Source of the DNA: Fistulifera solaris
Lineage: Eukaryota > Bacillariophyta > Bacillariophyceae > Naviculales > Stauroneidaceae
NCBI GenBank assembly: GCA_030295235.1
Contig: AP026180.1
Location: 236,001-300,000 of the forward strand
Direction: 5' to 3'
DNA: 64,000 nt
Of the stretch, positions 1 through 64,000 are shown one piece after another (within the stretch, counting starts at the first letter, position 1; the number at the start of each line of letters is the position of its first letter). A program made the position numbers and the translations under genes. The notes below the pieces were generated by a model. It did no database searches. It had not been told where the DNA came from and saw only the letters and a program-made list of their open reading frames with translations.

Positions 1-71
1 TAAATTCATTTTTAACTTAGGATAATGAGCGAGAAAAAGACGAAGATACAGTCTTTCTCTCGATTCCCTAT

Positions 72-2460
72 TTAGTACTTGTTCCAGAAGGAAGTCGAAT
101 CGTTACGAGCTTTAGTACAGGCTTGCAAGACAACAACTTCATCCATCTTGGGGTGGTGATCCTGCGTGACACACAAACCCGGTTTGGTCACAGGCGAGAT
201 CTCAAAACGATAATGATCAAAGCTACCACCGAGGGCAATAAAGCGCTGTTCCATTACTGAGGCATCGCACACAGCGAGTACAATGCCGTCCGACTCTACA
301 GTTTGCAGACACAACTCCCAGTTGTAGTTTTGGATTTGCGCGGACCCATCGTCGAAACTGACAAGCGTCCACATTTCGGGTGAGATATCGCAGTTGTAAA
401 CGGCTACATTGTTACCTAGAGTGCAACCCGAACGACATCCCATGCACCATTTGCGTTCGTAAGATTCGTATTGCCAGAAATAGCCTGCAAATGATTCAAC
501 GATCGAGCAAGTCAGCTTAAAGGAGAGTGTGCCATTCTTTGTTCCTGATCGGAAATAACGTACCTTCTTCCCAGTATAACTTCAGCGCGAACGGCTCGCC
601 GTCGATAGCGCTGACACTCGTCGCGATAGCTTGGCTGGGATCTGGTTGCGGAACGGAGGCCGCAGTGAATTCAATATTAGACTCATTCACGCTTTCACCA
701 GCTTCTTCTCCACCCCATCCCTCATTAGCATTCGGGTCAGGAATACAAAAGTCCATGTTGGTCTCCCTTAACTCGTCGGACAAGATGCAAAACGGCAAAG
801 GGTCTCCTCGCTCTCGGTGGAAACAAATTAATCCGTGGCCACATTGACTATCACGGTCGCAGTCTGCCTGACAAAGGCCTAGATGAGCTCCATGGTAATT
901 GGAAACCAATTCAGCATCCCTCGGCTCGTGAGACGCTCCATCTCCACTGCGTGCATGTGTCGGGTGCGATGTTGGTGCCGGCCAATCAACACTACGGGGA
1001 CGTGTTGGGTGGGGTGTAGGACGAGGCCAGTCAATACTTCGCGGTCTCGTGGGATGCGGCGTCGGTCTTGACCAATCAATACTACGGGGTCTCGTCGGAT
1101 GATTCGTGGGACGAAAAACGATGGTCGGTAGAGCTACAGGAGACGACGGAGCGGGTGCGGACGGCAAGGGCGCTTGTACTGGCGTAGGCAAAAACACCGG
1201 CATAGTGACCGGGGCAGACGGCATGGTGACGGGTGCCGAAGGTGTAGGTACAGACACCGGCATAGTGATAGGAGTTGAAGGCATCTGGATCGGTGAAGGC
1301 ACCGGCATTGTTACAGGGGCAGAAGGAGTAGGGACAGGCGCGACGGGGGATGAAGGGATTTGTACTGGATTTGCGACAGGCACTGGCATTTGCACTGGAG
1401 TAGGAACTGGAACAGCAATCGGCGCTGGTACAGGGGGTCGCACTGGCGGTGTAACTGGAGCCGTCGGAATGATCAAAGTGACCGGCGATCGTGTAGGCTG
1501 AAACGTTCTTGTCGGACTACTTGTCGGCGCAAACGTAAAGGAAGGATCCGTGCAGAAATCGAAACTAGAAACCAGCAATTCAGCAGAAAGAATACATCCA
1601 GGAACTTCGTCTCCCTCACCGCGTTGATAGCAAATAAGACCTTCAGCGCAATTAGCATCAGAATCACAATCACCCTGGCAAAGTTCAAGGTTGTTATTGA
1701 CTCCGTTACCAATGAATTCGGCTGGTGTTAAGGTTGGAGCTTGAATGCGTCTTGTGGGAGAAAGTGTTGGCGCCGCAACCGGAGGAGCCACGGGCTGCAG
1801 TCCACTCGGATCGTAACAGAAATCAAAATCCGACGCGGCGAGATCGGGAGACAGTCGGCAGCCCGGAACTCCATCCCCCGCACTTCTTTGAAGGCAAACC
1901 AAGCCACTCGCGCAATTTGCATCAGAGTCGCAGTCGCCATGGCAACGCGGTAGATCCGTATTGATACCATTCCCTACGTAAACAGCATCGATGTCACTCG
2001 AGATACCAGGTGTTGGTGCAGGGACACTGACCGGAGAGCTCACTGGAGTAGGAACACTGACAGGAGCGGGTACACTGACTGGAGCAGGTACGCTCACAGG
2101 GGCAGGGACGCTGACAGGAGCAATCACGGGAGGAGAAGGAACGGGCGGTCTCGGCACAATTTCTTCCACAGCGTCATGATCGCCATCCATGACGCAAAAG
2201 TTGACGGAAGAAAACAACAACTCCAGCGACAAGGAACATCCTCTCACAATATCACCAGGCCTTCGCGAGGAGCAGGTCAATCCAGCAACGCAATCGCTGT
2301 CGTCGTTACACTCGCCTTGACAAGCGCCGAGAGGATAAGGAAGATTTTCTCCGAGAAACGTCGCAGGTAACTCTTCGAGTTGTCGATGGCCTTTGCGCAA
2401 TTGCGCAGACGCATACTCATTCGAAGTGAGAAGGAAGATCGAAAGAATAGATCTTCTCAT
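72..2460 (-). CDS. Secreted Cys-rich repeat / beta-trefoil lectin protein (paralogue A, largest)
   Basis: Two exons, 2460-564 and 484-72, joined over a 79-bp GT-AG intron (485-563), give about 769 residues with no frame break. The N-terminus is a hydrophobic signal peptide (start MRRSILSIFLL) followed by an Arg-Gln-Leu (RxL) site near residue 27. Four six-cysteine repeats follow the pattern C-x3-C-x5-C-x5-C-x11-C-x13-C. They are separated by very Pro-rich linkers: a VSVPAP hexapeptide array after repeat 1 and an HPTRPRSIDW array before repeat 4. The last ~140 residues are a ricin-B-like beta-trefoil with three cysteine-containing subdomains, ending in FWNKY. Family knowledge suggests a secreted carbohydrate-binding or wall/mucilage protein; the ligand is unknown. 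It is the outermost and most expanded member of the cluster. Confidence 0.85.
959..1115 (-). repeat. In-frame minisatellite coding for HPTRPRSIDW-type linker repeats
   Basis: Three to four near-identical units of about 54 bp inside paralogue A encode repeated HPTRPRSIDW-like segments rich in Pro, Arg and Trp between Cys repeats 3 and 4. The last unit is diverged (HPTHARSGDG). Confidence 0.75.
1137..1490 (-). repeat. Pro/Val/Ala-rich low-complexity linker
   Basis: Degenerate short repeats encode PVxxPVxxP and PSAPVTMP-like segments between Cys repeat 3 and the HPTRPRSIDW array of paralogue A. The Gly-rich open frame on the opposite strand is only its antisense shadow. Confidence 0.7.
2023..2130 (-). 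repeat. 18-bp tandem array coding VSVPAP linker
   Basis: Five or six copies of an 18-bp unit encode the hexapeptide VSVPAP between Cys repeats 1 and 2 of paralogue A. The period is a multiple of three, so copy-number change keeps the reading frame. Confidence 0.8.
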
Positions 2461-5400
2461 GACTGATTCGGCGTATCGCTCTTTTAATCAATCGTTTTGA
2501 ATGTTGCGAAAGACCGATTGATGCGAAAAAAATGATGTTTGAATGATTTGAAAGAACAACCACATGGCAGTTTTTTTTTTCGAAATGTGAGACGCTAATA
2601 CAACGGCCACAGAATCCTTTCCTAAGTATACAGATTTAATTAGAGTATTGTGTACCGGAAGAACAATTTGAAGTTTTTCGCATATTCTTTTGCGCACATG
2701 GAACAAAAGGGAATATACTGTCTGTACTATACTGGCTTTGTTCGTCACACGTCACATACGTAGAACGCGTTTTACTCATACATGGTCAAAGAAGCACCTG
2801 GTAATGCCAAAGGGAAACGGATTTCAACGACATGGAAACTAACCTTACAACAAACGAAAAATGATTACAACAATGAACGATGAACCATGACAACGATGAA
2901 TGATCAAATGAAAAGTGATTATTGACGATTATGATACCTAGGAAGTGTGCCTCCTGGGTAATGTATGATGCGGATGACAAGCACGTGACAAGGCATCGAT
3001 GAAGAAGGGAAGCATGAAAGATGAAAAATGAAAATGGCTCGAAAGAAATTAAATTTTAAGTTACGCAAACCCGGTTTAAGAGAAATCTGGCCACAAATAG
3101 CCACCTGGGCAAGCGTTCTCCACAAGGTGACCCATGCTCAGTCATCAATCTTCACGTTTGCTGGAGCCAATCTATTAGATACGAGCGTTAAACCAAAGTC
3201 AAAAGAGTAAAGAATTCCGAGCAAGGAGAATCAGAGCCTGATGATATTGCGCTGCTAATATCCGACTCCGTCAAAATAAGTTTGCGTTCGACGCTGTCTA
3301 AGAAAGATGCACTATTGATAGATAAAGAATTAGTCTTCCCGGATAACGACTGAGTGTTCCTGAAGCATAGAAATCAACAAGTAACCGGTGTAGGTAAAGA
3401 GAAAGAAACTATCTAACGTAAGGGTAGGCAACGAGCAAAGACTCGAATGAATTTAAATTAGTGCTACGTAGTCTTTGGAAAACGTTTTCGAAGCTTTTAG
3501 TTGATCGAACAAGGGAGATTGTGCACCAAAGCAACGCTGTGCATGGAGATCCGAACTATCTTGACAAACAAATTTAAGGAACAGCAACTCCTTCCAAGTC
3601 ATAGCTACCGTACCCGGCGACCAGAAACCGCTCAAGGAATTTATTGAAATGGCTGTTTGGCGGAATGTGAAAACAAGGGCGCACTCGAGCACATGCTATT
3701 GATTGCTCTTGAACGACGACACACGCTTCAAGCAATCTTTTCAGGAGAACGACGTTTCGTAGCAGCACCCATGTTATCAGTCATACGGATCACAGTCTTG
3801 TACATTTTCGAAGGAATGGAATACAGTCACGAAACGTTCAGGACGCGGCGGAAAGAAAAATCTCGGCAATGAACACAGTGCAAAATGCGAATGCGCCTTT
3901 CGGGCACACTTTCTTTTCACAGAAGTAAAGCATCACACGCAAGCTCAATCACTCGCTCCGCAAGGCACCTGGAGGTAAATTCAGAAAAAATTTCCAGCAA
4001 ATAGAAGGCGCCTCGACAAGTTTTGACAGCATCGTGCATTATCGTGACAACGATAAAAATCGATGCTTCCCGCAACAGCAAATTATACGGTTGAATGGAA
4101 GGCGCAGCTTGAATCACCAAAAGCAAGCAAAGATGCCATGCGACGGTGACACCGTCGGACAGCTCAAGAACAGCGAGTCCTTAACTAAACCGTCGGCTAA
4201 TTCGCGACGGCACACCCCTTCAATACTACGGTTCGGTATCAGTGCCGACCGTAGCACGATCCAGATTGGGGGATCACATCATCGAACGATGCATATCTAG
4301 CCACTCGATCCGCTTTGACATTAAATGACTTGTCTGAAGCTAGTCTATGGATCTTGGTGACCCGCTTTTCCTTTACAAACCTCTCAAACGCGCGGAAAAT
4401 TCTCTCTCGCGGTGAAAGCATGGAGCTTCGGGCTCATGTCGCGAGGCACGTCTTTTGAAATTTACATTCCACCCTTGTATATCAGGGCATTGCTCGTCAG
4501 ACACATTTCCTTCCCTTCTAGTCAACATCCGTCATGACTAAATACATTCGACGTCAACCCGACAGAAGCAATCCAGCTTGCCTCTTACTCGGAAAAGTCA
4601 GCCGTTTCATCAACATCGAAAGACCCGAGAGGAAATTATGGCATTTTATAGCCTCTATCAAGCGGGATCTACAGAGTCTTCGAAAATAGTCAAGTACAGC
4701 CCAGCGAGGGAATCCATAGGCAAGCCCGGATAACTATCGATCGTTGATGCTCCCGCAAAACAAATATTGTGAAAACTCATGTAGCCAAGCATTCAACTTT
4801 TTGCTGCGTAAAATCTTTTTCGACTCAAAAATTATCGCACTCTATTAAAAAAACTCCTTTGAAAGCCTCGTGGGCGGTATCGTAATCTCTCAGCAAAGCA
4901 ATCATTACAAAACATCCCACTCTCTCACAGCGGGAGCGGAGTTAGCAACATCTGCATGCACCTGGCGAAGGCCTTTAGTGAAGTGAACGGACTTATAGCA
5001 GCGGCGACAATCTTTCTTCCATCAAAAAATCGCCCTAGTTTTGTGTAAGGCAAGTCTTCTGCGCAACAAAGTCGGTAAAGGTTGATTACGCCGCGCGACT
5101 GCTCGCAAGAGGGAAATCGAACAACCTGGACAGCAGTCGATCAAAGCATAAAGCTAAGTTCATATAGTTGTCCAATGTACTTCTTAGCTCAGATATCTGA
5201 AAAAGGGCACGTGATAGGCGTCGGTCTACAGATATATGAATAAGGAGTCAAGCGCTGCTCGGAAGCACGAGGGTGCCTTGCACAGACCGCTTCATCCACA
5301 ATCGGACTTGCATCAACTTGGCTAATCCCATGAGGTTCATGCCCGCGCAGCAGCTTAGGAGAAATGGGAAGAGAATTGAACTGACCCCCCTCTCTAAAGC

Positions 5401-6930
5401 GGACAGACACCATTATTCCTTCTCAGACTCGCAGTATTCCCTCCTAACATCGAGTAAGCCCTCTCTTATCATACCAGTAAATTACAAATGATCTTTGCGA
5501 AGCAGCCAGATAGTATTTTGCATCGGGTCAAGTTAATAACCTATATCTCGCAAACACATCACTTCGAAACGGCAACTTATCGCATTCTTTGGCGCTGCAA
5601 TGAAGGTGAAAGAATGCGACCACCCATCTATCGGATAGAACACATCGAGCTTCTTAGCCGTCAACCCTCTTTCTTTAAAGTATCATCTAGAAAGTGTCAA
5701 CCATATTGCTTTCTTGCGACCGAATTCGTTCGTTATGATGCATCGCTTGCCTCTAGAACTCTATTCTTAGAGAAATCCTTTTGCGACAGCAAGAAAATGG
5801 CGGACAGGGTCATCGTTCAATACATCTTGCCACAGATGCTCTCAAAAATAACTTGTGTTCCTGTATCGAATCTTGTAATCAGATTTGGCAAAATGCATTG
5901 AAAGAAACTTGAGCCATGACAGACATTTGGCGGAAACTGGAGCCGTTACAGTCCAATTGATGAAGATGTCCCAACCACGTTCATCTAATGCGGTGGGATC
6001 ACATAGACCCTCGTCGCCCAGTTTTCTCTGCTTGGTAAGCTAAAGGCCCGATTGACTTCCTTGCGAGTAGGATCTCGGTCAAAGAAGCTTCCGGCAATCA
6101 ATTAAATTCAGCAACGATCCATTAAAAAGACCAGCTCTATTGCACCTCTTATGCAACACCATCAGCTGAGATTATCATCTTGACAGTCTTCCATTGCCCA
6201 TAATTTAATGCTCGCAGCCAACACATTTACTCGATCCCTCGCGAAAAATGACAATAGACAGCAAGCCAAGTAGACAATAGAACAGCCTTGTGTTCTCGTC
6301 GTCCCGTCCACGATGAGATAACTTGTTGTGTAGAAGTCTCCAGCAAAATGAAATACCGGAGATCACGAGCTGGTCAGCTTTATCACTATTGAAAGCAACG
6401 CACATCGTCGTCGGTGCGAATCTCCTTTTTGAACATAGACAAAACCAACGTTTCTTCAAAATATCAATTTGTCTCCTCTCACCTGTGACCGCAATCTCCT
6501 CAAATGGAAACTGATGACTCTGGTGCAAAAGGAAAAATGCGTGCTCAACTCTACGCTTGGAAATTGATTGATGGGTACAAATAATAAGCGTACGGGTTCT
6601 CCGATTTCCATCATCCAAATCGTTTTTTAGAGGATGAGCCTTGCTGTAGGAAAGAAAAACTATCCGAACATTCGAAAACTCTGTTCACTTCTTAAACCCC
6701 GTCGTATGCCAGCGTGATGCTTTGCTCGCACATTTTGAAAAGGATGGCATAAAGAAAAGAAGAAAATAAAGAAAATAAATACTTTATGAGTCATAAAACC
6801 GCAATGTTTCGATAACAATGGGCTATGCCTTCGCGGCTCTAGCGCCGCTAATAACTGACTCCTACATACGGCAAAACCTTCTTTCGATTATTGTCGCTAT
6901 AATAAGCTATAAAACGCCTGTATCTGCAGC
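2461..6930. other. Gene-poor interval
   Basis: About 4.5 kb with only short, low-complexity or compositionally random open frames on both strands. I see no domain, splice-supported exon chain, RNA gene or clear repeat. It separates paralogue A from the retrotransposon region. Confidence 0.5.
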
Positions 6931-6931
6931 C

Positions 6932-6979
6932 AAGACTGGATTGTAAAGAAGTCACGAATTCATGAACAGAACAATGGCT
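6932..6979 (+). repeat. Fragment of the 245-bp repeat R
   Basis: A 48-bp stretch beginning GCCAAGACTGGATTG matches the last part of the R unit found at 13.3-13.8 kb and 51.35-51.66 kb, with several substitutions. It lies just beyond the 3' end of the retrotransposon, so R-derived sequence occurs on both flanks of that element. Confidence 0.6.
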
Positions 6980-7362
6980 AGAATTTACTAGTCTATGCTT
7001 ACGTCCTATGTCCTATCCCTACAAGAGAACCGAATCCCTAATCGAGTTAGAGAAACACAACTGAGCCGATGGACAATGGATGAAATCCACCGAACACCGA
7101 ACCGCTGCCAGGTCAAACAAAATAAAATAAAATAAAAATTGAGAGTTTAGCGTACTTTTATCCTATCCCTATGACAGAACCGTAGCGCAAAAACGTCAGC
7201 GAGACTAGGTCGCGCGTGTTGCCAGGTCATCACAAAAGCGATGAACAGGGGGGCTGCCATCTGATTCAGATTAGAGTTGTGGCCTGGTCCGTCGGCCGAA
7301 TGATTAAATTGGATTCGCGTTGAGCGCCGATGCTGGTGAATTTGTTCTTTCTTGGGATTTAG

Positions 7363-8301
7363 TCAAGTGTTCTTGGTTGGCAGCTGTCGTATGACTGTTG
7401 TGTTGTTATGATCACTGGTGCTGGGCTGTGGTGTTTTGTGTAACTGCTTGGAAGACGCTGTTGGAGGCGTTCGTTTTTCTCTTTCCATATCGTGTGGTGT
7501 CTTAATATGTTTGCCCGGTGATTTACTAACCAGGAAGTGAGGTGGTTGTTGTCCATTAGAAGTCTCTGCCGCGAAGGGCCGAGAAAACGGGTAATTGATA
7601 TCGCATTGTTCCTGGAGGTCGTATAGTGCAATGACTGTTTGTTGCAAGTGATATCGTTCCGCTTGTTCTGCAGCTGTTTTCTTGGATGTGTCGACTAGAC
7701 TTGACCGTATTTTCCATGCTTCGTAGGTCTCTATTATGATATACCTGCTGAGTTTCTTTGCCCATGTTCTACCGTTGTTTGAGTGAGTGAGTTCGTTCAA
7801 GGTTTTGAGATGGTTCGCCACTTGTTCATCCCACTCCTGCGGGATCAGGCCTTTCATCCATAGGTCTACGTTGTTGTCGTCCAGAGTCCCGTTGAACCAG
7901 TCCTTGATACTTTTTTGGATCTCTCTACTCAGCTCGACTGGCGTGTTGTTTTCTCTCAGTATATCAAGTAATCCGTCTATGAAGCGATGTCTCCAGTCGC
8001 TAAGTGCTGGACACCGCAGAACATGGTCGAAACATTCGTTTTTTGCCGGGCAGTGGGGGCAGCGGGGTGATGAGATTTCTTTGCATTTGTGTCGCCTCTC
8101 ATTTGTTGGGATCCAATTGCTGAGTCGTTTCGCGGCAAAAGCTTTAAGCTTAAAGGGCAATTTCTGTCGAGCTAGTCGGTATGCAGTCCAATGCAGTGCG
8201 TTGTACTCGTCTTTTGTAATGTTCAATTTTTCTCGAATATATTTCAGTCCTTTTTCTCTTCCTGCTTGAGCTTTGAGTTCGCTGGAGTACTGGCTAGTCA
8301 A
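7363..8301 (-). pseudogene. Retrotransposon C-terminal zinc-knuckle region
   Basis: An uninterrupted 312-codon open segment. Near residues 73-95 it has a Cys/His cluster of the form C-P-H-C, then His and Cys (HVLRCP), similar to the C-terminal CCHC-like knuckle of I, R1 and Jockey-type elements. The remainder is polar and basic with a Thr/Ser/Pro-rich tail. It probably binds the template RNA or target DNA. Confidence 0.65.
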
Positions 8302-9052
8302 CAGTTCATTATCAAGTAGTATGTACGCTGAAGTCCCCCGAGTGGTATCGGAACGGAGGTCATGGTTCGTTGCTGGAGCGCCATTGTTGCCAGTTTGTCA
8401 GCCTCGACATTTAGTTGTGAGACCCAGGATAGGTTTTCGAGGGCGCCGTTGTCGTCTTGGTGTCCATGAACATGTTCGTGCGTAATATTTGGTATGTTTC
8501 GGTATTGTTGTATAGTCAGTTGAATCACGTCCATATCTGGATGGAGTTGGTCATGGGAATTCGGTATTTCGATCTGCTTGATGTACCTTTCTTTCTTTAG
8601 AAGCGCTTCATTATCACACGCAGTTTTCCAAAGAGTGCCGTCGCCGTATTTTAGTTGATAAAAATCGGTGTAGTGGCGAAGGAATGTGAATGCCGCTAAT
8701 CTTCCGTAGGCCTCGGGCGCTGATACGATGTCATGGGTCGGCCTTGTGCCGCACCCCATCCACGCCACAAAATTTCAATGTCGTTTGCGATTACCCATCC
8801 AAATCCGCCTTTCGAAGCTATGCACCCTCCATCCGAGACGATATATAGCTGACGATCTTTGTCAAGAACTGCTTCGAATAGGGCCTCGCTTTCTGGAGAC
8901 TCCTTTGTGTAACGTAATAGGTCTTGCTCCCATTTTTCGAGTGATTTTGTATATTCTTTCCATGTTCGTAATAATCGTTTCTCCGGTGGCTTTATTTTGT
9001 GTTGAGGGATCATGTAATCAAATCGTCTTCTTGTCGAGGCTCCTGCGGGCAC
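8298..9052 (-). pseudogene. Retrotransposon RNase H domain
   Basis: Two overlapping frames (9052-8696 and 8768-8298) make one RNase H fold. The four acidic positions are visible: Asp in VSDGG, Glu in an RAEAYGRL-like stretch bridging the frame change, Asp in CDNEAL and Asp in NVEADKLA, with a conserved HGHQDD loop before the last. This distinguishes the element from LINEs lacking RNase H. Confidence 0.75.
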
Positions 9053-9103
9053 AAATACCTCTGGCGCTGTGTCGTCTAAGTTCAGGTCAGGTTCGTTCGC
9101 GAT

Positions 9104-11527
9104 TCAATCCGTTGTTTGAGTGATCAGGAAATGGATAACATGTCCATTGATTGCGGTTTCGTTCGTATAATTGTTGCTCAGTAATGTCGTAAACTGCGGG
9201 CCAGCTTCTGTGGGACGGCACCTCGGTCCATGTCGCCTAGTCGATTCTGGGCGTTTCCCGTCTGTTGTTATATGGCTTATAAATTCTCTCCAAATTGTCC
9301 AGCATCTCTTCCCGGGTTTAGACTGAATTGGCCATAGCGTTTTGCTTTGTGAGATCATTGATTCGGGCTTTAGTTCTTCTTTGTAGTTGAAAGACAATTG
9401 CTGCCCGTCGATATTGGATATATCCGATAGTGTTGCCACTTGTAAGAATAAGCGGACTCTGTTCAATTGTTCCAGTTTCTTTGGGCTGTTCCACAACTTA
9501 GCTGCGACATCCATAATATATTCGTCATTCTCTCTGTATGTTTGTGGTCTGTGTAGTTCGGGAATAACAAATCTTCCATTGACCTTTGTGAGGAAGAGTC
9601 TAAGTTCGTCCAACCATTTGTTATCTGAAAATGCTATGAGATGGCTTGGGTGTTCCAGGATCAAGTGTTTAGAACCCACAGCGTGTTGAATCCAGTCGAG
9701 AGTGATAATTAAAAATTCTCCAATGTGAGTCTTTTGTCGTAGATGGCGCAATAGATAGCAGCAATTGAGTATTCCTTGGTCTGTCCACAACGAAGCTTAG
9801 TCCTACTCCTCCCTCCACTTCGGAGAGATAGACCATGTCTTTCGGAAAAGTTCTTGGATAACCCATCTTTTGCAGTGTGTAGCTTAGCGGTCCAGATTGT
9901 ATCGATTTGAGTTGCTTTTCGCTGAGCCCGCATGGTAAGCGGGTATCGTGTCGCTGGGTAGGAAGACTGACATGTACGCTCGGTAAGCTACCGATGCTTC
10001 CAGTTTGTGGTACAAAGCTCTGGTAACTGTTCGACTTTTTGTTAATAGTGCTGCTTGCTGCGCGCGGAAATCATTTACTGGTTGCTTCTGTATGCCCAAG
10101 GTTCTGTGATGTGATGAATTTAGCTTCCTTTGTATTTGTTCTATAGCGCCATCGGTGCTTTGTGTAATCAAAATCGGAGAATCATCATCGTCTCTGTCGT
10201 CTAAGTTGCACTTTCCTTCGGAGTCGAATATCCATTTTATGTGGTAAAAGAAGCACTTGGACAGTTCCAATTTTCCTCCTGTGGTGACTAGCAGTTTCTC
10301 CCACCACTGTGTTGCCGTTTTGGAGTTCAGTGCGTGTAGATTGGTTGGGGAATCGATGCCTTTAATACTATCATCGAAATTGTTTATCCAAATTGAGCTA
10401 TCGTCCACGAACATCTGCATGTGATGCTTGATAGATTTGGTTTCAGTTGGATTTCGAAAGGTTGTGCCTGGCGAGTGTTGTTTCATCGCTTTGAGAATTA
10501 AAGTGCTTATCGCTGTCCAAATCGCTGGTGAGCTCTGGTTACCTTGGCCCGGGCCGTGTAGTTTATGGGTTGGTGTTGATCCGTGCAGCTGAATTTGATA
10601 CGCCCGAGTGCTGTTGACACATGGTATTGTGCCTGGTCAAGGAAATTGTTGAACAGCTTGCATGCATTGTGTGGTACTCCAAGTTGTTCGCATCTTAACT
10701 TTGCTAGTGCCATAACGATTCTGTCATAGCAGGCTTTTGGCGTCGTTATCCATGACGACTAATTCCGTTTTTGTTAACTGGGCCATCATGAACGATAGGA
10801 ATTTCATAGCGTATACATCGATGGCGCTTCGTCCTTTTCGTGATCCTCCTTGCTCGTCGCCGAATTGATTGTTTATCTCTGCTCTTTTCATCATTTTTCG
10901 ACCAAACGTAATTCCTGTAAACGCGTTGAAGTCTGACTCGAACAAATGGATTACTCGTAATTTTTCAACATCTGGATTGCCCGGTATCTTTTCTAGCATT
11001 ACACTCGTCACGTTCGCCCAACGGTTGAGCACGTACCCCGATTGGATACAGATATTGATGATTGTGGCTAATACTTGGAAAAATATTTCTCCGTGATCTT
11101 CGTCTTCATCTGCGAGACTACAATCGGCTGTGGCGTCGTCCCCTTTCGGTATTTTTGGGTTCTTTGCTTTGTCTATGGCTTTGTACATCCCTAGGTGCCT
11201 ACCGGATGGCGAAGTTGATGTTGGTTCCCTCCAAGTGCGGTATTTTCTTCGTAGTTCGTCCCCTTCAATTTGGCTTAATGTCTCGTCTTGGTCAATTTTT
11301 GTGCTTAACAATTCGTGCAGTACAGCCTTCGTTGCTTCTTCTTGCATTGAACCTTCTGCCTCTAGCTTTGTTAATGCGTGATCTAGAGGTTCGGAGCAAA
11401 TTTGTTCAATTGTTGGATCGGTGAATGGTGTCCCGTCTGCTTGATGGAAATGTCGTAGATTGCGTTGGATGAGTTTTTCTGTGATTTCATCAGCGATCGA
11501 AGATTGTCTTGCTCTCCCCGGTCTCAT
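9104..11527 (-). pseudogene. Retrotransposon reverse transcriptase domain
   Basis: At least four open segments (11527-10724, 10713-10507, 10486-9884, 9866-9104) in different frames make up the RT. Motif A appears as VVMDNDAK, with the frame then broken before YDRIV. A GPGQGNQSSP segment matches the block before the catalytic box, and MFVDDSS is the FVDD form of the YxDD box, so both catalytic aspartate sites remain. Later segments form the thumb and connection. The element would reverse transcribe its own RNA at the nicked target, but this copy is unlikely to be active. Confidence 0.8.
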
Positions 11528-12064
11528 CTCTTATGACCAACGATGTCAACGCGCCGTTCCTTCTGCCTCTCATAGTGGATCTAATGGTTTGATGGGATTT
11601 CCTTATTTCCTCGGACTTGCGGATATTGCGGAGTAATCTCTTTCGTTCCTTGTCTCCCGCGTCTGCTGCCAACTCTTCTTGCTCAATAAGCCACTGCTCG
11701 CGAAGGTCTTCCGCCTTTTGTACGGCGGACAATAGCTCTTTTCTGCATTTTCTTTTCTCGGATTGAGCCGACTGGCGAGTGGGTTTGCCTGTTGGTTGCT
11801 CTAGTGATCCTCCGGCTTGTTCGATTCGCTGGACCCGTGTTTTTTCTGTATCGGCTCATGTCGGAGCCCAGTTCTCAGTTCGCTTACCCAGGAATTCCAG
11901 TATTCTAACGAGTGAACATAGATCATGAGATAAGGTGACCACGCATTCGATCGGACTCTTGCAAATAATTTCTCAGACTCTATCATGGTGTCGGTAATGA
12001 GGCGGTCAATGGATTCCAACTCTTCGATATCTTCCGGAAGAAGTTCGTTATCTTGTAATGTCAT
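11490..12064 (-). pseudogene. Retrotransposon spacer between endonuclease and RT
   Basis: Two open segments rich in Glu, Lys and Arg (12064-11801 and 11732-11490) resemble a helical linker with Leu-rich and basic stretches. There is no recognisable domain. Several frame changes are needed to connect it to the endonuclease and RT. Confidence 0.55.
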
Positions 12065-12140
12065 CTTGGCAAGCAGGATTGCTGTTCGCTGATGATAGTT
12101 TTCTTCGTGCAGCTTTGTAAGTACTGCCTCCTTGTATTCT

Positions 12141-13360
12141 CTACTTAGTTTCTTGTGCCGTGATATGATGGTTCGTGGCTTGACTTGAGTCGTTTACGTG
12201 GAAACGGTCGTGTTGTAGATATTCGCGCAGGTCGATGTCCACAAACATCAGTCTGTGATCAGTAATCGATTCAAACTGTAGATATCCGCAAGCAGAAACG
12301 AATGGCAGAACGTCGTGAGTTGCCAACATATAGTCGATTCTTCTTGTTCCTCTCTTGTGCGTCCCAAATTCTTCGTGGCACCCGTGTCTATAGACGTAGA
12401 TATCGCACATTTCCGTATTCTGGACGAATCTCGTCAGCCATGAGTTCCGAGTCATCATGTCACTGTTTGCGTCAATAAATAGGACAATTCCGTGTCCTTC
12501 CTGCTGTAGATCGATACATAACTTGGTAATACATTTTTCGAACCAGTCTCTTGGTGTCGGTTTCTGTAAAATTCGTGATTTCTCGGTTAGGAGACTTTGG
12601 CGTTGCTTCCATGTAGTCTTTTCTCCAAGATCGTCGCTTCCCTGGCAAACTTGGTATGCGGTGATTATGGATAGATGTCGTTCTCCAGTCCCTTTGAGAG
12701 TTTGAATACTCCATTGTCCTAATGATGATTCGTCTGCGCCATTTCGTGTAATATAGTTTTGCCATTTACCACCGATTAGTTGAAAAGTTCCTCCCGGTTG
12801 ATAGTAATCTCCGAAAGCTCGATCACTGCAGCTGCACGTTGCTGTTACTTTTCGTTCCCATGCTGGTGAAATCATGTCTCTTACTTTGTATTTGGCTCCA
12901 TTGTGGTTGAAATCCAAGTTTGTCTCGATGAGGCTGAGTCCGTCTACTTCTCTTCGGCCACCTGTAGTCCTATACTGACTGCCGCCGCAAAATTGTTGTA
13001 GTGAGATATGCCGTTTATGTTGCCGCCGTAATGTCGGTAATGGTTCTCTTCTTTTATTTGTATTGGGTCTCCTCGTTCGTGATTTTCTATGTTGGTCCCT
13101 GTGAGTTCATCGAGTGTTCTCTGGTGTAATTGTTCTGTCGTTGTTTGTTTACTTCTTGGTCGTTCGCTTTGTCTCTTGTTGTATGGGTGTCTTCTGTTTC
13201 TTGCTTCGTCTAGGTAATTTTCGATTGTTGGTTGCTGTGTGTTCACTTCCGGCTCAGAGGCCGTCGGAGGACCAATTAATGGTCCTCCTGAGTCCCCATG
13301 GGGACAGGTCAAACAAAAAAAGGTTCCGTTTTGCGCTCTCTCACATCTGTCCATTGTCAT
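12141..13360 (-). pseudogene. Retrotransposon N-terminal region and EEP endonuclease domain
   Basis: Open segments 13360-12944 and 12917-12141 join through a frameshift. After a polar N-terminus the endonuclease begins with a GGNINGIS-like beta strand, followed by an E-T-N motif, a FIDANSD motif and a final SITDHRLM (S-x-x-D-H) motif. These match the metal-binding and catalytic blocks of exonuclease-endonuclease-phosphatase domains. In non-LTR elements this domain nicks the genomic target. Confidence 0.8.
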
Positions 13361-13835
13361 TCAAGTGCGACTATAATTTTTAATTAAGGGTAAATAAAGT
13401 ACCAACAATGATGATTCTAAACCACTTGTTTTGAGTTTCTTTCTTTTACTTTTCACGTCAAAAACCCGAGAATCGACACCTCGAATTTTTACTATAAGAC
13501 GGAGTGTTAGTTTATGCCAGCCAAGACTGGATCGTACAGTAGTCATGAGTCATGAATCGAACAGCAAAGGGTTCCGTTGTGCGTCTTTCGCATCTGTCCG
13601 TTGTCATTCAACTGCGAGTATAATTTTTAATAAGGGTGAATAAAATTGCAACAATGATGATTCTGAACTAGTTGTAAAATGTTTCTTTTATTTTTCACGT
13701 CAAAACCCGAGGATCGACACCTTGAATTTCCACTATAAGACGGAGTGTTGGTTTACGACAGCCAAGACTGGATTGTACAGTAGTCATGAGTCATGAATCG
13801 AACAGCAAAGGGTTCCGTGTTCGCATATTCGCATA
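13323..13835 (+). repeat. Tandem repeat R, two copies plus a fragment (about 241-248 bp unit)
   Basis: Units begin at 13323, 13571 and 13812 with GTTCCGT and contain CCAGCCAAGACTGGAT and a TCATGAGTCATGAA palindrome-like segment. The third copy is cut off after about 25 bp. Copies differ by many substitutions and small indels. The array abuts the 5' end of the retrotransposon and the upstream region of paralogue B. Confidence 0.85.
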
Positions 13836-13950
13836 CTTTCCTCGAGACAGTCGTCCGCCGATCTTGCACCTCAAATTTGATACTTAGACAGAACCACGTT
13901 TTGCTTTTAACTCAGAATCCTTTCAACGTCTTTGACGGCGATCGTGCCAG

Positions 13951-15457
13951 AATGCAACCCTCTTTTCTTTCTTCCGCATCATACCTGCCTGGTACCTTAT
14001 TGCATCGCATCTCGCATCATTATACAGTGCTTTGCGAACGTTTATTTTCTACTGGTATCAATCAAATGTGGACAAAAGGGATTGTGAATCTCTTGAGTGG
14101 TCTTTTGGGTACTATCAACCCGCCGGCGGTCGTGATTCCCCGAAGTCGAGATGTATTGAGTCGATGTCAAGGCGATTGCTTGCAATTTGACTGCGATGAA
14201 GGATTGCGATGTCAAGTACGTCAGGCGGGAGACCCTGTTCCGGGTTGCGTACTTACAGATGAGTTGCTGCAATCGGAGTATGCATTCTGTGTTGCTGTGA
14301 GGGGAGACACTGAAGAAGGCGACGATGATGCTACAGAAGAAACGCTCGAGCCTGTCGAACAAGGAACGGATAATCCAAGTGATCTTCCGAGCGATATGCC
14401 TTCTGATTTCCCTACTTCAACTCCAACACCTGCTCCCACTCGAGTAGCTACACAAGCTCCTACGACCGCAGCTACGTCGACGTCTACTTCCGGCTCTTTC
14501 ACACCTTCTCCTACCCTTCCTCGAACCGGTTTCACTGCGGCCCCCTCCGTCCCTCAAGTCGTTACGCCGACGGCATTACTGGGTGTTTGTCAGGGTGGAT
14601 GCTTTTCCGATACTGACTGTGAGCCAGGTTTGATTTGTTATCAGCGAACGACCAACAGAGGCGTCCCTTATTGTGTCTTGTTTCAAGAACAAACCGATCG
14701 ACGTGACAATTACTGCATTCCGGATCCCAACATACCTTCCGATGTGCAATACGGAGGTGTTTTAGCTACCACCGGTGTTGCAGGGCAACTAACGGAGTGT
14801 CAGGCGGACTGCAGTACCGATTTGGATTGCGTGGGCGACTTGGTGTGTTACCAAAGAGCCGCTTCGGATGGGGCCCCGGGTTGTAGTCTGGACCCGAACA
14901 TGCTGGCAAGTGATGCGGATATTTGTCTCAAAAATCCGACTTCCGGTCGACAAGACAACATTCCGACCGACACGAGCGTGTTTGCTCTCAAATTGTATTG
15001 GGAAGAGGGATTTGAATGGCAATTTGAAAGCTTTGAACGACTGTTTTGTTTAAACTGCTTTGGAAATTGCGAGGCCGGTGGTCAATTGTCGGTAACAAAC
15101 TGCTTTGATTTGCCACGGATGTGGACTTTGACGTCACAATCGACTGATGGATCGGCTTTGATCAAATTAAAGGACTATGACTTGTGCATGGAATGGAATG
15201 AAACATTCGTATCTCCGCCAGCTGCAACCTATTTGCAGCCCTGCAACGAGACCAATAATGCACAACGATTCTGGCCGGCCGAAGGAGGATCCTTTGCGGA
15301 TGACCGATTCGAAATTTCGCCGCGAACTCGTAGAGGGATGTGTCTGACACAAGAACACCACCCAATGACGAACGAAGTGGTTTACTTTGACTACTGTATT
15401 CGGCCGCAGTTATCTGATACTTCACTGTGGAATAAATACTTTCCGACTCAAGCATAA
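13951..15457 (+). CDS. Cys-rich repeat / beta-trefoil lectin protein (paralogue B, intronless)
   Basis: A single uninterrupted frame, the only plus-strand member of the cluster. In-frame ATGs exist at 13793, 13951 and 14067. I prefer 13951 because 13793 lies inside repeat R; the true start is uncertain and no convincing signal peptide or RxL site is seen. Three six-cysteine repeats sit near residues 73-116, 211-255 and 276-320 of the 13951 form, with an acidic then Thr/Pro/Ser-rich linker after the first. The C-terminal beta-trefoil ends in LWNKYFPTQA, a short extension not seen in paralogues. The intron found in all six other genes just before the Trp-Gln of the trefoil is absent here. Confidence 0.75.
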
Positions 15458-15775
15458 GCAGCCTCTTGGTGTCATCCTTGAATCATCATGCGTGGGCGGA
15501 TTGTGCAGCGGCTTCTCTGGATCACATCCGGGTCTATTCGGCGCGTAGTGTTGTGTGAAGTCCAATGCGTAAGGAGAAAGAAGGCTGCGTGTCTTTCACA
15601 TTTTTCCGAGCGCACGAGTAGGATTGTCTCGCAACCACGCTTTTTCCAGTGTTTCAGAGGGACGCAATGAATGCTTTATTCTTTCACAAAAACATGAACG
15701 ATTGTTATGATTTCCTATTGAATTGGAGTTTTTTTAAGAGAAGAATTAGTCTACTTGAGTCTTGCCGTTTCCGGA

Positions 15776-16772
15776 CTAAACTTTGTTCCAGTACGAAGTA
15801 GTACTTCTACGAGCGGTGGTACACGGTTCTATGTTTACAAACTCGTCGGTTTTAGGATGGTGGCGCTGGGTCATGCACCAGCCTTGGCGTTGCTTTGGTT
15901 GAATCTCGAAACGGCTATCACTAAAACTTCCACCGACTGCAGTAAAACGCTGCAATTGATTTTGGCTGTCACACCGCTCAAGCTCCAGATCTCTTCCTGA
16001 ATTTTTCTGAATACAGACACCTCTGTTTGCAACCTTTATCTGCACCTCATTAGGCCCATGCGGCACGAATTCCCACTGGGTCGGCGAATCAGCGCAGTCA
16101 TAGATAACAATTTCGTCTTTTATATGACAATTCCCTTGGCAGTTCAAGCACCATTTGCGTTCGATTGTCTCTTCCTGCCAGAAATACCCTTGATAGCAAC
16201 GGCATGAGCGAGGAATGACTGGAATAGACGATACCACCTGCATACGACTTACCTGGTTCCCAATACAATTTCAAGGCAAATGTGTCCTTATTGGTAGGTG
16301 GAGCTGCATCATCTTTTTTAACACAGAAATCGTAATCGGAACTAAAGAGCCCGCTGTCCAAGTCACAGCCAGGCGCACTCTGACCTCGACTACGTTGATG
16401 GCATCGTAAGCCTTCAGCACAGTCATCATCACTGTCGCAGTCACCTTGGCAAAGGCCTAGATTACTCACGTCGTTATTGCCGACGTAAGTAGCCTTTGTC
16501 AGACGTGCCGATGCTGCAACACAAAAATCAAACGGAGAGTTGCGTTGCTGCGTGGACAGTGTGCATCCTGGTGCCGGTTCTCCTATCTTTCTTTCCCAAC
16601 AAATGAGACCAGGTTGACAGTCCGCATCGGTGTTGCAGTCGCTTTTACAAAGACCGAGACTTCCTTTCTTTACTTGTAACCGACGTCGCAGTTGATGAAT
16701 CGGACCCTCATCGTCCCTGGCGAACGCGAAAGGCACGAATAGTGTTAACAGAGTGAAACTTTGATATTTCAT
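15776..16772 (-). CDS. Secreted Cys-rich / beta-trefoil lectin protein (paralogue C)
   Basis: Exons 16772-16253 and 16188-15776 with a 64-bp GT-AG intron encode about 310 residues with an intact frame. A signal peptide (MKYQSFTLLTLFVPFAFA) is followed by RRRL (RxL motif), then two six-cysteine repeats separated by a short linker containing TYVGNNDVSNLG. The trefoil begins YFWQEE and ends SYWNKV. This compact form, with almost no Pro-rich linker, gives the clearest domain layout for the family. It is convergent with paralogue B, their stops being about 320 bp apart. Confidence 0.88.
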
Positions 16773-17643
16773 GTTTTGTATGGAAATTATTTTTATGGAG
16801 AAAACTGACAGCTCACAATTTCGTCATCGCGAAGCGAAATTGTTTGTGATGGAGGCACGTTTGAATTTGAAGCCCTCGTGCACGATTGATTTGAGAAGTC
16901 ACGTTTACGAGTCTGGCTGGCGTCAATTACTTGCAAAGTAGTGAAAAAATTTGTACTAGTTTCACGTTTCTGTTCATTTCGGTAAAACGTTTTTTTAAAA
17001 AAATTCTCCACTGAAAAAAGGCCGCAACAAAAACGTAAATGCTCAAAAAGGAGTGAATTCGGAATATCAACAAATATTAGCTTTCCAGTCACCGAGTAAC
17101 CGCTTTCAACTGTATTTTTCAACTGCTTCCGAGAATGTCCTAAGTAAATTCCACTTATTAGCGGACACGAATGAGATGAATGATTTCAAATTTCAAACCA
17201 TGATTGAACTTAGGCTGGGAAAGAGGACGCAATGGCGCGAAGCGGAAGTTAGTTGTTAACACTTAAACTTCCAGTCCTTTTTTTTTATTATTTGATGCTG
17301 GCTAAAGCAACTTATCGGGTTCAGAGCTCTTTAATGAATTGTTTAGCATTATTAACTTGATGTTAGACTATGGTCAACAATTTACTCCGTAACATGTAAT
17401 TTTAAATTGAACCCGTATAAATATAAGGAACTCCTAGTATGGGCCCTAGCCAACAGCTAACGACAATCTTTTATTTGAATAAAAAGTTAAATCCAAATCC
17501 ACGTAGAACCTCTACAACATAATGCTTGCTATTCTAAACGAGTCTCTTAGAGACCAAAACAAAGTTAAGACATCACTGAAGAGATATACTTAGACAATCG
17601 ACAGTCTAATGCAGCAATGCTATTTCAGATTGAAGCCCCGAGC

Positions 17644-18522
17644 TTAGTATTTGTTCCAGTACGAGGTGTCGCCTCTGCGCGCTGTAGTACAGGGCTCAAT
17701 GTTCACCGCCTCGTTGGTACGGGGTGGTGCCTTTGCGTCATGCACCATCCGCGTCGCTGTTTCGGAGATACTTCGAAACGCCTGTCATTGAAACTGCCAC
17801 CGCTGGCGATGAAGCGCTGCTTTTGATTCGAACTATCGCACTTCTCAAGCTCCAAGTCGTTGCCGGCCTTTTCTTGAATGCAGACATCTCGATTGGCGAC
17901 CTTGATCTGTACTTCATTCGGACCGCGCGAGACGAATTGCCATTGCGTCGGCGAGTCGGCACAATCATAAATGGCGATTTCGCTGCCCGGGTTACAGCCA
18001 CCCTTACAATTTAGGCACCATTTGCGCTCCTTTTTCTCTTCTTGCCAATAATAGTCTGAATAAAAGCGAATGATTGAGCATATCCAGATGATATAATGTC
18101 GCGATGCACGGTTCTTCATTCATTCTTACCTGATTGCCAATACAATTTCAATGCAAAGAATTTCCACCCCCACCACCGCCTCCCGTTGGCGGCGAGCGAA
18201 CGGGTGATGCCGCAGGGGCAGGATTCGGCGAACCTCCTCGTGCTGCCACGCAGAAATCCGCCCTGGATTTGCGTTGGTTGCTCGTTAGAGAGCACCCAGG
18301 AGCACTGTCTCCTGCGTTTCTCTGGTGACAAACGAGATCTCCGCGACAAGAAGCATCATTGGAGCAGTCTCCTTCACACAGACCAAGGTTACTCGTTTTG
18401 CTCACTATCTTGGCGGCGGTCTGCAACTTTCGTAGAAACTGCTGTGAGTTTGTTTCCTCGTCATTGGCTAACGCAAAGGCCAAGAGAGACGAAAGAAGGA
18501 GGTTTTTCAGAATGAGTTTCAT
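17644..18522 (-). CDS. Secreted Cys-rich / beta-trefoil lectin protein (paralogue D)
   Basis: Exons 18522-18130 and 18055-17644 with a 74-bp intron. The start at 18522 gives a clean signal peptide (MKLILKNLLLSSLLAFALA), followed by FLRKLQ (RxL), one six-cysteine repeat, a Pro/Ala then poly-Gly linker and the trefoil ending TSYWNKY. Two one-base breaks exist: near 18155, in TTCTTTG before the FALKLYW segment, and near 17735, in CACCCCG before the last third of the trefoil. Exon 2 is 412 bp against 413 bp in paralogues A and C, supporting a missing base rather than a true lesion. Confidence 0.85.
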
Positions 18523-19699
18523 GGCGGCGTTTTGTACAAGGAAGAAGGAAGGTAACAAGATATGACAGACAGGCGACGACCAAACCACAGAAGGATTAAA
18601 AATGAAATCTTTGTTCCGAGTTCCGAGGCTCTCAAATTATTTTGGATATCGCCTTACGGTCTTTCGTCTTTTGGTCTTCTGCATTGGCCGACTTACTTGG
18701 CTGTAATAATTGTTGTCGCAGTCACAATCTTCGACGAACCATAGTGTCAACGTGCTTCCTGTTTTCCGTTTGGCTTGCGCGATGAAGAACACAAGGATAA
18801 ATAGTAACGTCTTTAACGGTCCATCTATTCGTGGTTAGGCTTGCTTTAGAGTCGAAATTTCAAAAACGTATAAGTCTTTCAATTTACCGTGTATCCACAT
18901 ACGGTAAGCGGAAAAGAAAATTCGTCCGCACGCCCGCCACACCCAAAAGAACAATTGCCAAATAACCCAGCTATCTATTTATAATAGCGCGCTGTGTCCG
19001 TGTGTGTGTGTGTGTGTGTGTGTCACGTCGGTCCCGGCTGTCTGGGTCCCGGGTTGAAGGTTCATTACTGGTAAGGTTACTGTACGTTCTCTCTTTGTAC
19101 GGAGTAATTAATTGGCTGTTTTCTGTTCTTCGTTCTCTGTTGTTTCTGTTCTTTGTTCTGCCGAGTACAGTATATCTCAAAGAAGATCTTCGAAATGTCT
19201 TTCTTCTTTCGATGGACCTGAAAGTGTATTCAGTCACGGACAACTTTATGTTGGTTTTTCCCGAAATGGGGATCCTAATCAAGTATTTGTCCATGCCAAT
19301 CAAGATGAATTCATGCATCTCCAAAACCAATTACCACAAGACCATTTTTTTACTCGAAATGTGGTCTACAAGGAGATTTTTCAATAAGAATTGCAATCTA
19401 AACTAAAAATACACTTACTGTTACACTACATTCACAAAACTACTTTATCGCCTACACCTCTTTCTTGCCCCCCGCAGGGGCTAGCCCGCGTAAGCGGCTA
19501 GTAAAGGATAATTACAAGCAACCAGCTAAGGGGTCTCCAAGCTGCCGAGTCGACTATCTTCGATGAACTACAAGGTCACGCGTTTGCATAAGTTCATTTC
19601 CAAGTAAGTTTCACAGTATTAAATCATTTTCAACTTAATAACACAAACATCACTGCTTATCGGTGATTTAACACGACTGTTTACGTCAACAAAAAACGC
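18523..19699. other. Intergenic region with a TG microsatellite
   Basis: No gene is supported. A (TG)n run lies at 19000-19023. A GC-rich imperfect hairpin (CTAGCCCGC, loop, GCGGCTAG) lies near 19481-19500, downstream of paralogue E. Confidence 0.5.
19000..19023. repeat. (TG)n microsatellite
   Basis: About eleven to twelve uninterrupted TG dinucleotides. Confidence 0.95.
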
Positions 19700-20968
19700 C
19701 TAATACTTGTTCCAGTAAGAGGTATTGCTGCCGTCTCGGCGTGCAGACACGCATGGTTCGAGATTTACCGACTCGTTCGCTCGAGGATGATGACGTTGGG
19801 TCATACACCAGCCCTGGCGTAGCTTCGGTGATACTTCAAACTTTAGGTCATTGAAGCTTCCTCCAAACGCGACGAAACGTTGGTTCTGATTATTACTGTC
19901 GCATTCGGCTAATTCCAAGTCGTTACCAGGGAACTCTTCAATGCAAATATTCAGATTGGCGACCTTAATCTGCACTTCATTCGGTCCGTGAGATACGAAT
20001 TCCCATCGGTCCGGCGAGCCTTCGCACTCCGTGATGGAAATCTCTTTTCCAGGGCGGCAACTTCCAGTGCATTCCAAACACCACCTTCGCTCAAACGGCT
20101 CATCTTGCCAGAAGTAATCTGTAGAGAAGCAAAACGATAAATGAGATATCACAACCAAAAAGACACAACTTTCGTAGATTCATTGTTCTTACGTGGTTCC
20201 CAGTGCATCTTTAGCAAAAACGAACTTCCCGAGGGAGTAGGCCGTACCGGGGAAGAAACTGGCGCGCGTACTGGAGGCGGAACCGGAGGAGTGGGACTAC
20301 CACCCGATGCAACGCAAAAATCATAGTCGGAATCAAGCATGCTTTGAGTAAAGCTGCATCCAGGTGCACCTTGGCCTCGGTTGCGCTGATGACAACGCAA
20401 TCCTGGAGCGCAATCGGCGTCACTATTTCATGAAAAAAATGAGAAAAAAGCCACAAGCGCCTGCAATCAAAAGAACAAGAGAGACGTACCTGTCGCAATC
20501 GCCTTGGCAAGCGCCTAAATTACTAACGTTATTATTTCCTACGTAAGTAGCTCTCGTGCCTCCCGTAGGAACTTGGACCGGAGCACGAACTGGAGCAGCT
20601 ACCGGTGTAGGAGCACGAACTGGAGTAGCTACCGGTGTTGGGGCACGCAAGGGTGCCCGAACCGGTGTAGCGACGGGGCCTCCAGGCCGAGCAATGCAGA
20701 AATCGGCTCGGCTATTGCGTAAGCTGCTCGACAAAGTGCATCCGGGGACGGAATCACCAGCATTTCTCTGAAAGCAAACTAGTCCGGTTTGACAGTCAGC
20801 ATTAGTCGAGCAGTCGCCTTCGCAGCGACCAAAGTTTCTGGTTTTATTGACGATACGAGCAGCGACTTGAAGATGCCGACGAACTTTTTGCACAGGCGTT
20901 TCTTTCTCGCTGGCGAGCGCCAAAGCGAGCAGAGGCATCGCCACAAAAGCCTTGAGAAGAAGTCTCAT
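19700..20968 (-). CDS. Secreted Cys-rich / beta-trefoil lectin protein (paralogue E, three exons)
   Basis: Exons 20968-20490, 20422-20193 and 20118-19700 (introns of 67 and 74 bp) give about 375 residues with an intact frame. A signal peptide (MRLLLKAFVAMPLLALALA) is followed by VRRHLQ (RxL) and Cys repeat 1. An RAPTPVA-type Pro linker made of 12-36-bp repeats comes next, then Cys repeat 2, a second VRAPVSSPVR linker and the trefoil ending NTSYWNKY. The first intron lies inside Cys repeat 2, within its GDCDSDADC segment, and is not present in the other two-repeat paralogues. The second intron is at the family-wide position. Confidence 0.87.
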
Positions 20969-21799
20969 TGTTGCAGTGTCTTTGAAAGGTATGATGTCAA
21001 GATTTTCGAAAAAACAAGGAATGATCTTGATTTATTCACTTCTCGTTGTTGTTTATTACAAGTGCCCTCGTATTTTTTGCGTGCAGTTTTTCTCGATGTC
21101 GCGAGGTCGATACGTAGTAAATAATAATTGATGAGTCCGGACAGTTTTGTTCTTCGTTCCTACCACCAGGTACTTTAAACGGTATACTAATCATCTCAAT
21201 CCGTCAATTGCCGTACCGGTATCCGTTTTCCCTCCATCCACTTTTTTAGGATACGCGTGCGCCGGCCGAAGATCCTGGGCCTAAACTTGGAAATTGTTTA
21301 AGTACTTAACACAAAGCAGCGATGAAAGAAATCGTGGATGAGTTTCCGTTCCACTCATCAGCTCCAAGAAAACAATCACTAAAGTTCACTGTTGGGAAAA
21401 TTTCGATCTTATACAAATGTAAATCGACGTGACGTTGGCTTGTTCTTTAAACATAGTCTGCAGTACAAAAAAAGCTCATAAGGCCCATTATAAGCACGTG
21501 GTAACGGTTTTCACCACGTCATTTGGCCAGTCTATGGCGACATCGAGACTTTGTACAACAAGAAGGATAGTACATACACACGGAATTGGCCGTCGCTGGG
21601 TACCGGGTACCGTACCGTCGTACCGTAGCTATAGCATAGCTTCGTCACCCCAACCTTTCTAACCTTATACCTAATGGACTGAATAACAAAATCAACAACG
21701 TGCCGGCATTTCTGTGTAACGCAGTGTTGAAGACTGATACAAATATTGCTTTTCCAAAACTATACGGAGTACTTCTCAATCAATTTACTTTCCCTACAA
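20969..21799. other. Intergenic region
   Basis: No gene supported. A stretch near 21598-21630 contains reiterated TACCG(T/G) steps. Confidence 0.4.
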
Positions 21800-22960
21800 T
21801 CAGTATTTGTTCCAGTAGGACGTGTTGCTTCCGTCGCGGCGTGCCGTCACGCATGGCTCAACGTTTACAGACTCATTATTCTTAGGGTGATGACGTTGGG
21901 TCATGCACCATCCTGGCGTTGCTTGGGTGATATCTCAAAGCGCCGATCATTGAAGCTACCACCAAACGCAACGAACCGCTGCTTTTGATTGCTGCTGTCA
22001 CAATCTGCGAGCTCCAAGTCGTTGCCAGGAAATTCTTCCACGCAAATATTTCGGTTTGCGACCTTGATTTGCACTTCATTCGGTCCGTGCGAAACGAATT
22101 CCCATTGAGTCGGCGAGTCATCACAATCGAAAATAGCGATTTCGCTGCCCGGGTTACATCGTCCGCGACAGCTCATGCACCATTTCCGCTCAAATGGTTC
22201 ATTTTGCCAATCGTATCCTTCATAAAGAGAAAGCGACGTGAGATGGTCGATTGGATGTAAAAGTATGAGCACTGATTTCATTATTCTTACCTGGCTCCCA
22301 GTACAGCTTTAGAGCAAAAGTATCTCCCGAAGGCGGAGAACGCACAGGCGCAGGAACAGGTGCTGCCGGACTTTGTCCGCCGTTTCCTCCGCCATTCGGC
22401 GAATCGTTTTGGACACAAAAGTCGTTATCTGAATTCATCAAGCTGCGACTCAAGATGCACCCGGGTACTTCCTGTCCTCGACTCCGTTGAAAGCACTTCA
22501 ATCCTCGTGCGCAATCGCTGTCTCTGTCACAATCAGATTCACAGAGACCAAGATTACTTACATTGTCGTTGCCGACATAAGATCCCCTTGTTTCCCCGGG
22601 GGATGTGGGCGGAACTTGAAACGGCGCAGCAACAGGAGTTGGAGGATTAACATCAGGCGAGTTACCCGCCACACAGAAGTCGACTCGAGACGCGAGAAGT
22701 CGATCTGACAAACTGCATCCTGGTGCGTCATCACCCGCGTCGCGCTTAAAGCAAGTGTAGCCTGAACGGCAGTCGGCATTGTTAACACAATGGCCTTCAC
22801 AAAGTCCGAGATTACCATTGTGGTTTCGACCAAAGTTACGTGCAGTTACTTGCAACTTGCGTCTCAAAAATTGCATAGAGCGCTCATCTGTTGGGTTTTC
22901 TGCCATGCTTGTAACCATTAGAAGCAATGGGAGCTTGAGTAAAAGCTGAAGGACTTTCAT
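21800..22960 (-). CDS. Secreted Cys-rich / beta-trefoil lectin protein (paralogue F)
   Basis: Exons 22960-22291 and 22217-21800 with a 73-bp intron. I chose 22960 because it places a signal peptide (MKVLQLLLKLPLLLMVTSMA) at the N-terminus; the longer upstream frame crosses a CTTG repeat. FLRRKLQ carries the RxL motif. Two six-cysteine repeats are joined by a short Pro-rich linker and followed by a Gly/Asn and Ala/Pro linker and the trefoil. A one-base break near 21913 (CCAGGATGG) interrupts the segment before GWCMTQRHHP. Exon 2 is 418 bp where the most similar paralogue E has 419, again one base short. Confidence 0.85.
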
Positions 22961-22983
22961 GGCTTGCTTGCTTGCTTGCTTGA
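22961..22983. repeat. (GCTT)n microsatellite upstream of paralogue F
   Basis: About five GCTT units directly upstream of the chosen start codon (AAGC units on the coding strand), hence in the 5' leader or core promoter. Confidence 0.85.
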
Positions 22984-23791
22984 CTGAGGAGACTTTTAAG
23001 CAATAAAAATACTTGTGCGAATCTTTTGGAAGACAACGATGAGCGATGAACTTCATTTTTGTTTGTTTGTGGGTGTGCGCGGTGTTCCGACTTCCGACTT
23101 ATTCCAATATTTCAATTGCCACGATCCCTCAGTTTCCGTTGATGAGAAAGATGAGAGACTGTTAGTACTAAGAGTCTAAAAACGGTTAAAGGAAATTCCC
23201 TATTCCTTTTTTCTTCTACAAAAGGCTTCATACTTTGTAGCTGATGGTTGTTCTTCGATAACTCTTCGAATACTTTGTGCATCATCTCCGAAAAACTGGC
23301 AGACTTGCAAACAACGAACTGTAGAGACTTTTGTAGTCGAAAAATCGTAAACGGAAAGAGGCCAATGACCAATGACCCAATGACCTCCCTACTCCCTATC
23401 AACATCTATATTAATGACCCACATATTTTGACGGACGAAGGACAAATCGACGGCACTCTTTTGACTTATGACGACGACACGACGACCAATGAACGATGCG
23501 AGACCATCCTGCGACAAACGGCGTCCTTGCTTTCCACATAAGATCTACATTCACATAAACAAAGATGCCGTCTTTATGGCAATTGTGAAAAATGACCGCT
23601 GGCTCGCACGCAAGCGACATGTAAAGCAAAGTGAATAGATTCTTTCGACAAGATAATCACGCAACAACGCCATCGACAAGTTTTTCTAAATGATATGATA
23701 TCCAAAGGATCGCCACAAAGGTCGTGCAGCTTCATTGACGAAAAGATCACAGCTCTTTTTCGCCTCACAAACCTTCCTACTTTTTCAAAAC
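22984..23791. other. Intergenic region between paralogues G and F
   Basis: Nothing beyond short random open frames; presumably holds the promoter of F and the 3' end of G. Confidence 0.4.
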
Positions 23792-24725
23792 TCAGTATTT
23801 GTTCCAATAGGATGTACGACTTCCTTCTCTTCGAGCCGAGACACAAGGCTCAAGATTAACATATTCACCGCTTTTAGGATGATGGCGCTGCGTGAAGCAC
23901 CAACCTCGACGAAGCTTCGGTGAAATCTCAAAGCGTCGGCCGTCAAAGCTCCCTCGCGCTGCAACAAACCGTTGCTTTTGGTTGCTGCTGTCACACTGAG
24001 CCAGCTCCAAGTCATCGTAAAGGAATTCCTGAATGCACAGGTTTCGCTGGGCAACCTTGATTTGTACTTCATTGGGACCGTGAAATACAAACTCCCACTG
24101 AGTCGGCCCGTTGTTGCAATAGATTGCAATCTCACTTCCTTTGCGGCAAAAACGGCGGCACGTCATGCTCATGCACCATTTTCGCTCGAATGGTTCATTC
24201 TGCCAGTTGTAACCTTCAAAGTATTATTGGTTGAGAACGAGCCGAACAAATATTCAAATCATTTTCAATAATCTTCTTACCTGGCTCCCAGTAAAGCTTC
24301 AAAGCGAACGTACGTCCATTGAAGCCAAAATGTTCGGCATCGCCAATACTGCTGGGAACATCCGATGACTCAGTATAATTGGACGGTGCCATTGTCGGTG
24401 TTGGAGCTAGGGAAGGAAGATCGCTACCATCATCCGTTAGTCTGGCAACACAATAGTCTGTTCGGGAATTACGTTGCTTCTCCGATAAAGAGCATCCAGG
24501 CACACCATCTCCCGCGTCTCGTTGAAAGCAAACCAGATTGCCGCGACAATCTGCATCGGTTTCACAGTGACCCTCGCACAATTCCAGATTGCCAGAATGG
24601 TTGCTTCCATAATTCTTGGCAGCCACTTGCAAATTGCGTCGAAGGAGATTAGTCGAGGCTTCTTCACTTGCTAGAGAAGAAACAAGCAAGTGAACCATCA
24701 GTGATGCTTGAATGATGAATTTCAT
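23792..24725 (-). CDS. Secreted Cys-rich / beta-trefoil lectin protein (paralogue G)
   Basis: Exons 24725-24281 and 24213-23792 with a 67-bp intron give about 288 residues, frame intact. A signal peptide (MKFIIQASLMVHLLVSSLA) is followed by LLRRNLQ (RxL), one six-cysteine repeat, a Ser/Asp/Pro linker with potential N-glycosylation (NYTESS), and the trefoil. The first trefoil loop has extra residues (CMSMTCRRFCRKG) compared with paralogues, and a Cys-Asp pair is replaced by CNN. It is the cluster member nearest the MFS gene. Confidence 0.87.
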
Positions 24726-25759
24726 GATGCATTTCTTTCTGAGTAGGAAATAGTGATATTGAACGCATGGAGCGCTTCCAACCCTTCGGACTTTCCGGTG
24801 AAAATCATCATTTGTGTTTCGGATGCGAAAAACTGCTGCACGATTGATGCATGCACAAATTTTCGTCTTTGGGCGATTATGATATCCCTGTTCATACGAA
24901 TTTGTCGAAGTGCAACGCCTTTCGACCTCAGAGAATGCATTGTGACGGTTAACGGTTTGATTGTTCCTAGATTCTATGTGAAGAGCAGTTACTGCTCTCC
25001 GATTTTCGGCTAAGTGCAATTTAGCTCAGAGCATGTTTACGGCGTACATTGATTAAAAGAAAATTATCTTTTTAAGAGGTCTTAGCGTTCATTGAATTTG
25101 TCGTTCTTTAGCTTGCTTCTTGTCCAGCACTCGCGAAAGAATGTTAGCGAATCATCATCCTCTTTGTTGATGAAAAAACCTCGACAAGGACGATTTCCAT
25201 TAGTCGCGTTCTTACTCAAAGCTTTGCGCATCATCAGTAGCTATAATACACAATACGTACGCTAATGGTAAGTGCCGATCTACGGAGCTTAAGAGACGAG
25301 GATACATAATTGCGTCAAGGTCGCTTCTACAATCTATTACTCCTGAACACATAACGGCAAAATAACACATATATGTGTTGTCGCCTAGTAGTCGGAGCAA
25401 TGACGAGATTCTCGTTGCAATGGCTACGGCTGAACCGATCCTTTAATTTGTTACAAGTCCAAAGACCAACGAAATCAATAGAGAAAGTTAAAAAACGACT
25501 AGAGCCCTAGGCGCGGACTCATGACTAAAATCCAATCGTGGCGAATGTTGCCTACATTTTGTTGTTATACTCCGGTAACAAACAGTGATACTACTTCATA
25601 CCTTATAGTGTGGAAATGCCTTTCGTCCATCCTTTTTTTTTCATCCTCGCGACGCTCTCTTTTTTTTTTCTTCATTTCGCTGTTACTCATTCCTCATTCG
25701 TACCCAACTCGAGGCGATGACAGCGGAAACGTTCGTCGAAAGAGAGAATTCAGCAAATC
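24726..25759. other. Intergenic region
   Basis: No supported gene; two poly-pyrimidine stretches at about 25626-25676 lie just upstream of the MFS start and may be part of its leader. Confidence 0.4.
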
Positions 25760-27088
25760 ATGTGCGAACCACCTAGTTTGAAAAACGAAAAAGCGCACAA
25801 GGAAGTGACAAAAGCGAAAGAGACGCTACGGCGCGGCACTTTATTAGGAGCAGCTTCGTATGCACTTGTCGCCATTGCGAATTCGGTGATTCTTCCACAC
25901 CAACAAAGTCGACGGGATGCCATGGGTTGTGATTACTTATGTTTAGGATCGCTGTCGTCAGCTCGATCAGCTCTGTCTTTAGTAGGAGCGACAATGGTCG
26001 GAAAGCTCTCGGACTCGACGACATTAGATGAAAAACTAGGAGGAAACAAACGGAAATTCGTTTTGGTGATAGGACTCTTCGCAGCAGCTTGTGCTATCAT
26101 TAGTGATCATCAAGCATCATCTTTATCCGATTTGTGGGTCGGAATATTTCCCAACGCGTTGCAACAGAATTTGTCGGTATCTAAAGCACTACTCGGAGAG
26201 TATCAAGAGTCAATACCTGGGGGTGTCACTACAGCGGATCGTGCGTGGAGTGCTGGTATGTTGGGAATGGCAGCGGGGTTTTCATTGATGATTGGTCCTT
26301 TTGTCGGAGCGATTTTATTGCGAACCTATCAACAAGCCGTTGTCGCAGGTCTCTGTGCCCTGTTGTTGGCGGCATTACTCGTCTACTTGCTTCCGAGCTC
26401 GAAAGTACAGGCGCGTGATAAGAATCGACAACTCAAAAAAGGATTATTATCATTTATTGATATACCATCAGCAAGATCTCCTGCGGCTCTTTTTTTGATA
26501 TGTATTAGACTATTGTCGGCTCTCAGTTTTCATATCTACCAAACCATCTGGTCCGTCTATATGAAAGAACGCTTACATTTCGGTCCGTCCGAATACGGTC
26601 GCTTTTTCTCTACGGTTGGTTTCTTTTACGCCATTTCGCAAGGGTTATTAGCGAAGCAATGTTTGGAGCGGTTGGGCGGTGAAAATCCACGCGGAAGGAC
26701 GCTATTATTGGCCTTCTCATCGTTGCTGATCGGTGGCGCACGATACTCTGCGCTTCACACAACAAACACCTTTGGAATTTATAGCATCTTTTCGTTCAAG
26801 GTGACTGTTTACGGTGTCATGTCTACGATCCTTAGCGCCGATATAAGCCAGATTGCAGCCCCAGAAGATCTTGGGAGTTTCTTCGGCCTCTTTACTGCTG
26901 TGGAGGCTGGAGCGGGCATGCTTGGTTCATTGTTGGGAGGCGCACTGGGGTATTTGCACCCGTCGTTGCCATTGATCGTAGTTGTCGGACTCAACTTGTC
27001 AATTTTTGCAACCGTTTTACTGGGCTACGAAAGAACTGTTGCGAGCCAGCGCGATTCTTTTACGGAAGGAAAGAAAAAAGTACAATAA
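25760..27088 (+). CDS. Major facilitator superfamily transporter
   Basis: An uninterrupted 442-residue frame with about twelve hydrophobic segments, the usual length for MFS. The loop after the second membrane segment reads VGKLSDS, a form of the MFS G-x-L-(S/A)-D motif. A second Gly-rich segment (MAAGFSLMIGPFVGAILL) matches the fifth-helix P-E-x-G region of drug and sugar transporters. A polar central loop (residues ~210-230) separates the halves. Substrate cannot be inferred; it resembles the TetA/MFSD9-10-like group more than plant sugar carriers. It is one of the few larger genes here without a frame break. Confidence 0.85.
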   Translation: MCEPPSLKNEKAHKEVTKAKETLRRGTLLGAASYALVAIANSVILPHQQSRRDAMGCDYLCLGSLSSARSALSLVGATMVGKLSDSTTLDEKLGGNKRKFVLVIGLFAAACAIISDHQASSLSDLWVGIFPNALQQNLSVSKALLGEYQESIPGGVTTADRAWSAGMLGMAAGFSLMIGPFVGAILLRTYQQAVVAGLCALLLAALLVYLLPSSKVQARDKNRQLKKGLLSFIDIPSARSPAALFLICIRLLSALSFHIYQTIWSVYMKERLHFGPSEYGRFFSTVGFFYAISQGLLAKQCLERLGGENPRGRTLLLAFSSLLIGGARYSALHTTNTFGIYSIFSFKVTVYGVMSTILSADISQIAAPEDLGSFFGLFTAVEAGAGMLGSLLGGALGYLHPSLPLIVVVGLNLSIFATVLLGYERTVASQRDSFTEGKKKVQ

Positions 27089-27368
27089 TCATTGTTTTAA
27101 CATGTAAATAATAATGTGGTATCATAAGTATTCATGATTATTGAAGAGAGACGAAGTTAACGACATCTAACACCCTTTGAGGTCGATAAGGCATCAGCTT
27201 TCAAGACTGGACTTGTAGTGGTTCCCGTCACGCCTACACTAAATCAGACAGTGCATCCAGAGGTGAATGCATCGCGCGCATCTCGGTCGTCTCTCGCGTC
27301 GTCGTTTCTTGTAGCCAAAAACTAAAAGGAAAGAACGACCATGGTGACCATAACACAAATTTCGAACA

Positions 27369-28497
27369 ATGAGAGGCGTTAAAGCCCGAATATTGTTCTG
27401 GTTGGTATCAATAATAGCAACAGCACTTTTAACGTACCAGTTTGTGTTAGCAGCGAACTGTTTTGCTGCTGATAATGGTCGTTTCTCAGTTGCGTCTTCT
27501 GTCGTTCCTTCGTCTTCGTCACTCTCGCTGACAAATGCAGAAAGCCGAATACGACAATTACCGTCTCTTTATCATTTACTTGACACAGAAGTAGAAGGTA
27601 CTTGTCCCCAGAAGCTTGTACTTATGGAAGACAAGCGCATCGGCTCATCTATAAGTTCTTTGTCTGACTGGGGCGATCACAATTCGATTCCCAAAATAAT
27701 TCATGTCACAACAAAGTCTCGCTGCTTGCCTCCCTCGTTTCACGACAACCTTGAACTCTGGAAGAAAGCTTTCCCTGACTATTCATTTGTATTGCACAAC
27801 GATGCGGCGATGTATCGATTACTCGAACTGCATCATGTCGATTTTCCTCATCTTCAACAAAGTCTAAAGTGCAGCGTTTCGGTTGCCGCTATCGCTGATC
27901 TATGGCGAGCACTCATTCTATACGAATATGGAGGCATCTATACTGACATTGATAATGCCCCACGGAAACTCAATGCATTTCTCATTAAAGAAACGGATCA
28001 AGCCTTCTTTGTCGTCGAGGAAGCCGGATATTTGTCACAGTATTTCATGGCATCTGCTCCGAAGCATCCCTTACTGTTTCTACTCATACAATCAACGCTG
28101 CATCGATTGTACGACTTGAATGATGTAGATCATCAGTACGTTCCGTTTGTGACGGGTCCTGGTGCCTTGAAGCAAGCGTTCCTTCATTTTTGCACGAACA
28201 GGGACCCAACGCGGCGGCTGTAAAAACACCACCTCCCCCAAAAATGCTGCCTTTGTCCAGGAAGGCGTGTATACGGGTATTGGCAATGCTACTGTTACAG
28301 TGGTGGGACGGCGAGGCAAAGCTTCTGACGAATACGTCGCTCGGAATGTCATTTACAAGAAACGCCGAATCTATGCTGAATTGATGAATATGACACATTT
28401 CTCCAGAGTTCACGCGGACCCCTCGGTCAAGTCAAAGTTAACAACGGATTCTTGTATGGAGCGCTTGTGGCATTCCAGAAACAGTAACAGGCAATGA
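27369..28497 (+). CDS. GT32-type glycosyltransferase (OCH1 / capsular polysaccharide synthesis-like)
   Basis: A type II membrane protein: an N-terminal anchor (about residues 8-30) and a Golgi-lumenal catalytic domain. IPKIIHVTT is the first conserved strand of GT32 enzymes. SVAAIADLWRALILYEYGGI followed by YTDID is the diagnostic block with the DxD nucleotide-sugar and metal site. After GPGALKQAFLHF the frame breaks twice, near 28187 (CATTTTTG) and 28240 (CCCAAAAATG). Adding one base at each continues into the segment VYTGIGNATVTVVGRR and ends at 28497. GT32 members transfer mannose or related sugars to glycans or sphingolipids; the acceptor here is unknown. Confidence 0.8.
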
Positions 28498-28553
28498 TGA
28501 CGACATACTTCGCCAAAGCAGTAAAATATTTTAATAGCATTGAAGATTACGGA

Positions 28554-29422
28554 CTATACAATCTTCATGAGAGCATCATTGTTGTCTGGTCGTCTCCCCT
28601 TTCTTCGTTTCATGTCTGCCCCCGAGGCCGAGCTTTGATCTAATGATATTTCGCTATCGGAGAATTCCTGCCCAGCAATGAGATGATGTTGGTCATCCAC
28701 TTGACTGGTCGAGCTGGCTTTTCGCATTCCTCTCCCAAAGCCCCAAGAAGACGTTGCTGTCGATGGCGACACGGCACCCATCCCCATGACTTTCTGAACG
28801 GCTGTTTGTGCGGGAGTAATAAACTTGAGGGCTGGCATTTCTAAAAAGTCCCGAAAATCCACGGTTTGTGACTCATCAAAGTCAAACCGTGTCACAACTC
28901 GCACATAATTCAGGTATATTTTACGACATGTAAAAGAGCGACCAGCCAGCAAATGAGCGCCGACTCCCACGGTAACATGAGCCATACGGAAAGTAATACA
29001 CTCCCCACAGTACAGGCAAGTCCGATGCCGAAGGTCGTAAAGACAGAAGATCGTTCTTCGTAAAGACCATCGGTAGCCGTCAGCATGCTTCCATCAGGAC
29101 CTCGCAAGGCTAATCCAGCGCCTATAACACTGAGTGCCGTTGTATGAGACACCACAATCATATTTGCGCAGAAAGCAGCGACAATGATTCCGTAGTAAAC
29201 CATGCGAAGTATTCGCGCAAATTGTTGATGTTCTTCTGCCCAGTCGCTCACGGGCGCCGGCGAGAATTCAATAAACATTGTAATATCGAGTCCAGCGAGG
29301 ACGGCTGCTTGTGTTCCGACGGTCATGAGATTGGAATGATGCAATTGAAACTCCTTTTCTTTCAAGGCAGTGGCTTGTTGCTTCAATGCCGATTGCAACT
29401 GCAATTTATCTGCGGCCAGCAT
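28554..29422 (-). CDS. Orai-like four-helix membrane protein (possible Ca2+ channel)
   Basis: An N-terminal helical, Gln-rich segment precedes a hydrophobic block starting AAVLAGLDITMFIEF. Three further membrane segments follow: IIVAAFCANMIVVSHTTAL, VFTTFGIGLACTVGSVLLSV and the stretch after LMLPW. The order, the short extracellular loop and the polar C-terminal tail resemble Orai/CRAC channels, including an acidic residue near the first membrane segment. Similarity is topological and modest, so function is tentative. One missing base near 28935 (CTCTTTTACA) joins the two open segments; the tail is Ser/Asp-rich with a basic KRRKGRR cluster near the end. Confidence 0.5.
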
Positions 29423-29921
29423 GATGAAGCGACAGTATCAGCGGAAGGAATAGACGGCTAGGAAGCGTTATTAGCAAGCAGGTTGGTTGAATAGTTCTAT
29501 CAGTTGCGAGGATTCCCTTTATCGACCTCGTCAAAATGCTTTATTTTCTCCGATTGTTTGCGTGCAAACGAAGAACTCAACGGTAAAAAATTGCTAGCAA
29601 TAATGACTTTTACGTACAACGGACGTACTCTTTGTTCTGTCGTCTGTCGTTTGTCGCGTTTGTCGTTGCTCGATGAAAGCCACACATTTTGTACCGTAAC
29701 GACGAAACCAAGTATCCGACTTGACGCTGAGACACGGCGTCGCTAGAGAGAGCTAGAGAGTTGGAAGCCAATCCTTTTAGTCTGCATCATGATGAATGAA
29801 CGAAAGAATAATTCAAAAAAGTATGTATTATCATTTTTAGTAGGAAGCATGATGCTTTCGTTGCTCGATGACGACGATGAGTGATTATGAAGGAAACAAA
29901 GACGTTTTTTCCTGGAGTCTA
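29423..29921. other. Intergenic region
   Basis: No supported gene between the Orai-like gene (5' side) and globin 1 (3' side). Confidence 0.4.
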
Positions 29922-30476
29922 TTATTTCGAAACCATGGACCGAATCATATCAGCGGAAAGTGCACCGTAAGTCTCTTTCCACGATTCTTCGCTCTCCTCG
30001 GTGAACTTATCACCCAACATCTCTTTCAAAGTCCAGACCAAAGCGTCTCCCATGATTGGAAACATGTCGGGCTTGACACCATAGACGACGTGTTTCGTTC
30101 CCAATTCGGTCATAATCTCCGTCAACAGTTCAATATCCGGACCAAGCATATTCAATGACGTGTCAATCATATTCCAGAAATAAATGGCCTGCGCGACGAA
30201 GCGCTTCGACTGTAAAAGCTCGGGCGAGTCGACGTCAATGTCGATGGGGAAACCGAACAACAATTTCGCCTGGGGGCACTTGTCGAAGAGTCTGGTTTAA
30301 AAACACGATACACAGTAGATTAGAGACTGTCTGCATCCAGTTCAAAGGGTCGCTTCTGTCGCTTACCTTCGAAAGAGCTTCGTACCAGCGACCTTTTCGT
30401 AATCCTTCGTGCGTTTGACGGATTCCCAGTCCTCCATTACATTGCTGATCGTGCTGTAAGAAATTTCCTTTACCAT
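29922..30476 (-). CDS. Globin (copy 1)
   Basis: Exons 30476-30367 and 30291-29922 with a 75-bp GT-AG intron encode 159 residues, a complete single-domain globin. Helix E/F features are clear: LLQSKRFVAQA, then LGTKHVVYGVKPDMFPIMG with the proximal (F8) His in TKH. The distal E7 position appears to be Gln (VAQA) instead of His. The C-terminal helix ends SADMIRSMVSK. It could bind haem for oxygen, NO or redox roles; no reductase domain is attached. Copy 2 lies 2 kb away with the same intron position. Confidence 0.85.
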
Positions 30477-31251
30477 GTTTGTAGCTAGGTGTTCAATAAC
30501 GAATTAAGAATTCAAGAGACGATTGGATTGATGCCAACAAGGAGGCCTTTTATGAAATGAGAGAAAAGGACGAGCTCGATAAAGTTGCCAAGCTTTTGGG
30601 TGCTTGCTTGCATTTTTGGCACTTTGGCACTTCGTTCTTCGTTGACTTCGTTGAAGAAGCGAAGAGGGGCAATAGGTACACAAAGACTACGGGCGAAAGA
30701 ATGTTCTTTGAAATCGTCAATAGTGGCATTTTTGATTTTAGCTGGCATGGTTTATAGATAAAGTAAACAAAAATAAGGCCCATGTCATGACCTAATGACC
30801 GCAATCATTTACTTACTTCTATCACAAAGAAGCAAGAGCTACGAACCCAATCAGTTTCGTATTTTGACCTACGTAATCCGTCCTACAAAACCAGGGGGTA
30901 TTATTCACAAACGATTACCCCTTTCTTTCTTCGGTACAATTATCCCTATAGACGATTTCCAGGGAACAACGACAAGAAGACCGCTCAGAAAATCGGAAAG
31001 CGACAAGCAAACAGTTCGCGTTTTGCCCTTTCGGTGCAACAAAATGCAACATTTTGCGATCTTCAACGAGCAAAAGAAGGCTCTCCTTGAAGATGATAAG
31101 AAAAGTCTCGCATTCGGCACGAAAGAATATCTCTAGAACCTTGGGCAGCAGGCATAAGTATGAACAAGAGCAAGCATTAAGTCGTCTGTGGTCGCTTGCT
31201 TTGAACAAGATCCTCACGTCTTTTTTTATCGGCACCATCATCAAAGATCAC
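30477..31251. other. Intergenic region between globin 1 and the LRR gene
   Basis: No supported gene; the divergent arrangement suggests a shared upstream region for the two. Confidence 0.4.
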
Positions 31252-31852
31252 ATGTCTTCCTCCATCACTATCGTCAATGAGCGTCTCACTTTTTCTGAGC
31301 TGGTGGGTGCAATGGAAAGAGGTGGTGCGATAAAAGAAGTTATACTTGAGGACGTTGTTATTGAGGGGAGACGAAGACGCGATGCGATTACTTACTCGGT
31401 ATTTTCGAGGTCACTATACAATCGAGAATGCGGTTTTTCGACGCGTTTCCTTGGCTGATGAAACGAATGATCTTGGGATCATTTTCTCTACCCTTTTGGT
31501 GTCAGCATGCGAGCTAAAGCATTTTCACGTGGAAGAATGCCCCGTCTCGTCTGCAGTTCTTATTTGCGTGTCTTATAGTCCAAATCTTGAAAGCCTTCGC
31601 TTGATCAACTGCAATCTGGGAGACGGCGATGCCACGAAACTCGTCGACGTTCTGGCGAAAGCAACCAGCGTCACTGTGCTGGATTTGTCTGGCAACGGTT
31701 TCAGTGCGATCGGAGAGTCCGCGCTGAAGACTGGCCTCGAACGCTCTAGTAATATTTCGTCGCTTATGATCGATGGACACGGTGTAGTGTTGGCCAAAGC
31801 TCCTAAAGTGAAAGTTGTTTCAACGAAACAGATATCTGCGCAAACAGCATAA
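31252..31852 (+). CDS. Leucine-rich-repeat protein
   Basis: The proposed start at 31252 gives MSSSITIVNERLTFSELVGA. A frame change near 31363 (GAGGGGAG, apparently one extra G) links this to the longer frame ending at 31852. At least four LRR-like units are visible, for example NLESLRLINCNLGDGDATKL and VTVLDLSGNGFSAIGESALK, of the ribonuclease-inhibitor spacing. No signal peptide or other domain is seen. It lies between the two globin genes on the opposite strand, so it may have been carried through or inserted into the duplicated segment. Confidence 0.6.
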
Positions 31853-31966
31853 AAGTAGATCGATATCACATTATAAAAACGATTTATTTTTTGATTTCGT
31901 AATGACAACTCAAGCATGAAGACTTATAATCGATGAAGCAAATGTAGAACTTTCTTAGAGTACTGA

Positions 31967-32531
31967 TTATTTCTTTACCATGGCTCGAATCATATCAGCG
32001 GAAAGCGCGTCGTAAGTTTCTTTCCAAGCCTTTTCGTTTTCATCTTTGAATTTGTCACCTAGCATTTCACTCAGCGTCCAGAATAAAGCTTCTCCCATGA
32101 TCGGAAACATATCCGGCTTGACACCATAAACAACATGCTTCGCCCCCAACTCGGTCATAATCTCCGTCAACAGTTCAATATCCGGACCAAGCATATTCAA
32201 TGACGTGTCAATCATATTCCAAAAGTAAATGGCTTGCGCGACGAAGCGCTTCGACTGCAAAAGCTCGGGCGAGTCGACGTCAATGTCGATGGGGAAACCG
32301 AACAACAACTTTGCTTGAGGGCATTTATCAAAGAGTCTATTATATCAAGGATGTACGTGAATGTCTGAGTGAGTTGATGCTGAGATAATTTCGCAAAAGA
32401 CATGCGCGTTGACATGCTTACCTTCGAAAGAGTTTCGTACCGGCAACCTTCTCATAATCCTTGGTACGTTTGACAGATTCCCAGTCTTCCATCACATGAC
32501 TGATAGTTGCGTAGTTCATTTCGTTCACCAT
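31967..32531 (-). CDS. Globin (copy 2)
   Basis: Exons 32531-32422 and 32336-31967 (85-bp intron) encode 159 residues, same exon lengths as copy 1. The middle of the protein is nearly identical to copy 1; differences cluster in the first ten residues (MVNEMNYATISH against MVKEISYSTISN) and the last third (FKDENEKAWKETYDAL). The proximal His (AKHVVYGV) and apparent distal Gln are kept. Intron sequences and flanks differ markedly between copies, so the duplication is not very recent or the exons were homogenised by conversion. Confidence 0.85.
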
Positions 32532-34027
32532 GGTTCAAGTTGCAAGGGCTGCAATCAGCTTGCTTCGTGATGCGAAAAGAAATGGAAGTTCGAGTTTGGT
32601 CAACAGGGTGCCAACGAGAGAGCTGGAAACCGAAACATCGAAATGCCAAGAACCAAGAATGACACCTTTCGGATTTCGGATCGTTCTTTCGTCTTAGTTC
32701 AGTATAAAATACTGTAGGACATTCTAGTTAGGGTTCCTTGATTTCTTTCTGTTCTTCGATACGTATTCATTACTAATTAACTACAGTACGATACAGTAAT
32801 ACACAAAGCTTCTAATCAATTGAGTCACGGGTTATGGGTCATGAGTCATGAGAGGGTCATGAGTCATGAGCTACGGCTAGCAATTTATTACTCGTTGGTA
32901 GCTAATGACAGACCTACGGAGTAATCAATTTTCTGTAATTTCCAACATTCTAAGTTTTGTCAGCACATCGTAGATAGTGAAAAAGGCATCCATGAAAGCC
33001 GGCTTGCTAGTTCCAGAATCCTCAGCCAAGAAAAGGCTAGAAATCGATAGGGCTTGAATAGATGCAATGATTCAAGGTATAACTCAACTTTGAATGAGAG
33101 TATTCGTCAAATTAACCTAAATGAAAGTGCGCTCGTACATGATTACTTGTCTTGAGACTAAACTTTTAAAAGGTCTCCCACTCGCAACTGTTATAATCGC
33201 CCAATAGTTTATTAAATGAGTTATCTCTTTGAAACTGCGATGTCCAGCTTTTGATTAAAGGCAAACATGAGCATTCATGAACTGAGCTTGAGCTCGCTTA
33301 TATTCACCGTCATCTGAGGGAAGAAAAGCGGGCTGTGGTGTTTTCAAATAATAATATTCATAAATACACGCATCATGACATCATTTCGCGTCATTTTGAA
33401 TTAACGTAAATAATGAGCAACATTACATAAGTGCCACCTGGCGCATCACGGATCAAGGCGAATGACCATTGGACCATTGGTGCATTGGTGACCTATCTTC
33501 CGTCAAAATGTGCGGAACTTATAAAAATTAGATTTTTGTTAGTCGTGAAAAGGTTAGAAACAGGCGTTTCTGTGTCGTTATTTTGTAATAACATGTGTCT
33601 GCATTCCGAATTGACGTTTGGTGACAGTACTATTCACAATGTCATAAAAGAAGAATGTGAGTACCGAGTCTCCCTTAGACGAAGTAGGAACAACAGTGAG
33701 ATGTAAGATGAACTTAGAAACGACGACATCAAGTGCAAGTTGCGCACGAAATTGATCAAATAATGCTAAGGTGCTAACTTCTTTTCGCACCGTCGGAAGG
33801 AGAAGGAAGACGTTCGGAACGTTTTTGTGCCTTTGCAACACGGAAACGTCTCTCAACTATACCGACAAGGTGTAGGTCACTGCGCTTTCTCGAATTGCCT
33901 TCCTGGGAAGCTAAAAGCCAAATGCTGGAAGATGGTTTCTTCTTCCTTTGTTTTGATTTTTTTCTCCCTTTGCCATCTCCATTTGATGTTTCTAAAGCCA
34001 CACATCATTGTTTCTTATCCGTTAGAA
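32532..34027. other. Intergenic region
   Basis: No supported gene. It contains reiterated GGGTCATGAGTCATGAG near 32830-32866, a short direct repeat recalling the TCATGAGTCATGA segment of repeat R. Confidence 0.4.
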
Positions 34028-34503
34028 ATGAATTTCATCACAAAACAAGATATTGGGATGAATCTTGATCCTTTAGTCGGTCGGACGATCGCATTTGAGT
34101 CTTCGGAAAATACAAAAGATGCGGACGAAATGTCGGATTTTGGGAAACTTGTGGACGAATTGAACTTCGATTGCCTTACGGATGACTCCTCCGAGCACAC
34201 ACGATGGCAAAGCCAGGTGAAGGATCGGCCACTTCGACAGTCAGTGCGATCTACAGAAACTGCAGCCACAGCAAATGTATCTATCTTTTCGACTTGTTCA
34301 TCTTTTTTCGCAGAAGATGGTCCGACCCACCCAAGTCCCCAAAAGACCCGTCAACTCCACCCCGAAAGCCAATACGAACCAAGAGTCGAACAAATGTGCT
34401 AATAGCTCGACCACAACGACTTACTAGAACTTCTTCCTTTGAATCGGACAAAACTGCCCGCAATTACGGAAATCACTCTCTTGCTCGAGAATCTCGTTGC
34501 TAA
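34028..34503 (+). CDS. Hypothetical Ser/Thr/Pro-rich protein
   Basis: The frame from the ATG at 34028 is acidic and plausible (MNFITKQDIGMNLDPLVGRT). After about 90 residues it continues best in another frame rich in basic and Ser/Pro motifs (SPKDPSTPPRKPIRTKSRT), ending at 34503. The switch could be one missing base near 34306 (TCTTTTTTCGC) or a very short intron ending at TTTCGCAG. No domain recognised; possibly a phosphorylation-regulated small protein. Low confidence. Confidence 0.35.
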
Positions 34504-34711
34504 AAGCATAAATCGGCAAGCAAGAATGCATAACAAGCTTTCAAAACTCTGGTTTGTACAAAGAATAGCATGTAACATCAAAGAATAAACACTTTTCATC
34601 ATATATGGCCTCAACGCCTCGTCTACTTTATCATCCCGACCAAAACACGTAATGCACCGTTCTTTGTGCTTGTCCTTCTGTTTCTCAGCTCGCTCACAAG
34701 GCTAATGCATC

Positions 34712-35347
34712 TTACGAATAACCCAGTTGCTGTGTGTCGAACCACTGCTTGAGCTGTATTGGATCACAAGCTCGAATCATCCCCACATGCTGCGCACATT
34801 GCAAGGTCTCCTGACTCGCTTGTTCGGGTGTTAACTGATAGCGATGCATCAACCATGCACCCGCAACGCGTCCGCAGCGACCGATACCTCCCGTGCAGTG
34901 CGTGACGACGCGTTGTTGTGCCGCTTCGGCGTGCTCGAACAACTGAAACAAATTGTGGGCCGCCCGGGGATCATTCATCGACTGCACTTGACACTTCAGT
35001 CCGTATTGTCGATACAATGTCAAAAGACCGGTTGGCTCGTAGTTGACAAGCTCATTTTCGTCGAGTAATGCTACAACTGTATGAATGTTTTGTTCTTTTT
35101 CTTGCATGAATTGGATCCATTCGACGACTCTTTCATCGGGAATGGGGTCGTTCTTTCCGGGAGGATTCCCGGGACGTTCTGCAGAAAAGAGAACCGTATC
35201 GCGCTTTGAAGCTGGACCGAAATTGTACATAGGGCTGCGACGGGTAATCGTCGCTGCGAGGTCGGAAAGTGCCGTAATGGAGATTGTAGGAAGAAGAAGG
35301 AAAAAGTTGATAGACAAGCATGTCATGGTAAACGAAAATACTCTCAT
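34712..35347 (-). CDS. Protein tyrosine / dual-specificity phosphatase with N-terminal targeting segment
   Basis: About 211 residues from the ATG at 35347. The P-loop HCTGGIGRCGR (Cys nucleophile and Arg of HC-x5-R) lies near residue 150, followed by a helix with an LTPEQA segment. A YNFGPA...LFSAERPG segment near residue 43 precedes the catalytic core, as in a group of cyanobacterial and algal PTP-like proteins. The start is hydrophobic (residues 4-25), suggesting ER entry or a plastid bipartite presequence, though no clear cleavage motif with Phe is seen. The usual upstream general-acid Asp may be in SMNDPR. Frame intact. Confidence 0.8.
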   Translation of the reverse strand: MRVFSFTMTCLSINFFLLLPTISITALSDLAATITRRSPMYNFGPASKRDTVLFSAERPGNPPGKNDPIPDERVVEWIQFMQEKEQNIHTVVALLDENELVNYEPTGLLTLYRQYGLKCQVQSMNDPRAAHNLFQLFEHAEAAQQRVVTHCTGGIGRCGRVAGAWLMHRYQLTPEQASQETLQCAQHVGMIRACDPIQLKQWFDTQQLGYS

Positions 35348-35734
35348 TCTTATATTGTGTGCAATCGTTCGATAAATTGAAAGGAGCAAAGGTTTATTTC
35401 TGTGTTGACTTGCTTTGAAGTCAATAGAAGTCTAGGAGGAGGTCGTCGTTACTCCGCATCGCGGAAAGATCGCGTGCATGTTGATGGATTTTTATGAGAT
35501 GTCAAAATCAAAAGGTCTCAGTCACGAGTTGGCTTAAGTCTTATTGTGAATGTCTGGCCTTTGCTCGTGTACCTCAGAACCAAGCAAAAACAAAAACGTG
35601 ACGATGGAAAAATTTATTTCAGCGCATCGCAACGCAAGAAATAAACGAAAGAACCGCATCTCGTAAAACAATAATATACTACACATTAACTTTAGCAGCA
35701 GTACTTCTCTATAATTGATTCATTCGGAATAAGC
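35348..35734. other. Divergent intergenic region between phosphatase and DCAF13
   Basis: 387 bp, shared upstream region of two divergent genes; no specific element recognised. Confidence 0.4.
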
Positions 35735-37080
35735 ATGAAAATACAAACACTGAAACGCACTACTCTCGATCGCGAATGCCCGAGTGATTTACGACGCGCT
35801 TCGCGAAATCTCGATCCTACGTATCATCCTTTGCAACGAGCTCGTGAATATACACGCGCTGTTACGTCAGCGAAGCTAGAACGCATGTTTGCTCATCCGT
35901 TGATCGGAAATTTAGGCAATGGGCATCGTGATTCCGTCACTTGTTCGTCTCTCAGTCGAAGATCTTTGTTGCCTTTAGTATCCGGAAGTGCTGATGGAAC
36001 TGTTGCTATTTGGGATTTGACATCGCGCACGCAAGTAGCAGAAATACCTGCGCACACACGCGTTGTGACGGGAGTTGTTTTCGCGGTGAACGGAGAAACC
36101 TTTACAGCTGCAGTGATGATGGTTTTATTCATCAATGGACGTTACACGCCAACTCCGAACAGCAAAAACACAACTCGATTGCGACTTGGAGAATACCCGG
36201 TTCCTTCAAATCAATCGATCATCACTGGATGGATATATCTTTCGCCACAGCATCGGATTCGGCCGTTCAATTGTGGACACCGGAACGGAGTACACCGGTA
36301 CAAACGTACAGCGAATTGTGGGGTTCGGATGACACAGTCACAACGGTTCGATTTCATCCTGTCGAGCATCATTTACTTGCAGGATGCAGTGCCGATCGTG
36401 GTATCGGATTGTTCGATACACGCAGCGGCGTGGCGCTGCAGAAAACAATATTGCGGATGAGATCGAACGATCTTCAATGGAATCCTATGGAACCAATGAA
36501 CTTTGTCGTGGCCAACGAAGACTACAATGCTTACACATTTGACATGCGGAAACTCGATCAACCGACTCGGATTTACAAGGGACATACATCCGCTGTTATG
36601 TCAGCAGCATGGTCACCCACCGGTCGAGAATTCGCTACAGGCAGCTACGATCGCACCATCCGGATCTTTTCCTTGCAAGAGGGAGCGGCCCGGGATATTT
36701 ATCACACGAAACGAATGCAACGCGTCATGACAGTTCAGTATACATTGGATCACAAGTTCATCATTTCGGGAAGTGACGAGAGTAATCTTCGCTTGTGGAA
36801 AGCTCGGGCCAGTGAGAAATTGGGACAATTGACGACCCGCGAAGAGGCTGCGCAGCAGTATCGTAGCTCGTTAGTCAAGAAATATCAACATCTACCCGAG
36901 ATCAAGCGAATTCACAAGGCACGTAAACTTCCTAAAGTAATCAAGAAGCAAACTGCGCAGACCATGATCATGAAAGAGAGTGCGGATCGTAAACAAGCGA
37001 ATCGAGTCAAGTACGATAGAAAAGGAGAACATTCATTTGTCGGTGAACGGAAGAAGGTTGTCGTGAAAAAGGTAGATTAA
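35735..37080 (+). CDS. DCAF13: DCAF13 / Sof1 WD40 protein (SSU processome, U3 snoRNP)
   Basis: The N-terminus (MKIQTLKRTTLDRECPSD, then RNLDPTYHPLQRAREYTRA) matches the Sof1/DCAF13 lead-in. WD40 blades follow, for example VSGSADGTVAIWDL, FATASDSAVQLW, LAGCSADRGIGLFD, FATGSYDRTIRIFS and ISGSDESNLRLWKA. The C-terminal Sof1-like basic domain contains LVKKYQHLPEIKRIHKARKLP and ends in KKVVVKKVD. One base is missing near 36103 (ACCTTTACAG) so that NGETF continues as YSCSDDGFIHQW. The protein works in 18S rRNA maturation and is expected to be essential, which argues that the break is a sequence error. Confidence 0.92.
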
Positions 37081-37432
37081 ACATCAATCAAGATTAAACG
37101 TACGCTTTCTCGACCTTATTGCAGTAACGAAATAAGGTTTCGTCTTTCAAGTCGTTCTGCCAAGACGTGACCGTGACCTCCGAGATGTGTGAATTTGTTG
37201 TAGCCGCCTTCTTGACTTCATGACGCCCCTACCTAGAATAGAGTTGAACTTCGCGGTTGCGATTTGCGATGTCGCTAGTCTCTATGGCTCGGGAGTCGGG
37301 AGCTCGACTAAGGCAAGGGAAGGCTTGATCGTTTTAACCTCTATAAAATTCCAAAGAAGCGCAAAATCCCAACTGCAATTTAAACTTTTATCTGATGTGC
37401 TGGAGTTTTTGTAGCTTTATAAGATCAATGAA
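37081..37432. other. Intergenic region
   Basis: No supported gene. Confidence 0.4.
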
Positions 37433-37873
37433 CTAAGAAGCGTGGAGATCTTGGTGGAGATAGGACCATGAGCACGATATATTATAGTTTGTCGTCTTCT
37501 CTTCGTCCGTGAATGCGGCTGAAGCACGATCGATCCAAGATTGAGCTAAAAATACGTATTGCTCACCGCGTAACAAGAAGAACTGCCAATTGCCCTCAGA
37601 TTTACTATCGTTCAGAGAGTAATATGTGATATGTCCTTCATACTCTACGGAGTATAGTCTATAGGGTGATACTCCGTCTTTTTCGCGTTTTGTAGCCACG
37701 CGATCGTGCAATGTGCGAAATACGGAGTCCTTTTTTTGAGAAAGTAACTTCGTTAGATTTATGCTCGCGGTCCATGTTTCTTTTGCATCATCTGTGCATC
37801 GATGTGAATGAATGCAGGAAGTTGGGCTGTAAGTAGCAATGTATTCAAACAACAAAGCAGAAATGAAGCGCAT
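37433..37873 (-). CDS. Hypothetical small protein with hydrophobic N-terminus
   Basis: A 146-residue frame. The first ~15 residues (MRFISALLFEYIATY) are weakly hydrophobic, followed by Cys and His residues (CIHSHRC) and a region with aromatic-rich segments (YEGHITYYSLND, NWQFFLLRGEQYVFLAQSW). No known domain. The DNA around 37640-37725 contains two copies of ACGGAGTA-like motifs in opposite orientation inside this frame, so part of the frame may derive from a dispersed repeat. Confidence 0.35.
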   Translation of the reverse strand: MRFISALLFEYIATYSPTSCIHSHRCTDDAKETWTASINLTKLLSQKKDSVFRTLHDRVATKREKDGVSPYRLYSVEYEGHITYYSLNDSKSEGNWQFFLLRGEQYVFLAQSWIDRASAAFTDEEKTTNYNISCSWSYLHQDLHAS

Positions 37874-37898
37874 AACAATGCGATAACAACTTAATAAT

Positions 37899-40042
37899 AT
37901 GAAAGAATTCTCGTTTTACTGGAATCTGCTCGTCAGCGCCTTGCTGGGCTTTGAAATGCCGATACCGGTAACGACGAATGCGGATTCATGTGAGCCGTTT
38001 CATTTAAATGCAGAAGTTGGTATTCTTCAATTGAATACTAGCCTATATTGTGCGAGTAGTAGAGACATGTATCGTGAAAGCGATATGCACATGCAACAAA
38101 AATGGGAGGCGGGTGACTTCATTACATGGAACATAGAGCTTGAGAAAGAAGGAATCTACTGGGTAAATTATCGTATTTCTTCTCCAGAGGGTACAGGATG
38201 GTTCGAATTGATAAGTTCCGGCGATGATGGTGATGAAAGTGTCATGATAGAGAACTTATTGCCCTTGACGGAAGATTGGGAGAATTACGTAAACGTAGAA
38301 CAGCCCATGCAACTATCAGCAGGAAGCCAAAGGATTACTCTCAAAGTAATCGAGGGTGGATGGGATACAGAATGGCTTGAGATTCAGCCTGAGTCTCACT
38401 ACGCAGAACAAACCGTGGCGAAATATCGATCCTTATCTTCACCAATACCAATGAAAGGATTTGTTCGAACAGACGGAAGGCAAATTTTAGATCATTATGG
38501 ATCACCATTACTTCTTCAGGGAATGGGCTTAGGAGGATGGATGCTTCAGGAGCCGTACATGGTGTTGTTTAACAATGTCAGCACGCAATGGGAAATGTTT
38601 GAGCAGTTGAGCTCTTCCATCGGTGAAGAGGGTGTGAAAACTTATCGACAAGCCTGGTTGGATAACTGGATGACCTACGATGATGTAGTGGAACTGAAGC
38701 GGTCGGGTTTTAATTCGATTCGCGTTCCATTGCACTATAATCTTTCACACTATCAATAGAAGAAGAGCGCGTTCAAGGGTCGGATACGTGGTTGCGAGAA
38801 GGCTTCAGCCGAATTGATAAACTTTGCAATGGTGTGAAAGAGAGAACCTGTATGTTATCTTGGATTTACATTGTGCTCCAGGCGGACAGGGGCGTGATGC
38901 CAAGATTAGTGATTACGACCCATCCAAGCCCAGTTTGTGGGAAAGTCCGGAAAATCTTCGAAAAGCTGTTGCTCTCTGGGGAGCTATTGCCAAGCGTTAC
39001 GCGGATAATTTTTGGATTGCGGGCTATGATGTGTTGAACGAGCCCAATTGGGCTTTTGAGGAAGGTGGCGATCCCGATGGCTGCACGGATCAGTTTAATC
39101 AGCCACTGAAGGCCTTTTATCAAGAAGCTATAGCCGCCATTCGAGAGTTCGATAAAAATCACATCGTTTACATTCAAGGAAATTTTTGGGGAAGCAACCA
39201 CAATGGTCTTTGGCCGATTGGCGATGATAATGTAGCGCTCAGCTTTCACCATTACTGGGTGGAGAATACCGTGGAAACTATCGCCAGTTATCTACAATTG
39301 CGCGACACCTACAATATTCCCTTGTGGATGGGCGAAGCCGGAGAAAACCACAATCACTGGAAAACCGAAGCGGTGAATCTCCTGCAAAGTCATGACATCG
39401 GATGGACTTTTGGACATGGAAGAAGGTGGAGTCGACATCTTCTTCCTACTCCATCGATGAACCAGATGGCTACTTTGTTCTGCGATCGTACTGGTCCGAG
39501 CTCGATCGATTTTATCCTTCTTTCGTGGAAAAGACTATGATGCAACTTGCTGAAAATACACTGCTAGCGAATTGTCGACGGAACGTTGCTGCGATCGAAG
39601 CCCTCACTGGTCGTGACCGAAGCTGCAACGTGGCTGGTTATACCAAAATCGGAAATTTCGCTTCCACGAAAATTGAGTCCGAAGACTTTGCAGCATGCTA
39701 GGCGCTATAGTGGAAGGCACCACTGATCGAGGAGAAATCGGGGATTCCATTGGCTGGTTTGATAATGGTGACTGGCTTCAATATAACGTTGAAGTAGCCG
39801 AAGCTGGCTTTTACGAAGCGCGTTTTCGCGTGTCAAGCGTTGATGGTCACGGTGCCTTTCAAATGGTACTTGACGATGGAACGACTTTGGGCATCGTCGA
39901 GTCTATACCACTTACGGGAAGCTGGCGTAGCTGGACAACCATTTTGACCGAGTTATCGTTGCCAGCTGGAAAATACACTCTTACTATTCAAGCTCTTGAT
40001 GACGGCTGGACTTTGAATTGGTTTTCTTTCCAGCAACTTTAA
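37899..40042 (+). CDS. GH5 glycoside hydrolase with two CBM6-like modules
   Basis: A signal-like N-terminus (MKEFSFYWNLLVSALLGFEM) precedes a CBM6-like beta-sandwich (about residues 45-165, with WVNYRISSPEG and DTEWLEIQ). The GH5 barrel follows, starting LLLQGMGLGGWMLQEP. LDLHCAPGGQG, VLNEPNW (acid/base Glu), FHHYW and PLWMGEAGE (nucleophile Glu) match exo-1,3-beta-glucanase/cellulase enzymes. A second CBM6 (IGWFDNGDWLQYNVEV) ends the protein. Four single-base breaks, near 38757, 38827, 39405 and 39696, each close with one added A or T. Secreted beta-glucan (for example chrysolaminarin or wall callose) hydrolysis or remodelling is the likely role. Confidence 0.85.
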
Positions 40043-40258
40043 CCGTTTGGACTCTTTAAAAACAATTCATAAATAGAATAGATTTTCCGTTCTCATGTCT
40101 ATAATAAGGACTTGCAGAAATAAAGGTCAGAGCTGTAGTAAAGCTGTCGCGTCATAAGGCAGCAATCTAGAAAGAATAAATTTTCCTTGCACAATCCATT
40201 CTCAATCGCTTTCTGCAGACTTCCTGGCAATAACATACCAAGCTAGGCCTTGAAAGTT

Positions 40259-41618
40259 CTACTTGATTTCGAGAATCCACGACGCAAGTCCAGCTTTCAA
40301 TCGATCCGCCGCCAATTGACATTTTTCCGGGGCAGATTAGCATAACAAACACGTATCCAACCCGGTGCGCCACAAAAGCTCCCCGGAATGACAGCTACGC
40401 CGGAATCTCGGACTAGTTGTCGAGCAAACCCAACATCGTCGGCCCTTGAGTCCCCATTGCCCTCGTTAGTTGGCAATTGAGCCATTATGTACATGGCACC
40501 CTGACCTCCAATGATACGGGGACAATCTTGTAAAGCTTGAAGAATAGCTTGACGACCGGGAGAAAGAGTATCATATTGCTGTAGCACCCATCGTTTCCCT
40601 GCTTGCATGGCTCCTACCGCCGCAACCTGACTGATTCGACTGGGACAAATGGGGATCGTATCTTGAACCTTCATCATCTGCTGATATAAGTGGGATGATG
40701 GCAGTACGACGTATCCAATACGATATCCAGCCAACGCATACGATTTGGAGAAACTGAAAATGTAGAGAACATGAGGCGCCTCGTTGAAACAAGGCAACGT
40801 GTCTGGCACAAAGTATTCGTAGGTACAATCGAGAATCAAAAGGCATTGAATTCCTCACACAGATCAACAATCGGCTGCAAATCTTCTCGCGTCAAAAGAC
40901 TCCCAGAGGGTTATTCGGATTGGTGATGGTGACCATCCGAACGGAAGGCTTCGATTGAAAGGACTCTCGCAACCATTCAATATCCGGTTTGCCTTGATCA
41001 GTCGTCGGTCCGATAAGAATATTTTCATTCTTCGACAGACTTAACTGCAAGGCCATGACATGATTGAAATAATATGGAGCAAAGACTACAGCTTGATCAT
41101 TTGGATCGAGGAGAGTCAAAACACAATTCATGTAAGCTTGATTGGCTCCACTCGTGACCATAACTTGATATTGCGGACTCATCAACCCATTTTCTACCTG
41201 AATCTTCTTTGAAGAAGTTTTCTTAGCTCTGGAAGACCTTCATCTGGTCCGTACAAATGAAGTGATTGATCTTCGCTTTGTAAAGCGTCTCGAAGCGACT
41301 GATTCACTGACTCGGGAGGATTCCAGTAAACGATACCTTGCGCTAAACTGTAAATACCTCCTTTCTCTTTCCACAACAATTGGTGCTCTTGTACTAATTG
41401 TTGAATGAGAACGACGCAAGGATTCAATGTATTCACGACGCGGCTTGAGGCCGATGTTGTTGTTGAAAGCAAAATGTGCCCTCCGAATTCTCATTGTTTT
41501 TGCCGGCAGAAGACATGTTTTGTGACGGTCGTCGACGATCAAATAAAGGCAGAAAACCGTGTCCTGTGAGGATAAAGAAGAATAGCAATAGAGAATAAAG
41601 CGTAAAAGATGATAACAT
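40259..41618 (-). CDS. Class I/II aminotransferase (PLP-dependent), possibly organelle targeted
   Basis: The start at 41618 gives a hydrophobic N-terminus (MLSSFTLYSLLLFFFILTGH followed by GFLPLF), probably a signal or plastid presequence. Aminotransferase blocks follow in order: GGIYSLAQGIVYW, LYGPDEGLPELRKLL, TSGANQAYMNCVLTLLDP, TITNPNNPLGV, LILDCTYEYF, and FSFSKSYALAGYRIGY with the PLP-binding Lys; SGVAVIPGSFCGAPGWIRVC comes near the end. At least five one-base breaks (near 41495, 41205, 40903, 40842, 40325) each close with one added base. The last extends the C-terminus to 40259. The family includes aspartate, kynurenine and methionine aminotransferases; the substrate is not resolved. Confidence 0.85.
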
Positions 41619-41679
41619 TATGTTGTGACATTGTGTTTTGGGCTGGTTGGGAAGCGGTGGTTGCACAAAGGGTTTGCAC

Positions 41680-42990
41680 ATACCAAAAATTCTGGAATAG
41701 GTGTTTGGGTCTGGAATCGGTATACGGTCACACAGAAATTCTGTGGATAATCCAGAAATTCTGGACCATCGGTGTTTTGCGGTCATACAGAAGTTCTGCG
41801 AGACGTCCAGATATTATCGACCAGAAGCTTGAGGCGACACAGAGATTCTGTGCACGTTTCAGAAATTTTGGGATCGGAGCTTTCCGTCCAGTTCCGTCAG
41901 ACAATGATTTTTGCATTTTCCAGAAATTCTGGAATTGGTGTTTGTGTTTTGGGTCGTGCAGAAGTTCTGTGAAACTTTCAGATATATTGGATTAGGTGAT
42001 TTGCGTCGCACAAAGGTTTTGTGATTGTCCAGAAATTCTGGAATCGGTGTTTGGCATTTAGATAACAATTTCCCATATTCCAGAAATTCTGGAGTCGGTA
42101 TTCGGTCACACAGAAATTCTGTGGATAATCCAGAAATTCTGGACCATCGGTGTATTGGGTCGTACAGAAGTTCTGCGAGACGTCCAGATATTATCGACCA
42201 GAAGCTTGAGGCGACAAAGAGATTCTGTGCACGTTTCAGAAATTATGGGATCGGAGCTTTCCGCGCAGTTCCTCAGACAATGATTTTTGCATTTTCCAGA
42301 AATTCTGGAATCGGTGTTTGTGTTTTGGGTCGTGCAGAAGTTCTGTGAAACTTTCAGATATTTTGGATTAGGTGATTTGCGTCGCACAAAGGTTTTGTGC
42401 ACGTACCAGAAATTCTGGAATCGGTGTTTGGCATTTAGATAACAATTTCCCATATTCCAGAAATTCTGGATCGGTATTCGGTGACACAGAAATTCTGTGG
42501 ATAATCCAGAAATTCTGGACCATCGGTGTATTGGGTCGTACAGAAGTTCTGCGAGACGTCCAGATATTATCGACCAGAAGCTTGAGGCGACAAAGAGATT
42601 CTGTGCACGTTTCAGAAATTTCGGGATCGGAGCTTTCCGCACAGTTCCTCAGACAATGGTTTTTTGCATTTTCCAGAAATTCTGGAATTGGTGTTTGTGT
42701 TTTGGGTCGTGCAGAAGTTCTGTGAAACTTTCAGATATTTTGGATTAGGTGCTTTGCGTCGCACAAAGGTTTTGTGCACGTACCAGAAATTCTGGAATCG
42801 GTGTTTGGCATTTAGATAACAATTTCCCATATTCCAGAAATTCTGGAGTCGGTATTCGGTCACACAGAATTCTGTGGATGGTCCAGAAATTCTGGACCAT
42901 CGGTGTTTTGCGGTCATACAAAAATTCTGTAGCAGGTCCTTTTATATTTTGGACCGTCGGTGTTTGTCATGATACAGAAATTCTGTGGGT
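41680..42990. repeat. Higher-order satellite: ~377-bp unit made of ~57-bp palindrome-bearing monomers
   Basis: The landmark CACAGAAATTCTGTGG recurs at about 41731, 42109, 42485 and 42862, giving a period of 376-378 bp and about 3.4 copies. Each unit consists of diverged monomers of about 57 bp with two short palindromes, one like ACAGAAGTTCTGTG and one like CCAGAAATTCTGG, followed by an ATCGGTGTTTTG-like spacer. Copies 2 and 3 are almost identical. The open frames within it are repeat artefacts. Confidence 0.9.
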
Positions 42991-43289
42991 TGAATGAACT
43001 CTGGATTCTCAACTTACTTTCAGTCCCGGATAATATTGAGCTATTTCGTTGCAGGCTTTTTCACGTATCCCCACCCCAACCTCATGTGTCACCACAAGTG
43101 CCATACATATTCCCATTCTTTTAACATAATCTGGTTACCTCTAAATCAAGCCGTCAAACATGTCTGTCCCTACGCATTGCTCAGCAAGCGACGACGTAAA
43201 ACTAACGGAAAATCGATTACGGCATAACAATTGCTACAGAGTAAAACTGTTTGATGCTAAATCATCAGCAATTAACTGAATCACAAAGC

Positions 43290-44647
43290 TTACCCTAACA
43301 AAGCCGTAGCAGTATCGGCGCCCATTGTTTCAACAAACCCTTCAATCCAGGGCATAATCCACGAATCGGAACCTGCGTTTACGTGGGCTTTGAACTCGTA
43401 AAATCGTTCTGACCGCCGTGTATCATTTCTTGCAAAGTAACGTTCTTTCGATCCCAAGTAATGATGAACCATGAGAGGAAATCGATTCGCTTCTCTCGGT
43501 CGCAATTGATCAATCCGCCGACACAGACGCTTGGAGGGACGATGTATACTGAACGGCTTCTCTGTGAACATTTCATCACTCCAAGGTACTCGTGACACGT
43601 CAATGAGAACCTTCGGCTGCGCATTGCGTTCGGTATCATTAAACTCAGTGTGGTACTTCCAGCGTAAAGTTTCCAGCCGTTCCGTAGAAAACTCGGCACT
43701 TCCGACCTTCAACGATGATGTTGCTGTATGATTGCGGTCTTCCTCGGACCCAAACAAAAGCCGAGGCATGGATATGCAAGGATAATTTGCTGCTCGCAGC
43801 ATTGTTCGATTGAGAGAAGCCGCAAATTGTATGATACTCGCCCGACCGCGCGGAGTTTTCGGTGTATTCGACCCGGGGCGTCTCCGTAAGTACGGGTTAA
43901 TGACCATGTATTCATCTGTATCCAAATGCATAACCCAGTCCCGTCCGATCGCTTTAAATCGCTTCAGACATTGCGACACAAATGTTAATTGTCGGAATCG
44001 ATGATTTTGTATTCTTAGATTGTCGGCAATGACTTGTTCCGGTGTTTCGTGTCCTTCATGCCATTTCGATTTAGTAGCATCCCCATTGATAGCGTGTGGA
44101 GCAATGTGATAACCCTTTGCAAGAAGCTTTCGGGCATAAAGTCCTCATCATGCCATTCTTCAATCTGAATGTATTTTCGCCATGGTTGCAGTGTTTCGCT
44201 GGGAGAAGTTTCGCTACTCGGATCAATTGCAACAATGAGATGCGTCATATTAAGTGTAAAATAATGATACGCAATCCATTCACTGAGTATTTCATTGTCG
44301 TCTTTAATGAGTAAACAAGCCGCCAGTGATACTGATTTAGAAGGAGTATAATTAATAGGCGGAAGCAGGAATTCCTGTTGCTCTTCATGTTGAAAGTTGT
44401 CGAGCGTTCGTTGCAGTAAGTTCGCAGAGAATAGTTTATCACTGCGAATGGTTAACGTAAGAATATTAATTAGAAAAGAAAAGCCACAAAAGGTTGCTAG
44501 CAAGGGCATGAACGCCCCACACGAACGAAACCGGCCATGGTAAATTTTTATGACATTGATGGGCAGAAACACTGCACGCAACGAAAACAACGCGAGCAAT
44601 GCGCATTTTGCTTCAGAAAGGACGTTAAAATTCAGCCTCCAGTACAA
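43290..44647 (-). CDS. GT92 (DUF23) glycosyltransferase
   Basis: A type II membrane protein with an N-terminal anchor. An alternative start at 44509 would put the anchor PLLATFCGFSFLINILTL right at the N-terminus. The catalytic domain opens with SLAACLLIKDDNEILSEWIA, the typical first strand of GT92, followed by HLIVAIDPSS and DWVMHLDTDEYM with the DxD metal and sugar-nucleotide site. A C-terminal HHYLGSKERY segment is also characteristic. One break near 44107 (CTCCACACG) closes with an added C, giving the bridge AINGDATKSKWHEG. GT92 enzymes add galactose to glycans in animals and plants; the acceptor here is unknown. Confidence 0.85.
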
Positions 44648-45023
44648 AATGCTACGGAGCTTCTACGTCGAGGCTGAATTTTTATAATAAAACGCGGTGT
44701 AGCTTAGTTGGAGTATACACCATTCTTATTTCAAATTACCGATGCTGCCTATATAGAAAACCTCCAGCCTACTGTAACGCTGATAGTCATCTGTAGTCAA
44801 ACTTTTATTTAGGGGACTATTGTTGTAGTGACTCCACGGTGTGACACAGTGTGACATACGGAGTATAAACACTCGCGAGCTTCGAGCTAACCTTATTAAC
44901 CTTAGGACAAAAGGAAGGAGGAAGAGTCGTCACAGTTCGAGATTAAGATAGAAAATTTAACTTTGAACGCGCTCAAAGTGCATGCAACTTGCTTTAAGCA
45001 TTCAATGACGGCAACTATCGACA
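44648..45023. other. Intergenic region
   Basis: No supported gene. It contains a D-arm-like string (44694-44712) that lacks the rest of a tRNA. Confidence 0.4.
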
Positions 45024-47018
45024 TCACTCCTCATCAAGGACATCATCTTCATCCCATGTATCTTCGAATTTGGACGCAGCTTCGGCACGGAATGTTTGCA
45101 AACCAGATAGTCGCTCCAAGTAGTCTCCATCTTTGCAAGCTTGGAGTACCGTTGCACTTTTATCGTTCAGATAGGTTTCAATCACGGACTTCGAGCAGGC
45201 TGTGCAATAGGTGAAGGCCGGTACAGTAGGTGTCATCATCGTATACGAGACAAGAGATCCACGGATTTGATGAGGTATCAGGCCTAAAGGACTTTCAGAA
45301 TCAACGGTGGGAGAAAACGGATTCAGTCCGCTTTTGGGTGCCGATGCATTGATGCCATCGGGGTGGTGAAGGAGTGACACCATGAGCTCTACGGCCATAG
45401 AACTGGCTATGGGTGCCAATCCAGGTCGAGTTACTGTACATTGCTGGTCTAAAGTTCGATTTTTCATGGAATTCTCCGGCGCTACGATATCATTGCAGAA
45501 ATAACAGCCGAAGCCTCCACCATGTCGCATCACGAGCCAGCTATCTAGACCGAGCGCCGCGTTGATCATGACCTTATTGTAAGCAGCCGCCATCACAGTT
45601 GGCAACCAGCGCGATTCCCGCGTATCGGTAAGCAGGTAAACAACATCACATTCTTGGATCAGCTGATCCAGTCGATCGACTGCGTCTTCTTCTACTGCAG
45701 CGTGACCTGGCATCGGAATGGATAACTGATGTCCGCGACTCACAACATCAGCAGCGATCTGCCGCAAGGCATCCGCCGCGGCTTCTGCTTTGGGCCGGCC
45801 ACCGTCATGACAGTCTTCCAATGTAAATAACGACTGTCGAACTGGGTTCGAATAGCTCACTTTTCCGTAATCCACAAAATCGAAATGTCGAACACCCCAT
45901 CCTAGCAAAACGCGTGCTACGTTACATCCCAGAGTGCCAGCACCCAAAAGAAGCACGCGAGTGCTCTGAAGCTTCTCTACTTGCAACTCAGGAATCATGC
46001 GCCATTTCATTAGTTTGAGATTCAAATCAGCTGCCTGGATGGCCAAATGCGTGGGGTCTAACAGCGGCTGTAGGTTCATCCATCGGGGTCCGGGCTTGCC
46101 GCGGACGTTTAGCTCCCAACCGGTGGATCTATACTCAGGCGGAGAATTTACCTGTGTACTGTTAAATCTCCAATCGTAATCGTCTTTGTTGGGACCTGTA
46201 TCTGTACAACAATGCTGTGATCCAACGTCGCATCATATTCCTGTGGCTTCGTTAGCACGTCCCACCGACGCAACTGCTGCCCCGAAAACTCAAAATTGAT
46301 ACAGATTGACCACCCAAATTCAAATGAAAGCATAGGTAGGCTACCAGATTTCGCATAGTCCAGCCCATAGAGGCTGGGCCTTTGAAAAGATCCTCGACTT
46401 TCTCTGAAAAATCAAAGAACGCAAACAAAGATCGTTTTCTCCGCGTACGGATACAAATTCTGCCAAGGAAACACATTTCGTTTTTTGTAGCGATAAAGCA
46501 TGGATCTAGTCGCCCTTGATTCTTACGCATAAGATGTAAATTCTCCCAGAATAAAGCTTTTTTCTTCGCCTGACCAGCCCCACCACTCTTGCTTCGATGC
46601 TGTGATACTTTTGCCCTGTGCGGGCATCAATGCTGGAACTCCGTACCAATAAAGGACTTTGTGCTGCTTCAAGTCAGCAAAGGTGATCAGAAGAACTGTT
46701 TGAAGTCGCTTCTCGTCGGAAAAGAAATGAGGTAAAAATGTTTATTGAGCAAATCGTTCTTATCGACTTGTTGAAACGTTTCCATCGTATTAAATCCGAG
46801 TAAAATCCCGTCAACGCAAATTCGCTCATTGGGAATAATGGAATCTGATAAAGAGAAGATTCAGAACATTCGAGCAATCGACTATTGTAGGCAGCACGAA
46901 AAGAAATAGGATCTTCGCTGAGTTGAATGGTCTCTAATTTCTGTCGACAATATCGAACCCAAAAGGGAGAATCTGCGGCGGACGAAAAAGGCACAAATTT
47001 GACATTCCAACTTGTCAT
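45024..47018 (-). CDS. ATG7: ATG7, E1-like activating enzyme of autophagy
   Basis: The N-terminal ATG7 domain begins MTSWNVKFVPFSSAADSPFW. The E1-like domain has LLLGAGTLGCNVAR (ATP-binding Gly-rich loop), GVRHFDFVDYGKVSYSNPVR and LTDTRESRW. The active-site Cys lies in LDQQCTVTRPG, and the C-terminal segment has AFTYCTACSKSV. Length, about 660 residues, is normal for the family. At least four breaks fall in the N-terminal half (near 46800, 46675, 46540 and 46146), while 46079-45024 is clean. It activates ATG8 and ATG12 for transfer to ATG3 and ATG10 in the cytosol. The gene is followed upstream by NPL4 in the same direction. Confidence 0.93.
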
Positions 47019-47506
47019 GTTAAAGGATGTTTGTGATAAAGTTGAAAGCAGTCCAAGAACAATTTATGAGAATGAATAGGAAACACAATTAACAGGCACA
47101 ATAATAACGCGGCACGCGGCAATAAAGAAATAAACTCGCTCAGGCCTCAGTATCGTCTATCGGTTGACGGTTGACGGACACATCATAAGAAGGTGTTCAT
47201 GACTGAAATCAGTCGGGGAAAGGGTCGCCTACACTTCGCACTACAGTCCAAGAGCATAACCTTACTATGAGTACTCGAGCTTCTCTTCTCTCACCGTAAA
47301 AGGAGAACGGATGTATTATTCCCTATGCACCTATGCATCTATTCTGTCAAAGCATCACCCTTTCCTTCAAATTTGTGGTCAGAACTGGCGTAGAAATCAG
47401 TGAATTTACTTTTGGGTCGAGGAATACATTAATAGCAATTCTGCGTTCTGCGTTTAGCTACTCACTTACGAGAGCGCGTGGAACACCACTTGAGCCAAAT
47501 CCTAAC
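47019..47506. other. Intergenic region between NPL4 and ATG7
   Basis: No gene; upstream region of ATG7 and 3' flank of NPL4. Confidence 0.4.
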
Positions 47507-49014
47507 CTAATACGATCCTTCCAGCCCCGCCATGCTTTTGATGATCAGCTTGTACCCATCATCCAATGGAATGCTTCGGTCCACAATGGAAGCACAAATC
47601 TTGGGCATATCAGCATCGATATCCAAGAACTTGCTCAAATAAATGAGCAAATTAAAGTCGGCTAAAAGATCGACAAATGTCCACCCAGCTGTACCAGACT
47701 TGCTCAATTGTTTTTGAGGGCATCGTGTGTTTGCTGAACATCCAGGCGATTGGGTCGAGGAAAATCTGCTACAAATTGCTCTGACGTGTGTTGCACAATA
47801 GCAACGACGCAAAGGAAGAAGCTGTTTTCTACCGTTTTGCTTTCTTTTCCTTCTTGAATGGCTGTAAAAGTCTCATTCACATAGCATACCTTCGGATCCG
47901 GACCCAGAACTAGAGCGTTTTCTGCGACCATAGACATGCATTGTTGGGACATTTGAAAAGCTTCAACCGATACGGTTCCGTCAGCACCAGGTGCCACTTT
48001 AACTGTGACAAATGGAGTCTCGTTGACTCCATCTGCTGCCTCTAACTGTAATTCGGCGGCCATGATAATTTCAGCCGCTGTCATGACATGGTCGTCGCGG
48101 ACATCATGACCAAAAATCCAACCGACTCGTGTCCATCCCAGCATTTCAGCAATCTGATTAACACGTTCTTCATCAGGATCATCCAACACTTGAAAGCCCT
48201 CAGCTGCTTCATTGTCGGGTTCTTGTGGAGGTTCATAAATAGCTTCCACTAAGGCTTTCGTCGGCGGATCATTCTCCTCGGCACCATCACTTTTCACAAA
48301 TTTTCCGTACAAATAACCGAATCGATGACGCTTGAATCGAAAGTTTTGTAAATACGCCTGGAAGCTCGAAATCGACGGAATATCCAGAGATACTTGTTTG
48401 CAAATAGGATTTTCTTGACGTTGAATTTTGAACTCGAATTGTGAATCTAAAGCCATGAAATCGGCCACTGTCTCGAGAGAAAGGGATAAACCAGTGGTAG
48501 TGAGAAAACAAGGACGTAGAATATAGAATATAGAGTGCAGGGTAACATTATGAATGCGAATACTTACATGTCCAATGCATCTTCATATCACGCAAAGCCA
48601 TCATGCCTTTTCGAAATCCTTTATCTTTTCAGCAGGAGTTCATTCGATGGCACTAAGATAATCGATCCGTCCTTTCCAATCACCCGTCTCATGTTGGTGG
48701 GCTTTGTACTTGCTGCATTATCGGTAGAGTCCTTTAAACTTTCGTCGCTTTCAACAACCGATTGAGCATTAATTGTATGATCTGCACAAGTTGCTGGGTC
48801 CACGCGGCAATACACCATACTTCCGTGAGTCAAAACTCCAGATTCGCCCCGGCTTCCAAAGGTTGTTGACATGCTGCATCTCGTGACAGGGCTGCTCGTA
48901 CACGACATGAGGACGTGTAGCAGCAATGCTTTGCAAAATACTTTGAACGGTGCAATCGTCTGAGGGGACTTCAACGCGCCACACTCCAACGTTCGATCGT
49001 ACGCGGAGCAACAT
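47507..49014 (-). CDS. NPL4: NPL4, ubiquitin-binding cofactor of p97/CDC48
   Basis: The N-terminal ubiquitin-like domain (MLLRVRSNVGVWRVEVPSDD) is followed by LTHGSMVYCRV. Exon 1 runs to 48568 and the NPL4 MPN-like domain in exon 2 starts at 48467 after a 100-bp intron (GTAAGT...CAG). It includes HRFGYLYGKF, VEAIYEPPQE, MLGWTRVGWIFGHD and FQMSQQCMSMV. Frame breaks near 48900, 48855, 48625 and 47717 (CTCAAAAACAATTG) are each one base; the last restores the C-terminal helical segment (DFNLLIYLSKFLD). It lacks the C-terminal zinc finger of animal NPL4, ending in GLEGSY. Works with UFD1 in extracting ubiquitylated proteins. Confidence 0.92.
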
Positions 49015-49333
49015 CGTTTGAAACAACACCTTAAACTTTATTCGATTGTATAATAATTAAAAGTGATAACAAAATCCTCTTGAATAACACAATTGTCTTT
49101 GCTTGCTCATCTATTTCTCTCATCGTTGTGCGTCTCGTGTCTCGCGTTGCAATCGAAAAAAAAGAGAACCGCGACGATCTTTTACTTCGCACGCTTTCTG
49201 TCATATTCGCGTCGTAACGGTATTCGCTGTATAGGGGATGAAAAACAGTATTGGGTCCCTCTTGGTATCATTGTTTAATATCACATCCCCTTTTCCTTCC
49301 TACCGACCCAAAATTGCTCTGCATCTATTCAAT
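49015..49333. other. Intergenic region between LtrA gene and NPL4
   Basis: No supported gene. Confidence 0.4.
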
Positions 49334-51056
49334 TTAGTGTTCATCAGGAGCAGAAGCGATCCCCTGACCAAATTTGTTGCCGAGGCGTCGAAAGAACAGT
49401 TGGACTAGAATGCTCAAAGCGGCTATCACGGACAGATTACGAGGATTTGCTTCCCACCGGTACATAGTTAACGTGAAGCATAAGACCGCCAGTCGAGTCA
49501 ACCCAAATAAAATAGGTGCAATCCGAATATTGTTGGTTTCTTTGCATTTACACCGATCCGAGATGCCATTGGAACCCAAATGAAGCAAGGTCATCAAATC
49601 CAACGTGGCGAAGACGGTTCCCAATGCAATACAAAACAACCGATTCGCCTGATCACGCATCTCATAAAAGTCATCACTAACCTCGGAACCGTCTGTCGCC
49701 CCTGAATAAGCTAGGTAAAGCGTAAAGACGGCCCCTAATGTGACGAGCGCCATGGAATAAATTTGTTGCAGGGCTCCCCATACGATGCCGGTATTTTTCG
49801 ATCGCCGCAAAGCATGCTGGTTCGCATGATACGGTTGCGACGCAAAATGCAAAAGTACAAGAAGACGACCGACAAGACTCCGAATAGAAACGTCGTATAA
49901 AATTCTTTGCTTTCATCCGACACGTCCACAATCAGTAAGCTCACAATCGATTCTCCGAGCATCAACATGGTCCACTCGCCATTGCGATGCATGTAAAAGT
50001 CAATGTGCATCGGGACATTACTAATAGAGGATGCGGTTGAGACTCGATTAACACGCCCAAGCAAACGAAACATGACAGAAGCTATGTCGAACTTACAATT
50101 CTTTGTGTCGTCCGTCGGCAGGAAAGCAAAATAAGATGGTAATCTGCATACAAAGAACGCTTGCGACGTGTCCGGCGAGCATGAGCCAAATCGGAGCATC
50201 TTTAATGTACGATTCGTCTGTTGTCGCGTTCTTTTCATTATTGGCAGCCAAGTCTCTGTGGTAACTCGAATTGTACGCGTATGACTCATTTGGGCTTTTG
50301 ACAAGGATCCGTCATCTTCATCAACATAGTAGTGATATCCAGCCAGTATGGAAGCAGCCGCAAAGAATGTCGTTTCAATGAGCAAGTATCTTGAAAAGAG
50401 ACCTTTGGCGGCTTGTTGAATGGCTTGCCGTTGGCCGACCGCGAAATAGTATAACTCCACGTTTTGCAGTAAATACAAGATGCGACTAATTGTCATCGAC
50501 AAAGCGAACCCGAACATGCTGAAATCATTCTTCAAATCGGACATGTACTTCTTTGGACGAATATGCAGGACAGCTGTCGCCAACACTAACAATTCGATTG
50601 CTTTGAGGATACGATGCAGGATATCATCTTCCACATTGAACCGACAATGAATAGCCGCCTTTCGTTCCCAAAATCCCATTATGGGGAAGAATGTACCTGT
50701 TGCATACAAAAGCCATTCCGATACGGATCTGATGTCAAAATGTAAGAGACGTTATAGGTGGCAGCGACAAAGAATAGATCGAAGAAAAGATTTCCCCAGT
50801 CAACTTTCTGTTCGATCTCATCTTCATCCCAGCGCTTAATTTGCCGAGGAGGGCAATATAACGTCATTCCTTTGAAAGATAGTTCCGTAGGAGCCACGCG
50901 TTCAGAAGTAACGACAAAACGCCGCGTGGCCGGGTTGTTGGCGGGGCGAACAGAATCGGACGGAACATTATTATTTTCCAACTTGCTCGTGTCTTCATAC
51001 TCCAATTCAAGGCGAAATGCCTCCGAAGCAGTATACTCTTGCATTCCTATCAACAA
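49334..51056 (-). CDS. LtrA-family (low temperature requirement A) membrane protein
   Basis: A cytosolic N-terminus precedes the signature KVDWGNLFFDLFFVAATYN, close to the bacterial LtrA motif with Glu/Asp-Leu-Phe-Phe-Asp. Many membrane segments follow, and a second signature GEWTMLMLGESIVSLLIV corresponds to the conserved Gly-Glu-Ser helix. A 76-bp intron (50021-50096) splits the middle, joining RHKE to FNVPMHIDFYMHRNGEW. Breaks near 50703 and 49825, and one between about 50150 and 50250, need single-base corrections. The family is common in diatoms and bacteria; biochemical function is not known. Confidence 0.82.
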
Positions 51057-51167
51057 GCGTTTGTGGGTGTTTAAAAGCTTTCAAAGATTGAATCCGTATT
51101 AGACCACCAGTATTCATTCATTTTCAACAGTCTCGCTTTATTTATTTGTTGACATGAATACACCGCA

Positions 51168-51236
51168 AGCCATTTTCTGGATACGTGAAAACACCGCACT
51201 CCCACATTTTCTGGGAAAGTGAAAAATATTTTCTGG
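51168..51236. repeat. TTTTCTGG minisatellite, left block
   Basis: Three units resembling CCCACATTTTCTGGATACGT with a GAAAACACCGCACT spacer, period about 25-34 bp. Confidence 0.7.
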
Positions 51237-51345
51237 ATTGTTGGCTGGCGCCTTTGAGAGGCAGAAAAGTGATGGCGTCTTATTGGTATTCTTTTATAAA
51301 AAATGAGGCCATACCGTACAAATCTAGCCATTTTTTCGTGAATCC

Positions 51346-51664
51346 TTGAAATTTCACTATGAAACGGAGTGTTGGTTTACGCCAGCCAAGACTGGATTGT
51401 ACAGCAGTCATGAGTCATGAACCGAACAACAAAGGGTTCCGTTTTGCGGCTCTCGCAGCCGTCCATTGTCATTCAACTGCGAACACCACTTTTAAGTTAG
51501 GGTAAAGAAAGTCGTAACAATGATGATTCTGAACTACTTGTTGAGAATTTATTTTCTTTTCACGTCGAAAATCCGAGGATCGACACCTTGAATTTCCACT
51601 ATAAGACGGAGTGATGGTTTACGCCAGCCAAGAGTGGATTATAAAGTAGTCATGAGTCATGAAC
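51346..51664 (+). repeat. Repeat R, second locus (1.3 copies)
   Basis: Matches the 13.3-13.8 kb array in the same orientation: GGTTTACGCCAGCCAAGA at both ends of the unit (period 242 bp), plus GGTTCCGTTTTGCG and AACAATGATGATTCTGAACT. It is flanked by the two minisatellite blocks and has no retrotransposon next to it. Confidence 0.85.
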
Positions 51665-51848
51665 ACCGCACGCCAACATTTTCTAGCCAGGCCCTCTCCC
51701 ACATTTTCTGGATACGTGCAAAACAGGTCGCCCACATTTTTGGACACGTGAAAGACCCCACTCCCACGCATTTTCTGGATATGTGCAAACACAGCCCCAA
51801 CAAATTTTCTGGACAGGTGAAAACGAAATCTTCTGGACACGCGTGGAA
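51660..51848. repeat. TTTTCTGG minisatellite, right block
   Basis: Five to six degenerate units of about 30-36 bp with the core ACATTTTCTGGA(T/C)A(C/T)GTG and spacers like CAAACACAGCCCC; same family as the left block. Confidence 0.8.
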
Positions 51849-51987
51849 ACAAAACACACTTGGGCACCACACCATTTTATTTTCGTAGTTGCAACAAATG
51901 TGCATTCTATCTAATCATTGAAAAATGGTGCGTGAAAATGACTCATTCGCTTGAATATGCTCGCAATACTCTTTTCTTACGAATGAC

Positions 51988-52491
51988 ATGCGCCGAATCA
52001 CCGATCAGGCGCCGAAACGCAAGAGACAGCCAGTAGCTCGTCCTCGGGATATTCCGACGGAAATAGAGAATACGATTCGCAGCGCTGTGAAAGCTTTGCA
52101 GAGAGAATCGACACGAAGAGACATCTCTGATCGAGATATTCAGACTCTCGTCTTCGATCCATTGCAACTCCAAGACGAAAGTTTGAAAGAAGAAATTATT
52201 CAGCAGCACTTAACTAATCAGAAAGGCACGATCGATATTCTTTCACAGCGTATTTGGGAAAGTTATCAGCAGCAGCAACTTGCAAGGAAAGTATTCTCCT
52301 TGCTAGATGAAGCGGGGAAAGGAGTTGTGGTCGTACAGGATTTGCAGCGTGTTGCGCGAGAAATGTTGGAGGAAGAAGTAAACGACGAAGATTTGGAAGA
52401 AATGATTCGCGAATTTGATCAATCCGGCGATGGCTTGCTGTATCCTGACGATATTTTGCGGATCGCTCGATTGGTGGGTCTATCTGAATAG
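51988..52491 (+). CDS. EF-hand (centrin-like) protein
   Basis: 167 residues, frame intact. A basic N-terminus (MRRITDQAPKRKRQPVARPR) and a long helical region rich in Gln/Glu are followed by two EF-hands at the C-terminus. The first (LLDEAGKGVVVVQDL) has a degenerate loop. The second (FDQSGDGLLYPDDILRIARL) has Asp at positions 1, 5 and 12 with Gly at 6, a good Ca2+-binding loop. The pair resembles the C-terminal lobe of centrin or caltractin, while the N-terminal half is not canonical. May be a basal-body or cytoskeletal Ca2+ sensor. Confidence 0.7.
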   Translation: MRRITDQAPKRKRQPVARPRDIPTEIENTIRSAVKALQRESTRRDISDRDIQTLVFDPLQLQDESLKEEIIQQHLTNQKGTIDILSQRIWESYQQQQLARKVFSLLDEAGKGVVVVQDLQRVAREMLEEEVNDEDLEEMIREFDQSGDGLLYPDDILRIARLVGLSE

Positions 52492-52980
52492 CTCGTTTCT
52501 GCGCCATCCCCATCACTTGTAAGCAAGACACTCGTTCAAAATGGTCTTCGTTTACTCCTACTAGTAGCTTCAGCTTCGGCAATTTCAACATCTATAAATC
52601 GATTCGATTTCTTCCTTCAGTACGAATGCGGGTAACGTAAATTGTAAATGCTTAAAGACGTGTGTTGCATACTATTGCTGTCAAGAGAGTTAGAAGGTTG
52701 CCGTTGCTCGAAAAACGTTTCGTGGCATGGAGCAAGATCTCTGTTCTAGCAGAGGTGCAATGCCTAGAGAAGGAGATCAATCATGCAAAGTTCTTCCTCA
52801 CTTTTTCTACAAAATCTATCCCTTGAATATATATAGGAGCGTGGCCGCACTTTGAAGATATTTGCTTTTTGTAGGTTGTTGGTGACAATAGTATATTCAG
52901 CCTTAATTCCGACGCTGGCAACAAAGTCCTCTTGGAAATCAAACACCCACGTTGCTACGACGCTTCGAATCATCCATCCT
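52492..52980. other. Intergenic region between convergent genes
   Basis: No supported gene between the EF-hand and methyltransferase 3' ends. Confidence 0.4.
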
Positions 52981-53750
52981 TTAGGCATAACTTTGGCTCG
53001 CTACAGCAGAGCAAATGAAAACGTGCGGTATAGGCAAGCTCTCTTGACTCGGGACTGTATAGATATGTGAAAAGACCCTCCGTAACTCGCTCCAAAACAA
53101 ATCATCGGTATCCTTGCCTCTGATCTGGTACGATATTAGAACCGTTGTGCTGCGCGTGACATACTTTTCGAGGGTTTCGAATAAGGGCTGCACTAATTCC
53201 TTCATCCATACACAGTCGGCTAGAACTATGATCCGTGTATTGTGATTGTCCTTCGGAAGTAGATTATCGGGTGGATGAAACCAGTCGCACGACAGCACAG
53301 CTGTATCGTTTGGTAGATGCGTTCGATTGGTTATTACGTTGCGATGGAGTCTTTCTAATTGATCGGGCAGATCTGTCAGAACGAGTCGATCAGCCTTAAA
53401 ATGAATTGCTGTAGCCATACCCGCCAGTCCGCACCCAGCTCCTAGTTCAAGTACAGTCGCTCTAGTTGGAAGGGACGGCATAAAAGGCAAATAATGTGCC
53501 AAAAGCAATGCTCCGTCCCAAACCGTTCCAGCTGTTGTATCAGAGACATTTATATCCTGCTCCAAGCGAAGAACTGCGGATCCATGCAAGGGAAAAGACC
53601 CATCAAACGAAAACCAATGTCCCTGGATTGACAAATATTCTCCGCTTTGTGTTTGCAGAGATCGAGAAACACGACAAAACGGCCTGGGACGACTTGCTCG
53701 ACATGATAAGCCAATGGGTCTCCGGGTAGCATTTTCCAGAGTTCGTTCAA
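52981..53750 (-). CDS. METTL21-type (Methyltransferase_16) lysine methyltransferase
   Basis: The N-terminal segment (from MNELWKMLPGDPLAYHVEQV; alternative start 53732) joins the main frame through one missing base near 53647 (AATATTTGTC), giving AENILSIQGHWFSFDG. The class I SAM-binding motif reads TVLELGAGCGLAGMATA, with post-I RLVLTDLPDQLERL. The motif IIVLADCVWMKELVQPLFE corresponds to the DxxY-like catalytic region (here Asp-Cys-Val-Trp). Members of this family methylate lysines of chaperones or translation factors; target unknown. Confidence 0.83.
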
Positions 53751-53835
53751 ATTTGTTACTTTCCGTCTAAAATCGCCGGATTTTCGGGAAGATCAATTTC
53801 CACAACTATCATACTATCATGATAGATCGGTTTCG

Positions 53836-54215
53836 TTGAATAATAACCACGAGAGGTTCAATCGATTGCTCTTTCTAATAAAAAATCATCAGTCGTCCGC
53901 AATAAAAATCTCATCGTCGTCGCCTGCGAGCATCGTAAGTAAAAATCGTACTGCTACAACAGGACTGGATTACGAGACGAGTGCATCAGCTCTAGTTGAT
54001 ATTGTTGCAGCATTCTCCTTTCTTAATTACCAGGTACTCTCTATGAATTCCCCAAGGCTGTTGTAAGATTTCACTATCTATACGTTTTTAACCGTTAGTT
54101 TTCTACTATGACTCAGGTTATTGCTCAGGTTATCCCTCAACCGGGACTGAATGAAAAGTTTCTCTTTGAACCTTTTGAAAACGACGACACACACGATGAC
54201 ACGCCGCGCGTCTAA
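53836..54215 (+). CDS. Small two-exon hypothetical gene
   Basis: A frame through 54033 ending LVDIVAAFSFLNYQ splices over a 65-bp GT-AG intron (54034-54098) in frame into FSTMTQVIAQVIPQPGLNEK and on to an acidic C-terminus ending at 54215. The intron size fits its neighbours. No ATG begins the first exon, so another upstream exon or a frame error is likely (the frame opens at 53836). No domain recognised. Confidence 0.35.
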
Positions 54216-54297
54216 GATCAAAGGAGGAGAAGTAATAACGCATTCCCTGCATCATTATCAATATTAACATTGTTTATCCTTCAACAAACTAGCAATA

Positions 54298-55904
54298 ATG
54301 GCAGACTGCAGTGCTGTCGGAACAGCTATCGATCAAACAGCGAGAGCGTTAGTATCCGCTGATGCGGCAAAACAGGCTTCGTCGTTATTAGGACATTGGG
54401 GACATGTCAATTCAGCAGCGCCTTTAACCACACCGCAACATCTGGTTCTACCGGGCGCTGTTACAGCCGCCTCTACTGCTTCTGTAACGGCAGTAGCGAC
54501 AGCGCCAGTACAGCAGGATGCGTTAACGCAGCAACTCAATTCGCAATCATTTCTTCAGCATCCGCAACAACATCAGCAAACGATACATCTGCAAATAGCT
54601 CAACAACAACAGCAACAGCAGATGATGCAGATGCAGCAACAAGTTATACAATACAATCTACAATTGCAGCAGCGGCAGCAACAATTACAACAGCAACAGA
54701 ATCAGCAGAATCAAACAAAGATGCTTTTGAAAGCTGGCACGACGGACTTGATATTCCGGAACAGTGGCGACAGGAATTCGAAGAACACGAGAATCTTGGA
54801 CATGAAGGAATTGTAAATCCAGTATCAATTGAGGAATTAGCGTCCGCATGGCAAGAAGCACAAGCCGAATGGGATGATACGACTCCGGAAGTGGCGAACC
54901 TATGGACGGGACAAAGTGCAGACGAACACACGTCGGTCTATGAGTTTATTCACAAACATCAGCTACAACAAGATGCCCCGCCAACTCTTCCACAAGACTG
55001 GATGGAACAAGGGATGCTCGCGTTTCAACAAGGAGATCTACCAACTGCAATTCACGCATTTGAAATGGAGCTGCAACAGAACAACCCTGATCATGCTACG
55101 GCCTGGCGGATGTTGGGTGCTTGTCACGCCGAGAATGACATGGATGCTTTGGCCATTCAATGTTTGGAACAGGCGGTCGAACGTGATCCTTATTCATCCT
55201 CGGCTTTATTGGCGTTAGGAGTTAGTTATGTCAATGAATTACAACACGAAAAGGCGTTGGAACATTTAAAAGCCTGGATTACGCACAACCCGATCTTTGC
55301 AGGAATGGAAATACCTGACGATGATGTTTATGGTCCAGCAGAAGGCGATGTCGATAGCAGTGGCTCTTTTGAGACCGTGCAACGATTGCTATTGGAAGCC
55401 CTTCGTTTTGTTCCAGAAGCCAGTTCAGAAGTTTTGGAGGCCCTGGGAGTTGTTTATAATGTTAGTCGCGATTACGACGCGGCAATCGATTCTTTTCGAC
55501 GGGCCGTCGCTGCTCGACCTGGTGATTATCAGCTCTGGAATAAACTTGGTGCGACTTTGGCCAACTCAAACCGCAGCGAAGAAGCGTTACCAGCTTATCA
55601 CAAAGCTTTGCAGTTGAAGCCAAAGTATGCACGTGCTTGGCTGAATATGGCTATTTCTCATTCGAACTTACAGAACTACGAAGAGGCTGCTCGCTGCTAT
55701 TTGCAAACGCTGAGTCTTAACCCGGATGCAATGCATTGCTGGAGTTATTTAAGAATTTCTTTATCGCAGATGGAGCGATGGGATTTAATTCCTTTGGTAG
55801 CCCAGCAAGATTTGCCTGCCTTTCAAGAGCATTTTGATTTTTTCTCTATGACAATGCCGTCGCTCATGGAAGCTGATGACGTCCTCGGACTCTCGCAACT
55901 TTAG
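54298..55904 (+). CDS. PEX5: PEX5, peroxisomal PTS1 receptor
   Basis: The N-terminus MADCSAVGTAIDQTARALV has the conserved Cys used for ubiquitin-dependent recycling. A long Gln-rich tract (repeats of CAA/CAG, about 54540-54715) is followed by Trp motifs for PEX14/PEX13 contact, for example PEQWRQEFEEHE. Seven TPR units from about 54985 on (AIHAFEMELQQNNPDHATAW, ALKLKP-like ends) form the PTS1-binding domain, ending DVLGLSQL. One base is missing near 54716 (ATCAAACAAAG), just after the poly-Gln tract. It imports proteins with C-terminal SKL-type signals. Confidence 0.93.
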
Positions 55905-56754
55905 CTCTGATTGGTGATTTAACGCTTTACCCAATTCAAATTAGGGGCAATTCATTTCTTTTCAAGAAAGCAAACACTTAGACTACTCCGTAACCTAAAA
56001 TGCAAGATGCAAGCCTTTCACTCGCTAGAACGTCTTTCCGCCGATCGTACAAGGTACTGGACAACATCCTTATCACGCTAACAATCCTAAATATTTATTC
56101 CTAATTTCCTAAAGTCCGAGTGCATTTTGACATTCAACGGAATTTTCCACTGTTTTTCTCCTTTGTCACAAATATTCCGATTCCGACCTGGCACTTTGCT
56201 GAGTAAGTTCTAGGACTCGAGAGGGCAAGTCCAGAGTCCAGAGCCCGTTTCCCAATTAGGGGAATCGTCTTGGCATTCCTTCTCTTGGATTCCGGAGAAG
56301 CATGCTAACCGACCGGACCAGAGAAAACTCATGCGCGCTCTGATGAATCCACAAATCTCTGAGTATTGCTTGTTCAACTTCCGCTGAAGTTTCCTTGCAA
56401 GTTGTCTCGATGCTGAAATAGCTTGCTGTCTGATCATACCGTCAATGGAGAAGATTGTTTGGGTTAATTTTGTTTTAAATTGTTGTTTTGTGAATACAAA
56501 TTCAGCTCGTACCGGTACTAAGAGTGCAGCCGTTTCCCTTATGGAAAACGTAAAGCTGCTGCGTGAAACTCCACCTCAACCTCGAGCCTTTAACCTTTCT
56601 TTTGCCCATTGTTATATTCATTCAACGGACCTTTTACGTTGGCTGCTTGTGATAACATTAACAACACATAATATTGCTCTGCAACCCCAAAACTATCCTT
56701 CCAACTTGTTTTATTCCTTTAAATAAGTGTCTTTAGTGAAACCGATCGAGCACG
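55905..56754. other. Intergenic region
   Basis: About 850 bp without a convincing gene; includes one TACTCCGTAACCT copy of the short dispersed motif near 55984. Confidence 0.4.
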
Positions 56755-58604
56755 ATGAGCAACAATAACGAGAGCATGGAGATTCACTTGCTTCGCGAAA
56801 TGATACAAGACCGCGAAGCCCGCATGGCTCGAATTCAAATCAAAGCGGACGACTTGCAACAAAAATCGAAGCGCTTAGCCGGAGAGCTTGAACAAGTCAG
56901 CAAGGAAAACACGGATAGCTCTATTGTGTTGACGACAGAAAGGACACAATTAATGCATTTGCGTCAAAAGCAATCGACCAGCTAGAGACGACAGAACGTG
57001 ACTTTCAGCGACAGAGCACAAGTTTGCAATCGTTCGCTCAAATTGTAGCTAAGCAAACAAGCAATCAGAAAGATATGAACAACGTCGATGTCGCTTTTGT
57101 TTCGAAAATGCAAGCGCAATTGTGTAAAGCGATGCATTCGATGGGAATTTTAGATCATCAAATGGAGTTGTGCAAAAACACGCGGACGCACATATCAAGG
57201 CAGAAAAGGAGAACTTGGTACTTGTGACGGAAGAACTAAGTAGTGTTGAATTGAATTTGATGAATGAGTTGATGAAAATGGATACGGAGCGAAGGGAAGT
57301 AGAAAACGATCTCACCAAACAATTGGATGACGTAAGGAAGGATATTAAAGCCATGCAAGAACAACTCGGGGAAGGATCCGACGACGAAAACTCTGATGGA
57401 GACTCTCAAAAGAATCTGACGAGGAAGAGGAGAACGAAGAAGAAGAGGAAGAGGAATCCGAGGAGGAAGACGAGGAAGAACGCGAAATAAAGGAAGAACT
57501 GATGAATGTTTTGCAAGAGAAAAAGACGAGCTAAGAAAGCTTGAAAAGTCAATCGAAGAGTACGAGGAACAGATTCTTGAACTGGAAGAGCATGTTGAAG
57601 AAATGAAAGCCCAAGCAGAAGATGCTGCTAAGCGACGGGCGAAAAGATTGAAGAAAATGGGGGCATTGATCCAGATGCGCGCCCTGTTACACCTGACGCC
57701 GCCGATCAGAATGACAACGATGATCCAGATGAGCAGTCCGGACAGGAAAGAAGAGCCGACCAACTCAATGTTATTAGTACTGACGACGAGGTGACAGTCC
57801 CCGTCCATGATGGTATGGCCCTGAAAACTTAACTCTGTCAGTTAACGAAGGCTTAGAAAATAACGAGGAACCTGAACCCGCTGCTTTAAAAGATAGCACC
57901 GATGAAAGAAACGAGAGAAATGAATCTGAACAAGAGTCTCACAATGGAGAACTCGCCCAGGCTGTGTCCGAATCGATTCTTGAAAAAGACGCCGCGGGAG
58001 CGGAAGCGCAAAAGGATGCGACGGCTCATAACAGCGAGGACCATCTAGATGCTGGCGTCTTGCTCAGCGACCCGATACAAGCAGACTCTTCTTTGGAAAA
58101 ATCTTCGCAGGGAGAAGAAAACGGGGATAACGCAGCTTCCTGCACTGGTGAGGAATACTTGGCGCAAAATGATTCAGCAGAAATCAATTCGATGAATTCA
58201 GACGAACCTTCCGACGTTGAACTAGCGGTGAAAGTTTTGAAAGAAGAGGAGCCAACTATCGAGGCTGAGAAAAAAGTACAGACTTTGCTGCTAACGAGGA
58301 AGGAGCTGATTCTGGAACAGCTGCTGACGCTATCGACCATGATGTCACCGTAACGGACGGGGAAATCGGCAACAAAGCTGTTGATGTGGAAAGTGGAGTC
58401 GAGCCAGAATCCCAAAGTTCCCCATCAGCCGAAGAGACAAGCGATTTTAATGAGATGGAAGCTGAAAAAGCACTAGCGGTCGACGACGGGTCTGAGAAAC
58501 ATGACGCCGATGAATCATCATCAGCAGCGATTTCAGTAACAGGCAATGTGAATGACACTGGTGCGGACGCTACCCCGAAGTCGAGGGCCAAAATCAATGA
58601 TTAG
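56755..58604 (+). CDS. Acidic coiled-coil protein
   Basis: The start MSNNNESMEIHLLREMIQ leads into heptad-rich coiled coil, a Glu-rich tract encoded by GAGGAAG repeats (about 57415-57485), then another coil (EEYEEQILELEEHVEEMKAQ). The C-terminal half is acidic and Ser-rich, ending ATPKSRAKIND. At least five to six one-base breaks are needed (near 56975, 57170, 57410, 57525, 57655, 57825, 58300), more than in neighbours, probably because of the purine-rich composition. No known domain. It could be a scaffold or structural protein. Confidence 0.55.
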
Positions 58605-58838
58605 TTGTCTAATGTAATTGTTTTCCAGTATTTCATCACATACCTGCTATGGACTAAACTTTGCATTTTCTTTGCGTTCCCGTAGATAAATCGTCGTATC
58701 GGTACTTGCGTTTTGCGCGCCCGATCTCGATCGCGCAGCCATCAACATATTCAACCATGATAAGCATCGATAAGTATTTTGTCATCCTTTATTATCAAAC
58801 CATTTCGAATCATTCTAGCTTTTACTTCGAATATATCA
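58605..58838. other. Short intergenic region
   Basis: Upstream of the NYN gene; nothing recognised. Confidence 0.3.
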
Positions 58839-59912
58839 ATGCTGTTTTCTTCTTTACTAACATTGTTTTGCGGCGCGTATCTCCGTCAACGAATAGACAC
58901 GCAATTTCCGACCAAATTATTCGCATCCAATTTTCGATCGAAACAACTTGTTCGAGATTCTGGAGTAATATTAATCGATGTTGAGAATCTTCGCGGGAAA
59001 TCTGGTTTTCATTGAGTCATCACGAAATATTTAATGCAATTGCAGCTTGGGGAGATAATCGATCTGTTCTCGTTGTTGATCATGGCTCCTTGCCGAGTGC
59101 GCTGTGGATGCATGATGCTCAAATGGCGGTTGTTTTCGCAGGGCCTTCATGCAAAGCAGACGACGTTATAGCAAATGACTTGGTTCCTTACTTTGCTGAA
59201 GTACCGAAGGTTACTGTAGTTACTGCCGATAACGAATTAATACAGCGATGTCGGCGAGCTTCACGAGTGACGCAACAATTGAACATAATGTCGCCAATTC
59301 AACTTTTAGAGGATCTTGAAGTCGTTCTTGCAGCTCCGCATCCGGATTTCTTTGAAAGTCTTACTGAGGATTCTGACGAAGAAAACAATGATGATGACCT
59401 TGCGGAAGAAGACAGAGCAACTCTCGAACTCTTGGATCATGAGATCAAACTGAGCGCACAGTTGCTTGAAGCAGAGGCTCAACTTTACAGCCGTAGTAGA
59501 GGAGGTGGATTTTCGAGTATGAATAACAAGCGAAGAAAGAAGTTGAAACTCAAAGCACAAAGAGTCCGAGAAAAACTGTTTCTTGCTCGTGAGAGAGGCT
59601 CTACTATTGATAGGCTGGTGACTGACCTGGTTCAGAATGGTTCTAAAACTTCCTCCATTCGTGTGTTACCGCAACATCAACAAAATACGTTACTTGCACG
59701 ATTCGAAAAATACGACAATCATCAACACGTCGAAGAGAACAAACTGGCGATCGAGTCATTCTCGCGGAGCAACTCCGTCGTCAGCTATTGCACAAGTATG
59801 GCCTTCCTGCTGCCCAAACGACGCCAGAACCGTCGATAATACCTCCTGGTTTCGCATACGCCTTGCGAAAGGGACATCATCATTTTTAAAAGTACAAGCA
59901 CGGAAACGATAG
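58839..59912 (+). CDS. NYN/PIN-like nuclease-domain protein
   Basis: The start at 58839 gives a short hydrophobic leader (MLFSSLLTLFCGAYL), possibly a targeting sequence. The NYN core begins GVILIDVENLRGKSGF with the metal-binding Asp of the DxxN motif. One missing base near 59011 (TTCATTGAG) continues it. The core goes on with SVLVVDHGS, MAVVFAGPSCKADDVIA (second Asp pair) and VTVVTADNELI (third Asp), the NYN/PIN arrangement for an RNase. An acidic linker and a Lys/Arg-rich RRKKLKLKAQRVREK helix follow. The 3' end is uncertain (59839-59912, one further frame change near 59750). Confidence 0.7.
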
Positions 59913-60734
59913 TCGGCGTAACTTAGGCGATTCTGTCGATTCCTTTGGTCAAGAAAATGATCAACAGTCACTTCGAATTGTGGTTGTATCAGATACCCAT
60001 GGAATGGAGGATACATTACCCTTGGACAACTCAGACGGAAAACTGCCCGACGGTGATCTGCTCCTTCATTTAGGTGATTTCGCAATTGATCGTGGCCCTG
60101 TACAGGCCTACTTGGAATCATTCGACAAGTGGTTGGCAAAGCAGCCCCACAAGTATAAGATCGTTTTGCGTGGCAACCATGATCCTCGTCGGCTACATTT
60201 TCCTATTTCGGGAGCAACCGTCGTAACCAGTCCTCAGAGCCTCAAAATTGGTGTTTTCACTTTTATCTGGTTCCTTTCACCCGATCATTGACGGTCCGGT
60301 CGATGCCAAGGACTTGTGATGTCGTTCTTTCGCACGTTCCTCCACGTGGACTGTTGGACAACCACTATATGTATCCTGATCGACACGTGGGTGACATAAC
60401 TATTCGCCGTGGTGTTGAGCGAATGAAAGGAGGTCCTCCTACACTTTGGCTATGCGGACATATTCATGAAGGGCGTGGCAGTACGCGTTATGCTTTTGTG
60501 GAAGACAATGGCAAAGAGACTTTGCTAGTCAACGCCGCTAACGCCAATGCCGGACTTGCTAGTCGATTGGATCATGGACCAGCTGTAGTAGATATTAAAG
60601 TTGACGAATTGCGTGGAAAATATGCAGAAATTATTGCTATGGATGGTCAATACGAATTCTTGAATCATCGCTTTAAAAAGATTTCTTTGAAATGGAGCCT
60701 GATCCCTGCAATCAGCAACGAGATATGCTTTTAG
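59890..60734 (+). CDS. Calcineurin-like metallophosphoesterase
   Basis: VVSDTHGMED, DLLLHLGDFAIDRG, VLRGNHDPRR, DVVLSHVPPRG and LWLCGHIHEGRG are the five metallophosphoesterase blocks (D-x-H, G-D, G-N-H-D, H, G-H-x-H), as in MPPED-type phosphodiesterases. A frame change near 60272 links the two open segments. There is no in-frame ATG ahead of the first block; the frame opens at 59890, directly where the NYN protein ends, so the domain is either fused to the NYN protein or starts through an unseen correction. The 3' end abuts the RuvC-like module. Substrate unknown; could be cyclic nucleotides or nucleic acid ends. Confidence 0.75.
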
Positions 60735-61241
60735 CGGTTGATCTCGGGTTACGAACTGGTCTTAGTTTGTTTAATGACGAAGGAAAGCTATTGCGGTTCG
60801 ACAATTTTCAATTTGAGTCTCCGGAACAGCTTTTAAGGGCCGCGAAATCCGTTTTATCGACTTGGGAAGAGGACGTGAAAGAAACAGATGACCGCGGACG
60901 CCGGTGGAAGATATCGAAAATCGCGATTGAAGGGGCGATCCGCCATTACGTGATGCTTGGCACGAAGCGGCAGATGGAAGATGCTCTATTCTTCACGTCC
61001 GCCCGGAAGAGTGGAGAGCAGACCTGCTTCTCACGAAAGAAAGATGGATGGCGAAAAGGCTAAATCTGCGAGTCGATTAATTGCACGTCAAATAGTCTCT
61101 GACTATGGTGACTTCAATTTTGACGGAAAATTTCAAACGGACATGGCCGAGTCAATTCTACTAGGTTTGCATGTAGCTCGACGGTTGGGATGGATATCTC
61201 CACGAGATCCCCTGTTCGCCGTTACTCAAACGGCAAAGTAA
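60692..61241 (+). CDS. RuvC/YqgF-like RNase H-fold nuclease
   Basis: From MEPDPCNQQRDMLLAVDLGL, the Asp of LAVDLGLRTG and the later Glu of KIAIEGA match the first two acidic positions of RuvC/YqgF folds; a C-terminal helix holds FQTDMAESILLGLHVARRLG with the Asp expected last. Two frame breaks near 60945 and 61035 need one-base changes. The region after the Glu reads as a loop and helix (HVRPEEWRADLL). It may process branched DNA or RNA. It overlaps the end of the metallophosphoesterase frame; one added base near 60682 would fuse the two. Confidence 0.6.
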
Positions 61242-61366
61242 TTGTGCCCGAGCAAAACAAGCAACTGGTGTAGGTAGTTTTACAAGCAAAGCTTATCATT
61301 AGTCTGACCAGGTCACAAGATCTACTATGCTCAACATTCATACAAAATACAAAGCCGAAATGAAGC

Positions 61367-61846
61367 TCAAAAGATCGTAGCCATTTTCATCGGCAAAACT
61401 GTGGCCGAGTTCGCACACTGTTCGGGCTCGGGAGGGAAAAGTGTACAAACCTCCTTATCTAAGCAGCTGGCGTAGTCATTTGCCCACTCCTGACAGGGCT
61501 TGCAACATGTCACCCATGAGCCTTCACACCAATTCGATTTGGCTGCACCGCAATCGGCTGGCTCTGTTTCATTGACTAGCGCTCCACATTGAGCACAGTT
61601 TCCAGAAGCCTGAGCACAAATAGAGAATACATCAAAATATTGACGATTGCAGAGTTCGAAACCCTCCAACTCCTCCGTATTGGTGACGCAGCTCCAATAG
61701 GATGTCAATTCATTGAGACATTCTGTGTCTTCTTTCACATCATCCAAAATGCAAGCCTGAAAAGTGCTCCGCTCGGTATCGCAAATTGCTAAAACAGGCG
61801 TTAGTAGCTGAAGAAGGAAGATTGTTGGTGATATAAAACGTTTCAT
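61367..61846 (-). CDS. Secreted small Cys-rich protein
   Basis: From the ATG at 61846, MKRFISPTIFLLQLLTPVLA is a clear signal peptide; an upstream in-frame ATG at 61885 would spoil it. The mature part of about 139 residues has 16-17 cysteines, several in pairs (CC, CxxC), with motifs such as NCAQCGALV and SWVTCCKPCQEWANDYASC. It is not homologous in pattern to the six-cysteine repeats of the lectin cluster. Frame intact. Likely an extracellular disulfide-rich protein of unknown role. Confidence 0.6.
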   Translation of the reverse strand: MKRFISPTIFLLQLLTPVLAICDTERSTFQACILDDVKEDTECLNELTSYWSCVTNTEELEGFELCNRQYFDVFSICAQASGNCAQCGALVNETEPADCGAAKSNWCEGSWVTCCKPCQEWANDYASCLDKEVCTLFPPEPEQCANSATVLPMKMATIF

Positions 61847-61964
61847 TCTTACAAGATTGCTTTTATCTAACAATCGCAACAACATCTACTGGTAAGGTCA
61901 TTGATGCATCTTGCATCTTGCAACGAGCAGCAACGAGCCAAGAATGTCTTATTTCGATAAGAAG

Positions 61965-64000
61965 TTACGCTCCGACACTAACTATCAAGTATTGTGTAGT
62001 CACCCTTTTCTCAGGCTCGATTATTCCTCTTGAAGGCACTATAGAAACCGTATCAAAGTTGATATTATAGTGTCGACAACACGAAATTTTACAGCTAAAA
62101 TTGACTTGAAAGCTCTGATTGCTGGTCCTTCTTACCCAGTTGAACCAAAGCTCATGAGTTCTATCTTCATAGTCCGCGTTCTGCTTTTGTAGCTGCTCTA
62201 TTCGCTTGCTGTTGATATACATAGCTTCGTTGTAGGCCGATTTCAACCGGACCAGCTCACTCTTGAGCTGCTTGATTTCCTCCGCTTGATTACCATTAAT
62301 CTCCTCCAACTCTTTGATGCGCTTCTGATCTTCCGTAAGTTCCTCGGCTTGCCCTCCAAACGGCCATCGAACAGTTGAACCGTTTCTCCGAGCGTCTTCC
62401 GACTTCTTTTTCCGTTCAATGCCTGCTGTAACATGAGAGATTGCTGTGTTTGCGGATCATTTCCGTCATTTGATGCCTCTTCCTCACTCCTCGATGACTG
62501 CGTAGATGAAGCAAAGGATCCAGAATGAGTCAATCGTTTTCTGCCAATGAAGCTCTCTGCTCGGCTCGTTCCGCGCGTTCCAAAGCAGAATCAGCCGCTT
62601 CCTGAAACTTCACTAAATCAATTTGAGCTGTATTATATTTTGATTGCAACGCTGAAAGTTCCTTGTGATGACGATGCTCAGCCTCTTGAAGTAATGCCCT
62701 CGCTTCATTGGCTTCATCTCGAACGTTCCTTGCAGTGACTTCGGTCGCCTTGGCGAGACTCGGCTGCAGAAAGGGCTCGCTCCATCTTTCCAATCTGTTC
62801 TGTCATTCGTTTGATTTCAGAATCCATTTCATTTCCACGTTTCATCCACGCTTCCAATTCATCTTCTAGAAGTACATTACGATCTTCACTAGCTTCAAGT
62901 GCTTTTGCCGTCTCTTTTATCTCCTTTTCAAATTCTGCAGCTCTTCATCGGAAACAGAGCTCTGCAATTGCTGCTTTTCCGCATTGGAGTCGCTTATTAA
63001 GGCTTTCAATTCGTCGTTTTCTTTTAACAGATCCGCAATGGCATCTTCGCGTTCCTTGACCATGGTCGCAGCCCTCTCAAAGTACTTCCCAGCTGACTGT
63101 TTAATCGATTATTCTCTTCCTCCAGCTCATGGATATGTTTGGCATCTTGAACGCCGCTGGCTTGGTTCAAGACCGATTGCTGGCGCTCTTGATAAAGTCG
63201 CTCGTTTTCAGCTCGTAGTGTTCTCGCAGTAGAATACTGGCCATCAACTCCACCTTAAGTCGATCTACCTCTCTCTCCTTGTCGTGTAATGTTTCTCTCA
63301 GATCCTTTATTCGCCTTGTCGCTTCGTTTAACCGGTCACCTGCCTGCTCGAGTTCTAATCGAGTATCCGCGCGTTCCTTTTCAGTTGAGACAAATCAAAT
63401 CGATTTTCACCAAACGAGTTTGCTTTATACATGGCTTCGGCAAGTTTTCTCTCAAAATAGAAGTGTTCTCAATATGCTGATCCACTTCATTTTGTAACGC
63501 TTTCACTTCGAGTTTCTTACATTCAAATCCTGCTTCAATTGTTTTCGATCTTTCTGAACGCGTCTGAATTCTTCCTTGTACAATTCGTTTTAGCTTTCAA
63601 TTGTCTTATTTTTCCATCTTTGATTTGCGAGGCTTTTCATTGTATTTGTCTTCTTCGGCGTCGTACGACTGCGAGTTGTGTCTCCGCGACGGTGATGCAG
63701 ACGATCGTTGATGATGCTGCTTGTTCCTTCTCCTGGACGCTTTTGAAGATGCGACGGAATGATCATCACCAAATCGATAAAGTTCGTCCTCCTCCTGGAC
63801 GTGATCTACTTCTTCGTCGTCATCATCATCCCCTTCCGAATACTCACGGTCAACGGAGCGACTTCTCAATTTTAATTTCTCCCGGTGGCGTTCCTCATTC
63901 CTCAAGAACGACCCTGATCTTATTTCGCGAGAAAGATTTGCGTTTGAAATATTCGCATCGACGATTTCTGCTTCTCCTAAAAGAAGACATCGTCAATACT
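61965..64000 (-). CDS. Coiled-coil protein (5' end outside the window)
   Basis: Read on the minus strand, the sequence enters at the window edge just after a possible splice acceptor (CTTCTTTTAG near 63975). It encodes an Arg/Asp/Ser-rich segment (SRSVDREYSEGDDDDDEEVD), then more than 500 codons of heptad-type coiled coil with frequent Glu, Lys, Leu and Ala. Many one-base breaks scatter the frames (63606 onward to 62243). The apparent C-terminus at 61965 may include an unrecognised intron or 3' UTR, since the last 45 residues are not helical. No motor, kinase or other domain is visible within the window. Confidence 0.5.

Follow-up and report, generated by a model that had tools for sequence, protein, structure and literature searches.

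Frustulins, a family whose name dates from the 1990s according to the reference list of PMC4557024, are regarded as general diatom cell wall proteins (PMC4712521). As laid out in PMC4712521, frustulins are recognized by a pre-sequence with a signal peptide and SPII, and by acidic Cys-rich (ACR), Pro-rich, poly-Gly and Trp-rich domains, at least three of these five being required; an ACR domain measures about 50 aa and has conserved Cys. The same report describes, for F. solaris frustulin1 (fso:g20405) and frustulins 2-11, a signal peptide, ACR repeats, linkers that are Pro-rich, of another kind or missing, and a Trp-rich domain with a ricin-B signature, all of which recur at the locus presented below. 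The signature goes back to 2016, when InterProScan was reported to assign the Trp-rich domains of the F. solaris proteins to the ricin-type trefoil (IPR000772), and the function of the domain, in the words of that report, "still remains obscure" (PMC4712521). Frustulin1 is expressed, and its fusion with GFP was located around the cell, accessible to antibodies at the outermost cell surface (PMC4712521). Regarding other species, epsilon-frustulin of Navicula pelliculosa is described with ACR domains carrying CQGDCD and VPGCSG hexapeptides, linkers and a Trp-rich domain, and the alpha-frustulins of Cylindrotheca fusiformis with ACR repeats and Pro-rich linkers; according to the same report it is epsilon-frustulin, and not the alpha-frustulins, with which the F. 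solaris proteins group (PMC4712521). Thirteen frustulins were reported in Seminavis robusta (PMC8027222). Furthermore, RXL motifs have been described in frustulins and other diatom silica proteins, and frustulins enter the silica after its formation (PMC4557024).

The window, by which we mean the whole 64 kb stretch of DNA analysed here, contains seven genes that are, with very high probability, tandemly arranged frustulin genes of a raphid diatom, one that probably belongs to Fistulifera or stands close to it. Their products would be secreted, cut after an RXL motif and deposited in the organic wall coat. The array spans positions 72-24725, and the outer limits proposed for it in the first-pass annotation are exact, given that the stop codon of gene A ends at 72 and the ATG of gene G lies at 24725. 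Six of the genes are on the minus strand and only gene B is on the plus strand. Splice sites are models, derived from GT-AG borders and from agreement between the gene copies. The genes are the following:

72..2460, minus strand: gene A, frustulin-like, 769 aa; CDS 2460-564 and 484-72 with a single 79-base intron; four ACR repeats, long Pro-rich linkers and a C-terminal ricin-B-like domain, RQL following the signal peptide
14066..15457, plus strand: gene B, frustulin-like, 463 aa, no intron; ATG at 14066 uncertain, the frame being open upstream to 13790; three ACR repeats
15776..16772, minus strand: gene C, frustulin, 310 aa; CDS 16772-16253 and 16188-15776 with a 64-base intron; two ACR repeats, short linkers, RRL pro-sequence
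17644..18522, minus strand: gene D, frustulin with two frame breaks, lower end set by WNKY-stop beyond the second break; one ACR repeat, Pro-rich and poly-Gly linker, intron 18129-18056, ricin-B-like domain
19700..20968, minus strand: gene E, frustulin, 375 aa, three exons (20968-20490, 20422-20193, 20118-19700); two ACR repeats, Pro-rich linkers
21800..22960, minus strand: gene F, whose counterpart in F. solaris is most likely frustulin1, lower end set by WNKY-stop beyond a single frame break near 21910; two ACR repeats, Pro-rich and Gly-rich linkers, intron 22290-22218
23792..24725, minus strand: gene G, frustulin, 288 aa; CDS 24725-24281 and 24213-23792 with a 67-base intron; one ACR repeat

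All seven genes carry the six-cysteine (ACR) repeat, of which there are 15 in total. When the 64 kb are translated in six frames, the pattern C-x3-C-x5-C-x5-C-x11-C-x13-C has 13 unbroken matches, all of them within the seven genes, and it had no match across 30 triplet-shuffled versions of the window. The spacing 3-5-5-11-13 is exact in 14 of the 15 repeats, counting the second repeat of gene E, in which a modelled intron splits the pattern and which becomes exact once spliced; the first repeat of gene B is the only inexact one, with a spacing of 3-4-5-11-13. It had been proposed that all seven genes share this repeat in one to four copies, which stands, except for the exactness of the spacing in that single gene B repeat. 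Likewise, the Trp-Asn-Lys ending proposed for all of the genes was recovered throughout as S-x-W-N-K, located in genes D and F beyond the frame break and in a different frame. In addition, genes A, C, D, E, F and G share a modelled intron of 64-79 bases at a common position, just before a [YF]xWQ segment of the C-terminal domain. Gene E has a 74-base intron at that position and an additional modelled one of 67 bases (20489-20423, minus strand), which interrupts the acidic loop in the second of its ACR repeats and has no equivalent in the other repeats.

Judged from the sequence, the domain order and features of these genes fit the published description of frustulins. A hydrophobic N-terminus (best 10-residue mean 2.0-2.5) together with an RXL motif within 60 residues is present in six of the seven genes, these two properties being all on which a signal peptide was called. 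The N-terminus of gene B is the least hydrophobic of the seven, if only by a small margin (1.88), and RXL is absent from its first 60 residues, counted from an uncertain start codon. ACR repeats are found in every gene. Linkers, classified by eye, are Pro-rich in A, B, D, E and F and poly-Gly or Gly-rich in D and F, while they are short or weak in C and G; among the published F. solaris proteins, frustulins 3, 4 and 9 have neither Pro-rich nor poly-Gly linkers (PMC4712521). Trp makes up 3.0-3.7% of the C-terminal domain, as calculated for the second-exon part of the six genes other than B, and contents as low as 4% are reported for the Trp-rich domain of frustulins (PMC4712521). Compared by description with epsilon-frustulin, several genes of the array differ in having Pro-rich linkers, VPGC is often replaced by APGC, and the SG following the Cys of VPGCSG is missing from all 15 repeats. 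Points that weigh against the frustulin reading are the absence of RXL from gene B and, as detailed below, the uneven acidity of the ACR repeats and the few C-terminal domains above the ricin-B cut-off.

The correspondence extends to an individual member of the published set. The forward primer with which frustulin1 was cloned (PMC4712521) matches the ATG of gene F in 28 of 30 bases at 22960, the next best site in the window reaching 19/30, and the reverse primer matches the C-terminus of the same gene in 26 of 29 bases at 21831, while 10 shuffles of each primer gave best matches of 18-20. The reverse primer, which encodes SNTSYWNKY, identical to the ends of genes E and F, also matches D (25/29) and E (24/29). 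Given such matches at both ends, gene F most likely corresponds to frustulin1 of F. solaris. The two primers are also what links the window to Fistulifera or a near relative, its diatom origin as such following from the protein family. Because the primers show two and three mismatches, respectively, gene F would represent a homoeologue, an allelic copy or the copy of a sister species and not the identical sequence. F. solaris is allodiploid, which would make gene F a likely homoeologue of frustulin1.

These proteins were initially interpreted as modular, secreted and trefoil-tailed, perhaps belonging to the wall, and this interpretation, with a diatom wall as the probable site, is supported. 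The first-pass annotation did not recognize them as frustulins, whose ricin-B tail was published in 2016: since IPR000772 had been reported for the Trp-rich domains of the F. solaris proteins (PMC4712521), the combination seen in the first-pass annotation was already in print, as was the counterpart of one member, and the protein type is a known one. A description of this particular seven-gene array was not found in the literature searched, a search that did not extend to supplements and most subscription papers. The value of the result is thus mainly one of annotation, the genes now being named as frustulins, apart from what the differences between the copies offer: seven adjacent paralogues that vary in repeat number, linker and acidity constitute a natural series for probing each module.

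In regard to the C-terminal domain, the profile PF00652 (Ricin_B_lectin) matches all seven copies with E-values from 6.5e-8 to 1.3e-3, and only those of genes C and E lie above the curated Pfam cut-off of 29 bits; the domain of gene C is also above the cut-off of PF03498. The likeness to ricin-type beta-trefoil lectins thus consists of a profile match in 7/7 genes and of partly conserved Q-x-W/F motifs, whereas differences are seen in the five domains below the cut-off, in the eight Cys that A, C, E and G have in the part encoded by the second exon, and in the residues expected at the sugar site. The classical ricin-type site requires an Asp two residues past the sub-domain Cys. In the 20 sub-domains that could be read (seven alpha, seven beta and six gamma) this position is occupied by N, E, S, G, Q or T, with Asp in none of them and Glu in four, which weakens the glycan binding suggested in the first-pass annotation. 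An AlphaFold model of the gene B trefoil domain was poor (mean pLDDT 47.1, from an alignment of seven rows), and no threefold repeat was detected in the gene C domain, where the internal alignments were equalled by 130, 151 and 677 of 1000 shuffles; for these two reasons, the assignment of a trefoil fold rests on the profile matches. A profile search with the trefoil against PDB sequences gave a best E-value of 0.036. Scans of viral contigs yielded 10 pattern matches with protein B and 31 with the trefoil alignment, and a scan of prokaryote genomes with the trefoil alignment yielded 32, none of the three providing a confirmed relative. Taken as it stands, the domain could be an anchor or assembly module and not a classical galactose lectin, and what the frustulin trefoil binds is the question that we consider worth further work.

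The ACR repeats differ among themselves in composition. A full D-x-D-x-D-x-[DNQ] loop is present in A2, A3, A4, C2 and F2, which are five of the 14 full-length rows, and also in the spliced E2, i.e., in 6/15 repeats. The first repeat is without the full acidic set in all seven genes, and six of the eight later repeats have it, the exceptions being B2 and B3. The isoelectric points of the 14 repeats measured (E2 left out) range from 4.05 to 8.35, with values of 4.05-4.82 in A2-A4, B2, B3, C2 and F2. Those of the first repeats are 4.2-4.3 in A1 and B1, 5.1-5.4 in F1 and G1, and near neutral or basic (6.2-8.4) in C1, D1 and E1. Binding of Ca2+ has been reported for ACR domains in general (PMC4557024), in agreement with the earlier proposal that the Asp-rich loop could bind this ion, a proposal that now has to be narrowed: since the loop is full in only six repeats and acidity varies, it is likely that only some of the ACR repeats are Ca2+ sites. 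An AlphaFold model of the repeat (15 rows) had a mean pLDDT of 90.3 and showed a small unit with little regular structure. A Foldseek search of this model against the PDB returned nothing at E <= 0.001, the best match being a chain of a DCC-Draxin complex (0.12), with small venom peptides and IGFBP chains next, and we therefore claim no fold relation for the ACR. The repeat profile reached a best E-value of 0.34 against PDB sequences, and an NCBIfam search gave a weak TIGR04201 match in three of the 15 rows (best E 0.016).

The probable way in which such proteins work would start with the signal peptide, which would take each frustulin into the secretory pathway, followed by cleavage after the RXL pro-sequence and placement in the organic coat of the silica wall. 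There, the disulfide-bonded ACR repeats could serve as knobs for cross-linking or binding, set apart by the Pro-rich or Gly-rich linkers, with Ca2+ presumably carried by the repeats that hold the full acidic loop, and the C-terminal trefoil would anchor or assemble the protein toward a wall polymer, probably not via a classical galactose site. The sequence itself shows the anatomy of the genes, their match to the family and the agreement of gene F with a published surface frustulin at the two primer sites. Affinity for Ca2+, the RXL processing motif and location in the wall would apply here by analogy with what others have reported for the frustulin family, while disulfide bonding, anchoring by the trefoil and a division of labour among the repeats are steps that we infer.

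As for the age and state of the array, the protein identity of the second exon is 64-76% among genes C to G, and 39-48% for A and B, both to each other and to the rest. At shared four-fold sites, the copies C-G agree in only 6/26 to 11/25 cases, and dS was saturated in 14 of the 15 gene pairs formed without B, being 2.08 for D-F. With four-fold sites near random at a protein identity of 64-76%, the duplications would be old and the proteins held by selection. This suggests an old array and not a newly expanding one, and the former description of the family as expanding is not supported, silent sites between the copies being near saturation.

A partly decaying state of the array is compatible with the frustulin reading, with D and F as pseudogenes and B as a retrocopy or a relic with altered targeting; we find this possible and yet rather doubtful. 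The frame breaks, two of them in D and a single one in F, would speak for it, as would gene B, which is devoid of the intron that the other six genes have at the same place and adjoins a retroelement-like stretch. However, D is broken near 18165, beside a G-rich stretch, and near 17720, beside a C run, and F at a short GG, positions typical of sequencing indels, and beyond each of the breaks the family sequence continues to the WNKY end and a stop codon. Moreover, the proteins of D and F share 67-76% identity with those of C, E and G while the four-fold sites are near random, which argues that they were under selection until recently, the counterpart of gene F is expressed (PMC4712521), and no poly(A) tract is present in the approximately 100 bases past the stop of gene B. 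The frame breaks in D and F may thus be sequencing indels or recent losses, and gene B, intronless and in opposite orientation, is possibly a retrocopy or the product of intron loss.

A more elaborate version of the frustulin reading, in our opinion improbable, would distinguish two specialised ACR classes that always come in the same order, the leading repeat having an incomplete set of Ca2+ ligands and the distal ones binding the ion, combined with a trefoil that no longer binds sugars in the classical way and is used as an anchor for wall polymer or self-assembly. If this were true, the array would represent graded, Ca2+-switchable cross-linkers differing in valency, from one to four repeats. 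The positional distribution of the acidic loop invites such a view, but B2 and B3 both have an incomplete set, and A1 and B1 are overall as acidic as the distal repeats. The last alternative, a new, expanding family of modular glycan-binding lectins for adhesion or mucilage, could draw on the PF00652 matches in all seven genes, the tandem arrangement, the secretion signals and the ricin B-like lectins listed among tandemly duplicated genes in Seminavis robusta, a benthic diatom (PMC7335047), but it is highly unlikely given an architecture already published as frustulin (PMC4712521), the Asp missing from every sub-domain read and the age of the copies indicated by their four-fold sites.

Several other features were noticed around the frustulin genes. 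Between genes A and B, at 7363-13360 on the minus strand, lies the retroelement-like stretch of about 6 kb, with broken open frames, which by eye resembles a non-LTR retrotransposon; one of the five frames scanned there gave a zf-RVT (PF13966) match with an E-value of 1.3e-4, below the cut-off. Also recognized by eye were a glycosyltransferase-like frame with a DxD-type motif at 27354-28223 (plus strand), a glucanase-like secreted protein in two frames at 37887-39540 (plus strand), and, at 45024-46232 (minus strand), an open frame resembling the ATP-binding region of an ATG7-like E1 enzyme.
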